Shown here piece after piece: positions 1 through 64,000 of a stretch of DNA of 64,000 nucleotides. The notes under the pieces are model-generated. The model did not search any database. It saw nothing but the letters and a program-made list of their open reading frames with translations, and had not been told where the DNA came from. The DNA is from Apostichopus japonicus (taxonomy: Eukaryota; Echinodermata; Holothuroidea; Aspidochirotida; Stichopodidae). The translations under genes and the position numbers were made by a program. The stretch spans positions 3,917,001-3,981,000 of the forward strand of contig NC_092568.1 of the NCBI RefSeq assembly GCF_037975245.1, read 5' to 3'. How positions within the stretch are numbered: position 1 is the stretch's first letter; every line of letters starts with the position of its first letter.

Positions 1-389
1 ATTTGATATTTTTGTTATCTTTCAAAACCCTACTGATATATATTATCTCCAAACAGTTTCTAAAGTCCATTGATTTGTCGATCGGTTTGCAGTAGTAATA
101 TTATATCTAGTGAAGTATTATATAAAGTAATGGAGCAATTTGTGAATCATTTGACAGAAGATTTCCTACTATCGCTTTCCGCATGTGATTAATTCTGTTT
201 TCATAAAACTTGTATCGACGATGAAAATGTTGTGAACTGACTTTAGTAACCACTCGTGCATTAACAATTACTTCTAATATAATTGAATTACAGTGTCTTA
301 CTTTGTTCAGTTTAACCTTTAAGTAATCATTAAATTTGTTGATCAAACGCCAACTCAAAGGTATACAGAATCACAATACATTCGAAGGT
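1..389. other. unassigned DNA, left edge
   Basis: AT-rich sequence with no coding signal, repeat or RNA gene that I can recognise. It may hold more of the decayed LINE that becomes recognisable at about 390, but I see no reverse-transcriptase motif here. Confidence 0.4.
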
Positions 390-775
390 CTATATTGACT
401 GAGATGAGAAAATCTGAGCATATCTCCTCAGCTCTATATCACCTTCATTAGCTTCCAATTTAACAAAGAGGCAACTACAAACTTCTTTTGCTAACATGGA
501 AGGCCCTTCATGGGCAAACACTTCAATATGTGTGTGATCTCATCTCCCCCTTACAGCCAAGTCGTTGTCTCCGCTCTCAATATGCTAATCTCCTTATTGA
601 GCCTCGCTTCAAATTGACCCTAGATTATGGAATTCCATGCCACATAAAAACAGACATGGCCACTCACTGAGTAGTTTCAATAAACAGCTTAAAACCTTTC
701 TCTTTCAAGGCGCTTTGGAAGTGTTCCACGATATCAGCGCTATATAAATACTGATTGATGATGATGATGATATGA
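390..775 (+). mobile_element. decayed L2/CR1-like LINE 3' end (RT C-terminal region)
   Basis: The plus-strand translation across this stretch gives the hallmark C-terminal region of CR1/L2/Rex-type reverse transcriptases: KSEHISSALYHLH, then LLLTWKALHG, SDLISPLQPSR-like residues, then after a small deletion LWNSMP and LSSFNKQLKTFLFQ. Two in-frame stops interrupt it (one replaces the W of the usual LHWLP), and a frame change lies near 625. It is therefore a 5'-truncated dead copy. The 3' end reads GCGCTATATAAATACTGATT followed by a short (GAT)n tail, which is typical of this LINE group. The open frame at 488-670 is part of this remnant and is not a host gene. The clade assignment is from motif memory; L2 versus CR1 is not resolved. 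Confidence 0.8.
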
Positions 776-1450
776 TTACGCGATGATTACCATGCTGTTA
801 GATCTACCAACTAGTCAATTATTATGGACGTACTGTGAATATAGAATGACCATTATGTAAATAAACTATATTATTTTGATCAGTGTATAAGTTCATTCTT
901 CGGATTGTCTTTTAATTTATAAAAATATATCTTTTCTATATGAAATTAAAAACATATTTATAAAGTTTTAAAAAGGACAATAATAGCGTCGGAGGTTCAA
1001 AATGGATTGAAAATCTGATCCTATCAACAGTCACTTTCGCAATGATTATTAAAACTAATTTGATATTCCAATTACAGATCATTCCGTGCCAAATAGTGAT
1101 AATGAATTCATACTCTGGTCCCCTTCAAAATTGAAGTCACAAATAAACTGTAAAATCCAAGAAATTTCAAGATTCGCAAGAGTTCTCTTCGCGGCTAAAC
1201 CGGTGACATTCTTGTTAATTGTAACACTGGACAATTAAACCAGGGACATTTAGATATTCGTCTGATTTTCATCCATATATATTATATCTGGATGTGACAA
1301 ATTTACAACAAAAACTGATTTAATTCAACAATTAAAAGGACTTCTATGCAAATATGCAAATACTCGAAGTATCAAAACGTAAAATATGATAAATATTTCC
1401 ATCTTTAGAGGTTTTTTTTTTCTTCTAAATTTGATATGTCAGGAAAATAT
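776..1450. other. unassigned AT-rich DNA
   Basis: No open frame, splice-bounded exon or clear repeat was recognised between the LINE remnant and the MITE at 1458. Confidence 0.4.
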
Positions 1451-1457
1451 TCAGTTC

Positions 1458-1934
1458 CAGCCGATACTCATAGCTGGTTCAGTGACCACTGGTGCCACCT
1501 GCAACACATGTTACCGTGTTACGAATTTTAAGTAGTAATTACTAATGCACGGTTGTGGGACATGAACAGTAGTAACAGGTGTTGCAGGTGGCACCAGTAG
1601 TTACTATACTAGATATATGTTTGAATAAAGGAGATACGGTATACGCTTGATTCCAGTTCACACCTGTCTTTAAATTACGTCAAATCTTCATGCCGAGAAC
1701 GAAGAAAGGCCATGTTCGGGTATCACCATAGGCCTACTTATAGCATAAAACGACTAGATACGACTTCATATAAGAATCGCGTATTAATAAACTCGCACTC
1801 AATGGTTGGTACAGCAACTACTGTTCATGTCCCACAACCGTGCATCAGTCATTACTACTTTGTGTTCGTAACATGTGTAACATGTGTTACAGGACATGAA
1901 CTGTAGTTACTGTACGAGCCATGAGTATCGGCTG
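1458..1934. mobile_element. MITE with long terminal inverted repeats
   Basis: The left end begins CAGCCGATACTCAT and the right end is its complement (ATGAGTATCGGCTG). The inverted similarity continues inward for roughly 130-150 bp on each side and includes CACGGTTGTGGGACATGAAC and its complement. The element is 477 bp with no transposase. It is flanked by the 7-bp direct repeat TCAGTTC at 1451-1457 and 1935-1941; if one mismatch is allowed an 8-bp duplication is possible. The open frame at 1712-1906 lies mostly in the right inverted repeat and is not a gene. Superfamily is uncertain: the CA...TG ends and a 7-8 bp duplication fit hAT or a foldback element. Confidence 0.8.
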
Positions 1935-1941
1935 TCAGTTC

Positions 1942-2589
1942 ACTCTCAATAACTAGCCCACGCATTTAAAGTTATCATTTCTAAAAGGCGAAGATATAAG
2001 TCTTTCATCGAAATAAATTCTACAAGTTCCACACTACAATCTCTCACCAGGTCCGAATTAACCTATTGTCCAATAAAACTATACAGCATTATAGGCCCTC
2101 GGTGTGTTGTCGGTCCTTCAATGTTCAGATTCGTTCACGCATGACATTGAGACTTGAGAATGTTGCCCATGTATGGTCTCTATATTTTCATTTTCTGATG
2201 TGTAAAATACCAGTATCAAAACTTTAATCTGAATGATACCGTGCGGGCAACTACAAATTATGTACATTTAGAGGATTTACATTGAAAATTTTCACTGCCA
2301 TCTGCCAAGAGAGGCCTTGAAATTCATTTCTCGTTGTATCTAAAACACCAAAAACAATAGGTAATGACATCTGAAGGAAACTTTAGTTCTTTCCGTTAGC
2401 TTTAGGTCCTCCAAGCGCTTATTGTTACAAATTGGGCTATTGCAGCATGTTGACAGAGAGTAATTAAGGTTACATTCCATCCTAAAATATAATATGTCAT
2501 AATTATTTGCAAATCAACTCGAATACAAACAAATACACATAAGCGAGAATACCAAGACACATGAGAATTGTATTGCACAAAACAATATT
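1942..2589. other. unassigned DNA
   Basis: AT-rich, with no recognisable coding exon, RNA gene or element between the MITE and the lone satellite monomer. Confidence 0.35.
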
Positions 2590-2661
2590 AAATGACTATT
2601 CTTGTTACTAAGCAGGGATTAGAAGTGCGTCATCTCCTAAATAAATTCAAAACTCTCTTCT

Positions 2662-2888
2662 CTTTTGAAAGTTCACTTTATTCTTCCAAATCAAAATGTA
2701 CATGTAAAGCAAGTGCATTCTGTGCATTCATTGGTATTTATTAATCTTAATATAATTCATTTATTTTAATGACAATTTAATTTTACAAGATTGTAAATAA
2801 AATATACTAATAACAAAAATGAATCGTATTAAAAAACTGGAAGGTAAAAAAAAAGGAAATACACATTTATCGCCATTTCAAAAAAAAT
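2662..2888 (-). mobile_element. 5'-truncated LINE tail inside the lone satellite monomer
   Basis: Read on the minus strand, the 3' end is TACATTTTGATTTGGAAGAA, then AATAAAGTGAACTTTC and an A-rich end. This closely resembles the 3' end of the full-length LINE at 21104-26223 (TACATTTTGATTTTGGTTGA, AATAAAGTGAAACTTT). Similarity is clear for roughly the last 60-80 bp and is lost further in, so this is an older or sister-family copy. A probable target duplication is CTCTCTTCT at 2653-2661 and CTCGCTTCT at 2889-2897 (8 of 9). Orientation relative to the satellite is the same as for the big LINE. Confidence 0.75.
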
Positions 2889-2943
2889 CTCGCTTCTACT
2901 CAAATTAAAGGGAAAATTTAAGTAAAAAGAAAGAAAATGTACT

Positions 2944-3007
2944 AGCAGAAACCCGGGATAGTTCAGAACTCGTTCTCCCAACGCTCTCCCAACTGAGCTA
3001 TTTCGGC
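2944..3007 (-). pseudogene. tRNA-Phe-like pseudogene of the lone monomer
   Basis: The minus strand retains a G1-type 5' end, the A-box region and the acceptor 3' side. An internal deletion has removed the anticodon arm and the 5' half of the T-arm, leaving 64 nt instead of about 108 in the array units. The 3' acceptor also has substitutions. It cannot form a tRNA fold or a B-box. Confidence 0.8.
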
Positions 3008-3359
3008 AGATAGGAAAAGATAGTAAAGATGCCATTAAATAATAAACAATTATTTTGATGATGCATAAATTTAAATCTAAAGTGACTTCTCTTAAAAGGA
3101 TTGTCTGGTGGCCCAAAGAAGTTACCTTAAAAAATAGTAAATAATTTTCCAAACATGTTGTCAAAGTATGAGAACGCTAATGTTGCGTTTGACAGAGAAA
3201 CGATTTTTTAATCGTTATGGATAGACATTTCAAATATGATTTGAACAGTACAATACGTGACGTCAGCTCTGCCATAGCAGATTGCGTCATAACCCACCCT
3301 CCGCACAGTACCTATACGGTAATCACAACAAAAACAGCGTTTGTATACAGATAAATTTC

Positions 3360-3690
3360 TTCCTTAATTTCTGGTGAAATTTCTTTAAAATTAGATATGT
3401 TTTCAAAAACTCCTTAAGCCGCCATCTACTTGATCGGTGGTTCCGTGGTCTTTGTGTAACACAAGGTAAATTTTAACAGCAGACTCTGAGTTGTTCAGGC
3501 TATACATCGCGCTATCCAGCTCTCCAACGCGATAAATGTTCGCATGCACTACGACGTTGTCACAGAGTGTTAGCACCAATCAAAATAGATCTCAGAAAAG
3601 ATTTAGGGTTTCAGCCAATCGCAGGCATTTCCTGGATAAACAACATGTCTGCGCCATTGTGTAAACTTATGCCGATCCCGGTTTCAGTAG
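3360..3690. repeat. duplicated block, copy A (partner at 18480-18935)
   Basis: 3360-3540 matches 18720-18900 in the same orientation; shared blocks include CTCCTTAAGCC, GATCGGTGGTT, GTGGTCTTTGTGTAACACAAG and TTTTAACAGCAG. 3540-3690 matches 18480-18615 in inverted orientation; shared blocks include TTAGCACCAATCAAAATAGA, TTTCAGCCAATCGC and ATGTCTGCGCC. Two CCAAT boxes sit just before the shared ATG, so this could be a duplicated promoter and first exon. The ATG at 3644 opens only a short frame with no clear splice donor, so I do not call a gene. A transposable element is an equally good explanation. Confidence 0.65.
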
Positions 3691-4084
3691 TGTACATGGA
3701 ATTACGTACTAATAGCCAAGGCCTATACTAGTTACAGTCACTTTATTACGCTGAACAACCAAAGTGAAGGCTTCAGTTCCTATTTTTGATATGAACGCAA
3801 TGCATGTGTGCCCTGTGACTGTGCTGAGGACTAGCAGGTAAAAGTGGTCGGATTTTCACAAAATAACGTTATTGCGTTATATTGACAAATTGACAATTCG
3901 TCCATATGAGTCAGTTACACACTGAGACGTGAGACTGGAGTAGGCTAGGCCCTAATAATTAAATAGGCAAAGGCCTAACGTTTACAGCTCGTATGGCACC
4001 TGTACCTATTTATCTGAAAACCAAACTCATGATGAGGGACGTGTTGAAGATTCATGTGGATCTTCCAGGCAGGTAGGTCTAGGC

Positions 4085-4569
4085 CAGGGTTGTCCAACCT
4101 TTTGCAGAGGAGGGCCACATGGAATGATTATGATGAAGGAGGGGGCCGCATGAACCCTAGCCTACGCTCGATTTTTTGCCCGAAGCCCAAGGCAACAAAA
4201 TGTGAGCACTGCGAGCAGAGCGCACTGATTATACAGTTGTTATTCCGCCGATTTGAAGTAAGCTTTCACATTCATATGGTACGGATTCTAAAGTCAGGCC
4301 CTAATGGTACTGATTTATTTTCCGTCCTGATAAAACGGATGAACGGACCGTCCGCCCCTCCTCCCTCCTCCACTGAGAGAGTGTCACAAAAACTGACCTG
4401 TATGCAGTTTTTTGGACGCAGAAGGTTCGGATGATGATTATATAGCTTCAAATTGTTATCAATATATCTGCTCACTAAAATTTCGCACCGTAGATAATCT
4501 CTGGCGGGCCGGACGCAGCCTTGAGGTGGGTCGGACTGTGGCCCGCGGGCCGTAGGTTGGACAACCCTG
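4085..4569. mobile_element. non-autonomous hAT element, 485 bp
   Basis: The terminal inverted repeats are CAGGGTTGTCCAACCT at the left and AGGTTGGACAACCCTG at the right. An exact 8-bp target duplication, GTCTAGGC, lies at 4077-4084 and 4570-4577. These ends and the 8-bp duplication are diagnostic of hAT (the CAGGGTTGTCC type resembles Charlie/Tip100 elements). No transposase is present; the open frames on both strands here (4054-4434, 4272-4475) have no recognisable product. The internal stretch 4241-4297 is also found, inverted, at 55261-55318. Confidence 0.9.
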
Positions 4570-4577
4570 GTCTAGGC

Positions 4578-7480
4578 TATATAATGTTTCTTCTCCAGTC
4601 CTACATTTTGTTCAAACAAGAAGATATTATTCCTACTTCCCCATGATATTTCAGAAATATGATAGATTTGAAGACAAACAAAGTTCTGATTGAGATATTG
4701 AAATGCAATGGTCTCCAACTGTGTAAACTCATTGAACTTCAATAGGCCTGTACATGTTATGATATTCGTTGTAAATTGATTGTGCCATTAATAACATTGT
4801 CTGCAAAAAAAAACATTTTTACAGGTTGCACAAGATTATTCTTCCCCTGATGAAGTCTTCTCAAAATAGGTGGGCTGTGTGGAATGCAATGTATTTTCCA
4901 TATAGTGGAGACTTACTCCACATCCATGACTTACTCCACATTCATCATATTCATACATTCATCTGCTGATGGTTCTCCAAAGTTTCATTCCCTACAGTAT
5001 GTGTGGCAATTGTATTGAGGTATGATTTGTTCTTTGACATTCAACTCCAAAATTGGACTTCAGTTTTAAAGTTCCAGGTGCTAGAAACATAGACCAAATT
5101 GATTTTTTTCTTTTTGGAACTTGTTAGGCCATTATATAATCTGTTCTGGTGATGCAGAATTCATTCAGCAGATGGTTCAATTCCATCAACAGATATCATA
5201 CAGCCATACAGTTTCCAAAAAGAAGGTCAAGTATTCGGCACCATCATGAGACTTGTAACAAAAGGAATTACAGGATTTTTCAATGGCAAAGCTCTCGTTG
5301 AATTTCCTCACATTGTCTACATAGGAATTTTCTCTGTGATAATCTAGCTTTCTAGTGTCAATCACTCTACATAGCAAATGCGAACAGTAGGGGTTATTTT
5401 AAAGTTATCATGACTTCATTATAGACCATCCACTGGTGTTCCAATGAAAGGCTCAAAATGAGTTGTTAGCTCGGCAGCTAACTTCAGATTAAACAACAAC
5501 AAAAACTGTTTAAAGAAAATGTGTTTGGATGGTGCCATCTCAGACTTTGGAACTACTGGAACAGATAACTATTATAGAGAAGAACAGCTCTCAGCAAACT
5601 GGTTATCCAACATAAGCCATGTGTATGGAAATGTCTGTAGTTAGTGGACCTGAAGTTTCCCACCGGGATGCTCTGTAGGCTAGTGTAGGCCCATATGTTT
5701 AAACAAAAGAAATTTTTATTACACACATAGGCATACATTTCTCATCAGCGAAACAAATTGTTGAACTATGCAAATATTACAGCATGTTGGCATGGCTGAG
5801 CTAACATTGGATGATTTTGAGCACCTCTTGTAAAGCCAATGTGTTCATAAGCACCATTAGATGACTGGAAAAAAACCCGATATTTTCACTTGTATGTAAT
5901 CCATTTGTGCTTAACTTTGCACCTAATCACCCCAGATAAAGTTATCATGAACAATGTTCATCTTGTATAGTGTTCTCCATAAATTCTCCCTTCGTATTTG
6001 CTATTCTGTGTTCCCCAGTTTTCCATTAAGGACATGCATTAGTCACTGAATCACATATATTATCTGTCTAGTTTTTGTCCATTTTAGGGCACTGTACCAC
6101 CCCAGAAGTGTTTAATACTGAAACTGGTAAATGGAAAGTGGTGGACACAGCATACATAAGCCTATGGAGAATTGGGGACAGCATAATGAACACATAAATT
6201 GGTGTCACTGTTCCTGTGGCTATGTAAAGGTCTCTTGTAATTTCTTTATATTCTTGCAAGGAAAAAGTTAATGAGTAAAATGTTTTGTGCAGCATAGAGG
6301 CCCGGTAAAGAAAGTAGATATGCATTGAGAGTGTTTCAAGTAAATCACTAATTCCAGGTGGGGTTCCTCTTAAAGGTGTACTTTATTGGCTAACTATGCT
6401 AGATATTCAAATATGGTCACCTTTGGTCAATATTCTTAAACTTTTTTTTTATTACAAACTTTGAAGAAAATTCCTAACTGGGACATTTAGTCATCTTGTG
6501 TGTTCCTTAAAATTTCTGAGAACAGTTTGTATAGTAAAGACCTCCAGGAAAGTACTTTTGAAAACTTCTAGCAGTTATAGCATGCTAGAATTTGGGGCCT
6601 ATACTGACTACCTTTAAAGCCAAAAGTTCGACTAATCTCTGTTCCAAAATACCCCCAAAAAGTATGAACAAGTATTGTTATTCTATAGTGGCTGACACTG
6701 GGAACCACCACCTGCCAGTAAGCACTTTGTAGTACTTTAGGGTGGAGGTTGAGGGGCTGGAGGTATCTGACTAAAACTGAGAGGTGTTGCCAATTAGAAG
6801 CATAAACACAGTATGTCTTCAGGGAAACAATATTCTTGATAGGATTACAAGCAAATCACTTATAACAAAGAAGAAATGGAAAAATAGAGGCTTAACTTTA
6901 AACATGAAAGTAACCTATGGGTTTTCTCTCCTGACCAATGCAGTAAGTACAAGGCACCTTTCAGTATGTGAAATGATTGTGTTTATCCTATGGTTTTAAT
7001 TTGTTCTATACTTCTAGAAATAATTAAAAATTCATTGAATTCAATGCATCATACTCATGGTTTCGTGGGCAATGACTTTGTTTAATACCCTGTAATAACA
7101 AGGACACCTTGAAGCAGGAGCCACGACAAAGCAAAAACATGAGAAATGATCTGCAGAAAGTTATGAACAGTTGTTAATTTTGTTTTCTTAACTTCCTGAA
7201 ATCTACGAAATATATTGTATTGCTTCCTAACTATTCGTTTATTTTACTACATTTTATTCATGAAGGCACCAATTCAATGCAAAGTGTGTTACTCGAGATG
7301 CCTCGACGATGGAAACAGTTGCTGACAACATCTGAAGTACGGTGGTTTGGAGCACTCAATGTTTCTGTGGTCCAAGCATGTTGCAGCATTTGTTGAGTGA
7401 AATAGTGAACCATGATAACTTACACCCATCCATTAAGAAAAGCGGAGGGGTGAGGTGGGGGAGGGTGGGCGGGTCGAGAG
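4578..7480. other. 2.9 kb without a recognised gene
   Basis: I find no conserved protein motif, tRNA or rRNA, and no element with matched ends. Short open frames on both strands (for example 5186-5377, 6068-6325, 6784-6999) have no recognisable sequence and no supporting splice signals. It could be intronic or intergenic. Confidence 0.4.
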
Positions 7481-7518
7481 TTTCAGGTACACCAATCCAT
7501 GGGCAACTTAATGTATAA

Positions 7519-7775
7519 ATGCCTTTTATTATTATTAATCATCGTCATTCTTATTGTTGTTATTATTATTATTGTTGTTGTTTTTACTATTATTACTTTT
7601 ATTATGATTATCGTCATTGTCATCCTCATCATTCTTATTGCTATTATTATTTTTGTTGTTGTTACTATGATTACTATTGTTATCTTTATCATCATCATTC
7701 TTATTATTATTGTTGTTGTTACTATTATTGTCGTCATTATCATCATTATCATCATTATTTCTATTATTAAGTCTT
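7519..7775. repeat. degenerate trinucleotide (ATT/GTT/ATC) microsatellite
   Basis: About 255 bp made almost entirely of TNN triplets (ATT, GTT, ATC, ACT) in one register. The strict 3-bp period keeps several frames open on both strands, giving low-complexity translations rich in I/V, in S/L, in Y/H/C or in M/T. These are artefacts of the simple repeat and not genes. The flank at 7441-7480 is G-rich. Confidence 0.9.
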
Positions 7776-8083
7776 CGGAGGGGGTGGAGTGGTATAGGTA
7801 ACTGGGATTGTAATGACGTTTACAGTACATTTACAGTACAGTTTATTTCAAGCTCCTTATCACATCTTTTCTCTTACCCTATATATTCATATTTTGTGTA
7901 CCTCGTGTATTTTTACATTTATACTATATTTTTGGTTTGAAATAAAAAGAATAAAATAGAAAAGTCTGAGTCATTGTATTTCAGTTGCTGTAGTTCTCTG
8001 GGGCATTATATCCAGAAAGAGACCTCTTTTGATTCCTTGACAAAGACTAAAGAAATCAATGCGATGGTGATTGTGTGGGATGG

Positions 8084-8112
8084 TGCGTGTGCGTGTGTGT
8101 GTGTGTGTGTAT
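8084..8112. repeat. (GT)n microsatellite
   Basis: A short GT run with a GTGC interruption at the left, inside the larger degenerate repeat region that starts near 8120. Confidence 0.85.
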
Positions 8113-8119
8113 GAGAACC

Positions 8120-8870
8120 TTTCTTGTAAACACGATATCTCAACAATTGAAGCTTGTATGTAACTCATACTCTTCATATGGGTAACCCATATTAGGAAAA
8201 AGACTACTATTGTTTTTGGTGGAGGTCAAAGGTCATTTGAGGTCACCAGAGGTCAAACTAAAAAACCTCTTAAACTGCTTATAAACACAATATCTTGTAG
8301 GAAGGGGTAACTTGGAAGGATTTCATACTTAGTATGTAGATGGCCCATATTGTGTAGGAGATCCCTATTATATTGGACGCGGGTCAACAGTTATGTGAGG
8401 TCAGCAGATCTGAGGTGAAAGTCTGAAAATCTTGTGAGAAATTACTCTAAAAGTGAAATTGCGTTAAGGTACAAACAAAGCACGTAGATTGCCTTTGGTG
8501 AGAACAAAATCGCTGTGGAATTTCATGCGTGTCAAATTTCCTTTGAGGTCAAGAGAAGTAGTTTTCAGAAAACCCAATCTACGGTACCCAACATCGACCA
8601 TACTGTCATCACATACATGTTTCTGCATTACGATCATGATGCACAAGCCTATATCATTTCGTCGTCCGGAGCAGGCATCCGTACAAAACTGTCGCAACGA
8701 AACCGGTGTACGAGCTGCATTTCGCGTAAGTTGCTGGGTTCCTGTAGGTTCTCTCTGGCCAGTATCTTTGTAGTAAGCAATAAGATTTTGATATGTACTT
8801 GGTATGTCGATGATCCATATCAATTAAATAACCCTATTGTTTTGGTGAAGGTCAATACAGCCCAAACTGT
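8120..8870 (+). repeat. degenerate tandem repeat with AGGTCA motifs
   Basis: Three diverged segments share the same order of motifs: TTGTAAACACGATATCTCAA or similar, GTATGTAACTCATA or similar, CCCATATT, CCTATTGTTTTTGGTG or similar, then one or more AGGTCA hexamers. They begin near 8126, 8276 and 8770. The first copy contains AGGTCAAAGGTCA (two hexamers one base apart, 8223-8237) and two further AGGTCA copies within 25 bp. Open frames on both strands at 8464-8910 have no recognised homology. It is probably a transposon fragment or a minisatellite. Confidence 0.55.
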
Positions 8871-10460
8871 GAATAACCTACAAACATGGTATATCCAAAT
8901 CTCTAGTTGAAATCAAAGCCCTAACAAAACTTCTCCTATGGGCCCGGCAAGGAATCACTAAATCTTTGACTTTCTGGTTTCTTATTTGTTCATTACTAGG
9001 CTGCTCATTGCCCTTTTGTAAATGATGTTCTTATCCTTTAAGAAAAGTGGATAATAAAGAAAAATACCACAGCAGCACGGCTAATAAATGAGCAGTGATG
9101 TAAGATGTTTGAATAGCTAACCACCGGACCAAAGTTCAGCAGGCTGATTCGAAATATACCAATAACAGATGAGAACAATTTGCGGAAGGAAGGAGTGCTT
9201 CTAAATAAACCTTCACATGATCAGCTATACACAATAATGCACATGTTTTGTAGCATATATAGTCCAATACACCTGTTTTCTCAAAGGTATTCCGTAAGAG
9301 TGGGGGGGGGGTCTTTAAAGGGGGTGGGGGTCCGATCTTCTAATTTTATGACTTAGTGGGTCACTATAGTTCCCAAACATATTCGAGACGGATGCTCATA
9401 CCATTTCTGGTTTAGAAGGTTAAAGGTTAAAGTGCTAAACTGGCCATATTTTCAAACTGAGGCTAAAAATCGAAAGAAACTTGCAGAACTAATAGTTTCT
9501 ATGGAAAACTTCCCCACCTTCCAAACGAGTGTGATAACGTCACAGAATCACAGGAGAATGGCATGTCCAAAATATTAAAGTCTTAAGAAAGTCAAAATCT
9601 TGGTTGGAACTAAAATTTATATGTGCGGCATTCAGTGGAAAGGATTTCGATTTCGAAAAGAATTTTCGAAACAATTATGGCGTTAACCCACACCCTATAG
9701 GTTTACCATTAGGATTAGCCTGATTAATTATGGTGTCTAAATGAAGAGGTCTATAGGAAGCTGAACCTCCGAATGCATATTATGGCAGACCATTGCTTTC
9801 ACGTGATATCCATGTACAAGCTCATTGGAAGTTGCTCTCCATGTGAGGGCGTTTCATAAGAATACTTTCTAAGGCAAACCCCACAGTACTGGAAAGATCT
9901 GTGAACCTGAAACTTATAATTACCTTGAAAGCTAATTGGAAAGGTACGTTTTGTAAATTAAATCCCGATTTTCCCGTCTTTTAACTCCAAGCGGATGTGA
10001 CGTATTCGTGTACGTCAATAAGTCGGAAATGCAACATTCAATGGCATAATAATTTGTGGCGTATATATACAGCATGACATTTTCTCTTACTTCTTAAGTT
10101 TCACATCTTTTCTTATACTTGAATAAAAGGCGGCATGTTAAAAAGACATACAAAAATTTAAAAAATATAATAAAAAAATTACCAGAGGTCGGAGGCAATG
10201 GATATGACATTGCAAAACTGAGCTTTGTCTTTATTATTTAAATATAGAATTTCAAGCCAGTCGGGCAAAGTTTACATTGGCGCAAAATACCGCTCCACAA
10301 TATAACGTCATAAAAATCGATAAAAATACTGTTTGTGATAGAATTGGACTCGCTGGGTCCATTGATGCAATGATCAGGACGATCAAATGCATTATTGTAG
10401 GGATTGAGAGGAGAATGAAAGGGTAGATAATTATGATATCATTCCGAGTCTATACAGCTA
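8871..10460. other. 1.6 kb without a recognised gene
   Basis: A G-run at about 9300 is the only simple feature. No coding exon or element with paired ends was found. Confidence 0.4.
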
Positions 10461-10468
10461 GGGGAGGC

Positions 10469-11157
10469 CAGTGGCGTAGCCAGAGGGAGCCAGGTTCTTT
10501 TCTTCTTCAAATTTGCTTTGTGCTACAGTCTTGCCCCCCCCCCCCCCAAATGAGATCCAGTGATGTATTCAAAATTATACTTTTTTTTAAACATTTCTTC
10601 GAGTTCTGATCACAAGTATGATACCTCAGGGCTCATGTTCATACTTCATGTAAGGTCAGAACTTGGTAATCAGACCGAAATATTATACATTTTGGGCCTT
10701 CATCATACCCACATACGGAGACCGTTGATCAATATCGTCCTACAGAATAAGCGCCAATAATTTGGCCAGTTCTATAACCGTCACAAACTAACGCTAGCAA
10801 CCCATGTTTATTTTCAGCGACCAATGATGCCACTTGTGGAGAATATTCACTGCACGTATAGGTCCTATAGGCCTAGTGAAACTTGTTTCTGTGGGAATCT
10901 GGGCATGTTGTGAATTCGAGTAGCAAATTTATTCACTGTATCCTTTTCATATTTGCGGAATTATGCAGAAACCACGACGACTGTCTCCGCAATAGAGGTA
11001 AATTAAGTTAAAGTGTGTCATGTTCCACTGAACCATTAGATGTGTATTTGTGCAGACGAGGTTCCCGTTAATACATATATTTCTTGGTAATTCCTACCAT
11101 CAACCCCTCTTAAGAAAAATCTTGCCCCCTTACAATTGAATGTTGGCTACGCCACAG
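10469..11157. mobile_element. non-autonomous hAT element, 689 bp
   Basis: The left end is CAGTGGCGTAGCCA and the right end, read in complement, is CTGTGGCGTAGCCA (one mismatch near the tip). The target duplication is GGGGAGGC (10461-10468) and TGGGAGGC (11158-11165), 7 of 8. The CAGTGGCGTAGCC terminus is a common hAT end in aquatic animals. No transposase is seen, and a poly-C tract lies near 10535-10550. The open frame at 10560-10760 is internal and unrecognised. Confidence 0.85.
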
Positions 11158-11165
11158 TGGGAGGC

Positions 11166-14100
11166 CACGTTGACTTAGAACTTATGTTGTTGGTACAAGA
11201 CCACAGATGGGACTCACTATTGTTTATAGTCTTGCCCGATTTAAAATGTCCCGTGATTAAAATGGCATGCAAATGTGACCAAGGAACAAATAAATATTAG
11301 TAGAGGGCGCTCTTGTTAGCTTACATTTAGAGCTAATTTATGTTCTACTTACATTCAGAGCCATGTATACCTTTTTGTTTACATTAATGTAAGATACATA
11401 ACCTGTCATATTTCAAAGCTATAAGCCTTAAAGTGTTGAGATTCTTCATCCTATCAGACCAACCTATGAGAGGTTATTGATCCCCCCCCCCCCCACTCCC
11501 CTTGGCAGTAGTATACTGCATGATGTTGGTGCGAAGAAGAGTTTTGCCTGACCATTGCCTTTTCCAAACTTAATTGATCGGGCTGTTGTTAGCATTATAG
11601 TAGTGCTGTTGTAGGTGCAACTTTCCGAGTTTTCCCTACGAAAACACTTGGGTATGGGGGAGGGGGCAAAGTGGAAATGTTATAAATAAATCAGCCTCCC
11701 TAGAGAGTCATGTTTTTTGTGGTAACATTAAACATGGACCCTCACACTTGCAAAGTCATTCACATCCAGTGTGAGGGTATGACAGATAGGTGGGGGGGGG
11801 CCAGGGGAGACACACCCAAAATGTTCTGCTCAGTATCCCCAGGGGAGACACACCCAAAATGTTCTGCTCAGTATGTGCTGTAGACATGCTGACGGAGTTA
11901 GTGTGAAGGCTGGTTGCATGTGAGATAGTTGTCACAACATCAAATGATGTAGCATCACAGGCAATTGGGTTCATCTAATAATTTTAAATTATTTTATGCT
12001 AGAGAGCACCTTGACAAGATTTCAGTCCCTTCCGTAATAATAAAAATGTCAAGAATGTGGATTTTTATCCATCTGTCAATAATAGCTAATGAAATAAACA
12101 ACCAAATACCATTATCAATTGAGACTTGAGTTTATTGAAATCACCAAGTACAGTCCTCTTGTTGCAATGTCACCAGATTAAAGTATTGCCTTTATTCACC
12201 ACAAATATGCTTTGATATCACTTGAATAACAAAACAAATCGCTGCTTTTCCCAGCAACTAGATCGGAAGTAGAAATAAGCAAGCACAAAGCACACATACT
12301 TATTTACATATGAAACACAACCAGCTATGGTATTTCCAAGATACATTTGGCATGGCAAGGTACTGTCAACCAGTATGAAAACATTTCATGGTTCCTGCTG
12401 CTGCTCATTGATTAACAGGGAACACTCCAAGTATGTAATGATGAAGCAAGATCAATAATTGCCTTACAAAGCCACACCTCCTCATAAATACACACGTTAT
12501 CCATTGTAACACACATCGCCATGTGTAAGCTACCTATCAATAACACACTCACTTTTGATGGGACTGTGACTTATGGTTGTCTACTGTAGGTTTAACCCTG
12601 TGACCTCATTAATATTCATGATATGAGCACCAAAATCAATATTTTTATCAACAAATTATGGACCACCCACCCACCCACCAAATATAGCATTGATCAATCA
12701 TAGCCCTTGTTGAGTTATCGTGCATAAAAACTTAAGTGTCACACACATACACATATACACACACCCACACCGACCTGATTACAAAGGTTCCTTTGCTTTC
12801 AGCAAGGAACCAAAACTACAAAATGCCGTACACAAAATGCACATAAATTTAAGTTAACTGTTGTTTTTGATCCAGGCACAATGCAACATGATATTTCTTG
12901 TTAATTAAACAAAGAGGTAATTGCATACTACCTTGACAGCAAGGAAATGTTAATTGACTGAAAAGACTGACTGAAACCACAGAATGCTTAACATACAATG
13001 GGTGGGTTCATTTACTGCAATGTTCAGAAAATACCATAATATGAACCCTGCTGAAGGATAACTATTTCATGCCACAAAAAATACCTTTTCACAGTGAAAA
13101 GAACCTTTTTAGACTAAATAGATCTGTCAATAAAGGAACAGAACATATATCACCTGTGATTTGCAAAGGGCATATTTCTATAGCGTTTTAATGTTGAGAA
13201 TTGTTATTTATTTTAACATTGCTTACTAATTATTAGTCACTAGTATAAAATTCTTCTTGATTAACTGTATGATTAGGTGGCAGAAATATGATAATTATGA
13301 TAGTAACTTGAGCAAATATACCTACAAACCTTTTCTGCCACACCCCCTTTTTTATCATCACTGAACAACCATTCTAATTGTTATTCTGCTTGCATACAGT
13401 GCTTTCTCAATTGACTTGAATTGTGATCAATCATAGTTATTTGGATCATTTGCTTGATCCTATGAAGTTTTACAGTACCTAAATGAGTAAACATCTAAGA
13501 ATGTCTGCAAAGGTAAAATACTAACTGTATCCAGGGACAGTATTTAACTTATCACAATATGAGGTTCAACTGCATTATACCATACTGCAGCTTTAAACAA
13601 CTACATACACATAAACCTGCAAAACCAAGAAATATGCCTCCTCCCAACCCATTGCCTTTTCAGGTATGCACAGTATGCCTTCATTATTAGCAATCATGGC
13701 TGGTGAAAGACATAAAAATTGATAAAACATATGGAAAGGTGGCGATCATTTGATCCGTGCATAGTCGACCTCGGGCCTTAAGTGTGTGTTTTATACCTTC
13801 CAAAACGACCATATCGCGATCTTTTGAAAAAAATCAATGTACCGATATCATTTACTGATATCGGCTAAAACAAATTACAGTAGTTTAAACATTTCTCTTT
13901 CATAATCTTTTAACGAATCATCATTAATCTGAACTTTACTGTATGTCGTTTTCCGATTAAAAAAGTTTAAATTTTTAGTCCAGTCGGATTTATGTGCTTG
14001 CATATTCGTTTATTCTACAAGGACGCTAACTTCAAACTACTCGAATTCTCAGACCGTTTGATCAAACTGCATGGCTAAACTTGCGCAACTAACTTCAAAT

Positions 14101-14425
14101 TCTGTTCTTTCATATTATATAAGCCTATTTCTGATTGGTTAATGTTCACTGTATGTCTTTTTTCCATCGAATGAAAGTTTCCGTTAGAAATTTTTCTTCG
14201 AAAACCTCATTATAACGCCTCATTATTTATTCATGAGCTACGTCACGAATCAGCTTGTGTATCAACAACATTCCCACTGATGCTGCGTCCGACAATCGTA
14301 TTGTGATTTCTGAGGTGAATTTCGAGATTTGGGTGGTAATATGCAATGAAATAAGATGACGACATTGCAATAAACATAAATTAACAAGTTGAGAATCCTA
14401 TTTCATAGTTTCCTTTGAAATAGGA
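11166..14425. other. 3.3 kb without a recognised gene
   Basis: AT-rich, containing small simple repeats (a CCCA run near 12665, a CA run near 12745) and the small tandem duplication at 11801-11874. The stretch 12110-13700 has the look of a 3' UTR or intron, but no flanking coding exon supports that. No protein motif was found on either strand. Confidence 0.35.
11801..11874. repeat. 38-bp tandem duplication (two copies)
   Basis: A 36-bp block starting CCAGGGGAGACACACCC occurs at 11801-11836 and again, identical, at 11839-11874. The identity indicates a recent slippage or duplication event. An inverted pair, CCCTCACACTTG and CCAGTGTGAGGG, lies just to the left (11740-11780). Confidence 0.9.
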
Positions 14426-14429
14426 TGAA

Positions 14430-15775
14430 CAGGGGAGTATCCAGGGGGGGCGCAACAGGCGCGCGCCCCCCCTATTGGCCGTCACCAAAAAATAAAAAAG
14501 TTTAGCAAAAAAAAAAAAAAAAAAAAAAATTGATGACGACCTTTATGTGAGATGTCGGTGATCGCTCAACCCCCCCCCCCCCCTCCCGTATGCTTTATTT
14601 TTTGTTTGCCAAAAAAAGGTTCTGGCGAAGTTCGGCGGCATAATAGTTTTAGAAACATAGATGGTAATTGTGTTTGTATTATCACTATAAACACTAAATG
14701 ACATGCCAGCCATACTAAATTGTGCATTTTGTGTCCATATTTACTGGAAATGTTGCTTATTATTAAGGTCGAAAAATGGATCACATATGGCCATGGGCGG
14801 CGATCCTGGGTGGAGGGGGGATATATCCCCCCATGAAAATGGGTGGAGGGGATGTAATGCACCATATCCCCCCCCCCCCCACCAAATGCCAGGGATAAGA
14901 ATATTTTCATGCCTACATTTATGCATCTTCGTTAATGTACGGCTCTTTTTTAGCTTCATTTCTCGCCTACCATAAACGCAGTGCGATCTTTTCAAATAAA
15001 GCGTCTTTATAAAGCAAAAATAGTTGACTGTAGGCTTCATTGGCCCTATTACAACAAAATGTATTATTGCGCCCACGGTATTGATATAGTACATATATGC
15101 ACCCTCATAGTATTCATATAGGCCCTATAGTAGGCCTACACACGTACATGTTCCCTCGAACAGCTGAGAATCTCATGTAACCAGGGTAAATTAATGCTTA
15201 ATACACGTTTCACCTGGATGCCCTAGCAATCGGTACCTAGGAATGTAACTATGTGTAATTGTGTATTGCATGTGTATAGGCCTATAATAGCATGCATGAG
15301 GCCATTTTCTTCATCGAATAATATAACAGAGCTCTCGAACATTCTAACGTTGCGCCTGAAACAAGATTGACAGGGGCAATTTTCCCAAAATAACACCCGA
15401 AATTAAGTATTTTGGATCCTGATTATGAGATATTTCGGACATGACATCCCTATTTTAAAGTTGGGTATATGCCGCTTGGAAACCTCGGGAAGTGCCGTTT
15501 CCGGCCATCTAGAGGGTTTGTTAATCCCAAAATTTTCTTGTACGCTTCGCGCCAACTCATGGTGGCGCTACGCTTAGATAGTCAACAAGGTCATATCCCC
15601 CCCCCCCCCCCCACTCGGAAGTACGGATCGCCGCCCATGCATATGACACCATTTTGCATTTCAGCCCTTCTTTGAAAGCAAAAATTGTACACCCCTCCCC
15701 TTAGACCCATCCCACAGGACGGCGATCATTCATGCCTGGCGCCCCCCCTATTGGAAAATCCTGGATACGCCCCTG
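14430..15775. mobile_element. hAT-like element with a second hAT nested inside
   Basis: The left end is CAGGGGAGTATCCAGG and the right end, in complement, is CAGGGGCGTATCCAGG (15 of 16). ATGAA is directly repeated outside both ends (14425-14429 and 15776-15780); a full 8-bp duplication is not preserved. Subtracting the nested element leaves about 500 bp of original sequence. It has poly-A and poly-C tracts and no transposase. Confidence 0.75.
14792..15639. mobile_element. nested non-autonomous hAT element, 848 bp
   Basis: There are perfect 15-bp terminal inverted repeats, CATGGGCGGCGATCC and its complement. The 8-bp target duplication is CATATGGC (14784-14791) and CATATGAC (15640-15647), 7 of 8. 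The GGGCGGCG core of the end resembles the CAAGGGCGGCGGAA ends of the elements at 19704 and 53266, so these families may be related. The internal 15482-15582 block is shared with the 53266 element. The open frames here (for example 15469-15675) are low-complexity or unrecognised. Confidence 0.85.
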
Positions 15776-15783
15776 ATGAATAT

Positions 15784-18440
15784 AGTGATATAAATTGCCC
15801 ACGTAAACGTTTGTAGCGAACGTACAGGCCTACCGTGCTTTATGTATTAATGCATATGGTTTAGTACAGTTAGGTTAACACTCGTATGTACGTAGGCTAA
15901 AGCTATCGCTAGGACTATCAATGGTTGTTTGTTTGGAAGATATCACTGTAAGTGGGTAACTCCATGTACCCCAGTTAATTAAGTCAAATACATGAGTTTG
16001 CCTAATAAATGTTATTTTCTCAAGTTCGATTAAAAGGTGTGCAGACAAATAAATGTATAAGCACAACGTCATGTCTCAGTGTTCGTTTACATTCACTGCT
16101 ATAATTATTTTAGCATCAGTTCATTTAGAAACAAATACAATCCCCATGCCGGTAATGGAACAGTCCGCCTGTCAATATGCATATTCATACCGGTGACTCA
16201 TAACATCGGCGGATTTTAGTCTGTGTGGCTTTGTAGAGCAAATGCTCTTTTATAGCCTAAACTTTTCCATATGCTAGTAGAACATATATTTTTCAGTTAT
16301 GTCCAGCCAAATCAGTCTCTATGTGATTACTGTCATGTCTTTCTGCTACTACTGCACTCATGAAACTTTCTCTATGAGGCATCTTATGCCCTTCAGCATG
16401 TCTCTTGACATAAATAGAATGAAAAGATAAAAAGTTTCAACATATTATGCATGAAAATATGAGTGTGATGTCTGGTATTTTGTGTAGAGTATTTGCCAGT
16501 TTTGCCCAGTTTTGGCAAAAGTTTTGCAAACTGCCATAGGTGAAATTATTGAATTTCTTTTCATTCAATGTCTGAAAATTTTGCCAACAGATGATTGAAC
16601 GAACACCGGCTCAGTGACTAAACTGAGAGGATGAACATTTCTAGTTGCCAGAGGAATGCTTGTGGTTGCAATTGTGACATTGCAGAGGAAATTGCATCCA
16701 ACTTTCACAAAAATCCATCACAAAGAGTTTCCAGAGCACTTAAACAACCATAGATAAATGTAATACCACACTCAAGTTGTGAAATTTTAACCCTAAATTT
16801 ATATAGCTTTTTTAATACTACTGATAAGTTACCAAATGCTGTAAACTGGTCATATGTACCAAAAGATTGAATGATTTGCAAACCCTGAAACTGGCATGTT
16901 GTATGATATGCTGCAGATTTCCTGTAAACAAGGCTCTACTTGATTCATAAATAAGTACTCGACCACATCGTGTGTCAACCTGAAAGAAATAGACATAATT
17001 TTTATAGAATTCCTAAATACAAACTGTAAATGATGACATCCTAGGCTGCTAGCACAGATATATGTATGGTGAACAAAATTACCACCTTGATGGTTATCTA
17101 TTACATGTTAATACAACTAGGAAGCTAATTGTATTTTGCCAATTTTGAGCTCTCTACATAACTTAATAGTTCAATCTTTTGTCAAGCAATCTCACTTGCC
17201 TCAAACACAAGACTGCACGGTTTAAAGTTGGTAAAGGATGGCTAAGCCAAAGGCTGTCATACAGTCCCAGTGCTATGAGGGGCTTTCACACCACCCATTC
17301 AGTAGTTACTTCAAAAAGGTACTCTAGAAAGATGAATAACAGATGGATAACAGCTAGATAGATTGACAGAGTGAAGATTCTGAGTCACAATAGTTCAAGT
17401 GGCATAGCTTGTTCGAGCTAAAAGTAACATTCCAATATGGGGGAGTCTTTCGAATATCCAGTTGCTCAGACTTACACCAGTATTTTACATACACTGTGCT
17501 TGATCTCCATTAACCAGGTGCCACTCCATTAAATATGGAATAACAACATTTTGCTCCAGAGTCTCCGTTCATACAATACCATGATGGCAACTTCCTAAGA
17601 CCAGTCATGGAACCATGCAAAATATTTTGTGTGTCTTTGAGTGCAGCTTAACTTTCCTTTCCAATGTTTTTTGGTTGTGCTTCTATACTGCTAGTACTAT
17701 CCTATTTTATCAGCATGTTAACGATCATTGACATCTGCTGCCAGGGTGTGTTGTCAGTAAACCATCTTTTGAAATTAAGGCCAGACTGTATAGTCATGCT
17801 TTTGAATGACATATCAGTTCTCTTGGATCTCATGCTGATCACCTGTCACAATTTTATTAAAATAGCTCAACACCTTGTCCAAACAGGGATCTCAATCACT
17901 GCAGTTTACAAAGTCATTACAAACTGAGGGCTTCCAATTTCATCCACAAAAGTCCACGAAATACGTACAGTATAGCCTAGTGCTGAAGAACATGTGGAGT
18001 GAGTACTTGGTAATATTATTATATTTTTCAAAATTGCAGACAATACGCTGCACATTGTTATACAGTGTACAAAGGACAAACAATGGGGCATTAGACATAT
18101 TGTGAATCGCCTTTGGGAAAGCACGACACCCCTCCCCTTGGATCCACCAGTACAAAGCTAAGTATTGATCCTAGGCCCTAGGGTACTAATAATTATTAAA
18201 ATTCCAGAGTGAATTGCCGTGCATGACACTGGCAGTACAGTTTGCAGGCCTAAGTAAGGCTAACACAGTTACATTCCTAAAATACAGTTACGCCTAGTAG
18301 TAGTAGTAACTACAGTAGTTAATACTATGCCTACTACTAGTTATAGGTAGGCTATATCGAAATTCGGACTTCTCCATCACTTCCAAAGCGCCCGAATCGA
18401 CCGCTCGCCATTTCTCTATTTCTATGCTCCTTCACCTTGA
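15784..18440. other. 2.7 kb without a recognised gene
   Basis: No conserved protein motif on either strand. Open frames at 17664-17927 and 17875-18155 have no recognisable sequence. A minus-strand gene starting near 18524 would have its introns or exons here, but I could not identify any exon with convincing splice sites. Confidence 0.35.
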
Positions 18441-18479
18441 CTATACACGCTTGAAGTCGGGCTGGAAGTCGCCATTCTT

Positions 18480-18935
18480 CTCGTATACGCTTTGCACTTT
18501 GTTTACATCTATGGGCGCAGACATCTTGATTTGGGATGCTTGGCAGCGATTGGCTGAAACCCCAAACCTTCTTTAAGATCTATTTTGATTGGTGCTAACA
18601 TACTGTGACACCGTCACCCTCCATGTAGGCTATACTCAAACGTTGACAATCGGACAGTTCTGCAAAGCCTAAGCTTCTCAGTGCTACATTCTGCACTGAC
18701 AACGATTCGATCAATTTCTTCAATAATTTCCGGTATAAATTAGATATGATTTAAAAAACTCCTTAAGCCACCATATATGTAGTAGATCGGTGGTTTCGTG
18801 GTCTTTGTGTAACACAAGATAAGTTTTAACAGCAGGCTCTTCGTTGTTTATACATCGCGGTAATCCAGCTCCAGCGCGAAGAATGTTCGCGTGTGTAGGC
18901 TACTCTAACGTTTACAATCGGACAGTTCTGCGATT
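18480..18935. repeat. duplicated block, copy B, with partial inversion
   Basis: This is the partner of 3360-3690. The CCAAT-rich part (18480-18615) is inverted relative to copy A, and the GATCGGTGGTT part (18720-18900) is direct. A further ~40-bp segment is duplicated inside this block: TGTAGGCTA...ACAATCGGACAGTTCTGC occurs at about 18625-18665 and 18895-18932. On the minus strand an ATG at 18524 opens a 27-codon frame that closes at 18441, behind two CCAAT boxes. This may be a promoter with a short 5' frame, but no protein is recognised. The block ends about 480 bp before the satellite array. Confidence 0.6.
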
Positions 18936-19516
18936 AAATCGATTCCGCCAAGTTTCATCTTTCGGTTTAACGAATACTTTACAAGTTTCCTTTTACTGTT
19001 AATTTGATCCGTGAATTTTATTTCAGCGATTTCGAAGAACAGTTAATGAACTGTGGTTTGAGTGTGAGTGTACTGTGTGTAACGCTATACAAGTACACCA
19101 ACTGAGCATCGTAGTATATACGTTCGCGAGTATGTACGTTATATATATGAGGCAATCCAATGTGCTTACACGTGAGTTTATTTGCTGCGGAATTGGGAGT
19201 GCTAACTTCAAGTCGCCTGTTTTGCCTATCTGCAAGCACTACGTCAATCACCATATTGAAGCGTTCGAACAAACGGTACTTTTGGTGAGAAACTGGTGAA
19301 TTTGAAAACCAGATTTCTACAAGAAGAAAACGTCGAATGGGGACAATTTTTACATGGTTAGAAAGAGAAAAATAATAACTACAAGGACAATGTATCAAAA
19401 TCTTCCACCAGACAATTCCTTTAATACTTAGAAGTGATTAAAAGTGCGTCGTCATCTTCATGAATTCAAAACCATCAAAGTAGGCTCAATTTAAATTAAA
19501 AGAAAGAAAATGTACT

Positions 19517-19624
19517 TGCCGAAACCCGGGAAAGTTCAGAACTCGTTTGAGTTCTCCTTAAATGATTTGAAGCAGGGACCTTTAGATCTTCAGTCTAACG
19601 CTCTCCCAACTGAGCTATTTCGGC
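19517..19624 (-). tRNA. tRNA-Phe(GAA)-like, first array unit, T-loop insertion
   Basis: The minus strand gives the acceptor GCCGAAA paired with TTTCGGC, discriminator A, A-box TAGCTCAGTTGG, and anticodon loop CTGAAGA between stems TTAGA and TCTAA (anticodon GAA). The T-stem CCTGC/CCGGG carries a mismatch here. The T-loop is about 42 nt instead of 7. The B-box reads GCTTCAAATC, off consensus, and the insert has TTAAGG where most units have CCGG. It is the outermost left unit and slightly diverged. Confidence 0.75.
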
Positions 19625-19703
19625 AGTTAGGAAGAGATAGATGCAATTAAATAATAAACAATTATTTTGATAATATATAAATTTAAGTCTGAAGTGAATT
19701 CTC

Positions 19704-20452
19704 CAAGGGCGGCGGAAGCACTTTTAATCTGGGGGGGCACCAACGTCGAAGGGCACTTTGCAGAAATTCGATTGGACTGATGCAGCCTGATATGTAGTAC
19801 CCTTTATAACTCTTATTGTATTATCTTATTTGCGTATACACATCACTCCATGAATGCCCCCCCGCCCCCGCCTCAAGTAAACAATGTATACTAGCACTGC
19901 AATATCTAATGTGCAAATTGGGAAATTGGAAAATCATTATAAAGTCCAAGTCCCTGCACACGCGTACGATACATGCATGAAAGCAAATGAAATATGTCAA
20001 AATACTGAAAGAAAAATAATTTTCTATGTGTTTTTCAATGGTTAAACTAATATTATTATGATCATTATTATTGTAACGACTTTGCCAATAATTCTAACCA
20101 ATTTGGAAGGGTTATAACACGGCAATGATTGTATGTTATTGGCATGCTATGTAATAACCAACGCATGCCTATATGATATGCACGTTAACATACATGTTGA
20201 ACGCGCGCGTAGCGCGCGAAAAATTTTGGTAATGTTTTTCGGGCAAGTCGTTACAGCCCCCCCCCCCCCCCTCCCCCCAAATCAAATTGGGCTCCTATAC
20301 GCCTGTGGTAGTAAACATTTAAAACTTCCGGGTTTCGCTTTGTAAACTCTTTATTTATTTAGAAATTTTTATGTAGAAAAAGGGCACATTTTTAACCTGA
20401 GGAAAAGTGGGGGGGCACGTGCCCCCTGTGCCCCCCGGTTCCGCCGCCCTTG
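19704..20452. mobile_element. non-autonomous hAT element in the array, 749 bp
   Basis: The terminal inverted repeats are CAAGGGCGGCGGAA and its complement TTCCGCCGCCCTTG. An exact 8-bp target duplication, GAATTCTC, lies at 19696-19703 and 20453-20460, inside the spacer of the first satellite unit. It is the same family as 53266-53922 but in the opposite orientation: both share GTGCCCCCTGTGCCCCCC next to one end, and the CTGGGGGGGCACC and GATTGGACTGATGCAGCCTG blocks near the other. No transposase; the internal open frame at 20133-20345 is unrecognised. Confidence 0.95.
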
Positions 20453-20556
20453 GAATTCTCTTAATACTTAGTAGTGATTAAAAGTGCGTCGTCTTCGTAA
20501 TAAATTCAAAACAATCAAAGTAGGCTCAATTAAAATTAAAAGAAAGAAAATGTACT

Positions 20557-20664
20557 TGCCGAAACCCGGGAAAGTTCAGAACTCGTTTGAGTTCTCCGGA
20601 AATGATTTGAAGCAGGGACCTTTAGATCTTCAGTCTAACGCTCTCCCAACTGAGCTATTTCGGC
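20557..20664 (-). tRNA. tRNA-Phe(GAA)-like unit with T-loop insertion
   Basis: Same architecture as the array consensus, 108 nt. The B-box is the GCTTCAAATC variant, which also breaks the last T-stem pair. A TTTT pol III stop lies about 7 nt downstream on the minus strand. It appears identical to the next unit (20840), which indicates very recent duplication or homogenisation. Confidence 0.8.
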
Positions 20665-20839
20665 AGTTAGGAAAAGATAGATGCAATTAAATAATAAACA
20701 ATTATTTTGATAATATATAAATTTAAGTCTGAAGTGAATTCTCTTAATACTTAGTAGTGATTAAAAGTGCGTCGTCTTCGTAATAAATTCAAAACAATCA
20801 AAGTAGGCTCAATTAAAATTAAAAGAAAGAAAATGTACT

Positions 20840-20947
20840 TGCCGAAACCCGGGAAAGTTCAGAACTCGTTTGAGTTCTCCGGAAATGATTTGAAGCAGGG
20901 ACCTTTAGATCTTCAGTCTAACGCTCTCCCAACTGAGCTATTTCGGC
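20840..20947 (-). tRNA. tRNA-Phe(GAA)-like unit with T-loop insertion
   Basis: Exactly 283 bp from the preceding unit and indistinguishable from it by eye. Anticodon GAA, A-box intact, B-box variant GCTTCAAATC. It is the last complete unit before the LINE. Confidence 0.8.
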
Positions 20948-21087
20948 AGTTAGGAAAAGATAGATGCAATTAAATAATAAACAATTATTTTGATAATATA
21001 TAAATTTAAGTCTGAAGTGAATTCTCTTAATACTTAGTAGTGATTAAAAGTGCGTCGTCTTCGTAATAAATTCAAAACAATCAAAGT

Positions 21088-21103
21088 AGGCTCAATTAAA
21101 ATT
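21088..21103. repeat. LINE target-site duplication, left copy
   Basis: AGGCTCAATTAAAATT next to the poly-T tract (the LINE poly-A on the minus strand). The matching copy is at 26224-26239. The last two T bases are ambiguous because they merge with the tail. Confidence 0.9.
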
Positions 21104-21279
21104 TTTTTTTTTTTAAAGTTTCACTTTATTCAACCAAAATCAAAATGTACAGATAAAACAAGTGCTCTTAGTGCACTTTTTGACAAGTACTAAACAGAAT
21201 TTAGTAAAATAATAATCCAAACAGTTAATGCAGAACAAAGGAAGTATATATTAAGACTTTAGAAATGAAAAACAAAACC

Positions 21280-24200
21280 TTAAGAGACATTTGTCTTGAG
21301 ATTAATATGAAGTTTGTCTTTTTTAATTTTAACAAAAGACGTTCCGGACGTCCAAAGTTTACTGAACTGATGTTTTGTAAGACGACTGAAGTCTGCTTCT
21401 ACTCGGGTTTTAATTTCCTTTGCAATAATCGAGAGAAGAGCAGTCCCAGTTTGGGCTTGGTCTTCAAAAATATGAAGGCACCTTGACTTCCAAATAGCAA
21501 ATTTCGTAATACAAAAGATAAACCAAATTCTGTTGAAAACTATCTGTGGAAAGTCGACACAAGGGAATCCAAACAAATACAGTTTCATGTTAAATGAGCT
21601 GTTATCACCAGCTAATCTGTGAAAAATTTTCTCTACCCAAATCAAAACTGTCTTGGCTTTTGGGCATTCCCAGAAAATGTGAGAAATGGTCTCAATTTCG
21701 TTACACTGCTCGCAAGGACAAATACCGTCACCCATTCCCCAGTCCTTTATCCTTTTACCGGTGTACAAAATGTGATGTGCTAGACGCCATTGAAAATCCA
21801 TTAATTTGTTGCCTAGCATGTTACTAAAGGCCAGCTTCCAGATGGTCTCCCAAGGGAAAGCTGGGTAATCTCTAACAGCAATTAAGTTGGCACCACTGGG
21901 TTGAAGGGATTTAGTAATAAGTTTGATACTCTTACTGGACTGAAAGAAAAGGCTGTCCATGGAATGTAACCTCCTAATGATATCACTTGCGTAAAGTAAC
22001 GAGGGTGGACAAACGGCAGAATTTGGCCGCGTATTGGACCATAACTGAGGGAAGACTCTACGTAGTGGCATGGCCAGAAAGAAACGAGCTATAATAAAAT
22101 GGATAGGCGGGTCTTGCATGCGAGTCAGCAAGGTAAATAAAGGTCTAATTAACAATGCATCCATCTTATTTCTAAAACTATCTAAACCTAAGCCGCCTTG
22201 TAGTCTGTCCAAGATGATGACTTTCCTAGACACAAGGTCGGGTTTGTTTTCACCCCAAATAAAGGAGAAAACGGCTTTGTTTACTTCCTTGACCACACTA
22301 TCAGGCACACGAAAAACGGGGGCCACAAAGTAAAACAGTGGATAAATAACAGTATTAGTAACCAGTACTTTGCCTAGGAGAGTCAAGTGTCTGCTGCTCC
22401 AAGATTTAGCAAGAAGAGTGGCAGATTTAACCTTTGTAGCCCAATTACAATGGACAGCCTCCTTTGAACCAAAAGTCACACCCGTGATTTTGATTGAAGA
22501 GGTACTCCAATGAATGTTGGTGGGTAACTGACGAGAGGCAAACGTACCCAACTTTAAGCCACAAGTCTTGCTCATGTTTACAGAAGCACCGGTAGCTTTT
22601 TGAAAAAGTTTAAACACATTAAAATACTGTGCGATATCACCAATATTGGTTGCAACACATGTGGCGTCATCCGCGTATTGAAGAAATTTAACACGTCTGC
22701 CACTCCCACCAGGGATGGGAAAGCCCCGGATGCTATTGCAACTGTTAATATATCTAGAAATTGGCTCAATAAATAACACATACAGAACCGGTGAAAGGGG
22801 GCAGCCCTGCCTCACCCCTCGAGCAATGGGTATGATATCAGAGAGATTTCCGTTGATAAGAATACGACTGTAAATATTGTTGTACAAAATAGTCACCCAT
22901 TTTCGAAAATTGCTACCAAACCGTAACTTCTCGAGAACTCTCATAAGAAATGACCAAGAAACTTTATCGAAAGCTTTGTGTTGGTCGATTGAGATGAGGG
23001 CACAATCAATTTTCTTCATGGCAGAATAATCAATTATATCTCTAATTATGAACATATTATCGTGAATAGATCTGCCAGGGACAGAACACGTTTGATGCTC
23101 GTTTACAATAGTGGGCAATACTTTAGACATTCTGATTTGTAGAACCTTCGAGATCAGTTTATAGTCTGTGTTAAGCAGACTGATTGGACGCCAATTGGTT
23201 GGGTCAGTCTTATCACCTTTCTTTGGGAGAAGTGTAACGATGCCTGTACGCTGAGACATTGACATAGTGCCAGTTTTGAAAATGTTGTTATAAACACCGA
23301 GGAGGTCTTCGCCCAACATATCTAGGAAGGAGGAATAGAATTCATATGGAAGACCATCAATACCCGGAGATTTGTTATTGGAAGCAAGCGACAGAGCAAT
23401 CTTTATCTCATCTAGAGTGATAGGTTTTTCAAGACTTTCAATGTCCTCATCATTTAACATGTTGTGCAAACTATTAATGAAAACATCTTGAGAACTCTCG
23501 TCAAACCCTTCGTGGTTGGAATAGAGATCACTAAAGAATTTGTGGAAAACCTCTATAATTTCCTTATTATTGCAGGTAATATTACCGTCCGGTTTGCGGA
23601 CTTGATGAACAACTTTCTGATCGGCTTGACGTTTTTCTTTTCTAAAGAAAAAGGCAGATGGTTTTTCCCCTTCTTCAAGAAATTGAGCTCTGGAACGAAT
23701 GTAAGCACCTCTTAACTCAGTGTTAATAATATCATCGATTTCCTGAGAATTTGAAGTCGCACAAAGCGTTTGAAGCTCTTTAAGCCGATTTCTCTTCTGA
23801 CGAGCAATGCGGGAGCTGTGCCGAACCGCAAGCGTTTTAATTCTAGACTTAACGTTCTCCCACCAATCAGATAAAGCATTAAAACCTGGCTTCAGAGTGG
23901 ACCAAAGCTTATAATAAACACGTAATTCTTTGCAGAATTCCTTATCATTGTTAAGAGACACATTGTACTTCCAATAACCTTTCCCCCGAGTAGCAGTGTG
24001 AGGAATTTTGATGTTGACCTGAATAGGCTTATGGTCAGAATAAGGGATCGGCGACGTAGTCGCTTTGTTGACAAAAAAATCTCTCGAAGAGTAGATTCGA
24101 TCAAGTCTAGAACTTTGACTGTTGTTAAAACGAAACCAGGTATGACCGGGTATGGTGGGGTGGATAACCCTATAACAATCAACAAGATTATAAGTGACAA

Positions 24201-24722
24201 TAAGATCGTTGATCTCATCCCGGCCTACAAAAGCAGAACGGTTGGACGAAATGTTTGAGCGATCGATGTCATCCATTACACAATTAAAATCGCCCCCCAA
24301 AATAATATGGTCGTAACCACGGGTGTAAGTGTAAATTTGCCTGAAAAACGCTTTCCTTTCACTCGGGGCGTTAGGCGCATAAATGTTACAAACCCGTACA
24401 GTACTGTTATGAATAGTGCAGAGGGCAGAAATGCAACGACCAGAGGTATCGTGTCTTACTTGCGAAATGACGCAACACAGTTTACTACTGAAAGCAATAC
24501 CCACCCCACAAGAGTGATTAGAAGAACTAGGGGAGAAAATGAAAGGACCACCCCATTGACGTCTGAAAAATTGAGAGTCGGCACTATCCGACAAATACAG
24601 TTCTTGCAGAGAATAATATCAAAATTGAATATCTTAGCCCATTGTAAAATCTTTGAACATTTTTTGTTGTCTCTTAGTCCATTAACGTTAAGTGAAGCAA
24701 TCGATAGGTTCATAGTAGCCAT
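21280..24722 (-). CDS. LINE ORF2: APE endonuclease and reverse transcriptase, one frameshift
   Basis: Catalyses target nicking and target-primed reverse transcription of the element. The frame starts at ATG 24722 with SLNVNGLRD of the endonuclease, loses one base near 24609-24611, and continues to 21280 as a 1104-residue open frame (numbered from 24594). Endonuclease motifs: GGDFNCVMDD at about 100-109, RLDRIYSS at about 163-170, and SDHKP at 186-190. Reverse transcriptase motifs: NKSPGIDGLP at 407-416, LPKKGDKTDPTNWRPISLLN at 456-475, ISIDQHKAFDKV at 534-545, RGVRQGCPLSP at 592-602, and catalytic YADD at 640-643. A CCHC finger (C-x2-C-x7-H-x4-C) is at about 961-977, typical of L1/Tx1-like ORF2. 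Apart from the frameshift the ORF is about 1147 residues, normal for the group. It is probably inactive because of the frameshift, unless that is a sequencing error. Smaller open frames on either strand inside it are shadows. Confidence 0.93.
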
Positions 24723-24779
24723 AGAGAGAGATAAAGTAAAGAACAGAACGAGATGTATACCACAATGAGATTCCGATGA

Positions 24780-26177
24780 TCAGGCATTCCTTAAAAAATA
24801 CCTGTCGAAAAATTCTATCTCCTTTTTACTGACAAATTCTGGGTGCTCGTCAGCCATATGTAAGATCCATTCCTGGGGGGATTTACACGTATTCTTGCAT
24901 GACTTCATAGCACATGGGTACTTTGACGGTTTCAGCTTTGGGTGGGCGTTTAACAGGTGCTCTTTCAAAACGTGATACTCAGAAAAAACTTCCGGGCATC
25001 CCTTTGCTTTACATGAGTGCCATGGCTCATCCTCTAGAAAAATTTGTGACATTTTCACACTATCTTTGGGGTCCTCGGCGGGGAAGCGAAGACTTGACCT
25101 GGATCTTTCTGGTCTTTTGACTGCTTCAGGTTGGGAGACACTTTTTCTCTTGGGTCTTAAGCTGGGACGAAATTTATTATCCCCAACGATGTCCTCTTGT
25201 GACGATATTTCAGGTGAAGGTTTAGACTGTCTTCTTTCGCTGTTCGATACTTCCCGATGTTCTGTTTGAGGGGTGGCCCAGCTACTTGATGCTAAAGACA
25301 TTGTCTCCATAACCTCTGTGTTTTCGAACAAATCTGTGTCGCTATCGTTGATTGTTTGACTTTCTTCTTTTTTCTCTAGGTCCTGTGTCATACCTTGTGT
25401 ATCGACCGTTTCGGCATTGGTGTTGCCGTCAGTTACTTTTGCCGTTGGCTCGTCAGTTTCTTCCGACATTGTTGCCTCTTGTTGCACGACAGCAGGACCC
25501 TTGACCCAGGCTCTGGCGGTAGGGCTGATTTTGTTCGCAAAGGAAATTGGGCAGCTACGAGAGGTGTGCCCCAACTTTTCGCATACGGTGCACTTAACTT
25601 CAGTCACACATTGCTTTGCTGTATGTCCAATTTCGTGACAGTTGTAGCACTTTATCTGGTCACAGTGTTTTGCTTCATGTCCGTTTGCTCCACATTTCAG
25701 GCAAGTTCTGGGCTGGCCTCTATATCGCACCCAACAGTTTCTTCCACCAAGTCTTAAGGATGAAGGGATGTCTTTGGTGATTTCAACCTGATACTGCCGA
25801 ATCCCATTAAACACCTGTGGGTAGTCGGAAAGTGTAAGGAAACGACCACTCACAACTTTACCGTAACGGCCTAGAATATACCTCACCACGTTGTCCCCCA
25901 ATTCATACGGTACATGCAAAACGGTAACTAGCGTCGTGCAACCGGTATATGTTGTTGCAGTGCAGCAATCTGCACTCGATAGAGCAGGCCAAAACTTCTT
26001 CTTCAAATCTACTGTTTTGAAAGTCACGTCCCATAGTCTACCGGGGAGTTCCTGAACCGCCGTTAGATGTTCTCCGGGATCTATGCACTTTTCCTTCAAA
26101 AGATTAAAAAGAACTGACTTCCCCTCACTACAATCTAGGTGAAGCTGTATGGACGTGTCTCGACTAAGAGCAGCCAT
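24780..26177 (-). CDS. LINE ORF1: zinc-knuckle RNA-binding (gag-like) protein
   Basis: A 465-residue protein if started at ATG 26177 (the frame is open 13 codons further upstream but without an ATG). The N-terminal half (about 10-150) has an RRM-like feel and no motif that I can fix exactly. Three CCHC knuckles follow at about 159-172 (CLKCGANGHEAKHC), 177-190 (CYNCHEIGHTAKQC) and 196-209 (CTVCEKLGHTSRSC). A long acidic/Ser-rich linker (about 215-380) leads to two C-terminal C2H2-like fingers at about 389-412 and 422-445. It should bind the element RNA and form the retrotransposition particle. Extra C2H2 fingers are unusual next to plain L1 ORF1 and could take part in target recognition; that last point is inference. 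Intact from ATG to stop. Confidence 0.9.
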   Translation of the reverse strand: MAALSRDTSIQLHLDCSEGKSVLFNLLKEKCIDPGEHLTAVQELPGRLWDVTFKTVDLKKKFWPALSSADCCTATTYTGCTTLVTVLHVPYELGDNVVRYILGRYGKVVSGRFLTLSDYPQVFNGIRQYQVEITKDIPSSLRLGGRNCWVRYRGQPRTCLKCGANGHEAKHCDQIKCYNCHEIGHTAKQCVTEVKCTVCEKLGHTSRSCPISFANKISPTARAWVKGPAVVQQEATMSEETDEPTAKVTDGNTNAETVDTQGMTQDLEKKEESQTINDSDTDLFENTEVMETMSLASSSWATPQTEHREVSNSERRQSKPSPEISSQEDIVGDNKFRPSLRPKRKSVSQPEAVKRPERSRSSLRFPAEDPKDSVKMSQIFLEDEPWHSCKAKGCPEVFSEYHVLKEHLLNAHPKLKPSKYPCAMKSCKNTCKSPQEWILHMADEHPEFVSKKEIEFFDRYFLRNA

Positions 26178-26223
26178 ATTGATTCCTATGTTCGTTCTTG
26201 TTCTATTAAAGCTCAACTATATA

Positions 26224-26239
26224 AGGCTCAATTAAAATT
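26224..26239. repeat. LINE target-site duplication, right copy
   Basis: AGGCTCAATTAAAATT, identical to 21088-21103. It lies 20 bp downstream (minus strand) of the 3' end of the tRNA-like unit at 26259-26365. Confidence 0.9.
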
Positions 26240-26258
26240 AAAAGAAAGAAAATGTACT

Positions 26259-26365
26259 TGCCGAAACCCGGGAAAGTTCAGAACTCGTTTGAGTTCTCCG
26301 ATATGATTTGAACCAGGGACCTTTAGATCTTCAGTCTAACGCTCTCCCAACTGAGCTATTTCGGC
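26259..26365 (-). tRNA. tRNA-Phe(GAA)-like unit next to the LINE 5' end
   Basis: First unit right of the LINE, 107 nt because one G is missing from the CCGG of the insert. A-box TAGCTCAGTTGG and B-box GGTTCAAATC are both intact, and the anticodon is GAA. TTTT at 26249-26252 (complement) lies 7 nt past the discriminator, as expected for a pol III stop. The LINE sits just beyond this stop, so the insertion need not disrupt the tRNA-like transcript. Confidence 0.82.
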
Positions 26366-27115
26366 AGATAGGAAAAGATAGATGCAATTAAATAATAAAC
26401 AATTATTTTGATGATGTATAAATTTAAGTCTGAAGTGACTTCTCTTCATACCAAGAAGGGATTAAAAGTGCGTCCTCTTTACTAATAAATTCAAAACAAT
26501 CAAGTACAGCTCAATTTAAGTCAAAAAGAAGAAGAAAGAAAATGTACTTGCCGAAACCCGGGAAAGTTCAGAACTCGTTTGAGTTCTCCGGAAGTGATTT
26601 GAAGCAGGGACCTTTAGATCTTCAGTCTAACGCTCTCCCAACTGAGCTATTTCGGCAGTTAGGAAAAGATAGATGCAATTAAATAATAAACAATTATTTT
26701 GATAATATATAAATTTAAGTCTGAAGTGAATTCTCTTAATACTTAGTAGTGATTAAAAGTGCGTCGTCTTCTTAATAAATTCAAAACAATCAAAGTAGGC
26801 TCAATTAAAAAGAAGAAGAAAGAAAATGTACTTGCCGAAACCCGGGAAAGTTCAGAACTCGCTTGAGTTCTCCGGAAGTGATTTGAAGCAGGGACCTTTA
26901 GATCTTCAGTCTAACGCTCTCCCAACTGAGCTATTTCGGCAGTTAGGAAAAGATAGATGCAATTAAATAATAAACAATTATTTTGATAATATATAAATTT
27001 AAGTCTGAAGTGAATTCTCTTAATACTTAGTAGTGATTAAAAGTGCGTCGTCTTCGTAATAAATTCAAAACAATCAAAGTAGGCTCAATTAAAATTAAAA
27101 GAAAGAAAATGTACT

Positions 27116-27223
27116 TGCCGAAACCCGGGAAAGTTCAGAACTCGTTTGAGTTCTCCGGATATGATTTGAACCAGGGACCTTTAGATCTTCAGTCTAACGC
27201 TCTCCCAACTGAGCTATTTCGGC
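27116..27223 (-). tRNA. tRNA-Phe(GAA)-like unit, representative consensus copy
   Basis: A 108-nt cloverleaf-like gene on the minus strand. Acceptor GCCGAAA/TTTCGGC with discriminator A73; D-arm with AGCTCAGTTGGGAGAGC; anticodon arm TTAGA-CTGAAGA-TCTAA (GAA, Phe); T-stem CCTGG/CCGGG. From the 5' end to TTC of the T-loop it agrees with the conserved eukaryotic tRNA-Phe. The T-loop is then extended to about 42 nt. The insert contains AGAACTC-AAAC-GAGTTCT, a perfect 7-bp hairpin with a 4-nt loop, flanked by GTTC and GAAC which could add a further 4-bp stem. The A-box, a B-box (GGTTCAAATC) and a TTTT terminator suggest that it could be transcribed by pol III. Whether the RNA is processed into a functional tRNA is unknown. 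Confidence 0.85.
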
Positions 27224-29010
27224 AGATAGGAAAAGATAGATGCAATTAAATAATAAACAATTATTTTGATGATGTATAAATTTAAGTCTGAAGTGACTTC
27301 TCTTCATACCAAGAAGGGATTAAAAGTGCGTCCTCTTTACTAATAAATTCAAAACAATCAAGTACAGCTCAATTTAAGTCAAAAAGAAGAAGAAAGAAAA
27401 TGTACTTGCCGAAACCCGGGAAAGTTCAGAACTCGTTTGAGTTCTCCGGAAGTGATTTGAAGCAGGGACCTTTAGATCTTCAGTCTAACGCTCTCCCAAC
27501 TGAGCTATTTCGGCAGTTAGGAAAAGATAGATGCAATTAAATAATAAACAATTATTTTGATAATATATAAATTTAAGTCTGAAGTGAATTCTCTTAATAC
27601 TTAGTAGTGATTAAAAGTGCGTCGTCTTCTTAATAAATTCAAAACAATCAAAGTAGGCTCAATTAAAAAGAAGAAGAAAGAAAATGTACTTGCCGAAACC
27701 CGGGAAAGTTCAGAACTCGCTTGAGTTCTCCGGAAGTGATTTGAAGCAGGGACCTTTAGATCTTCAGTCTAACGCTCTCCCAACTGAGCTATTTCGGCAG
27801 TTAGGAAAAGATAGATGCAATTAAATAATAAACAATTATTTTGATAATATATAAATTTAAGTCTGAAGTGAATTCTCTTAATACTTAGTAGTGATTAAAA
27901 GTGCGTCGTCTTCGTAATAAATTCAAAACAATCAAAGTAGGCTCAATTAAAATTAAAAGAAAGAAAATGTACTTGCCGAAACCCGGGAAAGTTCAGAACT
28001 CGTTTGAGTTCTCCGGATATGATTTGAACCAGGGACCTTTAGATCTTCAGTCTAACGCTCTCCCAACTGAGCTATTTCGGCAGATAGGAAAAGATAGATG
28101 CAATTAAATAATAAACAATTATTTTGATGATGTATAAATTTAAGTCTGAAGTGACTTCTCTTCATACCAAGAAGGGATTAAAAGTGCGTCCTCTTTACTA
28201 ATAAATTCAAAACAATCAAGTACAGCTCAATTTAAGTCAAAAAGAAGAAGAAAGAAAATGTACTTGCCGAAACCCGGGAAAGTTCAGAACTCGTTTGAGT
28301 TCTCCGGAAGTGATTTGAAGCAGGGACCTTTAGATCTTCAGTCTAACGCTCTCCCAACTGAGCTATTTCGGCAGTTAGGAAAAGATAGATGCAATTAAAT
28401 AATAAACAATTATTTTGATAATATATAAATTTAAGTCTGAAGTGAATTCTCTTAATACTTAGTAGTGATTAAAAGTGCGTCGTCTTCTTAATAAATTCAA
28501 AACAATCAAAGTAGGCTCAATTAAAAAGAAGAAGAAAGAAAATGTACTTGCCGAAACCCGGGAAAGTTCAGAACTCGCTTGAGTTCTCCGGAAGTGACTT
28601 GAAGCAGGGACCTTTAGATCTTCAGTCTAACGCTCTCCCAACTGAGCTATTTCGGCAGTTAGGAAAAGATAGATGCAATTAAATAATAAACAATTATTTT
28701 GATAATATATAAATTTAAGTCTGAAGTGAATTCTCTTAATACTTAGTAGTGATTAAAAGTGCGTCGTCTTCGTAATAAATTCAAAACAATCAAAGTAGGC
28801 TCAATTAAAATTAAAAGAAAGAAAATGTACTTGCCGAAACCCGGGAAAGTTCAGAACTCGTTTGAGTTCTCCGGAAATGATTTGAACCAGGGACCTTTAG
28901 ATCTTCAGTCTAACGCTCTCCCAAACTGAGCTATTTCGGCAGATAGGAAAAGATAGATGCCATTAAATAATAAGCAATTATCTTTATAATGTATAAATTT
29001 AAGTCTGAAG

Positions 29011-32000
29011 TGACCTCTCTTAAAAGTAGTAATTAAAAGTGCGTCGTCTTCGTAATAAATTCAAAACAATCAAAGTAGGCTCAGTTTAAATTAAAAGAAA
29101 GAAAATGTACTTGCCGAAACCCGGGAAAGTTCAGAACTCGTTTGAGTTCTCCGGATATGATTTGAACCAGGGACCTTTAGATCTTCAGTCTAACGCTCTC
29201 CCAACTGAGCTATTTCGGCAGTTAGGAAAAGATAGATGCCATTAAATAATAAGCAATTAGTTAAATCATGTATAAATTTAAGTCTGAAGTGACTTCTCTT
29301 CATACCAAGAAGGGATTAAAAGTGCGTCCTCTTTACTAATAAATTCAAAACAATCAAGTACAGCTCAATTTAAGTCAAAAAGAAGAAGAAAGAAAATGTA
29401 CTTGCCGAAACCCGGGAAAGTTCAGAACTCGTTTGAGTTCTCCGGAAGTGATTTGAAGCAGGGACCTTTAGATCTTCAGTCTAACGCTCTCCCAACTGAG
29501 CTATTTCGGCAGCTAGGAAAGGATAGATGCAATTAAATAATAAGCAATTATTTTGATAAAGTATAAATTTAAGTCTGAAGTGACTTCTCTTAATACTTAG
29601 TAGTGATTAAAAGTGCGTCGTCTTCTTAATAAATTCAAAACAATCAAAGTAGGCTCAATTAAAATTAAAAGAAAGAAAATGTACTTGCCGAAACCCGGGA
29701 AAGTTCAGAACTCGTTTGAGTTCTCCGGAAGTGATTTGAACCAGGGACCTTTAGATCTTCAGTCTAACGCTCTCCCAACTGAGCTATTTCGGCAGTTAGG
29801 AAAAGATAGATGCCATTAAATAATAAGCAATTAGTTAAATCATGTATAAATTTAAGTCTGAAGTGACTTCTCTTAATACTTAGTAGTGATTAAAAGTGCG
29901 TCGTCTTCTTAATAAATTCAAAACCATCAAAGTAGGCTCAATTAAAATTAAAAGAAAGAAAATGTACTTGCCGAAACCCGGGAAAGTTCAGAACTCGTTT
30001 GAGTTCTCCGGAAGTGATTTGAACCAGGGACCTTTAGATCTTCAGTCTAACGCTCTCCCAACTGAGCTATTTCGGCAGCTAGGAAAGGATAGATGCAATT
30101 AAATAATAAGCAATTATTTTGATAAAGTATAAATTTAAGTCTGAAGTGACTTCTCTTAATACCAAAAAGGGATTAAAAGTGCGTCCTCTTTACTAATAAA
30201 TTCAAAAGACTCAAGTACAGCTCAAGTTAAGTCAAAAAGAAGTAGAAAGAAAATGTACTTGCCGAAACCCGGGAAAGTTCAGAACTCGTTTGAGTTCTCC
30301 GGATATGATTTGAACCAGGGACCTTTAGATCTTCAGTCTAACGCTCTCCCAACTGAGCTATTTCGGCAGATAGGAAAAGATAGATGCAATTAAATAATAA
30401 ACAATTATTTTGATAATATATAAATTTAAGTCTGAAGTGACTTCTCTGAATACTTAGTAGTGATTACAAGTGCGTCGTCTTCGTAATAAATTCAAAACAA
30501 TCAAAGTAGGCTCAATTAAAATTAAAAGAAAGAAAATGTACTTGCCGAAACCCGGGAAAGTTCAGAACTCGTTTGAGTTCTCCGGATATGATTTGAACCA
30601 GGGACCTTTAGATCTTCAGTCTAACGCTCTCCCAACTGAGCTATTTCGGCAGATAGGTAATAGATGCGATTAAATAATAAACAATTATTTTGATGATGTA
30701 TAAATTTAAGTCTGAAGTGACTTCTCTTCATACCAAAAAGGGATTAAAAGTGCGTCCTCTTTACTAATAAATTCAAAAGACTCAAGTACAGCTCAAGTTA
30801 AGTCAAAGAAGGAGAAAGAAAATGTACTTTCCGAAACCCGGGAAAGTTCAGAACTCGTTTGAGTTCTCCGGATATGATTTGAACCAGGGACCTTTAGATC
30901 TTCAGTCTAACGCTCTCCCAACTGAGCTATTTCGGCAGATAGGAAAAGATAGATGCAATTAAATAATAAACAATTATTTTGATAATATATAAATTTAAGT
31001 CTGAAGTGACTTCTCTGAATACTTAGTAGTGATTACAAGTGCGTCGTCTTCGTAATAAATTCAAAACAATCAAAGTAGGCTCAATTAAAATTAAAAGAAA
31101 GAAAATGTACTTGCCGAAACCCGGGAAAGTTCAGAACTCGTTTGAGTTCTCCGGATATGATTTGAACCAGGGACCTTTAGATCTTCAGTCTAACGCTCTC
31201 CCAACTGAGCTATTTCGGCAGATAGGAAAAGATAGATGCGATTAAATAATAAACAATTATTTTGATGATGTATAAATTTAAGTCTGAAGTGACTTCTCTT
31301 CATACCAAAAAGGGATTAAAAGTGCGTCCTCTTTACTAATAAATTCAAAAGACTCAAGTACAGCTCAAGTTAAGTCAAAGAAGGAGAAAGAAAATGTACT
31401 TTCCGAAACCCGGGAAAGTTCAGAACTCGTTTGAGTTCTCCTTAAATGATTTGAAGCAGGGACCTTTAGATCTTCAGTCTAACGCTCTCACAACTGAGCT
31501 ATTTCGGCAGTTAGGAAAAGATAGATGCAATTAAATAATAAACAATTATTTTGATAATATATAAATTTAAGTCTGAAGTGAATTCTCTGAATACTTAGTA
31601 GTGATTAAAAGTGCGTCGTCTTCTTAATAAATTCAAAACAATCAAAGTAGGCTCAATTTAAATTAAAAGAAAGAAAATGTACTTGCCGAAACCCGGGAAA
31701 GTTCAGAACTCGTTTGAGTTCTCCGGATATGATTTGAACCAGGGACCTTTAGATCTTCAGTCTAACGCTCTCCCAACTGAGCTATTTCGGCAGATAGGAA
31801 AAGATAGATGCAATTAAATAATAAGCAATTATTTTGATAATATATAAATTTAAGTCTGAAGTGACTTCTCTGAATACTTAGTAGTGTTTACAAGTGCGTC
31901 GTCTTCGTAATAAATTCAAAACAATCAAAGTAGGCTCAATTTAACTTAAAAGAAAGAAAATGTACTTGCCGAAACCCGGGAAAGTTCAGAACTCGTTTGA

Positions 32001-35000
32001 GTTCTCCGGAAGTGATTTGAAGCAGGGACCTTGAGATCTTCAGTCTAACGCTCTCCCAACTGAGCTATTTCGGCAGTTAGGAAAAGAAAGATGCCATTAA
32101 ATAATAAGCAATTATTTTGATGATGTATAAATTTAAGTCTGAAGTGACTTCTCTTCATACCAAGAAGGGATTAAAAGTGCGTCATCTTTACTAATAAATT
32201 CAAAACAATCAAGTACAGCTCAATTTAAGTCAAAAAGAAGAAGAAAGAAAATGTACTTGCCGAAACCCGGGAAAGTTCAGAACTCGTTTGAGTTCTCCGG
32301 AAGTGATTTGAAGCAGGGACCTTTAGATCTTCAGTCTAACGCTCTCCCAACTGAGCTATTTCGGCAGCTAGGAAAGGATAGATGCAATTAAATAATAAGC
32401 AATTATTTTGATAAAGTATAAATTTAAGTCTGAAGTGACTTCTCTTAATACTTAGTAGTGATTAAAAGTGCGTCGTCTTCTTAATAAATTCAAAACAATC
32501 AAAGTAGGCTCAATTAAAATTAAAAGAAAGAAAATGTACTTGCCGAAACCCGGGAAAGTTCAGAACTCGTTTGAGTTCTCCGGAAGTGATTTGAACCAGG
32601 GACCTTTAGATCTTCAGTCTAACGCTCTCCCAACTGAGCTATTTCGGCAGTTAGGAAAAGATAGATGCCATTAAATAATAAGCAATTAGTTAAATCATGT
32701 ATAAATTTAAGTCTGAAGTGACTTCTCTTCATACCAAGAAGGGATTAAAAGTGCGTCCTCTTTACTAATAAATTCAAAACAATCAAGTACAGCTCAATTT
32801 AAGTCAAAAAGAAGAAGAAAGAAAATGTACTTGCCGAAACCCGGGAAAGTTCAGAACTCGTTTGAGTTCTCCGGAAGTGATTTGAACCAGGGACCTTTAG
32901 ATCTTCAGTCTAACGCTCTCCCAACTGAGCTATTTCGGCAGCTAGGAAAGGATAGATGCAATTAAATAATAAGCAATTATTTTGATGATGTATAAATTTA
33001 AGTCTGAAGTGACTTCTCTTAATACTTAGTAGTGATTAAAAGTGCGTCGTCTTCTTAATAAATTCAAAACCATCAAAGTAGGCTCAATTAAAATTAAAAG
33101 AAAGAAAATGTACTTGCCGAAACCCGGGAAAGTTCAGAACTCGTTTCAGTTCTCCGGAAGTGATTTGAACCAGGGACCTTTAGATCTTCAGTCTAACGCT
33201 CTCCCAACTGAGCTATTTCGGCAGATAGGAAAAGATAGATGCAATTAAATAATAAACAATTATTTTGATGATGTATAAATTTAAGTCTTAAGTGACTTCT
33301 CTTCATACCAAGAAGGGATTAAAAGTGCGTCCTCTTTACTAATAAATTCAAAACAATCAAGTACAGCTCAATTCAAGTCAAAAAGAAGAAGAAAGAAAAT
33401 GTACTTGCCGAAACCTGGGAAAGTTCAGAACTCGTTTGAGTTCTCCGGAAGTGATTTGAACCAGGGACCTTTAGTTCTTCAGTCTAACGCTCTCCCAACT
33501 GAGCTATTTCGGCAGTTAGGAAAAGATAGATGCAATTAAATAATAAACTATTATTTTGATAATATATAAATTTAAGTCTGAAGTGAATTCTCTTAATACT
33601 TAGTAGTGATTAAAAGTGCCTCGTCTTCTTAATAAATTCAAAACAATCAAAGTAGGCTCAATTAAAATTAAAAGAAAGAAAATGTACTTGCCGAAACCCG
33701 GGAATGTTCAGAACTCGTTTGAGTTCTCCGGATATGATTTGAAGCAGGGACCTTTAGATCTTCAGTCTAACGCTCTCCCAACTGAGCTATTTCGGCAGAT
33801 AGGAAAAGACAGATGCGATTAAATAATAAACAATTATTTTGATGATGTATAAATTTAAGTCTGAAGTGACTTCTCTTCATACCAAAAAGGGATTAAAAGT
33901 GCGTCCTCTTTACTAATAAATTCAAAAGACTCAAGTACAGCTCAAGTTAAGTCAAAAAGAAGTAGAAAGAAAATGTACTTGCCGAAACCCGGGAAAGTTC
34001 AGAACTCGTTTGAGTTCTCCGGATATGATTTGAACCAGGGACCTTTAGATCTTCAGTCTAACGCTCTCCCAACTGAGCTATTTCGGCAGATAGGAAAAGA
34101 TAGATGCAATTAAATAATAAACAATTATTTTGATAATATATAAATTTAAGTCTGAAGTGACTTCTCTGAATACTTAGTAGTGATTACAAGTGCGTCGTCT
34201 TCGTAATAAATTCAAAACAATCAAAGTAGGCTCAATTAAAATTAAAAGAAAGAAAATGTACTTGCCGAAACCCGGGAAAGTTCAGAACTCGTTTGAGTTC
34301 TCCGGATATGATTTGAAGCAGGGACCTTTAGATCTTCAGTCTAACGCTCTCCCAACTGAGCTATTTCGGCAGATAGGAAAAGATAGATGCGATTAAATAA
34401 TAAACAATTATTTTGATGATGTATAAATTTAAGTCTGAAGTGACTTCTCTTCATACCAAAAAGGGATTAAAAGTGCGTCCTCTTTACTAATAAATTCAAA
34501 ACAATCAAGTACAGCTCAATTTAAGTCAAAAAGAAGAAGAAAGAAAATGTACTTGCCGAAACCCGGGAAAGTTCAGAACTCGTTTGAGTTCTCCGGATAT
34601 GATTTGAGCCAGGGACCTTTAGATCTTCAGTCTAACGCTCTCCCAACTGAGCTATTTCGGCAGATAGGAAAAGATAGATGCCATTAAATAATAAGCAATT
34701 ATTTTGATGATATATAAATTTAAGTCTGAAGTGACTTCTCTTCATACCAAGAAGGGATTAAAAGTGCGTCATCTTTACTAATAAATTCAAAACAATCAAG
34801 TACAGCTCAATTTAAGTCAAAAAGAAGGAGAAAGAAAATGTACTTGCCGAAACCCGGGAAAGTTCAGAACTCGTTTGAGTTCTCCGGAAGTGATTTGAAC
34901 CAGGGACCTTTAGATCTTCAGTCTAACGCTCTCCCAACTGAGCTATTTCGGCAGCTAGGAAAGGATAGATGCAATTAAATAATAAGCAATCATCTTTATA

Positions 35001-38000
35001 ATGTATAAATTTAAGTCTGAAGTGACCTCTCTTAAAAGTAGTAATTAAAAGTGCGTCGTCTTCGTAATAAATTCAAAACAATCAAAGTAGGCTCAGTTTA
35101 AATTAAAAGAAAGAAAATGTACTTGCCGAAACCCGGGAAAGTTCAGAACTCGTTTGAGTTCTCCGGATATGATTTGAACCAGGGACCTTTAGATCTTCAG
35201 TCTAACGCTCTCCCAACTGAGCTATTTCGGCAGTTAGGAAAAGATAGATGCCATTAAATAATAAGCAATTAGTTAAATCATGTATAAATTTAAGTCTGAA
35301 GTGACTTCTCTTCATACCAAGAAGGGATTAAAAGTGCGTCCTCTTTACTAATAAATTCAAAACAATCAAGTACAGCTCAATTTAAGTCAAAAAGAAGAAG
35401 AAAGAAAATGTACTTGCCGAAACCCGGGAAAGTTCAGAACTCGTTTGAGTTCTCCGGAAGTGATTTGAAGCAGGGACCTTTAGATCTTCAGTCTAACGCT
35501 CTCCCAACTGAGCTATTTCGGCAGCTAGGAAAGGATAGATGCCATTAAATAATAAGCAATTATTTTGATAAAGTATAAATTTAAGTCTGAAGTGACTTCT
35601 CTTAATACTTAGTAGTGATTAAAAGTGCGTCGTCTTCTTAATAAATTCAAAACAATCAAAGTAGGCTCAATTAAAATTAAAAGAAAGAAAATGTACTTTC
35701 CGAAACCCGGGAAAGTTCAGAACTCGTTTGAGTTCTCCGGAAGTGATTTGAACCAGGGACCTTTAGATCTTCAGTCTAACGCTCTCCCAACTGAGCTATT
35801 TCGGCAGTTAGGAAAAGATAGATGCCATTAAATAATAAGCAATTAGTTAAATCATGTATAAATTTAAGTCTGAAGTGAATTCTCTTAATACTTAGTAGTG
35901 ATTAAAAGTGCGTCGTCTTCTTAATAAATTCAAAACCATCAAAGTAGGCTCAATTAAAATTAAAAGAAAGAAAATGTACTTGCCGAAACCCGGGAAAGTT
36001 CAGAACTCGTTTGAGTTCTCCGGAAGTGATTTGAAGCAGGGACCTTTAGATCTTCAGTCTAACGCTCTCCCAACTGAGCTATTTCGGCAGCTAGGAAAGG
36101 ATAGATGCAATTAAATAATAAGCAATTATTTTGATAAAGTATAAATTTAAGTCTGAAGTGACTTCTCTTAATACCAAAAAGGGATTAAAAGTGCGTCCTC
36201 TTTACTAATAAATTCAAAAGACTCAAGTACAGCTCAAGTTAAGTCAAAAAGAAGTAGAAAGAAAATGTACTTGCCGAAACCCGGGAAAGTTCAGAACTCG
36301 TTTGAGTTCTCCGGATATGATTTGAACCAGGGACCTTTAGATCTTCAGTCTAACGCTCTCACAACTGAGCTATTTCGGCAGATAGGAAAAGATAGATGCA
36401 ATTAAATAATAAACAATTATTTTGATAATATATAAATTTAAGTCTGAAGTGACTTCTCTGAATACTTAGTTGTGATTACAAGTGCGTCGTCTTCGTAATA
36501 AATTCAAAACAATCAAAGTAGGCTCAATTAAAATTAAAAGAAAGAAAATGTACTTGCCGAAACCCGGGAAAGTTCAGAACTCGTTTGAGTTCTCCGGATA
36601 TGATTTGAAGCAGGGACCTTTAGATCTTCAGTCTAACGCTCTCCCAACTGAGCTATTTCGGCAGATAGGAAAAGATAGATGCGATTAAATAATAAACAAT
36701 TATTTTGATGATGTATAAATTTAAGTCTGAAGTGACTTCTCTTCATACCAAAAAGGGATTAAAAGTGCGTCCTCTTTACTAATAAATTCAAAAGACTCAA
36801 GTACAGCTCAAGTTAAGTCAAAGAAGGAGAAAGAAAATGTACTTTCCGAAACCCGGGAAAGTTCAGAACTCGTTTGAGTTCTCCGGATATGATTTGAACC
36901 AGGGACCTTTAGATCTTCAGTCTAACGCTCTCCCAACTGAGCTATTTCGGCAGATAGGAAAAGATAGATGCAATTAAATAATAAACAATTATTTTGATAA
37001 TATATAAATTTAAGTCTGAAGTGACTTCTCTGAATACTTAGTAGTGATTACAAGTGCGTCGTCTTCGTAATAAATTCAAAACAATCAAAGTAGGCTCAAT
37101 TAAAATTAAAAGAAAGAAAATGTACTTGCCGAAACCCGGGAAAGTTCAGAACTCGTTTGAGTTCTCCGGATATGATTTGAACCAGGGACCTTTAGATCTT
37201 CAGTCTAACGCTCTCCCAACTGAGCTATTTCGGCAGATAGGAAAAGATAGATGCGATTAAATAATAAACAATTATTTTGATGATGTATAAATTTAAGTCT
37301 GAAGTGACTTCTCTTCATACCAAAAAGGGATTAAAAGTGCGTCCTCTTTACTAATAAATTCAAAAGACTCAAGTACAGCTCAAGTTAAGTCAAAGAAGGA
37401 GAAAGAAAATGTACTTTCCGAAACCCGGGAAAGTTCAGAACTCGTTTGAGTTCTCCTTAAATGATTTGAAGCAGGGACCTTTAGATCTTCAGTCTAACGC
37501 TCTCACAACTGAGCTATTTCGGCAGTTAGGAAAAGATAGATGCAATTAAATAATAAACAATTATTTTGATAATATATAAATTTAAGTCTGAAGTGAATTC
37601 TCTGAATACTTAGTAGTGATTAAAAGTGCGTCGTCTTCTTAATAAATTCAAAACAATCAAAGTAGGCTCAATTTAAATTAAAAGAAAGAAAATGTACTTG
37701 CCGAAACCCGGGAAAGTTCAGAACTCGTTTGAGTTCTCCGGATATGATTTGAACCAGGGACCTTTAGATCTTCAGTCTAACGCTCTCCCAACTGAGCTAT
37801 TTCGGCAGATAGGAAAAGATAGATGCAATTAAATAATAAGCAATTATTTTGATAATATATAAATTTAAGTCTGAAGTGACTTCTCTGAATACTTAGTAGT
37901 GTTTACAAGTGCGTCGTCTTCGTAATAAATTCAAAACAATCAAAGTAGGCTCAATTTAACTTAAAAGAAAGAAAATGTACTTGCCGAAACCCGGGAAAGT

Positions 38001-41000
38001 TCAGAACTCGTTTGAGTTCTCCGGAAGTGATTTGAAGCAGGGACCTTGAGATCTTCAGTCTAACGCTCTCCCAACTGAGCTATTTCGGCAGTTAGGAAAA
38101 GAAAGATGCAATTAAATAATAAGCAATTATTTTGATGATGTATAAATTTAAGTCTGAAGTGACTTCTCTTCATACCAAAAAGGGATTAAAAGTGCGTCCT
38201 CTTTACTAATAAATTCAAAACAATCAAGTACAGCTCAATTTAAGTCAAAAAGAAGAAGAAAGAAAATGTACTTGCCGAAACCCGGGAAAGTTCAGAACTC
38301 GTTTGAGTTCTCCGGATATGATTTGAGCCAGGGACCTTTAGATCTTCAGTCTAACGCTCTCCCAACTGAGCTATTTCGGCAGATAGGAAAAGATAGATGC
38401 CATTAAATAATAAGCAATTATTTTGATGATGTATAAATTTAAGTCTGAAGTGACTTCTCTTCATACCAAGAAGGGATTAAAAGTGCGTCATCTTTACTAA
38501 TAAATTCAAAACAATCAAGTACAGCTCAATTTAAGTCAAAAAGAAGTAGAAAGAAAATGTACTTGCCGAAACCCGGGAAAGTTCAGAACTCGTTTGAGTT
38601 CTCCGGAAGTGATTTGAAGCAGGGACCTTTAGATCTTCAGTCTAACGCTCTCCCAACTGAGCTATTTCGGCAGCTAGGAAAGGATAGATGCAATTAAATA
38701 ATAAGCAATTATTTTGATAAAGTATAAATTTAAGTCTGAAGTGACTTCTCTTAATACTTAGTAGTGATTAAAAGTGCGTCGTCTTCTTAATAAATTCAAA
38801 ACAATCAAAGTAGGCTCAATTAAAATTAAAAGAAAGAAAATGTACTTGCCGAAACCCGGGAAAGTTCAGAACTCGTTTGAGTTCTCCGGAAGTGATTTGA
38901 ACCAGGGACCTTTAGATCTTCAGTCTAACGCTCTCCCAACTGAGCTATTTCGGCAGTTAGGAAAAGATAGATGCCATTAAATAATAAGCAATTAGTTAAA
39001 TCATGTATAAATTTAAGTCTGAAGTGACTTCTCTTCATACCAAGAAGGGATTAAAAGTGCGTCCTCTTTACTAATAAATTCAAAACAATCAAGTACAGCT
39101 CAATTTAAGTCAAAAAGAAGAAGAAAGAAAATGTACTTGCCGAAACCCGGGAAAGTTCAGAACTCGTTTGAGTTCTCCGGAAGTGATTTGAACCAGGGAC
39201 CTTTAGATCTTCAGTCTAACGCTCTCCCAACTGAGCTATTTCGGCAGCTAGGAAAGGATAGATGCAATTAAATAATAAGCAATTATTTTGATGATGTATA
39301 AATTTAAGTCTGAAGTGACTTCTCTTAATACTTAGTAGTGATTAAAAGTGCGTCGTCTTCTTAATAAATTCAAAACCATCAAAGTAGGCTCAATTAAAAT
39401 TAAAAGAAAGAAAATGTACTTGCCGAAACCCGGGAAAGTTCAGAACTCGTTTCAGTTCTCCGGAAGTGATTTGAACCAGGGACCTTTAGATCTTCAGTCT
39501 AACGCTCTCCCAACTGAGCTATTTCGGCAGATAGGAAAAGATAGATGCAATTAAATAATAAACAATTATTTTGATGATGTATAAATTTAAGTCTGAAGTG
39601 ACTTCTCTTCATACCAAGAAGGGATTAAAAGTGCGTCCTCTTTACTAATAAATTCAAAACAATCAAGTACAGCTCAATTTAAGTCAAAAAGAAGAAGAAA
39701 GAAAATGTACTTGCCGAAACCTGGGAAAGTTCAGAACTCGTTTGAGTTCTCCGGATATGATTTGAAGCAGGGACCTTTAGTTCTTCAGTCTAACGCTCTC
39801 CCAACTGAGCTATTTCGGCAGTTAGGAAAAGATAGATGCAATTAAATAATAAACTATTATTTTGATAATATATAAATTTAAGTCTGAAGTGAATTCTCTT
39901 AATACTTAGTAGTGATTAAAAGTGCCTCGTCTTCTTAATAAATTCAAAACAATCAAAGTAGGCTCAATTAAAATTAAAAGAAAGAAAATGTACTTGCCGA
40001 AACCCGGGAATGTTCAGAACTCGTTTGAGTTCTCCGGATATGATTTGAAGCAGGGACCTTTAGATCTTCAGTCTAACGCTCTCCCAACTGAGCTATTTCG
40101 GCAGATAGGAAAAGACAGATGCGATTAAATAATAAACAATTATTTTGATGATGTATAAATTTAAGTCTGAAGTGACTTCTCTTCATACCAAAAAGGGATT
40201 AAAAGTGCGTCCTCTTTACTAATAAATTCAAAAGACTCAAGTACAGCTCAAGTTAAGTCAAAAAGAAGTAGAAAGAAAATGTACTTGCCGAAACCCGGGA
40301 AAGTTCAGAACTCGTTTGAGTTCTCCGGATATGATTTGAACCAGGGACCTTTAGATCTTCAGTCTAACGCTCTCCCAACTGAGCTATTTCGGCAGATAGG
40401 AAAAGATAGATGCAATTAAATAATAAACAATTATTTTGATAATATATAAATTTAAGTCTGAAGTGACTTCTCTGAATACTTAGTAGTGATTACAAGTGCG
40501 TCGTCTTCGTAATAAATTCAAAACAATCAAAGTAGGCTCAATTAAAATTAAAAGAAAGAAAATGTACTTGCCGAAACCCGGGAAAGTTCAGAACTCGTTT
40601 GAGTTCTCCGGATATGATTTGAAGCAGGGACCTTTAGATCTTCAGTCTAACGCTCTCCCAACTGAGCTATTTCGGCAGATAGGAAAAGATAGATGCGATT
40701 AAATAATAAACAATTATTTTGATGATGTATAAATTTAAGTCTGAAGTGACTTCTCTTCATACCAAAAAGGGATTAAAAGTCCGTCCTCTTTACTAATAAA
40801 TTCAAAACAATCAAGTACAGCTCAATTTAAGTCAAAAAGAAGAAGAAAGAAAATGTACTTGCCGAAACCCGGGAAAGTTCAGAACTCGTTTGAGTTCTCC
40901 GGATATGATTTGAGCCAGGGACCTTTAGATCTTCAGTCTAACGCTCTCCCAACTGAGCTATTTCGGCAGATAGGAAAAGATAGATGCCATTAAATAATAA

Positions 41001-41328
41001 GCAATTATTTTGATGATATATAAATTTAAGTCTGAAGTGACTTCTCTTCATACCAAGAAGGGATTAAAAGTGCGTCATCTTTACTAATAAATTAAAAACA
41101 ATCAAGTACAGCTCAATTTAAGTCAAAAAGAAGGAGAAAGAAAATGTACTTGCCGAAACCCGGGAAAGTTCAGAACTCGTTTGAGTTCTCCGGAAGTGAT
41201 TTGAAGCAGGGACCTTTAGATCTTCAGTCTAACGCTCTCCCAACTGAGCTATTTCGGCAGCTAGGAAAGGATAGATGCAATTAAATAATAAGCAATCATC
41301 TTTATAATGTATAAATTTAAGTCTGAAG
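29011..41328 (-). repeat. large higher-order repeat, two copies of ~6.0 and 6.3 kb
   Basis: The rare spacer variant TGACCTCTCTTAAAAGTAGT occurs at 29011, 35023 and 41329, i.e. at intervals of 6012 and 6306 bp (21 and 22 units). Unit-specific variants recur at the same offsets: CTCCTTAAATGATTTG at about 31440 and 37454, TTCAGTTCTCC at about 33146 and 39452, CCGAAACCTGGG at about 33409 and 39715, and GTGCCTCGTC at 33616 and 39922. The second copy carries one extra unit. This is a segmental duplication of a 21-mer within the array. Confidence 0.9.
34263..34370 (-). tRNA. tRNA-Phe(GAA)-like unit, off-consensus B-box example
   Basis: Same 108-nt layout as 27116-27223, but with GCTTCAAATC in place of GGTTCAAATC. 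The change removes the conserved G of the pol III B-box and opens the last T-stem pair. The same change recurs in many units at matching positions of the higher-order repeats, so it is inherited by block duplication. Confidence 0.78.
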
Positions 41329-44300
41329 TGACCTCTCTTAAAAGTAGTAATTAAAAGTGCGTCGTCTTCGTAATAAATTCAAAACAATCAAAGTAGGCTC
41401 AGTTTAAATTAAAAGAAAGAAAATGTACTTGCCGAAACCCGGGAAAGTTCAGAACTCGTTTGAGTTCTCCGGAAGTGATTTGAACCAGGGACCTTTAGAT
41501 CTTCAGTCTAACGCTCTCCCAACTGAGCTATTTCGGCAGTTAGGAAAAGATAGATGCCATTAAATAATAAGCAATTAGTTAAATGATGTATAAATTTAAG
41601 TCTGAAGTGACTTCTCTTCATACCAAGAAAGGATTAAAAGTGCGTCCTCTTTACTAATAAATTCAAAACAATCAAGTACAGCTCAATTTAAGTCAAAAAG
41701 AAGAAGAAAGAAAATGTACTTGCCGAAACCCGGGAAAGTTCAGAACTCGTTTGAGTTCTCCGGAAGTGATTTGAAGCAGGGACCTTTAGATCTTCAGTCT
41801 AACGCTCTCCCAACTGAGCTATTTCGGCAGTTAGGAAAAGAAAGATGCAATTAAATAATAAGCAATTGTTTTGATGATGTATAAATTTAAGTCTGAAGTG
41901 ACTTCTCTTCATACCAAGAAGGGATTAAAAGTGCGTCGTCTTCTTAATAAATTCAAAACAATCAAGTACAGCTCAATTAAAATTAAAAGAAAGAAAATGT
42001 ACTTGCCGAAACCCGGGAAAGTTCAGAACTCGTTTGAGTTCTCCGGATATGATTTGAACCAGGGACCTTTAGATCTTCAGTCTAACGCTCTCCCAACTGA
42101 GCTATTTCGGCAGATAGGAAAAGATAGATGCCATTAAATAATAAGCAATTATTTTGATGATGTATAAATTTAAGTCTGAAGTGACTTCTCTTCACACCAA
42201 GAATTGATTAAAGTGCGTCCTCTTTACTAATAAATTCAAAACAATCAAGTACAGCTCAATTTAAGTCAAAAAGAAGAAGAAAGAAAATGTACTTGCCGAA
42301 ACCCGGGAAAGTTCAGAACTCGTTTGAGTTCTCCGGATATGATTTGAACCAGGGACCTTTAGAATTCAGTCTAACGCTCTCCCAACTGAGCTATTTCGGC
42401 AGATAGGAAAAGATAGATGCCATTAAATAATAAGCAATTATTTTAATGGTGTATAAATTTAAGTCTGAAGTGACTTCTCTTCATACCAAGAAGGGATTAA
42501 AAGTGCGTCGTCTTCTTAATAAATTCAAAACAATCAAGTACAGCTCAATTAAAATTAAAAGAAAGAAAATGTACTTGCCGAAACCCGGGAAAGTTCAGAA
42601 CTCGTTTGAGTTCTCCGGATATGATTTGAACCAGGGACCTTTAGATCTTCAGTCTAACGCTCTCCCAACTGAGCTATTTCGGCAGATAGGAAAAGATAGA
42701 TGCCATTAAATAATAAACAATTATTTTGATGATATATAAATTTAAGTCTGAAGTGACTTCTCTTCATACCAAGAAGGGATTAAAAGTGCGTCGTCCTCTT
42801 TACTAATAAATTCAAAACAATCAAGTAAAGCTCAATTTAAGTCAAAAAGAAGAAGAAAGAAAATGTACTTGCCGAAACCCGGGAAAGTTCAGAACTCGTT
42901 TGAGTTCTCCGGAAGTGATTTGAACCAGGGACCTTTAGATCTTCAGTCTAACGCTCTCCCAACTGAGCTATTTCGGCAGTTCGGAAAAGATAGATGCAAT
43001 TAAATAATAAGCAATTATTTTGATAATGTATAAATTTAAGTCTGAAGTGACTTCTCTTAATACTTAGTAGTGATTAAAAATGCGTCTTCTTAATGAATTC
43101 AAAACCATCAAAGTAGGCTCAATTAAAATTAAAAGAAAGAAAATGTACTTGCCGAAACCCGGGAAAGTTCAGAACTCGTTTGAGTTCTCCGGATATGATT
43201 TGAACCAGGGACCTTTAGATCTTCAGTCTAACGCTCTCCCAACTGAGCTATTTCGGCAGTTAGGAAAAGATAGATGCAATTAAATAATAAGCAATTATTT
43301 TGATGATGTATAAATTTAAGTCTGAAGTGACTTCTCTTCATACCAAGAAAGGATTAAAAGTGCGTCCTCTTTACTAATAAATTCAAAACAATCAAGTACA
43401 GCTCAATTTAAGTCAAAAAGAAGAAGAAAGAAAATGTACTTGCCGAAACCCGGGAAAGTTCAGAACTCGTTTGAGTTCTCCGGATATGATTTGAGCCAGG
43501 GACCTTTAGATCTTCAGTCTAACGCTCTCCCAACTGAGCTATTTCGGCAGATAGGAAAAGATAGATGCCATTAAATAATAAGCAATTATTTTGATGATGT
43601 ATAAATTTAAGTCTGAAGTGACTTCTCTTCATACCAAGAAGGGATTAAAAGTGCGTCATCTTTACTAATAAATTCAAAACAATCAAGTACAGCTCAATTT
43701 AAGTCAAAAAGAAGGAGAAAGAAAATGTACTTGCCGAAACCCGGGAAAGTTCAGAACTCGTTTGAGTTCTCCGGAAGGGATTTGAACCAGGGACCTTTAG
43801 ATCTTCAGTCTAACGCTCTCCCAACTGAGCTATTTCGGCAGCTAGGAAAGGATAGATGCAATTAACTAATAAGCAATCATCTTTATAATGTATAAATTTA
43901 AGTCTGAAGTGACCTCTCTTAAAAGTAGTAATTAAAAGTGCGTCGTCTTCGTAATAAATTCAAAACAATCAAAGTAGGCTCAGTTTAAATTAAAAGAAAG
44001 AAAATGTACTTGCCGAAACCCGGGAAAGTTCAGAACTCGTTTGAGTTCTCCGGAAGTGATTTGAACCAGGGACCTTGAGATCTTCAGTCTAACGCTCTCC
44101 CAACTGAGCTATTTCGGCAGTTAGGAAAAGATAGATGCCATTAAATAATAAGCAATTAGTTAAATGATGTATAAATTTAAGTCTGAAGTGACTTCTCTTC
44201 ATACCAAGAAAGGATTAAAAGTGCGTCCTCTTTACTAATAAATTCAAAACAATCAAGTACAGCTCAATTTAAGTCAAAAAGAAGAAGAAAGAAAATGTAC

Positions 44301-47300
44301 TTGCCGAAACCCGGGAAAGTTCAGAACTCGTTTGAGTTCTCCGGAAGTGATTTGAACCAGGGACCTTTAGATCTTCAGTCTAACGCTCTCCCAACTGAGC
44401 TATTTCGGCAGCTAGGAAAGGATAGATGCAATTAAATAATAAGCAATTATTTTGATAAAGTATAAATTTAAGTCTGAAGTGACTTCTCTTAATACTTAGT
44501 AGTGATTAAGTGCGTCGTCTTCTTAATAAATTCAAAACCATCAAAGTAGGCTCAATTAAAATTAAAAGAAAGAAAATGTACTTGCCGAAACCCGGGAAAG
44601 TTCAGAACTCGTTTGAGTTCTCCGGATATGATTTGAACCAGGGACCTTTAGATCTTCAGTCTAACGCTCTCCCAACTGAGCTATTTCGGCAGATAGGAAA
44701 AGATAGATGCCATTAAATAATAAGCAATTATTTTGATGATGTATAAATTTAAGTCTGAAGTGACTTCTCTTCACACCAAGAATTGATTAAAGTGCGGCCT
44801 TTTTTTCTAATAAATTCAAAACAATCAAGTACAGCTCAATTTAAGTCAAAAAGAAGAAGAAAGAAAATGTACTTGCCGAAACCCGGGAAAGTTCAGAACT
44901 CGTTTGAGTTCTCCGGATATGATTTGAACCAGGGACCTTTAGATCTTCAGTCTAACGCTCTCCCAACTGAGCTATTTCGGCAGTTCGGAAAAGATAGATG
45001 CAATTAAATAATAAACAATTATTTTGATGATGTATAAATTTAAGTCTGAAGTGACTTCTCTTCATACCAAGAAGGGATTAAAAGTGCGTCCTCTTTACTA
45101 ATAAATTCAAAACAATCAAGTACAGCTCAATTTAAGTCAAAAAGAAGAAGAAAGAAAATGTACTTGCCGAAACCCGGGAAAGTTCAGAACTCGTTTGAGT
45201 TCTCCGGAAGTGATTTGAAGCAGGGACCTTTAGTTCTTCAGTCTAACGCTCTCCCAACTGAGCTATTTCGGCAGTTAGGAAAAGATAGATGCAATTAAAT
45301 AATAAACAATTATTTTGATAATATATAAATTTAAGTCTGAAGTGAATTCTCTTAATACTTAGTAGTGATTAAAAGTGCCTCGTCTTCTTAATAAATTCAA
45401 AACAATCAAAGTAGGCTCAATTAAAATTAAAAGAAAGAAAATGTACTTGCCGAAACCCGGGAATGTTCAGAACTCGTTTGAGTTCTCCGGAAGTGATTTG
45501 AACCAGGGACCTTTAGATCTTCAGTCTAACGCTCTCCCAACTGAGCTATTTCGGCAGTTAGGAAAAGAAAGATGCAATTAAATAATAAGCAATTATTTTG
45601 ATGATGTATAAATTTAAGTCTGAAGTGACTTCTCTTCATACCAAGAAGGGATTAAAAGTGCGTCCTCTTTACTAATAAATTCAAAACAATCAAGTACATC
45701 TCAATTTAAGTCAAAAAGAAGAAGAAAGAAAATGTACTTGCCGAAACCCGGGAAAGTTCAGAACTCGTTTGAGTTCTCCGGATATGATTTGAGCCAGGGA
45801 CCTTTAGATCTTCAGTCTAACGCTCTCCCAACTGAGCTATTTCGGCAGATAGGAAAAGATAGATGCCATTAAATAATAAGCAATTATTTTGATGATGTAT
45901 AAATTTAAGTCTGAAGTGACTTCTCTTCATACCAAGAAGGGATTAAAAGTGCGTCATCTTTACTAATAAATTCAAAACAATCAAGTACAGCTCAATTTAA
46001 GTCAAAAAGAAGGAGAAAGAAAATGTACTTGCCGAAACCCGGGAAAGTTCAGAACTCGTTTGAGTTCTCCGGAAGTGATTTGAACCAGGGACCTTTAGAT
46101 CTTCAGTCTAACGCTCTCCCAACTGAGCTATTTCGGCAGCTAGGAAAGGATAGATGCAATTAAATAATAAGCAATCATCTTTATAATGTATAAATTTAAG
46201 TCTGAAGTGACCTCTCTTAAAAGTAGTAATTAAAAGTGCGTCGTCTTCGTAATAAATTCAAAACAATCAAAGTAGGCTCAGTTTAAATTAAAAGAAAGAA
46301 AATGTACTTGCCGAAACCCGGGAAAGTTCAGAACTCGTTTGAGTTCTCCGGATATGATTTGAACCAGGGACCTTTAGATCTTCAGTCTAACGCTCTCCCA
46401 ACTGAGCTATTTCGGCAGTTAGGAAAAGATAGATGCCATTAAATAATAAGCAATTAGTTAAATGATGTATAAATTTAAGTCTGAAGTGACTTCTCTTCAT
46501 ACCAAGAAAGGATTAAAAGTGCGTCCTCTTTACTAATAAATTCAAAACAATCAAGTACAGCTCAATTTAAGTCAAAAAGAAGAAGAAAGAAAATGTACTT
46601 GCCGAAACCCGGGAAAGTTCAGAACTCGTTTGAGTTCTCCGGAAGTGATTTGAAGCAGGGACCTTTAGATCTTCAGTCTAACGCTCTCCCAACTGAGCTA
46701 TTTCGGCAGCTAGGAAAGGATAGATGCAATTAAATAATAAGCAATTATTTTGATAAAGTATAAATTTAAGTCTGAAGTGACTTCTCTTAATACTTAGTAG
46801 TGATTAAAAGTGCGTCGTCTTCTTAATAAATTCAAAACAATCAAAGTAGGCTCAATTAAAATAAAGAAAATGTACTTGCCGAAACCCGGGAAAGTTCAGA
46901 ACTCGTTTGAGTTCTCCGGATATGATTTGAACCAGGGACCTTTAGATCTTCAGTCTAACGCTCTCCCAACTGAGCTATTTCGGCAGATAGGAAAAGATAG
47001 ATGCCATTAAATAATAAGCAATTATTTTGATGATGTATAAATTTAAGTCTGAAGTGACTTCTCTTCACACCAAGAATTGATTAAAGTGCGGCCTTTTTTT
47101 CTAATAAATTCAAAACAATCAAGTACAGCTCAATTTAAGTCAAAAAGAAGAAGAAAGAAAATGTACTTGCCGAAACCCGGGAAAGTTCAGAACTCGTTTG
47201 AGTTCTCCGGATATGATTTGAACCAGGGACCTTTAGATCTTCAGTCTAACGCTCTCCCAACTGAGCTATTTCGGCAGTTCGGAAAAGATAGATGCAATTA

Positions 47301-50300
47301 AATAATAAACAATTATTTTGATGATGTATAAATTTAAGTCTGAAGTGACTTCTCTTCATACCAAGAAGGGATTAAAAGTGCGTCCTCTTTACTAATAAAT
47401 TCAAAACAATCAAGTACAGCTCAATTTAAGTCAAAAAGAAGAAGAAAGAAAATGTACTTGCCGAAACCCGGGAAAGTTCAGAACTCGTTTGAGTTCTCCG
47501 GAAGTGATTTGAAGCAGGGACCTTTAGTTCTTCAGTCTAACGCTCTCCCAACTGAGCTATTTCGGCAGTTAGGAAAAGATAGATGCAATTAAATAATAAA
47601 CAATTATTTTGATAATATATAAATTTAAGTCTGAAGTGAATTCTCTTAATACTTAGTAGTGATTAAAAGTGCCTCGTCTTCTTAATAAATTCAAAACAAT
47701 CAAAGTAGGCTCAATTAAAATTAAAAGAAAGAAAATGTACTTGCCGAAACCCGGGAATGTTCAGAACTCGTTTGAGTTCTCCGGAAGTGATTTGAACCAG
47801 GGACCTTTAGATCTTCAGTCTAACGCTCTCCCAACTGAGCTATTTCGGCAGTTAGGAAAAGAAAGATGCAATTAAATAATAAGCAATTATTTTGATGATG
47901 TATAAATTTAAGTCTGAAGTGACTTCTCTTCATACCAAGAAGGGATTAAAAGTGCGTCCTCTTTACTAATAAATTCAAAACAATCAAGTACATCTCAATT
48001 TAAGTCAAAAAGAAGAAGAAAGAAAATGTACTTGCCGAAACCCGGGAAAGTTCAGAACTCGTTTGAGTTCTCCGGATATGATTTGAGCCAGGGACCTTTA
48101 GATCTTCAGTCTAACGCTCTCCCAACTGAGCTATTTCGGCAGATAGGAAAAGATAGATGCCATTAAATAATAAGCAATTATTTTGATGATGTATAAATTT
48201 AAGTCTGAAGTGACTTCTCTTCATACCAAGAAGGGATTAAAAGTGCGTCATCTTTACTAATAAATTCAAAACAATCAAGTACAGCTCAATTTAAGTCAAA
48301 AAGAAGGAGAAAGAAAATGTACTTGCCGAAACCCGGGAAAGTTCAGAACTCGTTTGAGTTCTCCGGAAGTGATTTGAACCAGGGACCTTTAGATCTTCAG
48401 TCTAACGCTCTCCCAACTGAGCTATTTCGGCAGCTAGGAAAGGATAGATGCAATTAAATAATAAGCAATCATCTTTATAATGTATAAATTTAAGTCTGAA
48501 GTGACCTCTCTTAAAAGTAGTAATTAAAAGTGCGTCGTCTTCGTAATAAATTCAAAACAATCAAAGTAGGCTCAGTTTAAATTAAAAGAAAGAAAATGTA
48601 CTTGCCGAAACCCGGGAAAGTTCAGAACTCGTTTGAGTTCTCCGGATATGATTTGAACCAGGGACCTTTAGATCTTCAGTCTAACGCTCTCCCAACTGAG
48701 CTATTTCGGCAGTTAGGAAAAGATAGATGCCATTAAATAATAAGCAATTAGTTAAATGATGTATAAATTTAAGTCTGAAGTGACTTCTCTTCATACCAAG
48801 AAAGGATTAAAAGTGCGTCCTCTTTACTAATAAATTCAAAACAATCAAGTACAGCTCAATTTAAGTCAAAAAGAAGAAGAAAGAAAATGTACTTGCCGAA
48901 ACCCGGGAAAGTTCAGAACTCGTTTGAGTTCTCCGGAAGTGATTTGAAGCAGGGACCTTTAGATCTTCAGTCTAACGCTCTCCCAACTGAGCTATTTCGG
49001 CAGCTAGGAAAGGATAGATGCAATTAAATAATAAGCAATTATTTTGATAAAGTATAAATTTAAGTCTGAAGTGACTTCTCTTAATACTTAGTAGTGATTA
49101 AAAGTGCGTCGTCTTCTTAATAAATTCAAAACAATCAAAGTAGGCTCAATTAAAATAAAGAAAATGTACTTGCCGAAACCCGGGAAAGTTCAGAACTCGT
49201 TTCAGTTCTCCGGATATGATTTGAACCAGGGACCTTTAGATCTTCAGTCTAACGCTCTCCCAACTGAGCTATTTCGGCAGATAGGAAAAGATAGATGCCA
49301 TTAAATAATAAGCAATTATTTTGATGATGTATAAATTTAAGTCTGAAGTGACTTCTCTTCACACCAAGAATTGATTAAAGTGCGTCCTCTTTACTAATAA
49401 ATTCAAAACAATCAAGTACAGCTCAATTTAAGTCAAAAAGAAGAAGAAAGAAAATGTACTTGCCGAAACCCGGGAAAGTTCAGAACTCGTTTGAGTTCTC
49501 CGGATATGATTTGAACCAGGGACCTTTAGAATTCAGTATAACGCTCTCCCAACTGAGCTATTTCGGCAGATAGGAAAAGATAGATGCCATTAAATAATAA
49601 GCAATTATTTTAATGGTGTATAAATTTAAGTCTGAAGTGACTTCTCTTCATACCAAGAAGGGATTAAAAGTGCGTCCTCTTTTTTTCAAATAAATTCAAA
49701 ACAATCAAGTACAGCTCAATTTAAGTCAAAAAGAAGAAGAAAGAAAATGTACTTGCCGAAACCCGGGAAAGTTCAGAACTCGTTTGAGTTCTCCGGATAT
49801 GATTTGAACCAGGGACCTTTAGATCTTCAGTCTAACGCTCTCCCAACTGAGCTATTTCGGCAGATAGGAAAAGATAGATGCCATTAAATAATAAACAATT
49901 ATTTTGATGATATATAAATTTAAGTCTGAAGTGACTTCTCTTCATACCAAGAAGGGATTAAAAGTGCGTCCTCTTTACTAATAAATTCAAAACAATCAAG
50001 TACAGCTCAATTTAAGTCAAAAAGAAGGAGAAAGAAAATGTACTTGCCGAAACCCGGGAAAGTTCAGAACTCGTTTGAGTTCTCCGGAAGTGATTTGAAC
50101 CAGGGACCTTTAGATCTTCAGTCTAACGCTCTCCCAACTGAGCTATTTCGGCAGTTCGGAAAAGATAGATGCAATTAAATAATAAGCAACTATTTTGATA
50201 ATGTATAAATTTAAGTCTGAAGTGACTTCTCTTAATACTTAGTAGTGATTAAAAATGCGTCGTCTTCTTAATGAATTCAAAACCATCAAAGTAGGCTCAA

Positions 50301-50760
50301 TTAAAATTAAAAGAAAGAAAATGTACTTGCCGAAACCCGGGAAAGTTCAGAACTCGTTTCAGTTCTCCGGATATGATTTGAACCAGGGACCTTTAGATCT
50401 TCAGTCTAACGCTCTCCCAACTGAGCTATTTCGGCAGATAGGAAAAGATAGATGCCATTAAATAATAAGCAATTATTTTGATGATGTATAAATTTAAGTC
50501 TGAAGTGACTTCTCTTCATACCAAGAAGGGATTAAAAGTGCGTCCTCTTTACTAATAAATTCAAAACAATCAAGTACAGCTCAATTTAAGTCAAAAAGAA
50601 GAAGAAAGAAAATGTACTTGCCGAAACCCGGGAAAGTTCAGAACTCGTTTAAGGCTCCGGAAGTGATTTGAACCAGGGACCTTTAGATCTTCAGTCTAAC
50701 GCTCTCCCAACTGAGCTATTTCGGCAGCTATAGGCAATGATAGATGCCAATTAAAATATA
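41329..50760 (-). repeat. 2.29-2.58 kb higher-order repeats at the right of the array
   Basis: The same TGACCTCTCTTAAAAGTAGT marker recurs at 41329, 43910, 46208 and 48502, spaced 2581, 2298 and 2294 bp (9, 8 and 8 units). The 43910 and 46208 blocks share an unusual GTGCGGCCTTTTTTTCTAAT spacer (44794, 47088) and GTGCCTCGTC (45375, 47669). The last block switches: 49.4-50.2 kb shares TTAGAATTCAG, TTTTAATGGTGT and GCAGTTCGG with 42.2-43.0 kb (offset 7167 bp for the first). This points to a chimeric block made by unequal exchange or conversion. Confidence 0.88.
50619..50725 (-). tRNA. tRNA-Phe(GAA)-like unit, last intact unit of the array
   Basis: The last unit with a full acceptor, A-box and B-box (GGTTCAAATC). 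The insert hairpin is damaged: GTTTAAGGCTCC replaces GTTTGAGTTCTCC, and the unit is 107 nt. Beyond it the repeat decays quickly (50760-50950 keeps only scattered matches such as ACATTTAGATCTTCAATC and CGCTCTCC), as expected at the edge of an array kept uniform by unequal exchange. Confidence 0.75.
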
Positions 50761-50950
50761 TGCAACTATTTTGACCTTTGAATTATTTTGACATTTAGAT
50801 CTTCAATCATATCGCTCTCCCTGCAACAAAGCTATTTTGGCTGCACAGAAAAGATGATGCAAAATGCATTGCATAACATAATATTATTCTGAAAGCGTTT
50901 TAATTTAAATCTGAAATGATTGTCTTAATACTAAGCAGGAATCAGCTAGA

Positions 50951-53257
50951 TGCATGATCCAAAAGAAAATTCCAAAGTTACAATCGACTGCCGAAACAAT
51001 TGAAATTTCAGATCACTTAAAAAAGTTCTCCTGATAAACCGAGTTCTACGATTTATCTTATATTATTCCATGAAAATAATAACAATAAACATTTACACAC
51101 AAGTACAACCAATTCGTCTACGAAAATCATTACTTGTTTTATGCTCTATTATGAAACATATTCACGCGAAGAAAGTTAACCGTGTAGTTTTAAATGTTTA
51201 TCAATAAACAATCAGAAGTAAACAAAAGAAGTATACATTACCAACTCTTTCGAGTTGACTCTTGGTACTCACCATGCATGGAGTGGTATAAATACAGTAT
51301 CACAAAGAGAAATATAAGAGGTTATTATATCCTACCCTATACCATACCCTCGCCCACCCCTTCCTCACTTCAGCCCATCCGAATTCGGCGCTTTCTTCTT
51401 TCAAAAAACTTCTGAATCAAGTGAGTTAGCTGATACTGTACGCGAATACAGACAGCCGACAACGGTTATCCAAAAGGTGATTACAACAAAGAAAAAACCC
51501 TTTGAATGAATTATTGGCTAGATTCGTGTCTCCAATGTCATTAAACATCAAATATCAGTTGTTTTAAGAACTAGTGGAATTAGTTACTTAAATTGTTGCT
51601 ACAGAAAGTTATAAAAATTAATATTCAGCAATGAGATTTAAATGTAATGATACCTGAAGGAACAACCCTCCCCTCCGCTTTTCCTAGCCCAAAGATTGGG
51701 GGGGGGGAAGCTACTAAAGTAAACGACTGTGCTTAAACCATACTGTTTTGAAGTAGATAAATAGTTTTGTGAACGGTTTCTCTCTCTTTAATTATGTTTC
51801 TAATGGCCATAATTAGTATGGCATCATTTTCTGCTTCCTTGCAGTCGAAAGCCAGAGCATACCATACTCCAAGACTAATATCATGTGAAGTCATATCCGC
51901 CATGACAGCACTGGAACTATTATAGTATCCATTATATAAGAAATCCGGAGTATCAGTTGATAGTCCTTGTTTATAAAAAAGGAAAAAAAGTCTAAGCAAA
52001 CTTTAAATTATTATTTTCATCTTTAATAAGGGTAGTCCTGCTCAGTGCAGAAGCACTGCTTTCCAGATAATCGTCCGATATGCGTATAGCGTCCGATATG
52101 CTTATCGTCCGATTATCCAGGTTTATCACCGATAAACCTATGGTTTATCTAACTAAATATATATTGAGCATTCGACTGGCCACAACCATATTAAACATTG
52201 TATTCAAACTTTAATCAGCCTATAGACCAATTAAGCACAACGTACTTTCAGCGTTTGTAGTCGTTACAATCATAAGTGCTCAAAGTGCCTTAACGATGAC
52301 GAAGATTCTCACAAAGTAATACGTCACATGCGCATATATAAACGGCCTTCTGATTCCTCGTGTGATGTAGCATGAAAAGTTGAAGTGTGATTGGGAATTT
52401 CAGATGATACGACAAACTTTCAGCCAATCATGAAGAAGTGAAACTTGCCACACGTTCAAGGCATATATCTTCTCATCTCTTGTCTGTAATATGTATGTAT
52501 GTATGTAAGTATGTATGTATGTATAATGTATGTATGTATGTATAATATGTATGTATAATGTATGTATGTATGTAAAATATTCCATCTTGGCCCATTAATT
52601 ATACAACATTTGACGGCAGCACTATCCAGCTTACAAAATCATAACATACTATAGGCTATAAAATCGAACTCGAAATAATATTAACTTCTGTTATTTCTTA
52701 TCATACTTGTCATTTTTTTCTATCGAGTTCAGCTAATTGAATTGGGGTACCGTTCCCCCAAAGTAGATACCAAGGTGTCATATCCTGGAAACGCTTACTT
52801 AAGTTTAAATGACAAGTTTGGCTGAATTATTTAGAGAATAAACTACGTCATTGTAAAATAAAATATCACATAATGCAGAAATTGTGACAGATTATAGCCT
52901 CAATGATATGAACAGCCAAATATTTAACGTAAAATATGCCTTATATGAGAGTGTAATGTATTTGAACTTGTACGAAAACATAACATATAAATAGGCTACG
53001 GTTATATGCCAATATACGCATACGCAGAAATAAAAAAATACACAAGGTAACACATATTGGGTGCAATGAAAAAACTGAGAACGAATACAGCAAAACCGTG
53101 TAGCGATAATCATTGTTATTTTACGGTTGGATTTGATAAACCATTTGACGTACCATTGTAAATCATTAACAGAGTTTGATTTCATTTCAAATAACGATAT
53201 AGGGCCTAGGCTAAAAGTAAAAATAATGAATTATTTTAGATTTGTTTGTTCACGGTA
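50951..53257. other. 2.3 kb without a recognised gene
   Basis: AT-rich flank of the array. It holds a (G)9 tract near 51700, short hairpins at 52066-52140 (for example GGTTTATC-ACC-GATAAACC) and a tetranucleotide repeat at 52490-52576. Open frames such as 51194-51415, 51733-51999 and 52892-53185 have no recognisable product. Confidence 0.4.
52490..52576. repeat. (ATGT)n microsatellite with interruptions
   Basis: Runs of ATGT/GTAT interrupted by single changes and AATGT steps over about 85 bp. The minus-strand frame at 52400-52585 (YIHT-rich) is produced by it. Confidence 0.9.
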
Positions 53258-53265
53258 CATGTGGT

Positions 53266-53922
53266 CAAGGGCGGCGGAACCGGGGGGCACAGGGGGCACG
53301 TGCCCCCCCCCACTTTTCCTCAGGTTAAAAATGTGCCCTTTTTCTACATAAAAATTGAGGTGTCTCAAGATAGCAAGAGGCCAGGGAACCAGAATGAACA
53401 CTCGGGAAGGGCCGCTTCCGGCCATCTGAGGGGTTTGTAAAACCAAAAATTTTCTTGTACGCTCCGCGCCAACCGATGGTGGCGCTCCGCTCAGATAGTC
53501 GTGCATATAACTTTGCAAATCCTGGCTACGCCCTTGACTTTTAATGAATTTCTGTGAGTCAAACTCAAAGCTATTTCGAATGGAAAAAATTTGTTAAGAT
53601 ATTAACAAGGAATAAACTCTAATTCGGAAGATTCCTACATTAGCAACTAGCATGATTTCACCTCATTTTGTCTCAAAAGAAAACTTGTTCCTTGTTTCCC
53701 AATTTGCACATTGGATATTGCAGTGCTAGTATGCATATTTTCCTTGGGGGGGGGGGGGGGCGTTGATGGAGTGATGTGTATACGCAAATAAGATAATACA
53801 ATAAGAGTTATAAAGGGTACTAAATATCAGGCTGCATCAGTCCAATCGAATTTCTGCAAAGTGCCCTTTGATGTCGGTGCCCCCCCCCCCCCCCCAGATT
53901 AAAAGTGCTTCCGCCGCCCTTG
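53266..53922. mobile_element. non-autonomous hAT element, 657 bp (same family as 19704)
   Basis: Ends CAAGGGCGGCGGAA and its complement, with an exact 8-bp target duplication CATGTGGT at 53258-53265 and 53923-53930. Both terminal regions match the element at 19704-20452 in inverted order. The middle differs: 53401-53500 matches 15482-15582 of the 14792 element, and CCTGGCTACGCCCTTG at 53521-53536 looks like the terminus of yet another hAT (CAAGGGCGTAGCCAGG type). It is therefore a composite. It lies about 1 kb upstream of the IFT43-like start codon. Confidence 0.93.
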
Positions 53923-53930
53923 CATGTGGT

Positions 53931-54780
53931 AATATATAAGCATGATTTTAAAGGTTTTATTGCGATGATAGTTTGAGAATCGAATCGAACCATCATACCA
54001 AACAATGGAAGGAAAAGTGGCTGAAGTGAGCTTTCGATTGACCCAAAAAGGGGCATGCATGGACGGCTCTCTTCGGGAGCCGCCCAACAACCAGGAATGC
54101 TCACGTATGCGGGAAAGAGACCGTACCATTCGCAGTGCACCCGGCCTCTTTCTCCTTATTAAAGACCGAAGTAAGAAACTTAGGTACAAGAGTAAATATA
54201 CAATTATTAAGTGGGAAATCGTTTATGAATTGTGCAAGCCTCCAACACTGATTTGATGAGAATATCTGCATATGTACGCTATACCTTGAAGTGGGCCTTA
54301 TGCTATACTCTACCGACAGAATTAAAAGCCCCAAAACTAGTCCGAGTAGCCATCATGTTACTGTTCATAATGTTTCCCCCTTTGCAGAACATTATTAAAA
54401 AATGCATATTTGCAGAGGAATGCATTTTTGCGTCATAATTTGTCAGTCCACATAGTCCTCTATGCAAAAATACAAATAATATGTTTGCCGTTGTTTTTCA
54501 AAAGTGTTGTAATATGAAGCAAGGCACAATTAGCTTGTTGTTCAGGGAAAGCAACTACAATTTGGTATTAAGAAAATATATGGCCACACTGATTATTGTG
54601 CATTAAAAAAAATCAAATAAAAGGCAGTCTCAAACTCGGTTGATCTTCAAACAGTATGGTAAGGCTCGATCTCGATCCTTCAAAGTTCAAGTCAACTGAA
54701 GGCGCCCATACTATCAGTTAGAAATAGTATGGTAACATTAGTAGTGCAGTACGTCACATGCACTTCTGTTGCAAGGATGA
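53931..54780. other. 850 bp upstream of the IFT43-like gene, nothing recognised
   Basis: No exon, element end or RNA gene was identified. Overlapping frames on both strands at 53820-54438 have no recognised homology. A short inverted pair with ATAGTATGGTAAC lies near 54650-54740. Confidence 0.35.
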
Positions 54781-54789
54781 AACACTAAT

Positions 54790-54933
54790 TTTGATTGGAC
54801 AGCTTTGACTTTAGTTTCTCCTCATTACCAATAGCAGAGGCCGATAAGAAACACGTTGTTGCTATCAACAAATTCTTCTGCTTAGGCAGTTTTACTCTTA
54901 GACTGGGCTAAGCTTACTACGATTATCCCCAAC
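54790..54933 (+). promoter_or_regulatory. putative IFT43-like promoter with CCAAT boxes and RFX-like site
   Basis: Within 145 bp upstream of the ATG are two CCAAT-type boxes (ATTGGAC near 54800, CCAATAG near 54829) and GTTGCTATCAAC at 54858-54869. The last resembles the RFX X-box, which usually lies within about 150 bp of the start of ciliary genes, but it departs from the consensus at two positions. No TATA box is seen. Confidence 0.4.
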
Positions 54934-54972
54934 ATGGGAGACGAAGAAATGGAATTCACCTCAAAGAAAAGG
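54934..54972 (+). CDS. IFT43: IFT43-like gene, exon 1 (start codon)
   Basis: ATG at 54934 opens 13 codons (MGDEEMEFTSKKR) ending at a GTAAGA donor at 54973, phase 0. The splice chain 54972 to 60003 stays in frame and leads directly into KKGRRAR. Vertebrate IFT43, as I remember it, also starts with a short acidic stretch followed by a K-x-GRRA motif. IFT43 is a peripheral subunit of intraflagellar transport complex A and works in retrograde ciliary transport. A different small acidic/basic protein remains possible, because only about 94 codons lie within the window. Confidence 0.55.
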
Positions 54973-55262
54973 GTAAGAGTGTAGCACAACACTTACTGTG
55001 ATGTATATACAACACTCAGTATTCACAGTTTCTTTTGACAGGCCGTTACCCGTAACTAAAGCTAGCTATATGTCTCAACTATAGTTATTGTATTATCATG
55101 GGCTTAGGCTATAGTAAGTTACACCATAGTATGCTACTTAGTACTAGTAGGCTCCAGTAGCCTACTACTACTAGTAACAATATACATTCGGAATACAGTA
55201 AGTAAGACTAACTTTAGGCCTACATGAGCTAAAGGCCTTAGCTGTTATATGATAATGTGGCC

Positions 55263-55460
55263 TAACTTTAGAATCCGTACCATATGAATGGGAAAGCTTA
55301 CTTCGAATCGGCAGAATAAGGTTAGGGGTTAGGAAGTAGGGTTAGGCTAGGCCAGGGTTAGGGGTTAGTAATTAGGGTTAGGAAGTAGGGTAGGGAGTAG
55401 GGTTAGGAAGTAGGGTTAGGGGTAAGGAAGTAGGGTCGAATGGTACAGATTCTAAATTAG
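55263..55460. repeat. telomere-like TTAGGG block between inverted repeats
   Basis: About 120 bp of degenerate GGTTAGGG/GAAGTAGGG repeats (55318-55437) is enclosed by TTTAGAATCCGTACCAT at 55267-55283 and its near-complement ATGGTACAGATTCTAAA at 55440-55456 (one mismatch). The left arm plus about 40 adjacent bp also occurs, inverted, inside the hAT at 4085-4569 (4241-4297; 54 of 58 by eye). It may be a small element that carries telomere-like DNA; no clean target duplication was found. Confidence 0.7.
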
Positions 55461-55699
55461 TACCGATAATGTTAGTCCTGCAGTTGCCTAGGCCACATAT
55501 TTCTTTAGACTTGAGCAGTTAATGGCTAGGCTAGGCCTAATTTTTGTTGTAAAGTGGTAAACAGTAATATTTGGTAAAGTTCTGCGTGCCCCTCAAAATC
55601 CTGTACAGTACTATTACACCTAGCTTTGTACTTTGAGACACTTTAAATAATCATAGAATATTCTTCCCTATTAGCAGAATTATACAGTAAACTTTGAAG

Positions 55700-56149
55700 C
55701 AGGGGTTCCCTAACTGGGGTGCATGAACCCCCAGGGGGTGCGTGAGTCCATCCCAGGGGGTTCGTGAGACATTTCTGAAAGTCAAAACTAGATTACTTTT
55801 TGTTAAACTAAATTCTGATATATCGTATAACTAAGTAATGTACAAAAGTCGTACCTAACGACAGTCTCTTTTCGCGTTCCATACGCATATGTTGCCATAG
55901 TAGTACCATACCTTGCATGTGATAAATAACTATATTATAAAACGACACAGTCCGCATGACTTTGGTGAAGTTGGTGTACGCATGACAGTATGTCGTGAAG
56001 ATAAAGACCTGAACTTGATCTTCACTGTTATGCGTATTACAGTATATAGTATAATAATGACTCAGATCGTATCTTGAAAAGTTGGGGGTTCGTGGACAAC
56101 TCTGACATCCACAGCGGGTTCGTGGGGGAATAAAGTTAGGGAAACCCTG
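55700..56149. mobile_element. non-autonomous hAT element, 450 bp
   Basis: The left end is CAGGGGTTCCCTAACT and the right end, in complement, is CAGGGTTTCCCTAACT (15 of 16). The target duplication is CTTTGAAG (55692-55699) and CTTTTAAG (56150-56157), 7 of 8. GGGGGTTCGTG-type repeats lie near both ends. The CAGGGGTTCCC terminus is characteristic of Charlie-like hAT elements. No transposase. Confidence 0.87.
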
Positions 56150-56525
56150 CTTTTAAGCATGTGCGAAGTTACTTTGAGCAGTTTGACGCTACAAGTATTG
56201 GCCTAGCATTTTTGTTTCTGCTCAAAACCATGGATGAAGTCACATTGCTCAAACATTGATCAAACTCCAAAGGAAAACAAAAACAGAACTTGATACCCTA
56301 CAGTTGGGATATTTTGAAACACAAACTGCAAAATTTGCTGAATATACAAGTGTTATCCAAGAAACTGTTCAACACTTGTGGTTAAAACTAAATTATGTAT
56401 GACACATCAAACCCAGTTCCTGATTACTAATTTCTCCAAGAAAATGAATGGGCCTAACTCAACATTAATTTGCATGCTATTTACTGTATACACTATACAC
56501 TACACACATTATACACTACTGTAGG

Positions 56526-57569
56526 TGTCACGAACGACTTTATTCATTGTACGTGTATTCAGTATACGCTGGTCTGGGTGATAAGTAGGTCACTCGTCGT
56601 GACTGATAACCGTGTTTAATTTTTCTGGAAGCGACGAGAAATAATGGCGCTATTCGGTATTAGCGATTACAAATTTCCAGAACATACGGGAAGTAATTTT
56701 TAGCAGGTGACCGGATATCGTCGACCAATGAACGTTGAACTATCAGTCGTATCTTCGAGACATGGATGATTCTCGATGTTATTCCGTCAGGATTCCTGGA
56801 AAAGAACTTTCCGGAGATTAAACCCCAGTTATATAAGAAGAGATATTTTCGGTGATTTTGGGTTTTTTATCGATCTAATTATCCAGTCGAGTTAGAATTA
56901 ACATGTTTTCTCAATAAACCTACGGAGGAGAATTGTGAGAAGAAATTCATCTGAGATAAAAGATTAATTATCGAGGGGACGGACGGAGGAACCGGTGGGC
57001 TGTTTGTTTATAAGATTGGTGCGTCGTTTAACCGGGACAGGCGTGACTTCGGCAGAGTTTTTCGGAGTTCACCCAGGAGGAAGCCATCCTTGGGATACAA
57101 AAGTTGAGTCGAATTGGACCAGCGGGGAACGGTTTTGCTCCTGACCAAGTCACGGGATACCAGCCTATGAGGGATACTCCCAACATCGTTGTTGGTGACG
57201 CAAGGAGGTCAGCACAGCTACGAAAGGAACCGAAAGCCGGCACGCGCCGCGTAAGATAAGTTATGTTATCTTTTAAAAATTTAACGGTCGTATAATATTG
57301 TAAAATCTGTCTGTAATATTCCAAATTTCTAGTACCAATAATCCTTGTACAAATCAGTAGAGATCGTATCATTGTAAATATATCGTTTTTTTGTTAACTT
57401 TCAGAAACCTCTCAGTAGTCTGTACTGTCTGTTGGTCCTTTGAGTTTACTTCCCTGAAATCTATCTAAAATTGTATTTTATCGGCTTTGAAGGCCAAGGA
57501 AAACCCGGGGTTGCAACAGAGGGGGCGCTAGAGGGTGCCATTTTGTATCATCCCACGGAAGTTGTGACA
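56526..57569 (+). mobile_element. solo LTR of an LTR retrotransposon
   Basis: 1044 bp with termini TGTCAC...GTGACA (TG...CA with a 6-bp inverted repeat). A TATATAAG box lies at about 56831 and an AATAAA signal at about 56913. A 5-bp flanking repeat is GTAGG (56521-56525) and CTAGG (57570-57574), 4 of 5. No internal gag or pol and no second LTR is found, so it is a solo LTR. The plus orientation is inferred from the TATA-AATAAA order. The superfamily (Gypsy or BEL) cannot be told from an LTR alone. The minus-strand frame at 57028-57372 inside it is not a gene. Confidence 0.7.
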
Positions 57570-57574
57570 CTAGG

Positions 57575-60002
57575 CCAAGGGCTTAAAAGCTTTTCAGAAA
57601 GAAAGGATACTGCATGTGCAGTCACGGTCTCTTTTTCTGTAAAGTAAATTCCCAGTTTCAGAAATTTGATACATTGGAAATACATGACAGGAATCTTAAC
57701 ACCACATATTGTACGACTTCGTGGCGATCACTCACCAATAAATATTCAGGCTATTCGCCCCACTTTATAAATACTGATGACGTATTGTTAAAATTACAGT
57801 TTAGCCTCTAAGCTACATATATCCTTAAATGTAACAGTAAAAAGAAGTACATCACAAAAATCTGATAATGTGTTACATTTTCTGGGCTACAACCTTTACA
57901 TTGACAGCTATTAATAATAACAGGTTAGGACCTAAGCCAAAAGTTTGCAATCATTTGATCTCATGGTAATTTCAGCTTTCACATAGAATTGAATCTTAGT
58001 GTTGAGTGTGGGAAACTGTTGTTCATTTCAGCTTCATGCTTGAAGTTATTTCAAAATGTCTAAAATATCATCTAAGAGTTGGGTGTTAATATCAGAACAA
58101 ATTTGTAAGGATTTTTCCTGGTTGTCTGAAACAATTGTTCCAAAGAAACAATGAATGATTGATAAGTCCTCTGTAGGAGATGTGTAGGTTTGGTGAATAG
58201 GACACCAGCTTTGGGCCATTAAAGCTCCCCAGTTTTTCAGTTAATTTCCAAAGTGATAGAAGGTGATAGTGATATTAATCATTTATCATTTTAACTTTTG
58301 GGGGTATTTAGTCACATTGTTATCTGAATTTGATGTAGAAAACTACTTGTCCTCCAGCAACCTACTGATTTTGGTTGTCCAAACAGAAGTTTGGTTGTCT
58401 CAGACAACTGGATAACCATGAGAAATTTGTTTGGATCTTTTCATTCATAACTGGTCTTCCTGGGAACATTTGAATCTGCCTCTTCATTAATGGTGTATAC
58501 TGTACTTTTCTTGATAATGCTATTCTTTGAAGTGTTCATTGATTACGCAGTGGGTGCAGCTTGCGTGGTTTTGACATTGTGGCTGTCACTTGAATCACAA
58601 AACAATAGATATTAAAAATAATTTTAAAAAATGCTTGAACTGGCAGGTATTTGCACTTTGCATAGTCAAAACATTTAATATTTATTTTTTGCCCTCTAGT
58701 CAGATTTTGATTTTAATTTCAGGAAGCATGCTGTGTATTATTTTATATTCATTTATTATATTAGTATATTTCATATCTTGAATCGGTACATTTTAATCAG
58801 ATTTGCTCAGAGTAAGATATTATAAAATAAGCAATGACATGTTAAGATAACTACTGCTAACTGGAATCCATATTGCAGTAGTGCAAGTCTAACACCAGAA
58901 TGACCTCTCAATGTTACTTACTGCTACTAATTGTTCTTTCCTAGTTGATTTTAATGTGACAAACTGGCACTTGGTTTGACAGCACAGACACTTGTAACGT
59001 TGTGTTAAGTTAGGTTGTGGTGGAATGTGGTAGATCAATGTAATATTTGTTGGCAAGAAATTATGACCTGCATTTTTTTCTCCTGATTCATTTCGCTTTA
59101 CACAAATGGAGCTTATGAAGCACATTGTCAAACTGCAATTGAAGCTACAGTAGTGGCATGGGTTCCTCTCTACTTGCGATCACTTTCTCTGTCAAAATCT
59201 CAACTATTCCAGAAAGGAATACATTAACCTTGCAGTGAAACACATGCTACAATATATTTGTCGAATTATCAAATTTCCGAAAGTAGGCCAAATAAAAGTA
59301 CAAAGCCACATAGCCTGCCAGTAGTTTACGAAACTTTGTGAAGCAAGCCTGCTTATATAATTTATAAGGAGAGAAATACTGCACAGATACCTTGGTGAAT
59401 CTCAGAGACCATGCAGAACATGGTCTTTTTATCTCTTTTTTTGTCCTCTGGAAGTTGTCAGCACCTGTCGACAAATCTGATATGTAACATCTTTACGTCA
59501 CTAGATATTTGTTACTGACAATGAACGTAGCATTTGCTTAGCCCCCTATCTGTACTTCTTTTATGCAATACTGCTTCGTTTCCATGTGGTGTACTTAATC
59601 GGTACAGTTTACTAATTACTTAAAAAAATCACTAAACAATATATATACAGTACTATACTAGTTTGGAGAGTCGGTAGAATAGTACTTTTGAAAACTTTTG
59701 GGCCACTAATTTTGGAGGTAACAACTGACGACCTTTTTCTACGAATGCATAGATTTTCTTCAGTTTTTCAGCTTTGCCGTTCTGTTCCCAATGTACTCTC
59801 TGCGGTATTAAGGAGGTTGATGGCAGATGCCATGGGAGGGGGAAGGGGGTGGATTCAATTAAGATTGCATAAATTAAGATTAGATTTCATATTAGGTCTA
59901 TTCTTGCTGCTTGTAGCATACTGGTAACAGATGTGAACCAGGTTAGGGGTAGCATTTATGTCTGTTCGACTGACTCATTCAGTTTTCTTTTGACTCTAAA
60001 AG
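57575..60002 (+). other. rest of intron 1, no feature recognised
   Basis: AT-rich intronic sequence. Short open frames (57614-57811, 58590-58781, 58889-59131, 59688-59927) have no recognisable motif. No paired element ends. Confidence 0.4.
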
Positions 60003-60122
60003 GATGCCAAGAAGGGAAGACGGGCCAGGGCTATCCCAGAACATTCTGATAGCCAGCCGAATGGAGAACTGCCGAAGGAGAACGATGGAAGTGCAAGCAA
60101 TCCTGCTGAACAGATCCCTCAG
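60003..60122 (+). CDS. IFT43: IFT43-like gene, exon 2
   Basis: A 40-codon exon (DAKKGRRARAIPEHS...NPAEQIPQ), phase 0 at both ends. It is preceded by a TTTTCTTTTGACTCTAAAAG acceptor and followed by a GTACAG donor. The KKGRRAR motif right after the short N-terminus is the main reason for the IFT43 call. The rest is polar and low in hydrophobics, as expected for the disordered N-terminal half of IFT43. The exon is not enclosed by any large single open frame, so it is visible only through splicing. Confidence 0.6.
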
Positions 60123-62457
60123 GTACAGTTTTGTACATGATGTTAGCCAATTGTACACAGAGGCACAAGAGCTACAGTAAAGTGACACAGGCAGTTCAGT
60201 AAGGTCATCAAATTTGCTCTAAATTCCTCTCTTCGCCCCCTCCTCAAACCCCCTCCCCCAATCTTCCTATTCCCAATCCTGTGCCTTCCATTAGAAGCAG
60301 GGAAATATATTTAGAAAGGAAAACTGAGTTAATTTGGCAATGACAAATTGCTATTGAAGCACAACAAATGTGATTGGCTTCCATACAATTACAATGCATC
60401 TGGGAGACAAATCAATCAGCATTGATGATAATGTCTGGTTAGTGCAGTGATCTATTCAGTGAATTTGTTGCATGCAACTGCATTGCCTAGATGAAAACTA
60501 TTCATTAATACTGGTCAGTAATATTTTGTAGTCTTGCATGAACCAGATCCCATCATTTACTGTGCACATACGTATGGGGAGCACTGTAAAATGACTGGAC
60601 ATGAGTGATAATTTATCCTGTATTGCATCGCATAATGCTATGCAAAATGGGCACTTTGCTATTCAAGTGCCAAGATGCTTCGCTGTTATTGTACAGAGAA
60701 CCATAGTACTTTATAAGGGACAGTTCATAGCCTTCAAAACTGCTATGCTAAATGTTGACAGTAAATTATTCCCAGACTACACCCAAGTAATTGAAATGTC
60801 ATTGATACCTGTGTTTATAGAGCATTTCTTGGCATGTTTTTCTGTGGTACTGAAGATACATGTAACAACACAGCTACAGTACTCTCAAGTTGAATGTTTG
60901 CTCTCGAAATTTTAATCACCCAACCTAGTTTGTCTTATGGAAGGCATGTTGGTGTTTTATGTTGGTTGTCCAGCAGGAAGAAAGAGCCATATTTTTGGTT
61001 AAGTCTTATTCAAGAATGCTTTATGGAGGTTTTACTTAATTTAGTGATTGTTAGTCTCATACAGTACTGCAAACATGAACGCCTGTAAAGTTTGGATAAA
61101 CTCAATGTGGATGGCAATGTTGTTCGATGAAACTGTCACTCACACCTGAATTGGCAATGGTCGATAGTGTATAATTTAATAATAATTGGATGTACCTTTT
61201 TGATTTCCTTTGGAAGCCTTCCAAGGTAAGATGCTTCCATAAAATGGAAAAAGGCCTTGACCACATCCTTCAACTACAGGGTGATGTTGCAAATGTCAGG
61301 GGAGAGTTTTGCAATTAGCTTGTTGTTAAAGCAGTGTGCTACAACTTGGACATGTACTTATGCTCATTGCAAGTTGTTATTTGCAAGTTGGCTCTTTCTA
61401 ATCAGGTCACCTAAACTTTCTGTCATATATAGCAAGGTTTGTTGCATTCATGTCTGTCAAGGTAAGGATAGGGGTTTGCAGACTGGGATAGGGGGTTCTG
61501 TCAAACCCTCAATGGGGTCAGATATTGTAACCATTTATATACTGTACATTATCAAGCCATCTAGGAATTAACTGTAATCTGGTTATGCATATGATCCACA
61601 TTCCAAATAATTTGAAATCCCTCTCAATCACTCTTTCTTGTGAATAATTGAAACTGTAATTGTGTGTGTGTAACTGTGCATCTTTTACTATGGGGGAGGT
61701 GGGGGGGTCTTTCTTATATATTAGATATTTAGGTACATTTTCACATAAACTTCTAAATCTTGTATCATGTGTGTGTTTAACTGTGCATCTTTTTCTATGG
61801 GGGAGGGGAGGGGGTGGGGCCCTGCTTATATATTGGATATTTAGGTACATTTTCATTGTAAACTTCTAAATCGTATGTCAGGTCGTGCTACTTTGTTTTG
61901 CAGCCACCACACATATGAGCATTGGTGTAAATGTGTTGCAACAGATATTAAGTGTTATCATGTTAGAGCAGGTTTCTTGCCTCAACTGATATACTTTGAT
62001 GCCAAGAGAACTCAGCCTGCGGATATTCGAGGCCAAACATGATCATTACAGAGTCACGCACATAACTTCTGGCTTCTGACAGTCTGTGACTGCAATCCAC
62101 TTACAGAATGCCGTTTTAAATGACGCAGTATTTTGGCACAATCTGTGACTTTTGTGGAGAAATATGTTTACTTTGACACGTCTAAATACCATGTGCTGAC
62201 ATTCAAACCAAAGTGTTTTATCTTTTTTCTTTTTGCTCTTCATTCATTTGTTGAAAAAGAAACCTGGTTGATGTCGATTTATATTAGTCTTTGCATTTAA
62301 TGCAACTCACTTTTCGTTATATGTCTTAGGCGGGTTTGTAGATTTTTATCACATGTTTTCATCATGAATGCAATGCAATGGTTCATGTTAATTGTTATTG
62401 AATGTGTACAGAATAACATGATTTTATATTGTGATTTCATGTTGTATGTTGTCACAG
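60123..62457 (+). other. intron 2 of the IFT43-like gene
   Basis: 2335 bp from GTACAG to TTGTCACAG. It contains the 107-bp tandem duplication at 61660-61873. Open frames at 60601-60915, 60894-61088 and 61257-61571 have no recognisable product or splice support. Confidence 0.5.
61660..61873. repeat. 107-bp tandem duplication (two copies)
   Basis: Two consecutive copies share GTGTGTGT...AACTGTGCATCTTTT, CTATGGGGGAGG, TATATATT, GATATTTAGGTACATTTTCA and AACTTCTAAATC. The AACTGTGCATC landmarks are at 61672 and 61779. Copies have diverged mainly in the G-rich tract. Confidence 0.88.
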
Positions 62458-62537
62458 GAACAAGGTGAAGCACCCCCAAGACCACCCAGGAGACAGATGG
62501 GGTGGGCCAACGACGCTCCACAGAGTAACAAAAAAGG
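62458..62537 (+). CDS. IFT43: IFT43-like gene, exon 3
   Basis: 80 nt encoding EQGEAPPRPPRRQMGWANDA then PQSNKKG, ending in phase 2 before a GTAGGT donor at 62538; acceptor TTGTCACAG. The P-R-P-P-R-R-Q-x-G-W-A-x-D pattern corresponds to the R-x-G-G-W-A-x-D segment that follows the GRRA region in vertebrate IFT43 as I recall it. The order and spacing of the two motifs across exons 2 and 3 support the assignment. Confidence 0.6.
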
Positions 62538-63385
62538 GTAGGTTCCATTTATGTGAATGTTTTGTTACAGAATGTTCACAGAACAAACAGTCAAAGTGAA
62601 CAGTCAAGCAGTCAAACCCACCCCAACCCACCCCAACCTTCATTCCTACTCCCACCTCAGCCCACCTTCCCCAATGCATGTGATATGACTATCATCCATG
62701 AAGGATATCTTGCATGAATTCATACTATTAATATTGCAGCCATAACTGTACCCTATTAATCCAGTATTTATCAATAATGGCAGCTGTGCTTAAAAGTGGA
62801 AACCACAGTTATTTTACCCAGAGAAAACATCGAGAAAATGTGGATCAAGATCGTTGAATTATCTGTACAGGAATGTACCCATTCATGAAGTTTTATCATT
62901 TCAGGACCGCAGCAATGCACTCTCTAAATTTGTGGTAATAATGATATGATATGGTAGATTATACAACAAATATCCTATAACCTTGCGAGTTTACCCTGCT
63001 GGTAAAATGTGCTCAAATTAGAGATATTTTTGCAGGACTGGTACTTCAAAGGCACTCTGCTGAGTGGTACAGTATGTAATGGTTATTCTTCTCCATGTAC
63101 CCCCATTCCCCATACAAATTTTCCGCCCAAAACTCTAGAAACTGTGAGTCCTCATTCCATCGTCGTAACTGCATATGCAATTTATGTTACTTTACAACAA
63201 ATGTACAATTGATATTAGATTATTTAAAACAATGCAATGTCTAATAGACATGCACAGTGCCTAACCTGAAATTTCTAGTACCAATCGTATTCCCCTGGGC
63301 AATTAATCGCATGTTCTCTATGTTATGCACGTATGTATGCTACACTAACATACTGTACTTATCAAACGTTTGTCATTTCCAAAAG
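62538..63385 (+). other. intron 3 of the IFT43-like gene
   Basis: 848 bp from GTAGGT to TTTCCAAAAG. It begins with a C-rich stretch (62610-62675) that contains repeated CCCACCCCAACC. Nothing else is recognised. Confidence 0.45.
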
Positions 63386-63421
63386 GGATACAACAGTCAG
63401 TGGAGTGGACCGCTTTGAAGA
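63386..63421 (+). CDS. IFT43: IFT43-like gene, exon 4 (gene continues beyond the window)
   Basis: 36 nt, joined in frame to exon 3, encoding G-DTTVSGVDRFE and ending at a strong GTAAGT donor (63422). In vertebrate IFT43 a linker follows the GWA-x-D motif before a more conserved C-terminal domain; that domain is not in the window, so the gene is partial at the right edge. The small exon size lowers confidence. Confidence 0.45.
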
Positions 63422-64000
63422 GTAAGTTGACCTCAGTGTTTCTCATTTCTATGCTCAGTTCGGTCTTCTCTCAAACCTTGGTCAGACACGTATCTAGACC
63501 GTGTGATTAAGTCAACGCGTCATAGAAGCGAGAACCAGTCCATGCAAAGCTCAGGTCCTAGCACTTGCTACAGCAGCTGTGTGTCAAGACTTTTGATAAC
63601 TGGCAAGCCTTCCTACGTTCTATGCATACCAAGCCTGCATGTTTTACCATACTTTGTACGTGACTTTGTAAACAGACAGTGACATGAAGGAGACAGTGTT
63701 TTTACAACACACCATTGTGTCCCCATAGGTAGTTCAATCACTCACTCTTATCATGTGTTAACAACACACCATTGTGTCCCCATAGGTATTTCAATCTCTG
63801 ACTGTTATCATCTCAGTGCTGCAGTGCTGGTATTTTAATATCCGACTTGAGTTGTGAGAAGAGTATATATGAATCTCTGATAAATGATCGTTTTGTGATA
63901 TAGATCATGGCACCCACGATGCTTCACGTTGTGAAATTTTACAGCTCTGTTTTACTTTATAATGTAACAAGATTTGGTTGTCATGGAAACCAATCTGCTT
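63422..64000 (+). other. intron 4 of the IFT43-like gene (partial)
   Basis: It starts with GTAAGT and runs to the window edge without a convincing acceptor and exon. It contains the small tandem duplication at 63704-63811. Confidence 0.4.
63704..63811. repeat. 57-bp tandem duplication (two copies)
   Basis: ACAACACACCATTGTGTCCC begins copies at 63704 and 63761; CATAGGTA, TTCAATC and GTTATCAT-like motifs follow in both. Copies differ at a few positions. Confidence 0.88.

What the first reader, a model, noticed from the sequence alone, without database searches (positions are those of the whole stretch)
19415..50950. Satellite built from tRNA-Phe(GAA) genes that carry an insertion in the T-loop
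Every unit I read has a complete tRNA-Phe framework on the minus strand: acceptor GCCGAAA/TTTCGGC, A73, A-box, anticodon GAA and T-stem. The T-loop is 42 nt rather than 7 in every one. Canonical nuclear tRNA introns in eukaryotes lie at position 37/38; T-arm introns are known mainly from archaea. About 89 copies at ~286 bp would be a very large tRNA-derived array. It is either an undescribed tRNA gene form with a non-canonical intron, a tandem tRNA-derived SINE source, or a satellite that captured a tRNA.
Basis: partly seen in the sequence, partly recalled or inferred. Interest (0 to 1): 0.92.

Follow-up and report, generated by a model that had tools for sequence, protein, structure and literature searches.

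The report
Sea cucumber tRNA genes interrupted mid-loop
A sea cucumber genome carries about 90 tandem copies, plus two separate single genes, of a phenylalanine tRNA gene interrupted by a small hairpin at a place where animal tRNA genes are not expected to be interrupted, which hints at an unknown step in making this tRNA.

Summary
The array is real: 89 units (19.4-50.7 kb) carry a minus-strand tRNA-Phe(GAA) with a 42-nt T-loop (41 in 2), interrupted by one hAT-like element and one LINE. The host is the sea cucumber Apostichopus japonicus. Two further loci, on C3 and C17, are single tRNA-Phe genes with the same T-loop insert, largely unrelated flanks and their own T-run; 8 weaker insert matches were not examined. 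Across the three loci the tRNA exons differ by at most one compensatory base pair, while the insert differs by 12-28% but keeps its hairpin. The insert begins right after A58; removing it leaves the same 73-nt tRNA-Phe, apart from that pair. Inside the array the exons are also conserved relative to the spacer. SINE and dispersed-satellite readings are not supported. Best reading: functional tRNA-Phe genes with a T-loop intron, known from archaea and a red alga; my searches found no report in an animal. Expression and splicing are untested, no strict BHB was found, half the array copies carry exon changes, and masking of the held genome prevents a census of uninterrupted tRNA-Phe genes.

The parts
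19415..19703 (-). First unit of the array (tRNA-Phe body near 19518-19624), cut by the hAT-like element
19704..20452 (.). Non-autonomous hAT-like DNA element inserted in the array: inverted ends CAAGGGCGGCGGAA, 8-bp duplication GAATTCTC at 19696-19703 and 20453-20460
   Evidence: read from the sequence; part-copies at 53266-53922; the hAT label is my reading from end sequence and duplication length
20453..21103 (-). Two and a part array units (tRNA bodies at 20556 and 20839)
21104..26223 (-). LINE inserted in the array: ORF1 with a CCHC zinc knuckle (24780-26216), ORF2 with endonuclease, reverse transcriptase and zf-RVT (21280-24618); 16-bp duplication AGGCTCAATTAAAATT at 21088-21103 and 26224-26239
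26240..50735 (-). Main run of 86 interrupted tRNA-Phe units, mostly of two length types (283 and 291 bp)
27166..27223 (-). Representative unit: tRNA-Phe exon 1 (58 nt; A box, anticodon GAA, T-stem 5' strand, TTCAA)
27131..27165 (-). Representative unit: 35-nt T-loop insert with hairpin AGAACTC/GAGTTCT
27116..27130 (-). Representative unit: tRNA-Phe exon 2 (TCCCGGGTTTCGGC and A73)
27106..27109 (-). Representative unit: TTTT, Pol III-type terminator, 6 nt beyond A73; at this offset in 89 of 89 units
50780..50950 (-). Decayed extra unit at the end of the array (about 72% identity over 50790-50942)
2560..3095 (-). Decayed outlying unit, apparently split by a piece resembling the 3' end of the LINE; its tRNA body at 2944 is internally deleted (64 nt)

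Best explanation
These are functional, or recently functional, nuclear tRNA-Phe(GAA) genes of Apostichopus japonicus that carry a 32-35-nt non-canonical intron in the T-loop, directly after position 58. One copy was amplified into a single-locus tandem tRNA gene array; two single genes sit on other contigs. Inferred working: Pol III transcribes each unit from the internal A box and a B box that lies upstream of the insert, and stops at the T-run after A73. The insert, folded as a conserved hairpin, is cut out between A58 and U59 and the exons are joined, giving a 73-nt tRNA-Phe with T-loop UUCAAUC. Shown: the anatomy, the three loci, exon conservation, hairpin conservation and the T-runs. Inferred: transcription, excision, the exact splice sites and the enzyme.
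For: Three contexts hold the same interrupted gene: the array, C3:844706-844811 and C17:28179014-28179118. Pairwise exon differences (array-C3, array-C17, C3-C17) are 2, 2 and 0 of 73, the 2 being one compensatory U-A/C-G pair in the anticodon stem; insert substitutions are 4/33, 9/32 and 5/32 plus gaps (Fisher p = 0.07, 0.0003 and 0.002). In the 4 aligned sequences unbroken conservation stops right after TTCAA. Although the insert is 35, 33 or 32 nt long, its removal gives the same 73-mer apart from that pair; ARAGORN calls all three tRNA-Phe after removal, whereas unspliced C3 and C17 are not called. The hairpin has one pair changed on both sides and one changed to G-U. In the 86 units that have a following unit, the consensus of the two length types (42 and 44 units) differs at 0/72 exon, 2/35 insert and 24/184 spacer positions; columns with at least 5 minor alleles are 3/72, 2/35 and 46/184 (Fisher against spacer p = 7e-5 and 0.013); diversity is 0.014, 0.040 and 0.104. 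TTTT follows at the same offset in 89/89 units, and a T-run follows within 10 nt of A73 at C3 and C17. T-arm or T-loop introns exist in archaea and in Cyanidioschyzon merolae (PMC6379350, PMC9602550; passages).
Against: No expression data. A strict 3-4-3 bulge-helix-bulge was found in 0 of 4 sequences (3 loci, two array variants). The eukaryotic endonuclease senses the D-loop/T-loop elbow (PMC6379350, PMC10539383; passages), which this insert should disturb. Free folding of the precursor does not give a cloverleaf, and T-stem pairs have probability 0.01-0.12 even with the other arms enforced; but free folding of the spliced array 73-mer is no cloverleaf either, so this is weak. 45 of 89 array copies depart from the exon consensus and 30 have the damaging G53C; a few also depart in the insert's TCCGGAG. 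Insert against spacer is not significant at minor-allele count 2 or more (7/35 against 64/184, p = 0.11). The array-C3 exon-insert contrast is only p = 0.07. The covariation test rests on 4 sequences: 18 of 500 shuffles reach the score, and 104 of 500 reach the number of pairs changed on both sides. Unalignable flanks could mean that duplication copied only the gene, so age is uncertain.
Confidence: 0.55

Rival explanations
1. The transcript keeps its insert and works as a stable tRNA-like RNA (about 105-108 nt), not as a decoding tRNA, or as a tRNA with an enlarged T-arm.
For: With the acceptor, D and anticodon arms enforced, the best fold of 4 of 4 sequences pairs the insert's CCGG with the 3' T-stem strand and keeps the hairpin (CCGG pairs at probability 0.54-0.89); TCCGGAG is the same in the 4 sequences aligned.
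Against: Every tRNA exon position outside one compensatory pair, anticodon loop included, is the same at the loci aligned, which a non-decoding RNA would not need; the exons are conserved more than the insert.
Confidence: 0.18
2. An inert tandem repeat: a disabled tRNA-Phe gene with an insertion was amplified by unequal exchange, and C3 and C17 are decaying copies.
For: 45 of 89 array copies depart from the exon consensus and 30 have G53C; decayed units lie near both edges; C17 has a decayed partial second copy about 80 bp downstream.
Against: 0/73 exon differences between C3 and C17 against 5/32 in the insert, a compensatory anticodon-stem pair, 0/72 exon against 24/184 spacer differences between array types, and TTTT in 89/89 units.
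Confidence: 0.22
3. Head of a tRNA-derived SINE or its source.
For: tRNA-derived sequence with a B-box-like stretch, repeated many times.
Against: Clear copies of the insert were found at three loci only (8 weak matches unexamined); the 3' acceptor strand is retained; no A tail or flanking duplication was seen by eye at C3 or C17; similarity between loci ends near the tRNA ends.
Confidence: 0.03

Closest known systems
T-arm introns of nuclear tRNA genes in the red alga Cyanidioschyzon merolae, e.g. tRNA-Ile(UAU) (PMC9602550, abstract and passages)
   Same: Eukaryotic nuclear tRNA gene with an interruption in the T-arm; that paper says little is known of how its D- and T-arm introns are processed.
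   Different: Alga, other isotype, with D-arm and anticodon introns too; relaxed BHB motifs are reported for the alga (PMC6379350, passages). Here an animal, one insert, no strict BHB, and a tandem array.
Archaeal non-canonical tRNA introns with BHB or relaxed BHB motifs, T-loop included (PMC6379350, PMC8450103; passages)
   Same: Short structured insert in the T-loop of an otherwise canonical tRNA.
   Different: No strict BHB here; an animal, whose endonuclease is thought to need the mature tRNA elbow.
Tandem tRNA gene arrays in animals, such as the Xenopus tDNA cluster (recalled, from no call)
   Same: Head-to-tail tRNA genes at one locus.
   Different: Those units carry uninterrupted tRNA genes, as far as I recall.
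tRNA-derived SINEs (recalled)
   Same: tRNA-derived repeat with Pol III boxes.
   Different: Not dispersed, complete acceptor stem, no retroposition marks seen.

Membership tests
tRNA-Phe(GAA) gene | Phe framework: acceptor, D and anticodon arms, anticodon GAA, A73 | tested here: met
   C72-A73 in 84 of 89 array units, and at C3 and C17
tRNA-Phe(GAA) gene | 7-nt T-loop in the gene | tested here: not met
   42 nt in 87 and 41 nt in 2 of 89; 40 nt at C3 and 39 nt at C17 (from the sequences); 7 nt only after removal of the insert
tRNA-Phe(GAA) gene | Pol III boxes and terminator | tested here: inconclusive
   TTTT in 89 of 89 and at C3 and C17; the motif GWTCRANNC (recalled) fits array copies with G53 and T54 and fits C17, but deviates at its last base in C3; no transcription data
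Non-canonical tRNA intron | Removal at one point restores a canonical tRNA | tested here: met
   3 of 3 loci called tRNA-Phe by ARAGORN after removal (the array form is also called, with a wrong 3' end, before it)
Non-canonical tRNA intron | Strict BHB (3-4-3) at the exon-intron borders | tested here: not met
   0 of 4 sequences
Non-canonical tRNA intron | Excision in the cell | not testable with these tools
   no RNA data held
tRNA-derived SINE | Dispersed retroposed copies with target-site duplications and a tail | tested here: not met
   clear copies at three loci only; no tail or duplication seen by eye at C3 and C17
Satellite DNA | Long homogenised tandem array | tested here: met
Satellite DNA | Spread over several loci or chromosomes | tested here: not met
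   all 40 scored spacer matches lie in this array; 52 of 92 candidates were not scored

The most novel reading that the evidence does not exclude
In sea cucumbers most or all cytosolic tRNA-Phe comes from genes with a T-loop intron, so a splicing activity that works outside the anticodon loop and without a strict BHB is essential for decoding every phenylalanine codon in this animal.
Probability: 0.25. Interest if true: 0.93.

Novelty: new variant of a known kind. Interest (0 to 1): 0.78.

Why it matters
Eukaryotic nuclear tRNA introns usually lie at position 37/38, and the animal splicing endonuclease is thought to recognise the intact tRNA elbow. A conserved T-loop intron in an animal would go against both expectations, could be missed by gene finders (ARAGORN calls neither the C3 nor the C17 gene as it stands and misplaces the 3' end of the array copies it finds), and would give a natural substrate for asking how else pre-tRNA can be cut.

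Tried and rejected
Target-specific LINE: a decayed unit at 2.5-3.1 kb seemed to hold the same LINE, but BLAST of the unit found nothing in 11 of 11 other fetched loci holding its 3' end with about 1.5 kb on each side; the 5' ends of long copies were not reached. Target specificity is rejected on that evidence.

'No uninterrupted tRNA-Phe exists in the genome': patterns for it found none, but the held genome has masked stretches over tRNA bodies of many array copies, for a reason not stated, so ordinary tRNA-Phe genes may be hidden too. The claim is dropped.

BHB splicing motif: strict form in 0 of 4 sequences; a UUCA/UGAA helix was considered and has probability 0.12 or less.

SINE: not supported. 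Insert pattern in other collections: 0 matches in viral contigs and 2 bacterial loci in genome contigs, taken as chance without study. The 8 weak genome matches (2 mismatches; 3 matches in its control) were not examined either.

Paper searches bearing on precedents or reports in animals; none listed a T-loop intron in an animal nuclear tRNA, judged by titles, starts of abstracts and the passages read. The library lacks most subscription papers. One search (an assembly size) found nothing.
Full report
WHAT IS THERE. Tandem Repeats Finder gives one array of 85.6 copies at 26242-50774 and a shorter piece at 20453-21103. A script finds 89 units that keep the 3' T-stem and acceptor sequence (86 in the main run, 3 before it), plus one decayed copy at 2944. 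Spacing is mostly 283 or 291 bp. All 89 carry, on the minus strand, a tRNA-Phe(GAA) framework with a T-loop of 42 nt (87 units) or 41 nt (2 units). Rfam's tRNA model matches 69 places in the window and ARAGORN 27, in both cases over only 70-73 bases, so that the true 3' end is missed. TTTT lies 6 nt beyond A73 in 89 of 89 units. Exons match the consensus throughout in 44 of 89; 30 of 89 have G53 changed to C and 6 have T54 changed to C. Units 3, 8, 21 or 22 positions apart are often identical or nearly so (6, 9, 6 and 8 pairs above 99.5%), which suggests recent multi-unit duplication. The array is broken by a 749-bp element with 14-bp inverted ends and an 8-bp duplication (hAT-like, my reading) and by a LINE with a 16-bp duplication.

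WHICH ORGANISM. The window is G000:C8:3917001-3981000 in an assembly of 671,581,487 bases and 35 contigs. Two ferritin exons from it match PDB 7vhr at 72 of 73 and 49 of 52 aligned residues, the mismatches lying at the exon edges. The search listing of papers holding '7VHR' names the sea cucumber Apostichopus japonicus (PMC8886333, PMC9785301; listing only). The published A. japonicus assembly has 671.6 Mb, 34 scaffolds and 23 chromosomes (PMC10344927, passages), close to but not identical with the held one.

TWO MORE LOCI. A pattern for the insert hairpin with up to 3 mismatches finds 88 copies in the array and one on C3. A pattern that leaves the variable bases open finds 88 in the array, C3 and C17 with no mismatch, and 8 others with 2 mismatches, against 3 in its control; those 8 were not examined. 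C3 and C17 are complete tRNA-Phe genes with the insert at the same point. Their flanks do not resemble each other or the array beyond short stretches at the gene's edges, the longest being about 31 bases upstream between the array unit and C3. Both have TTTT within 10 nt of A73. C17 also has a decayed 3' half of a second copy about 80 bp downstream.

WHAT EVOLUTION SAYS. Exon differences are array-C3 2/73, array-C17 2/73, C3-C17 0/73; the two differences are one compensatory base pair in the anticodon stem. Insert substitutions are 4/33, 9/32 and 5/32, with length 35, 33 and 32 nt. Fisher p is 0.07, 0.0003 and 0.002. The insert hairpin (7 pairs) is kept in all 4 aligned sequences, with one pair changed on both sides and one changed to G-U (18 of 500 shuffles reach the covariation score, 104 of 500 the number of double-changed pairs). 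TTCAA ends the unbroken conserved stretch before the insert. Cutting after it and before TCCCGGG gives T-loop TTCAATC and the same 73-mer in C3 and C17, with the array differing by the one pair; ARAGORN calls all three tRNA-Phe after removal and only the array form, with a wrong 3' end, before it. Inside the array, in the 86 units that have a following unit, the two length types (42 and 44 units) differ at 0/72 exon, 2/35 insert and 24/184 spacer positions. So the exons, and more weakly the insert, are conserved, while many array copies are altered. At the looser cut (2 minor alleles) the insert does not differ significantly from the spacer (p = 0.11).

HOW IT MOST LIKELY WORKS. I favour transcription by Pol III (inferred from box and terminator sequence) and removal of the insert as a T-loop intron (inferred). 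The enzyme is open. No strict bulge-helix-bulge was found. The best fold with the other arms enforced pairs the insert's CCGG with the 3' T-stem strand. The genome has two exon-level matches to the tRNA splicing endonuclease domain among five candidates. Papers describe the eukaryotic endonuclease as sensing the D-loop/T-loop elbow (PMC6379350, PMC10539383; passages), so this intron either is cut by another route or uses a precursor fold that mimics the elbow (speculation).

LIMITS. There are no RNA data here. The held genome is masked over many array tRNA bodies, so uninterrupted tRNA-Phe genes, if they exist, could be hidden; the empty results are therefore not evidence of absence, and the masking also explains, I think, why searches list only 39 and 40 array copies. 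No other echinoderm could be searched. tRNAscan-SE was not run.

NOVELTY. T-arm or T-loop introns are known in archaea and in the alga Cyanidioschyzon merolae. I found no report in an animal in the searches named under Tried and rejected. I file it as a new variant of a known kind.

Noticed in passing
window 21104-26223: A LINE with ORF1 (CCHC) and ORF2 (endonuclease, reverse transcriptase, zf-RVT) in long open frames sits in the array; its 301-bp 3' end has nine full-length matches at 96-100% (this one included) and one at 85% in the genome, so it looks recent.
   Followed up: partly
window 19704-20452 and 53266-53922: Non-autonomous hAT-like element with 8-bp duplication; a second, reverse-oriented part-copy lies at about 53.3-53.9 kb.
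   Followed up: partly
window 55320-55436: Short interstitial array rich in GGGTTAGG, telomere-like.
   Followed up: no
L042, about 80 bp downstream of the C17 tRNA-Phe gene: A decayed 3' half of a second interrupted tRNA-Phe, with its own T-run.
   Followed up: partly
window 7526-7769: Long degenerate TTA-rich simple repeat.
   Followed up: no
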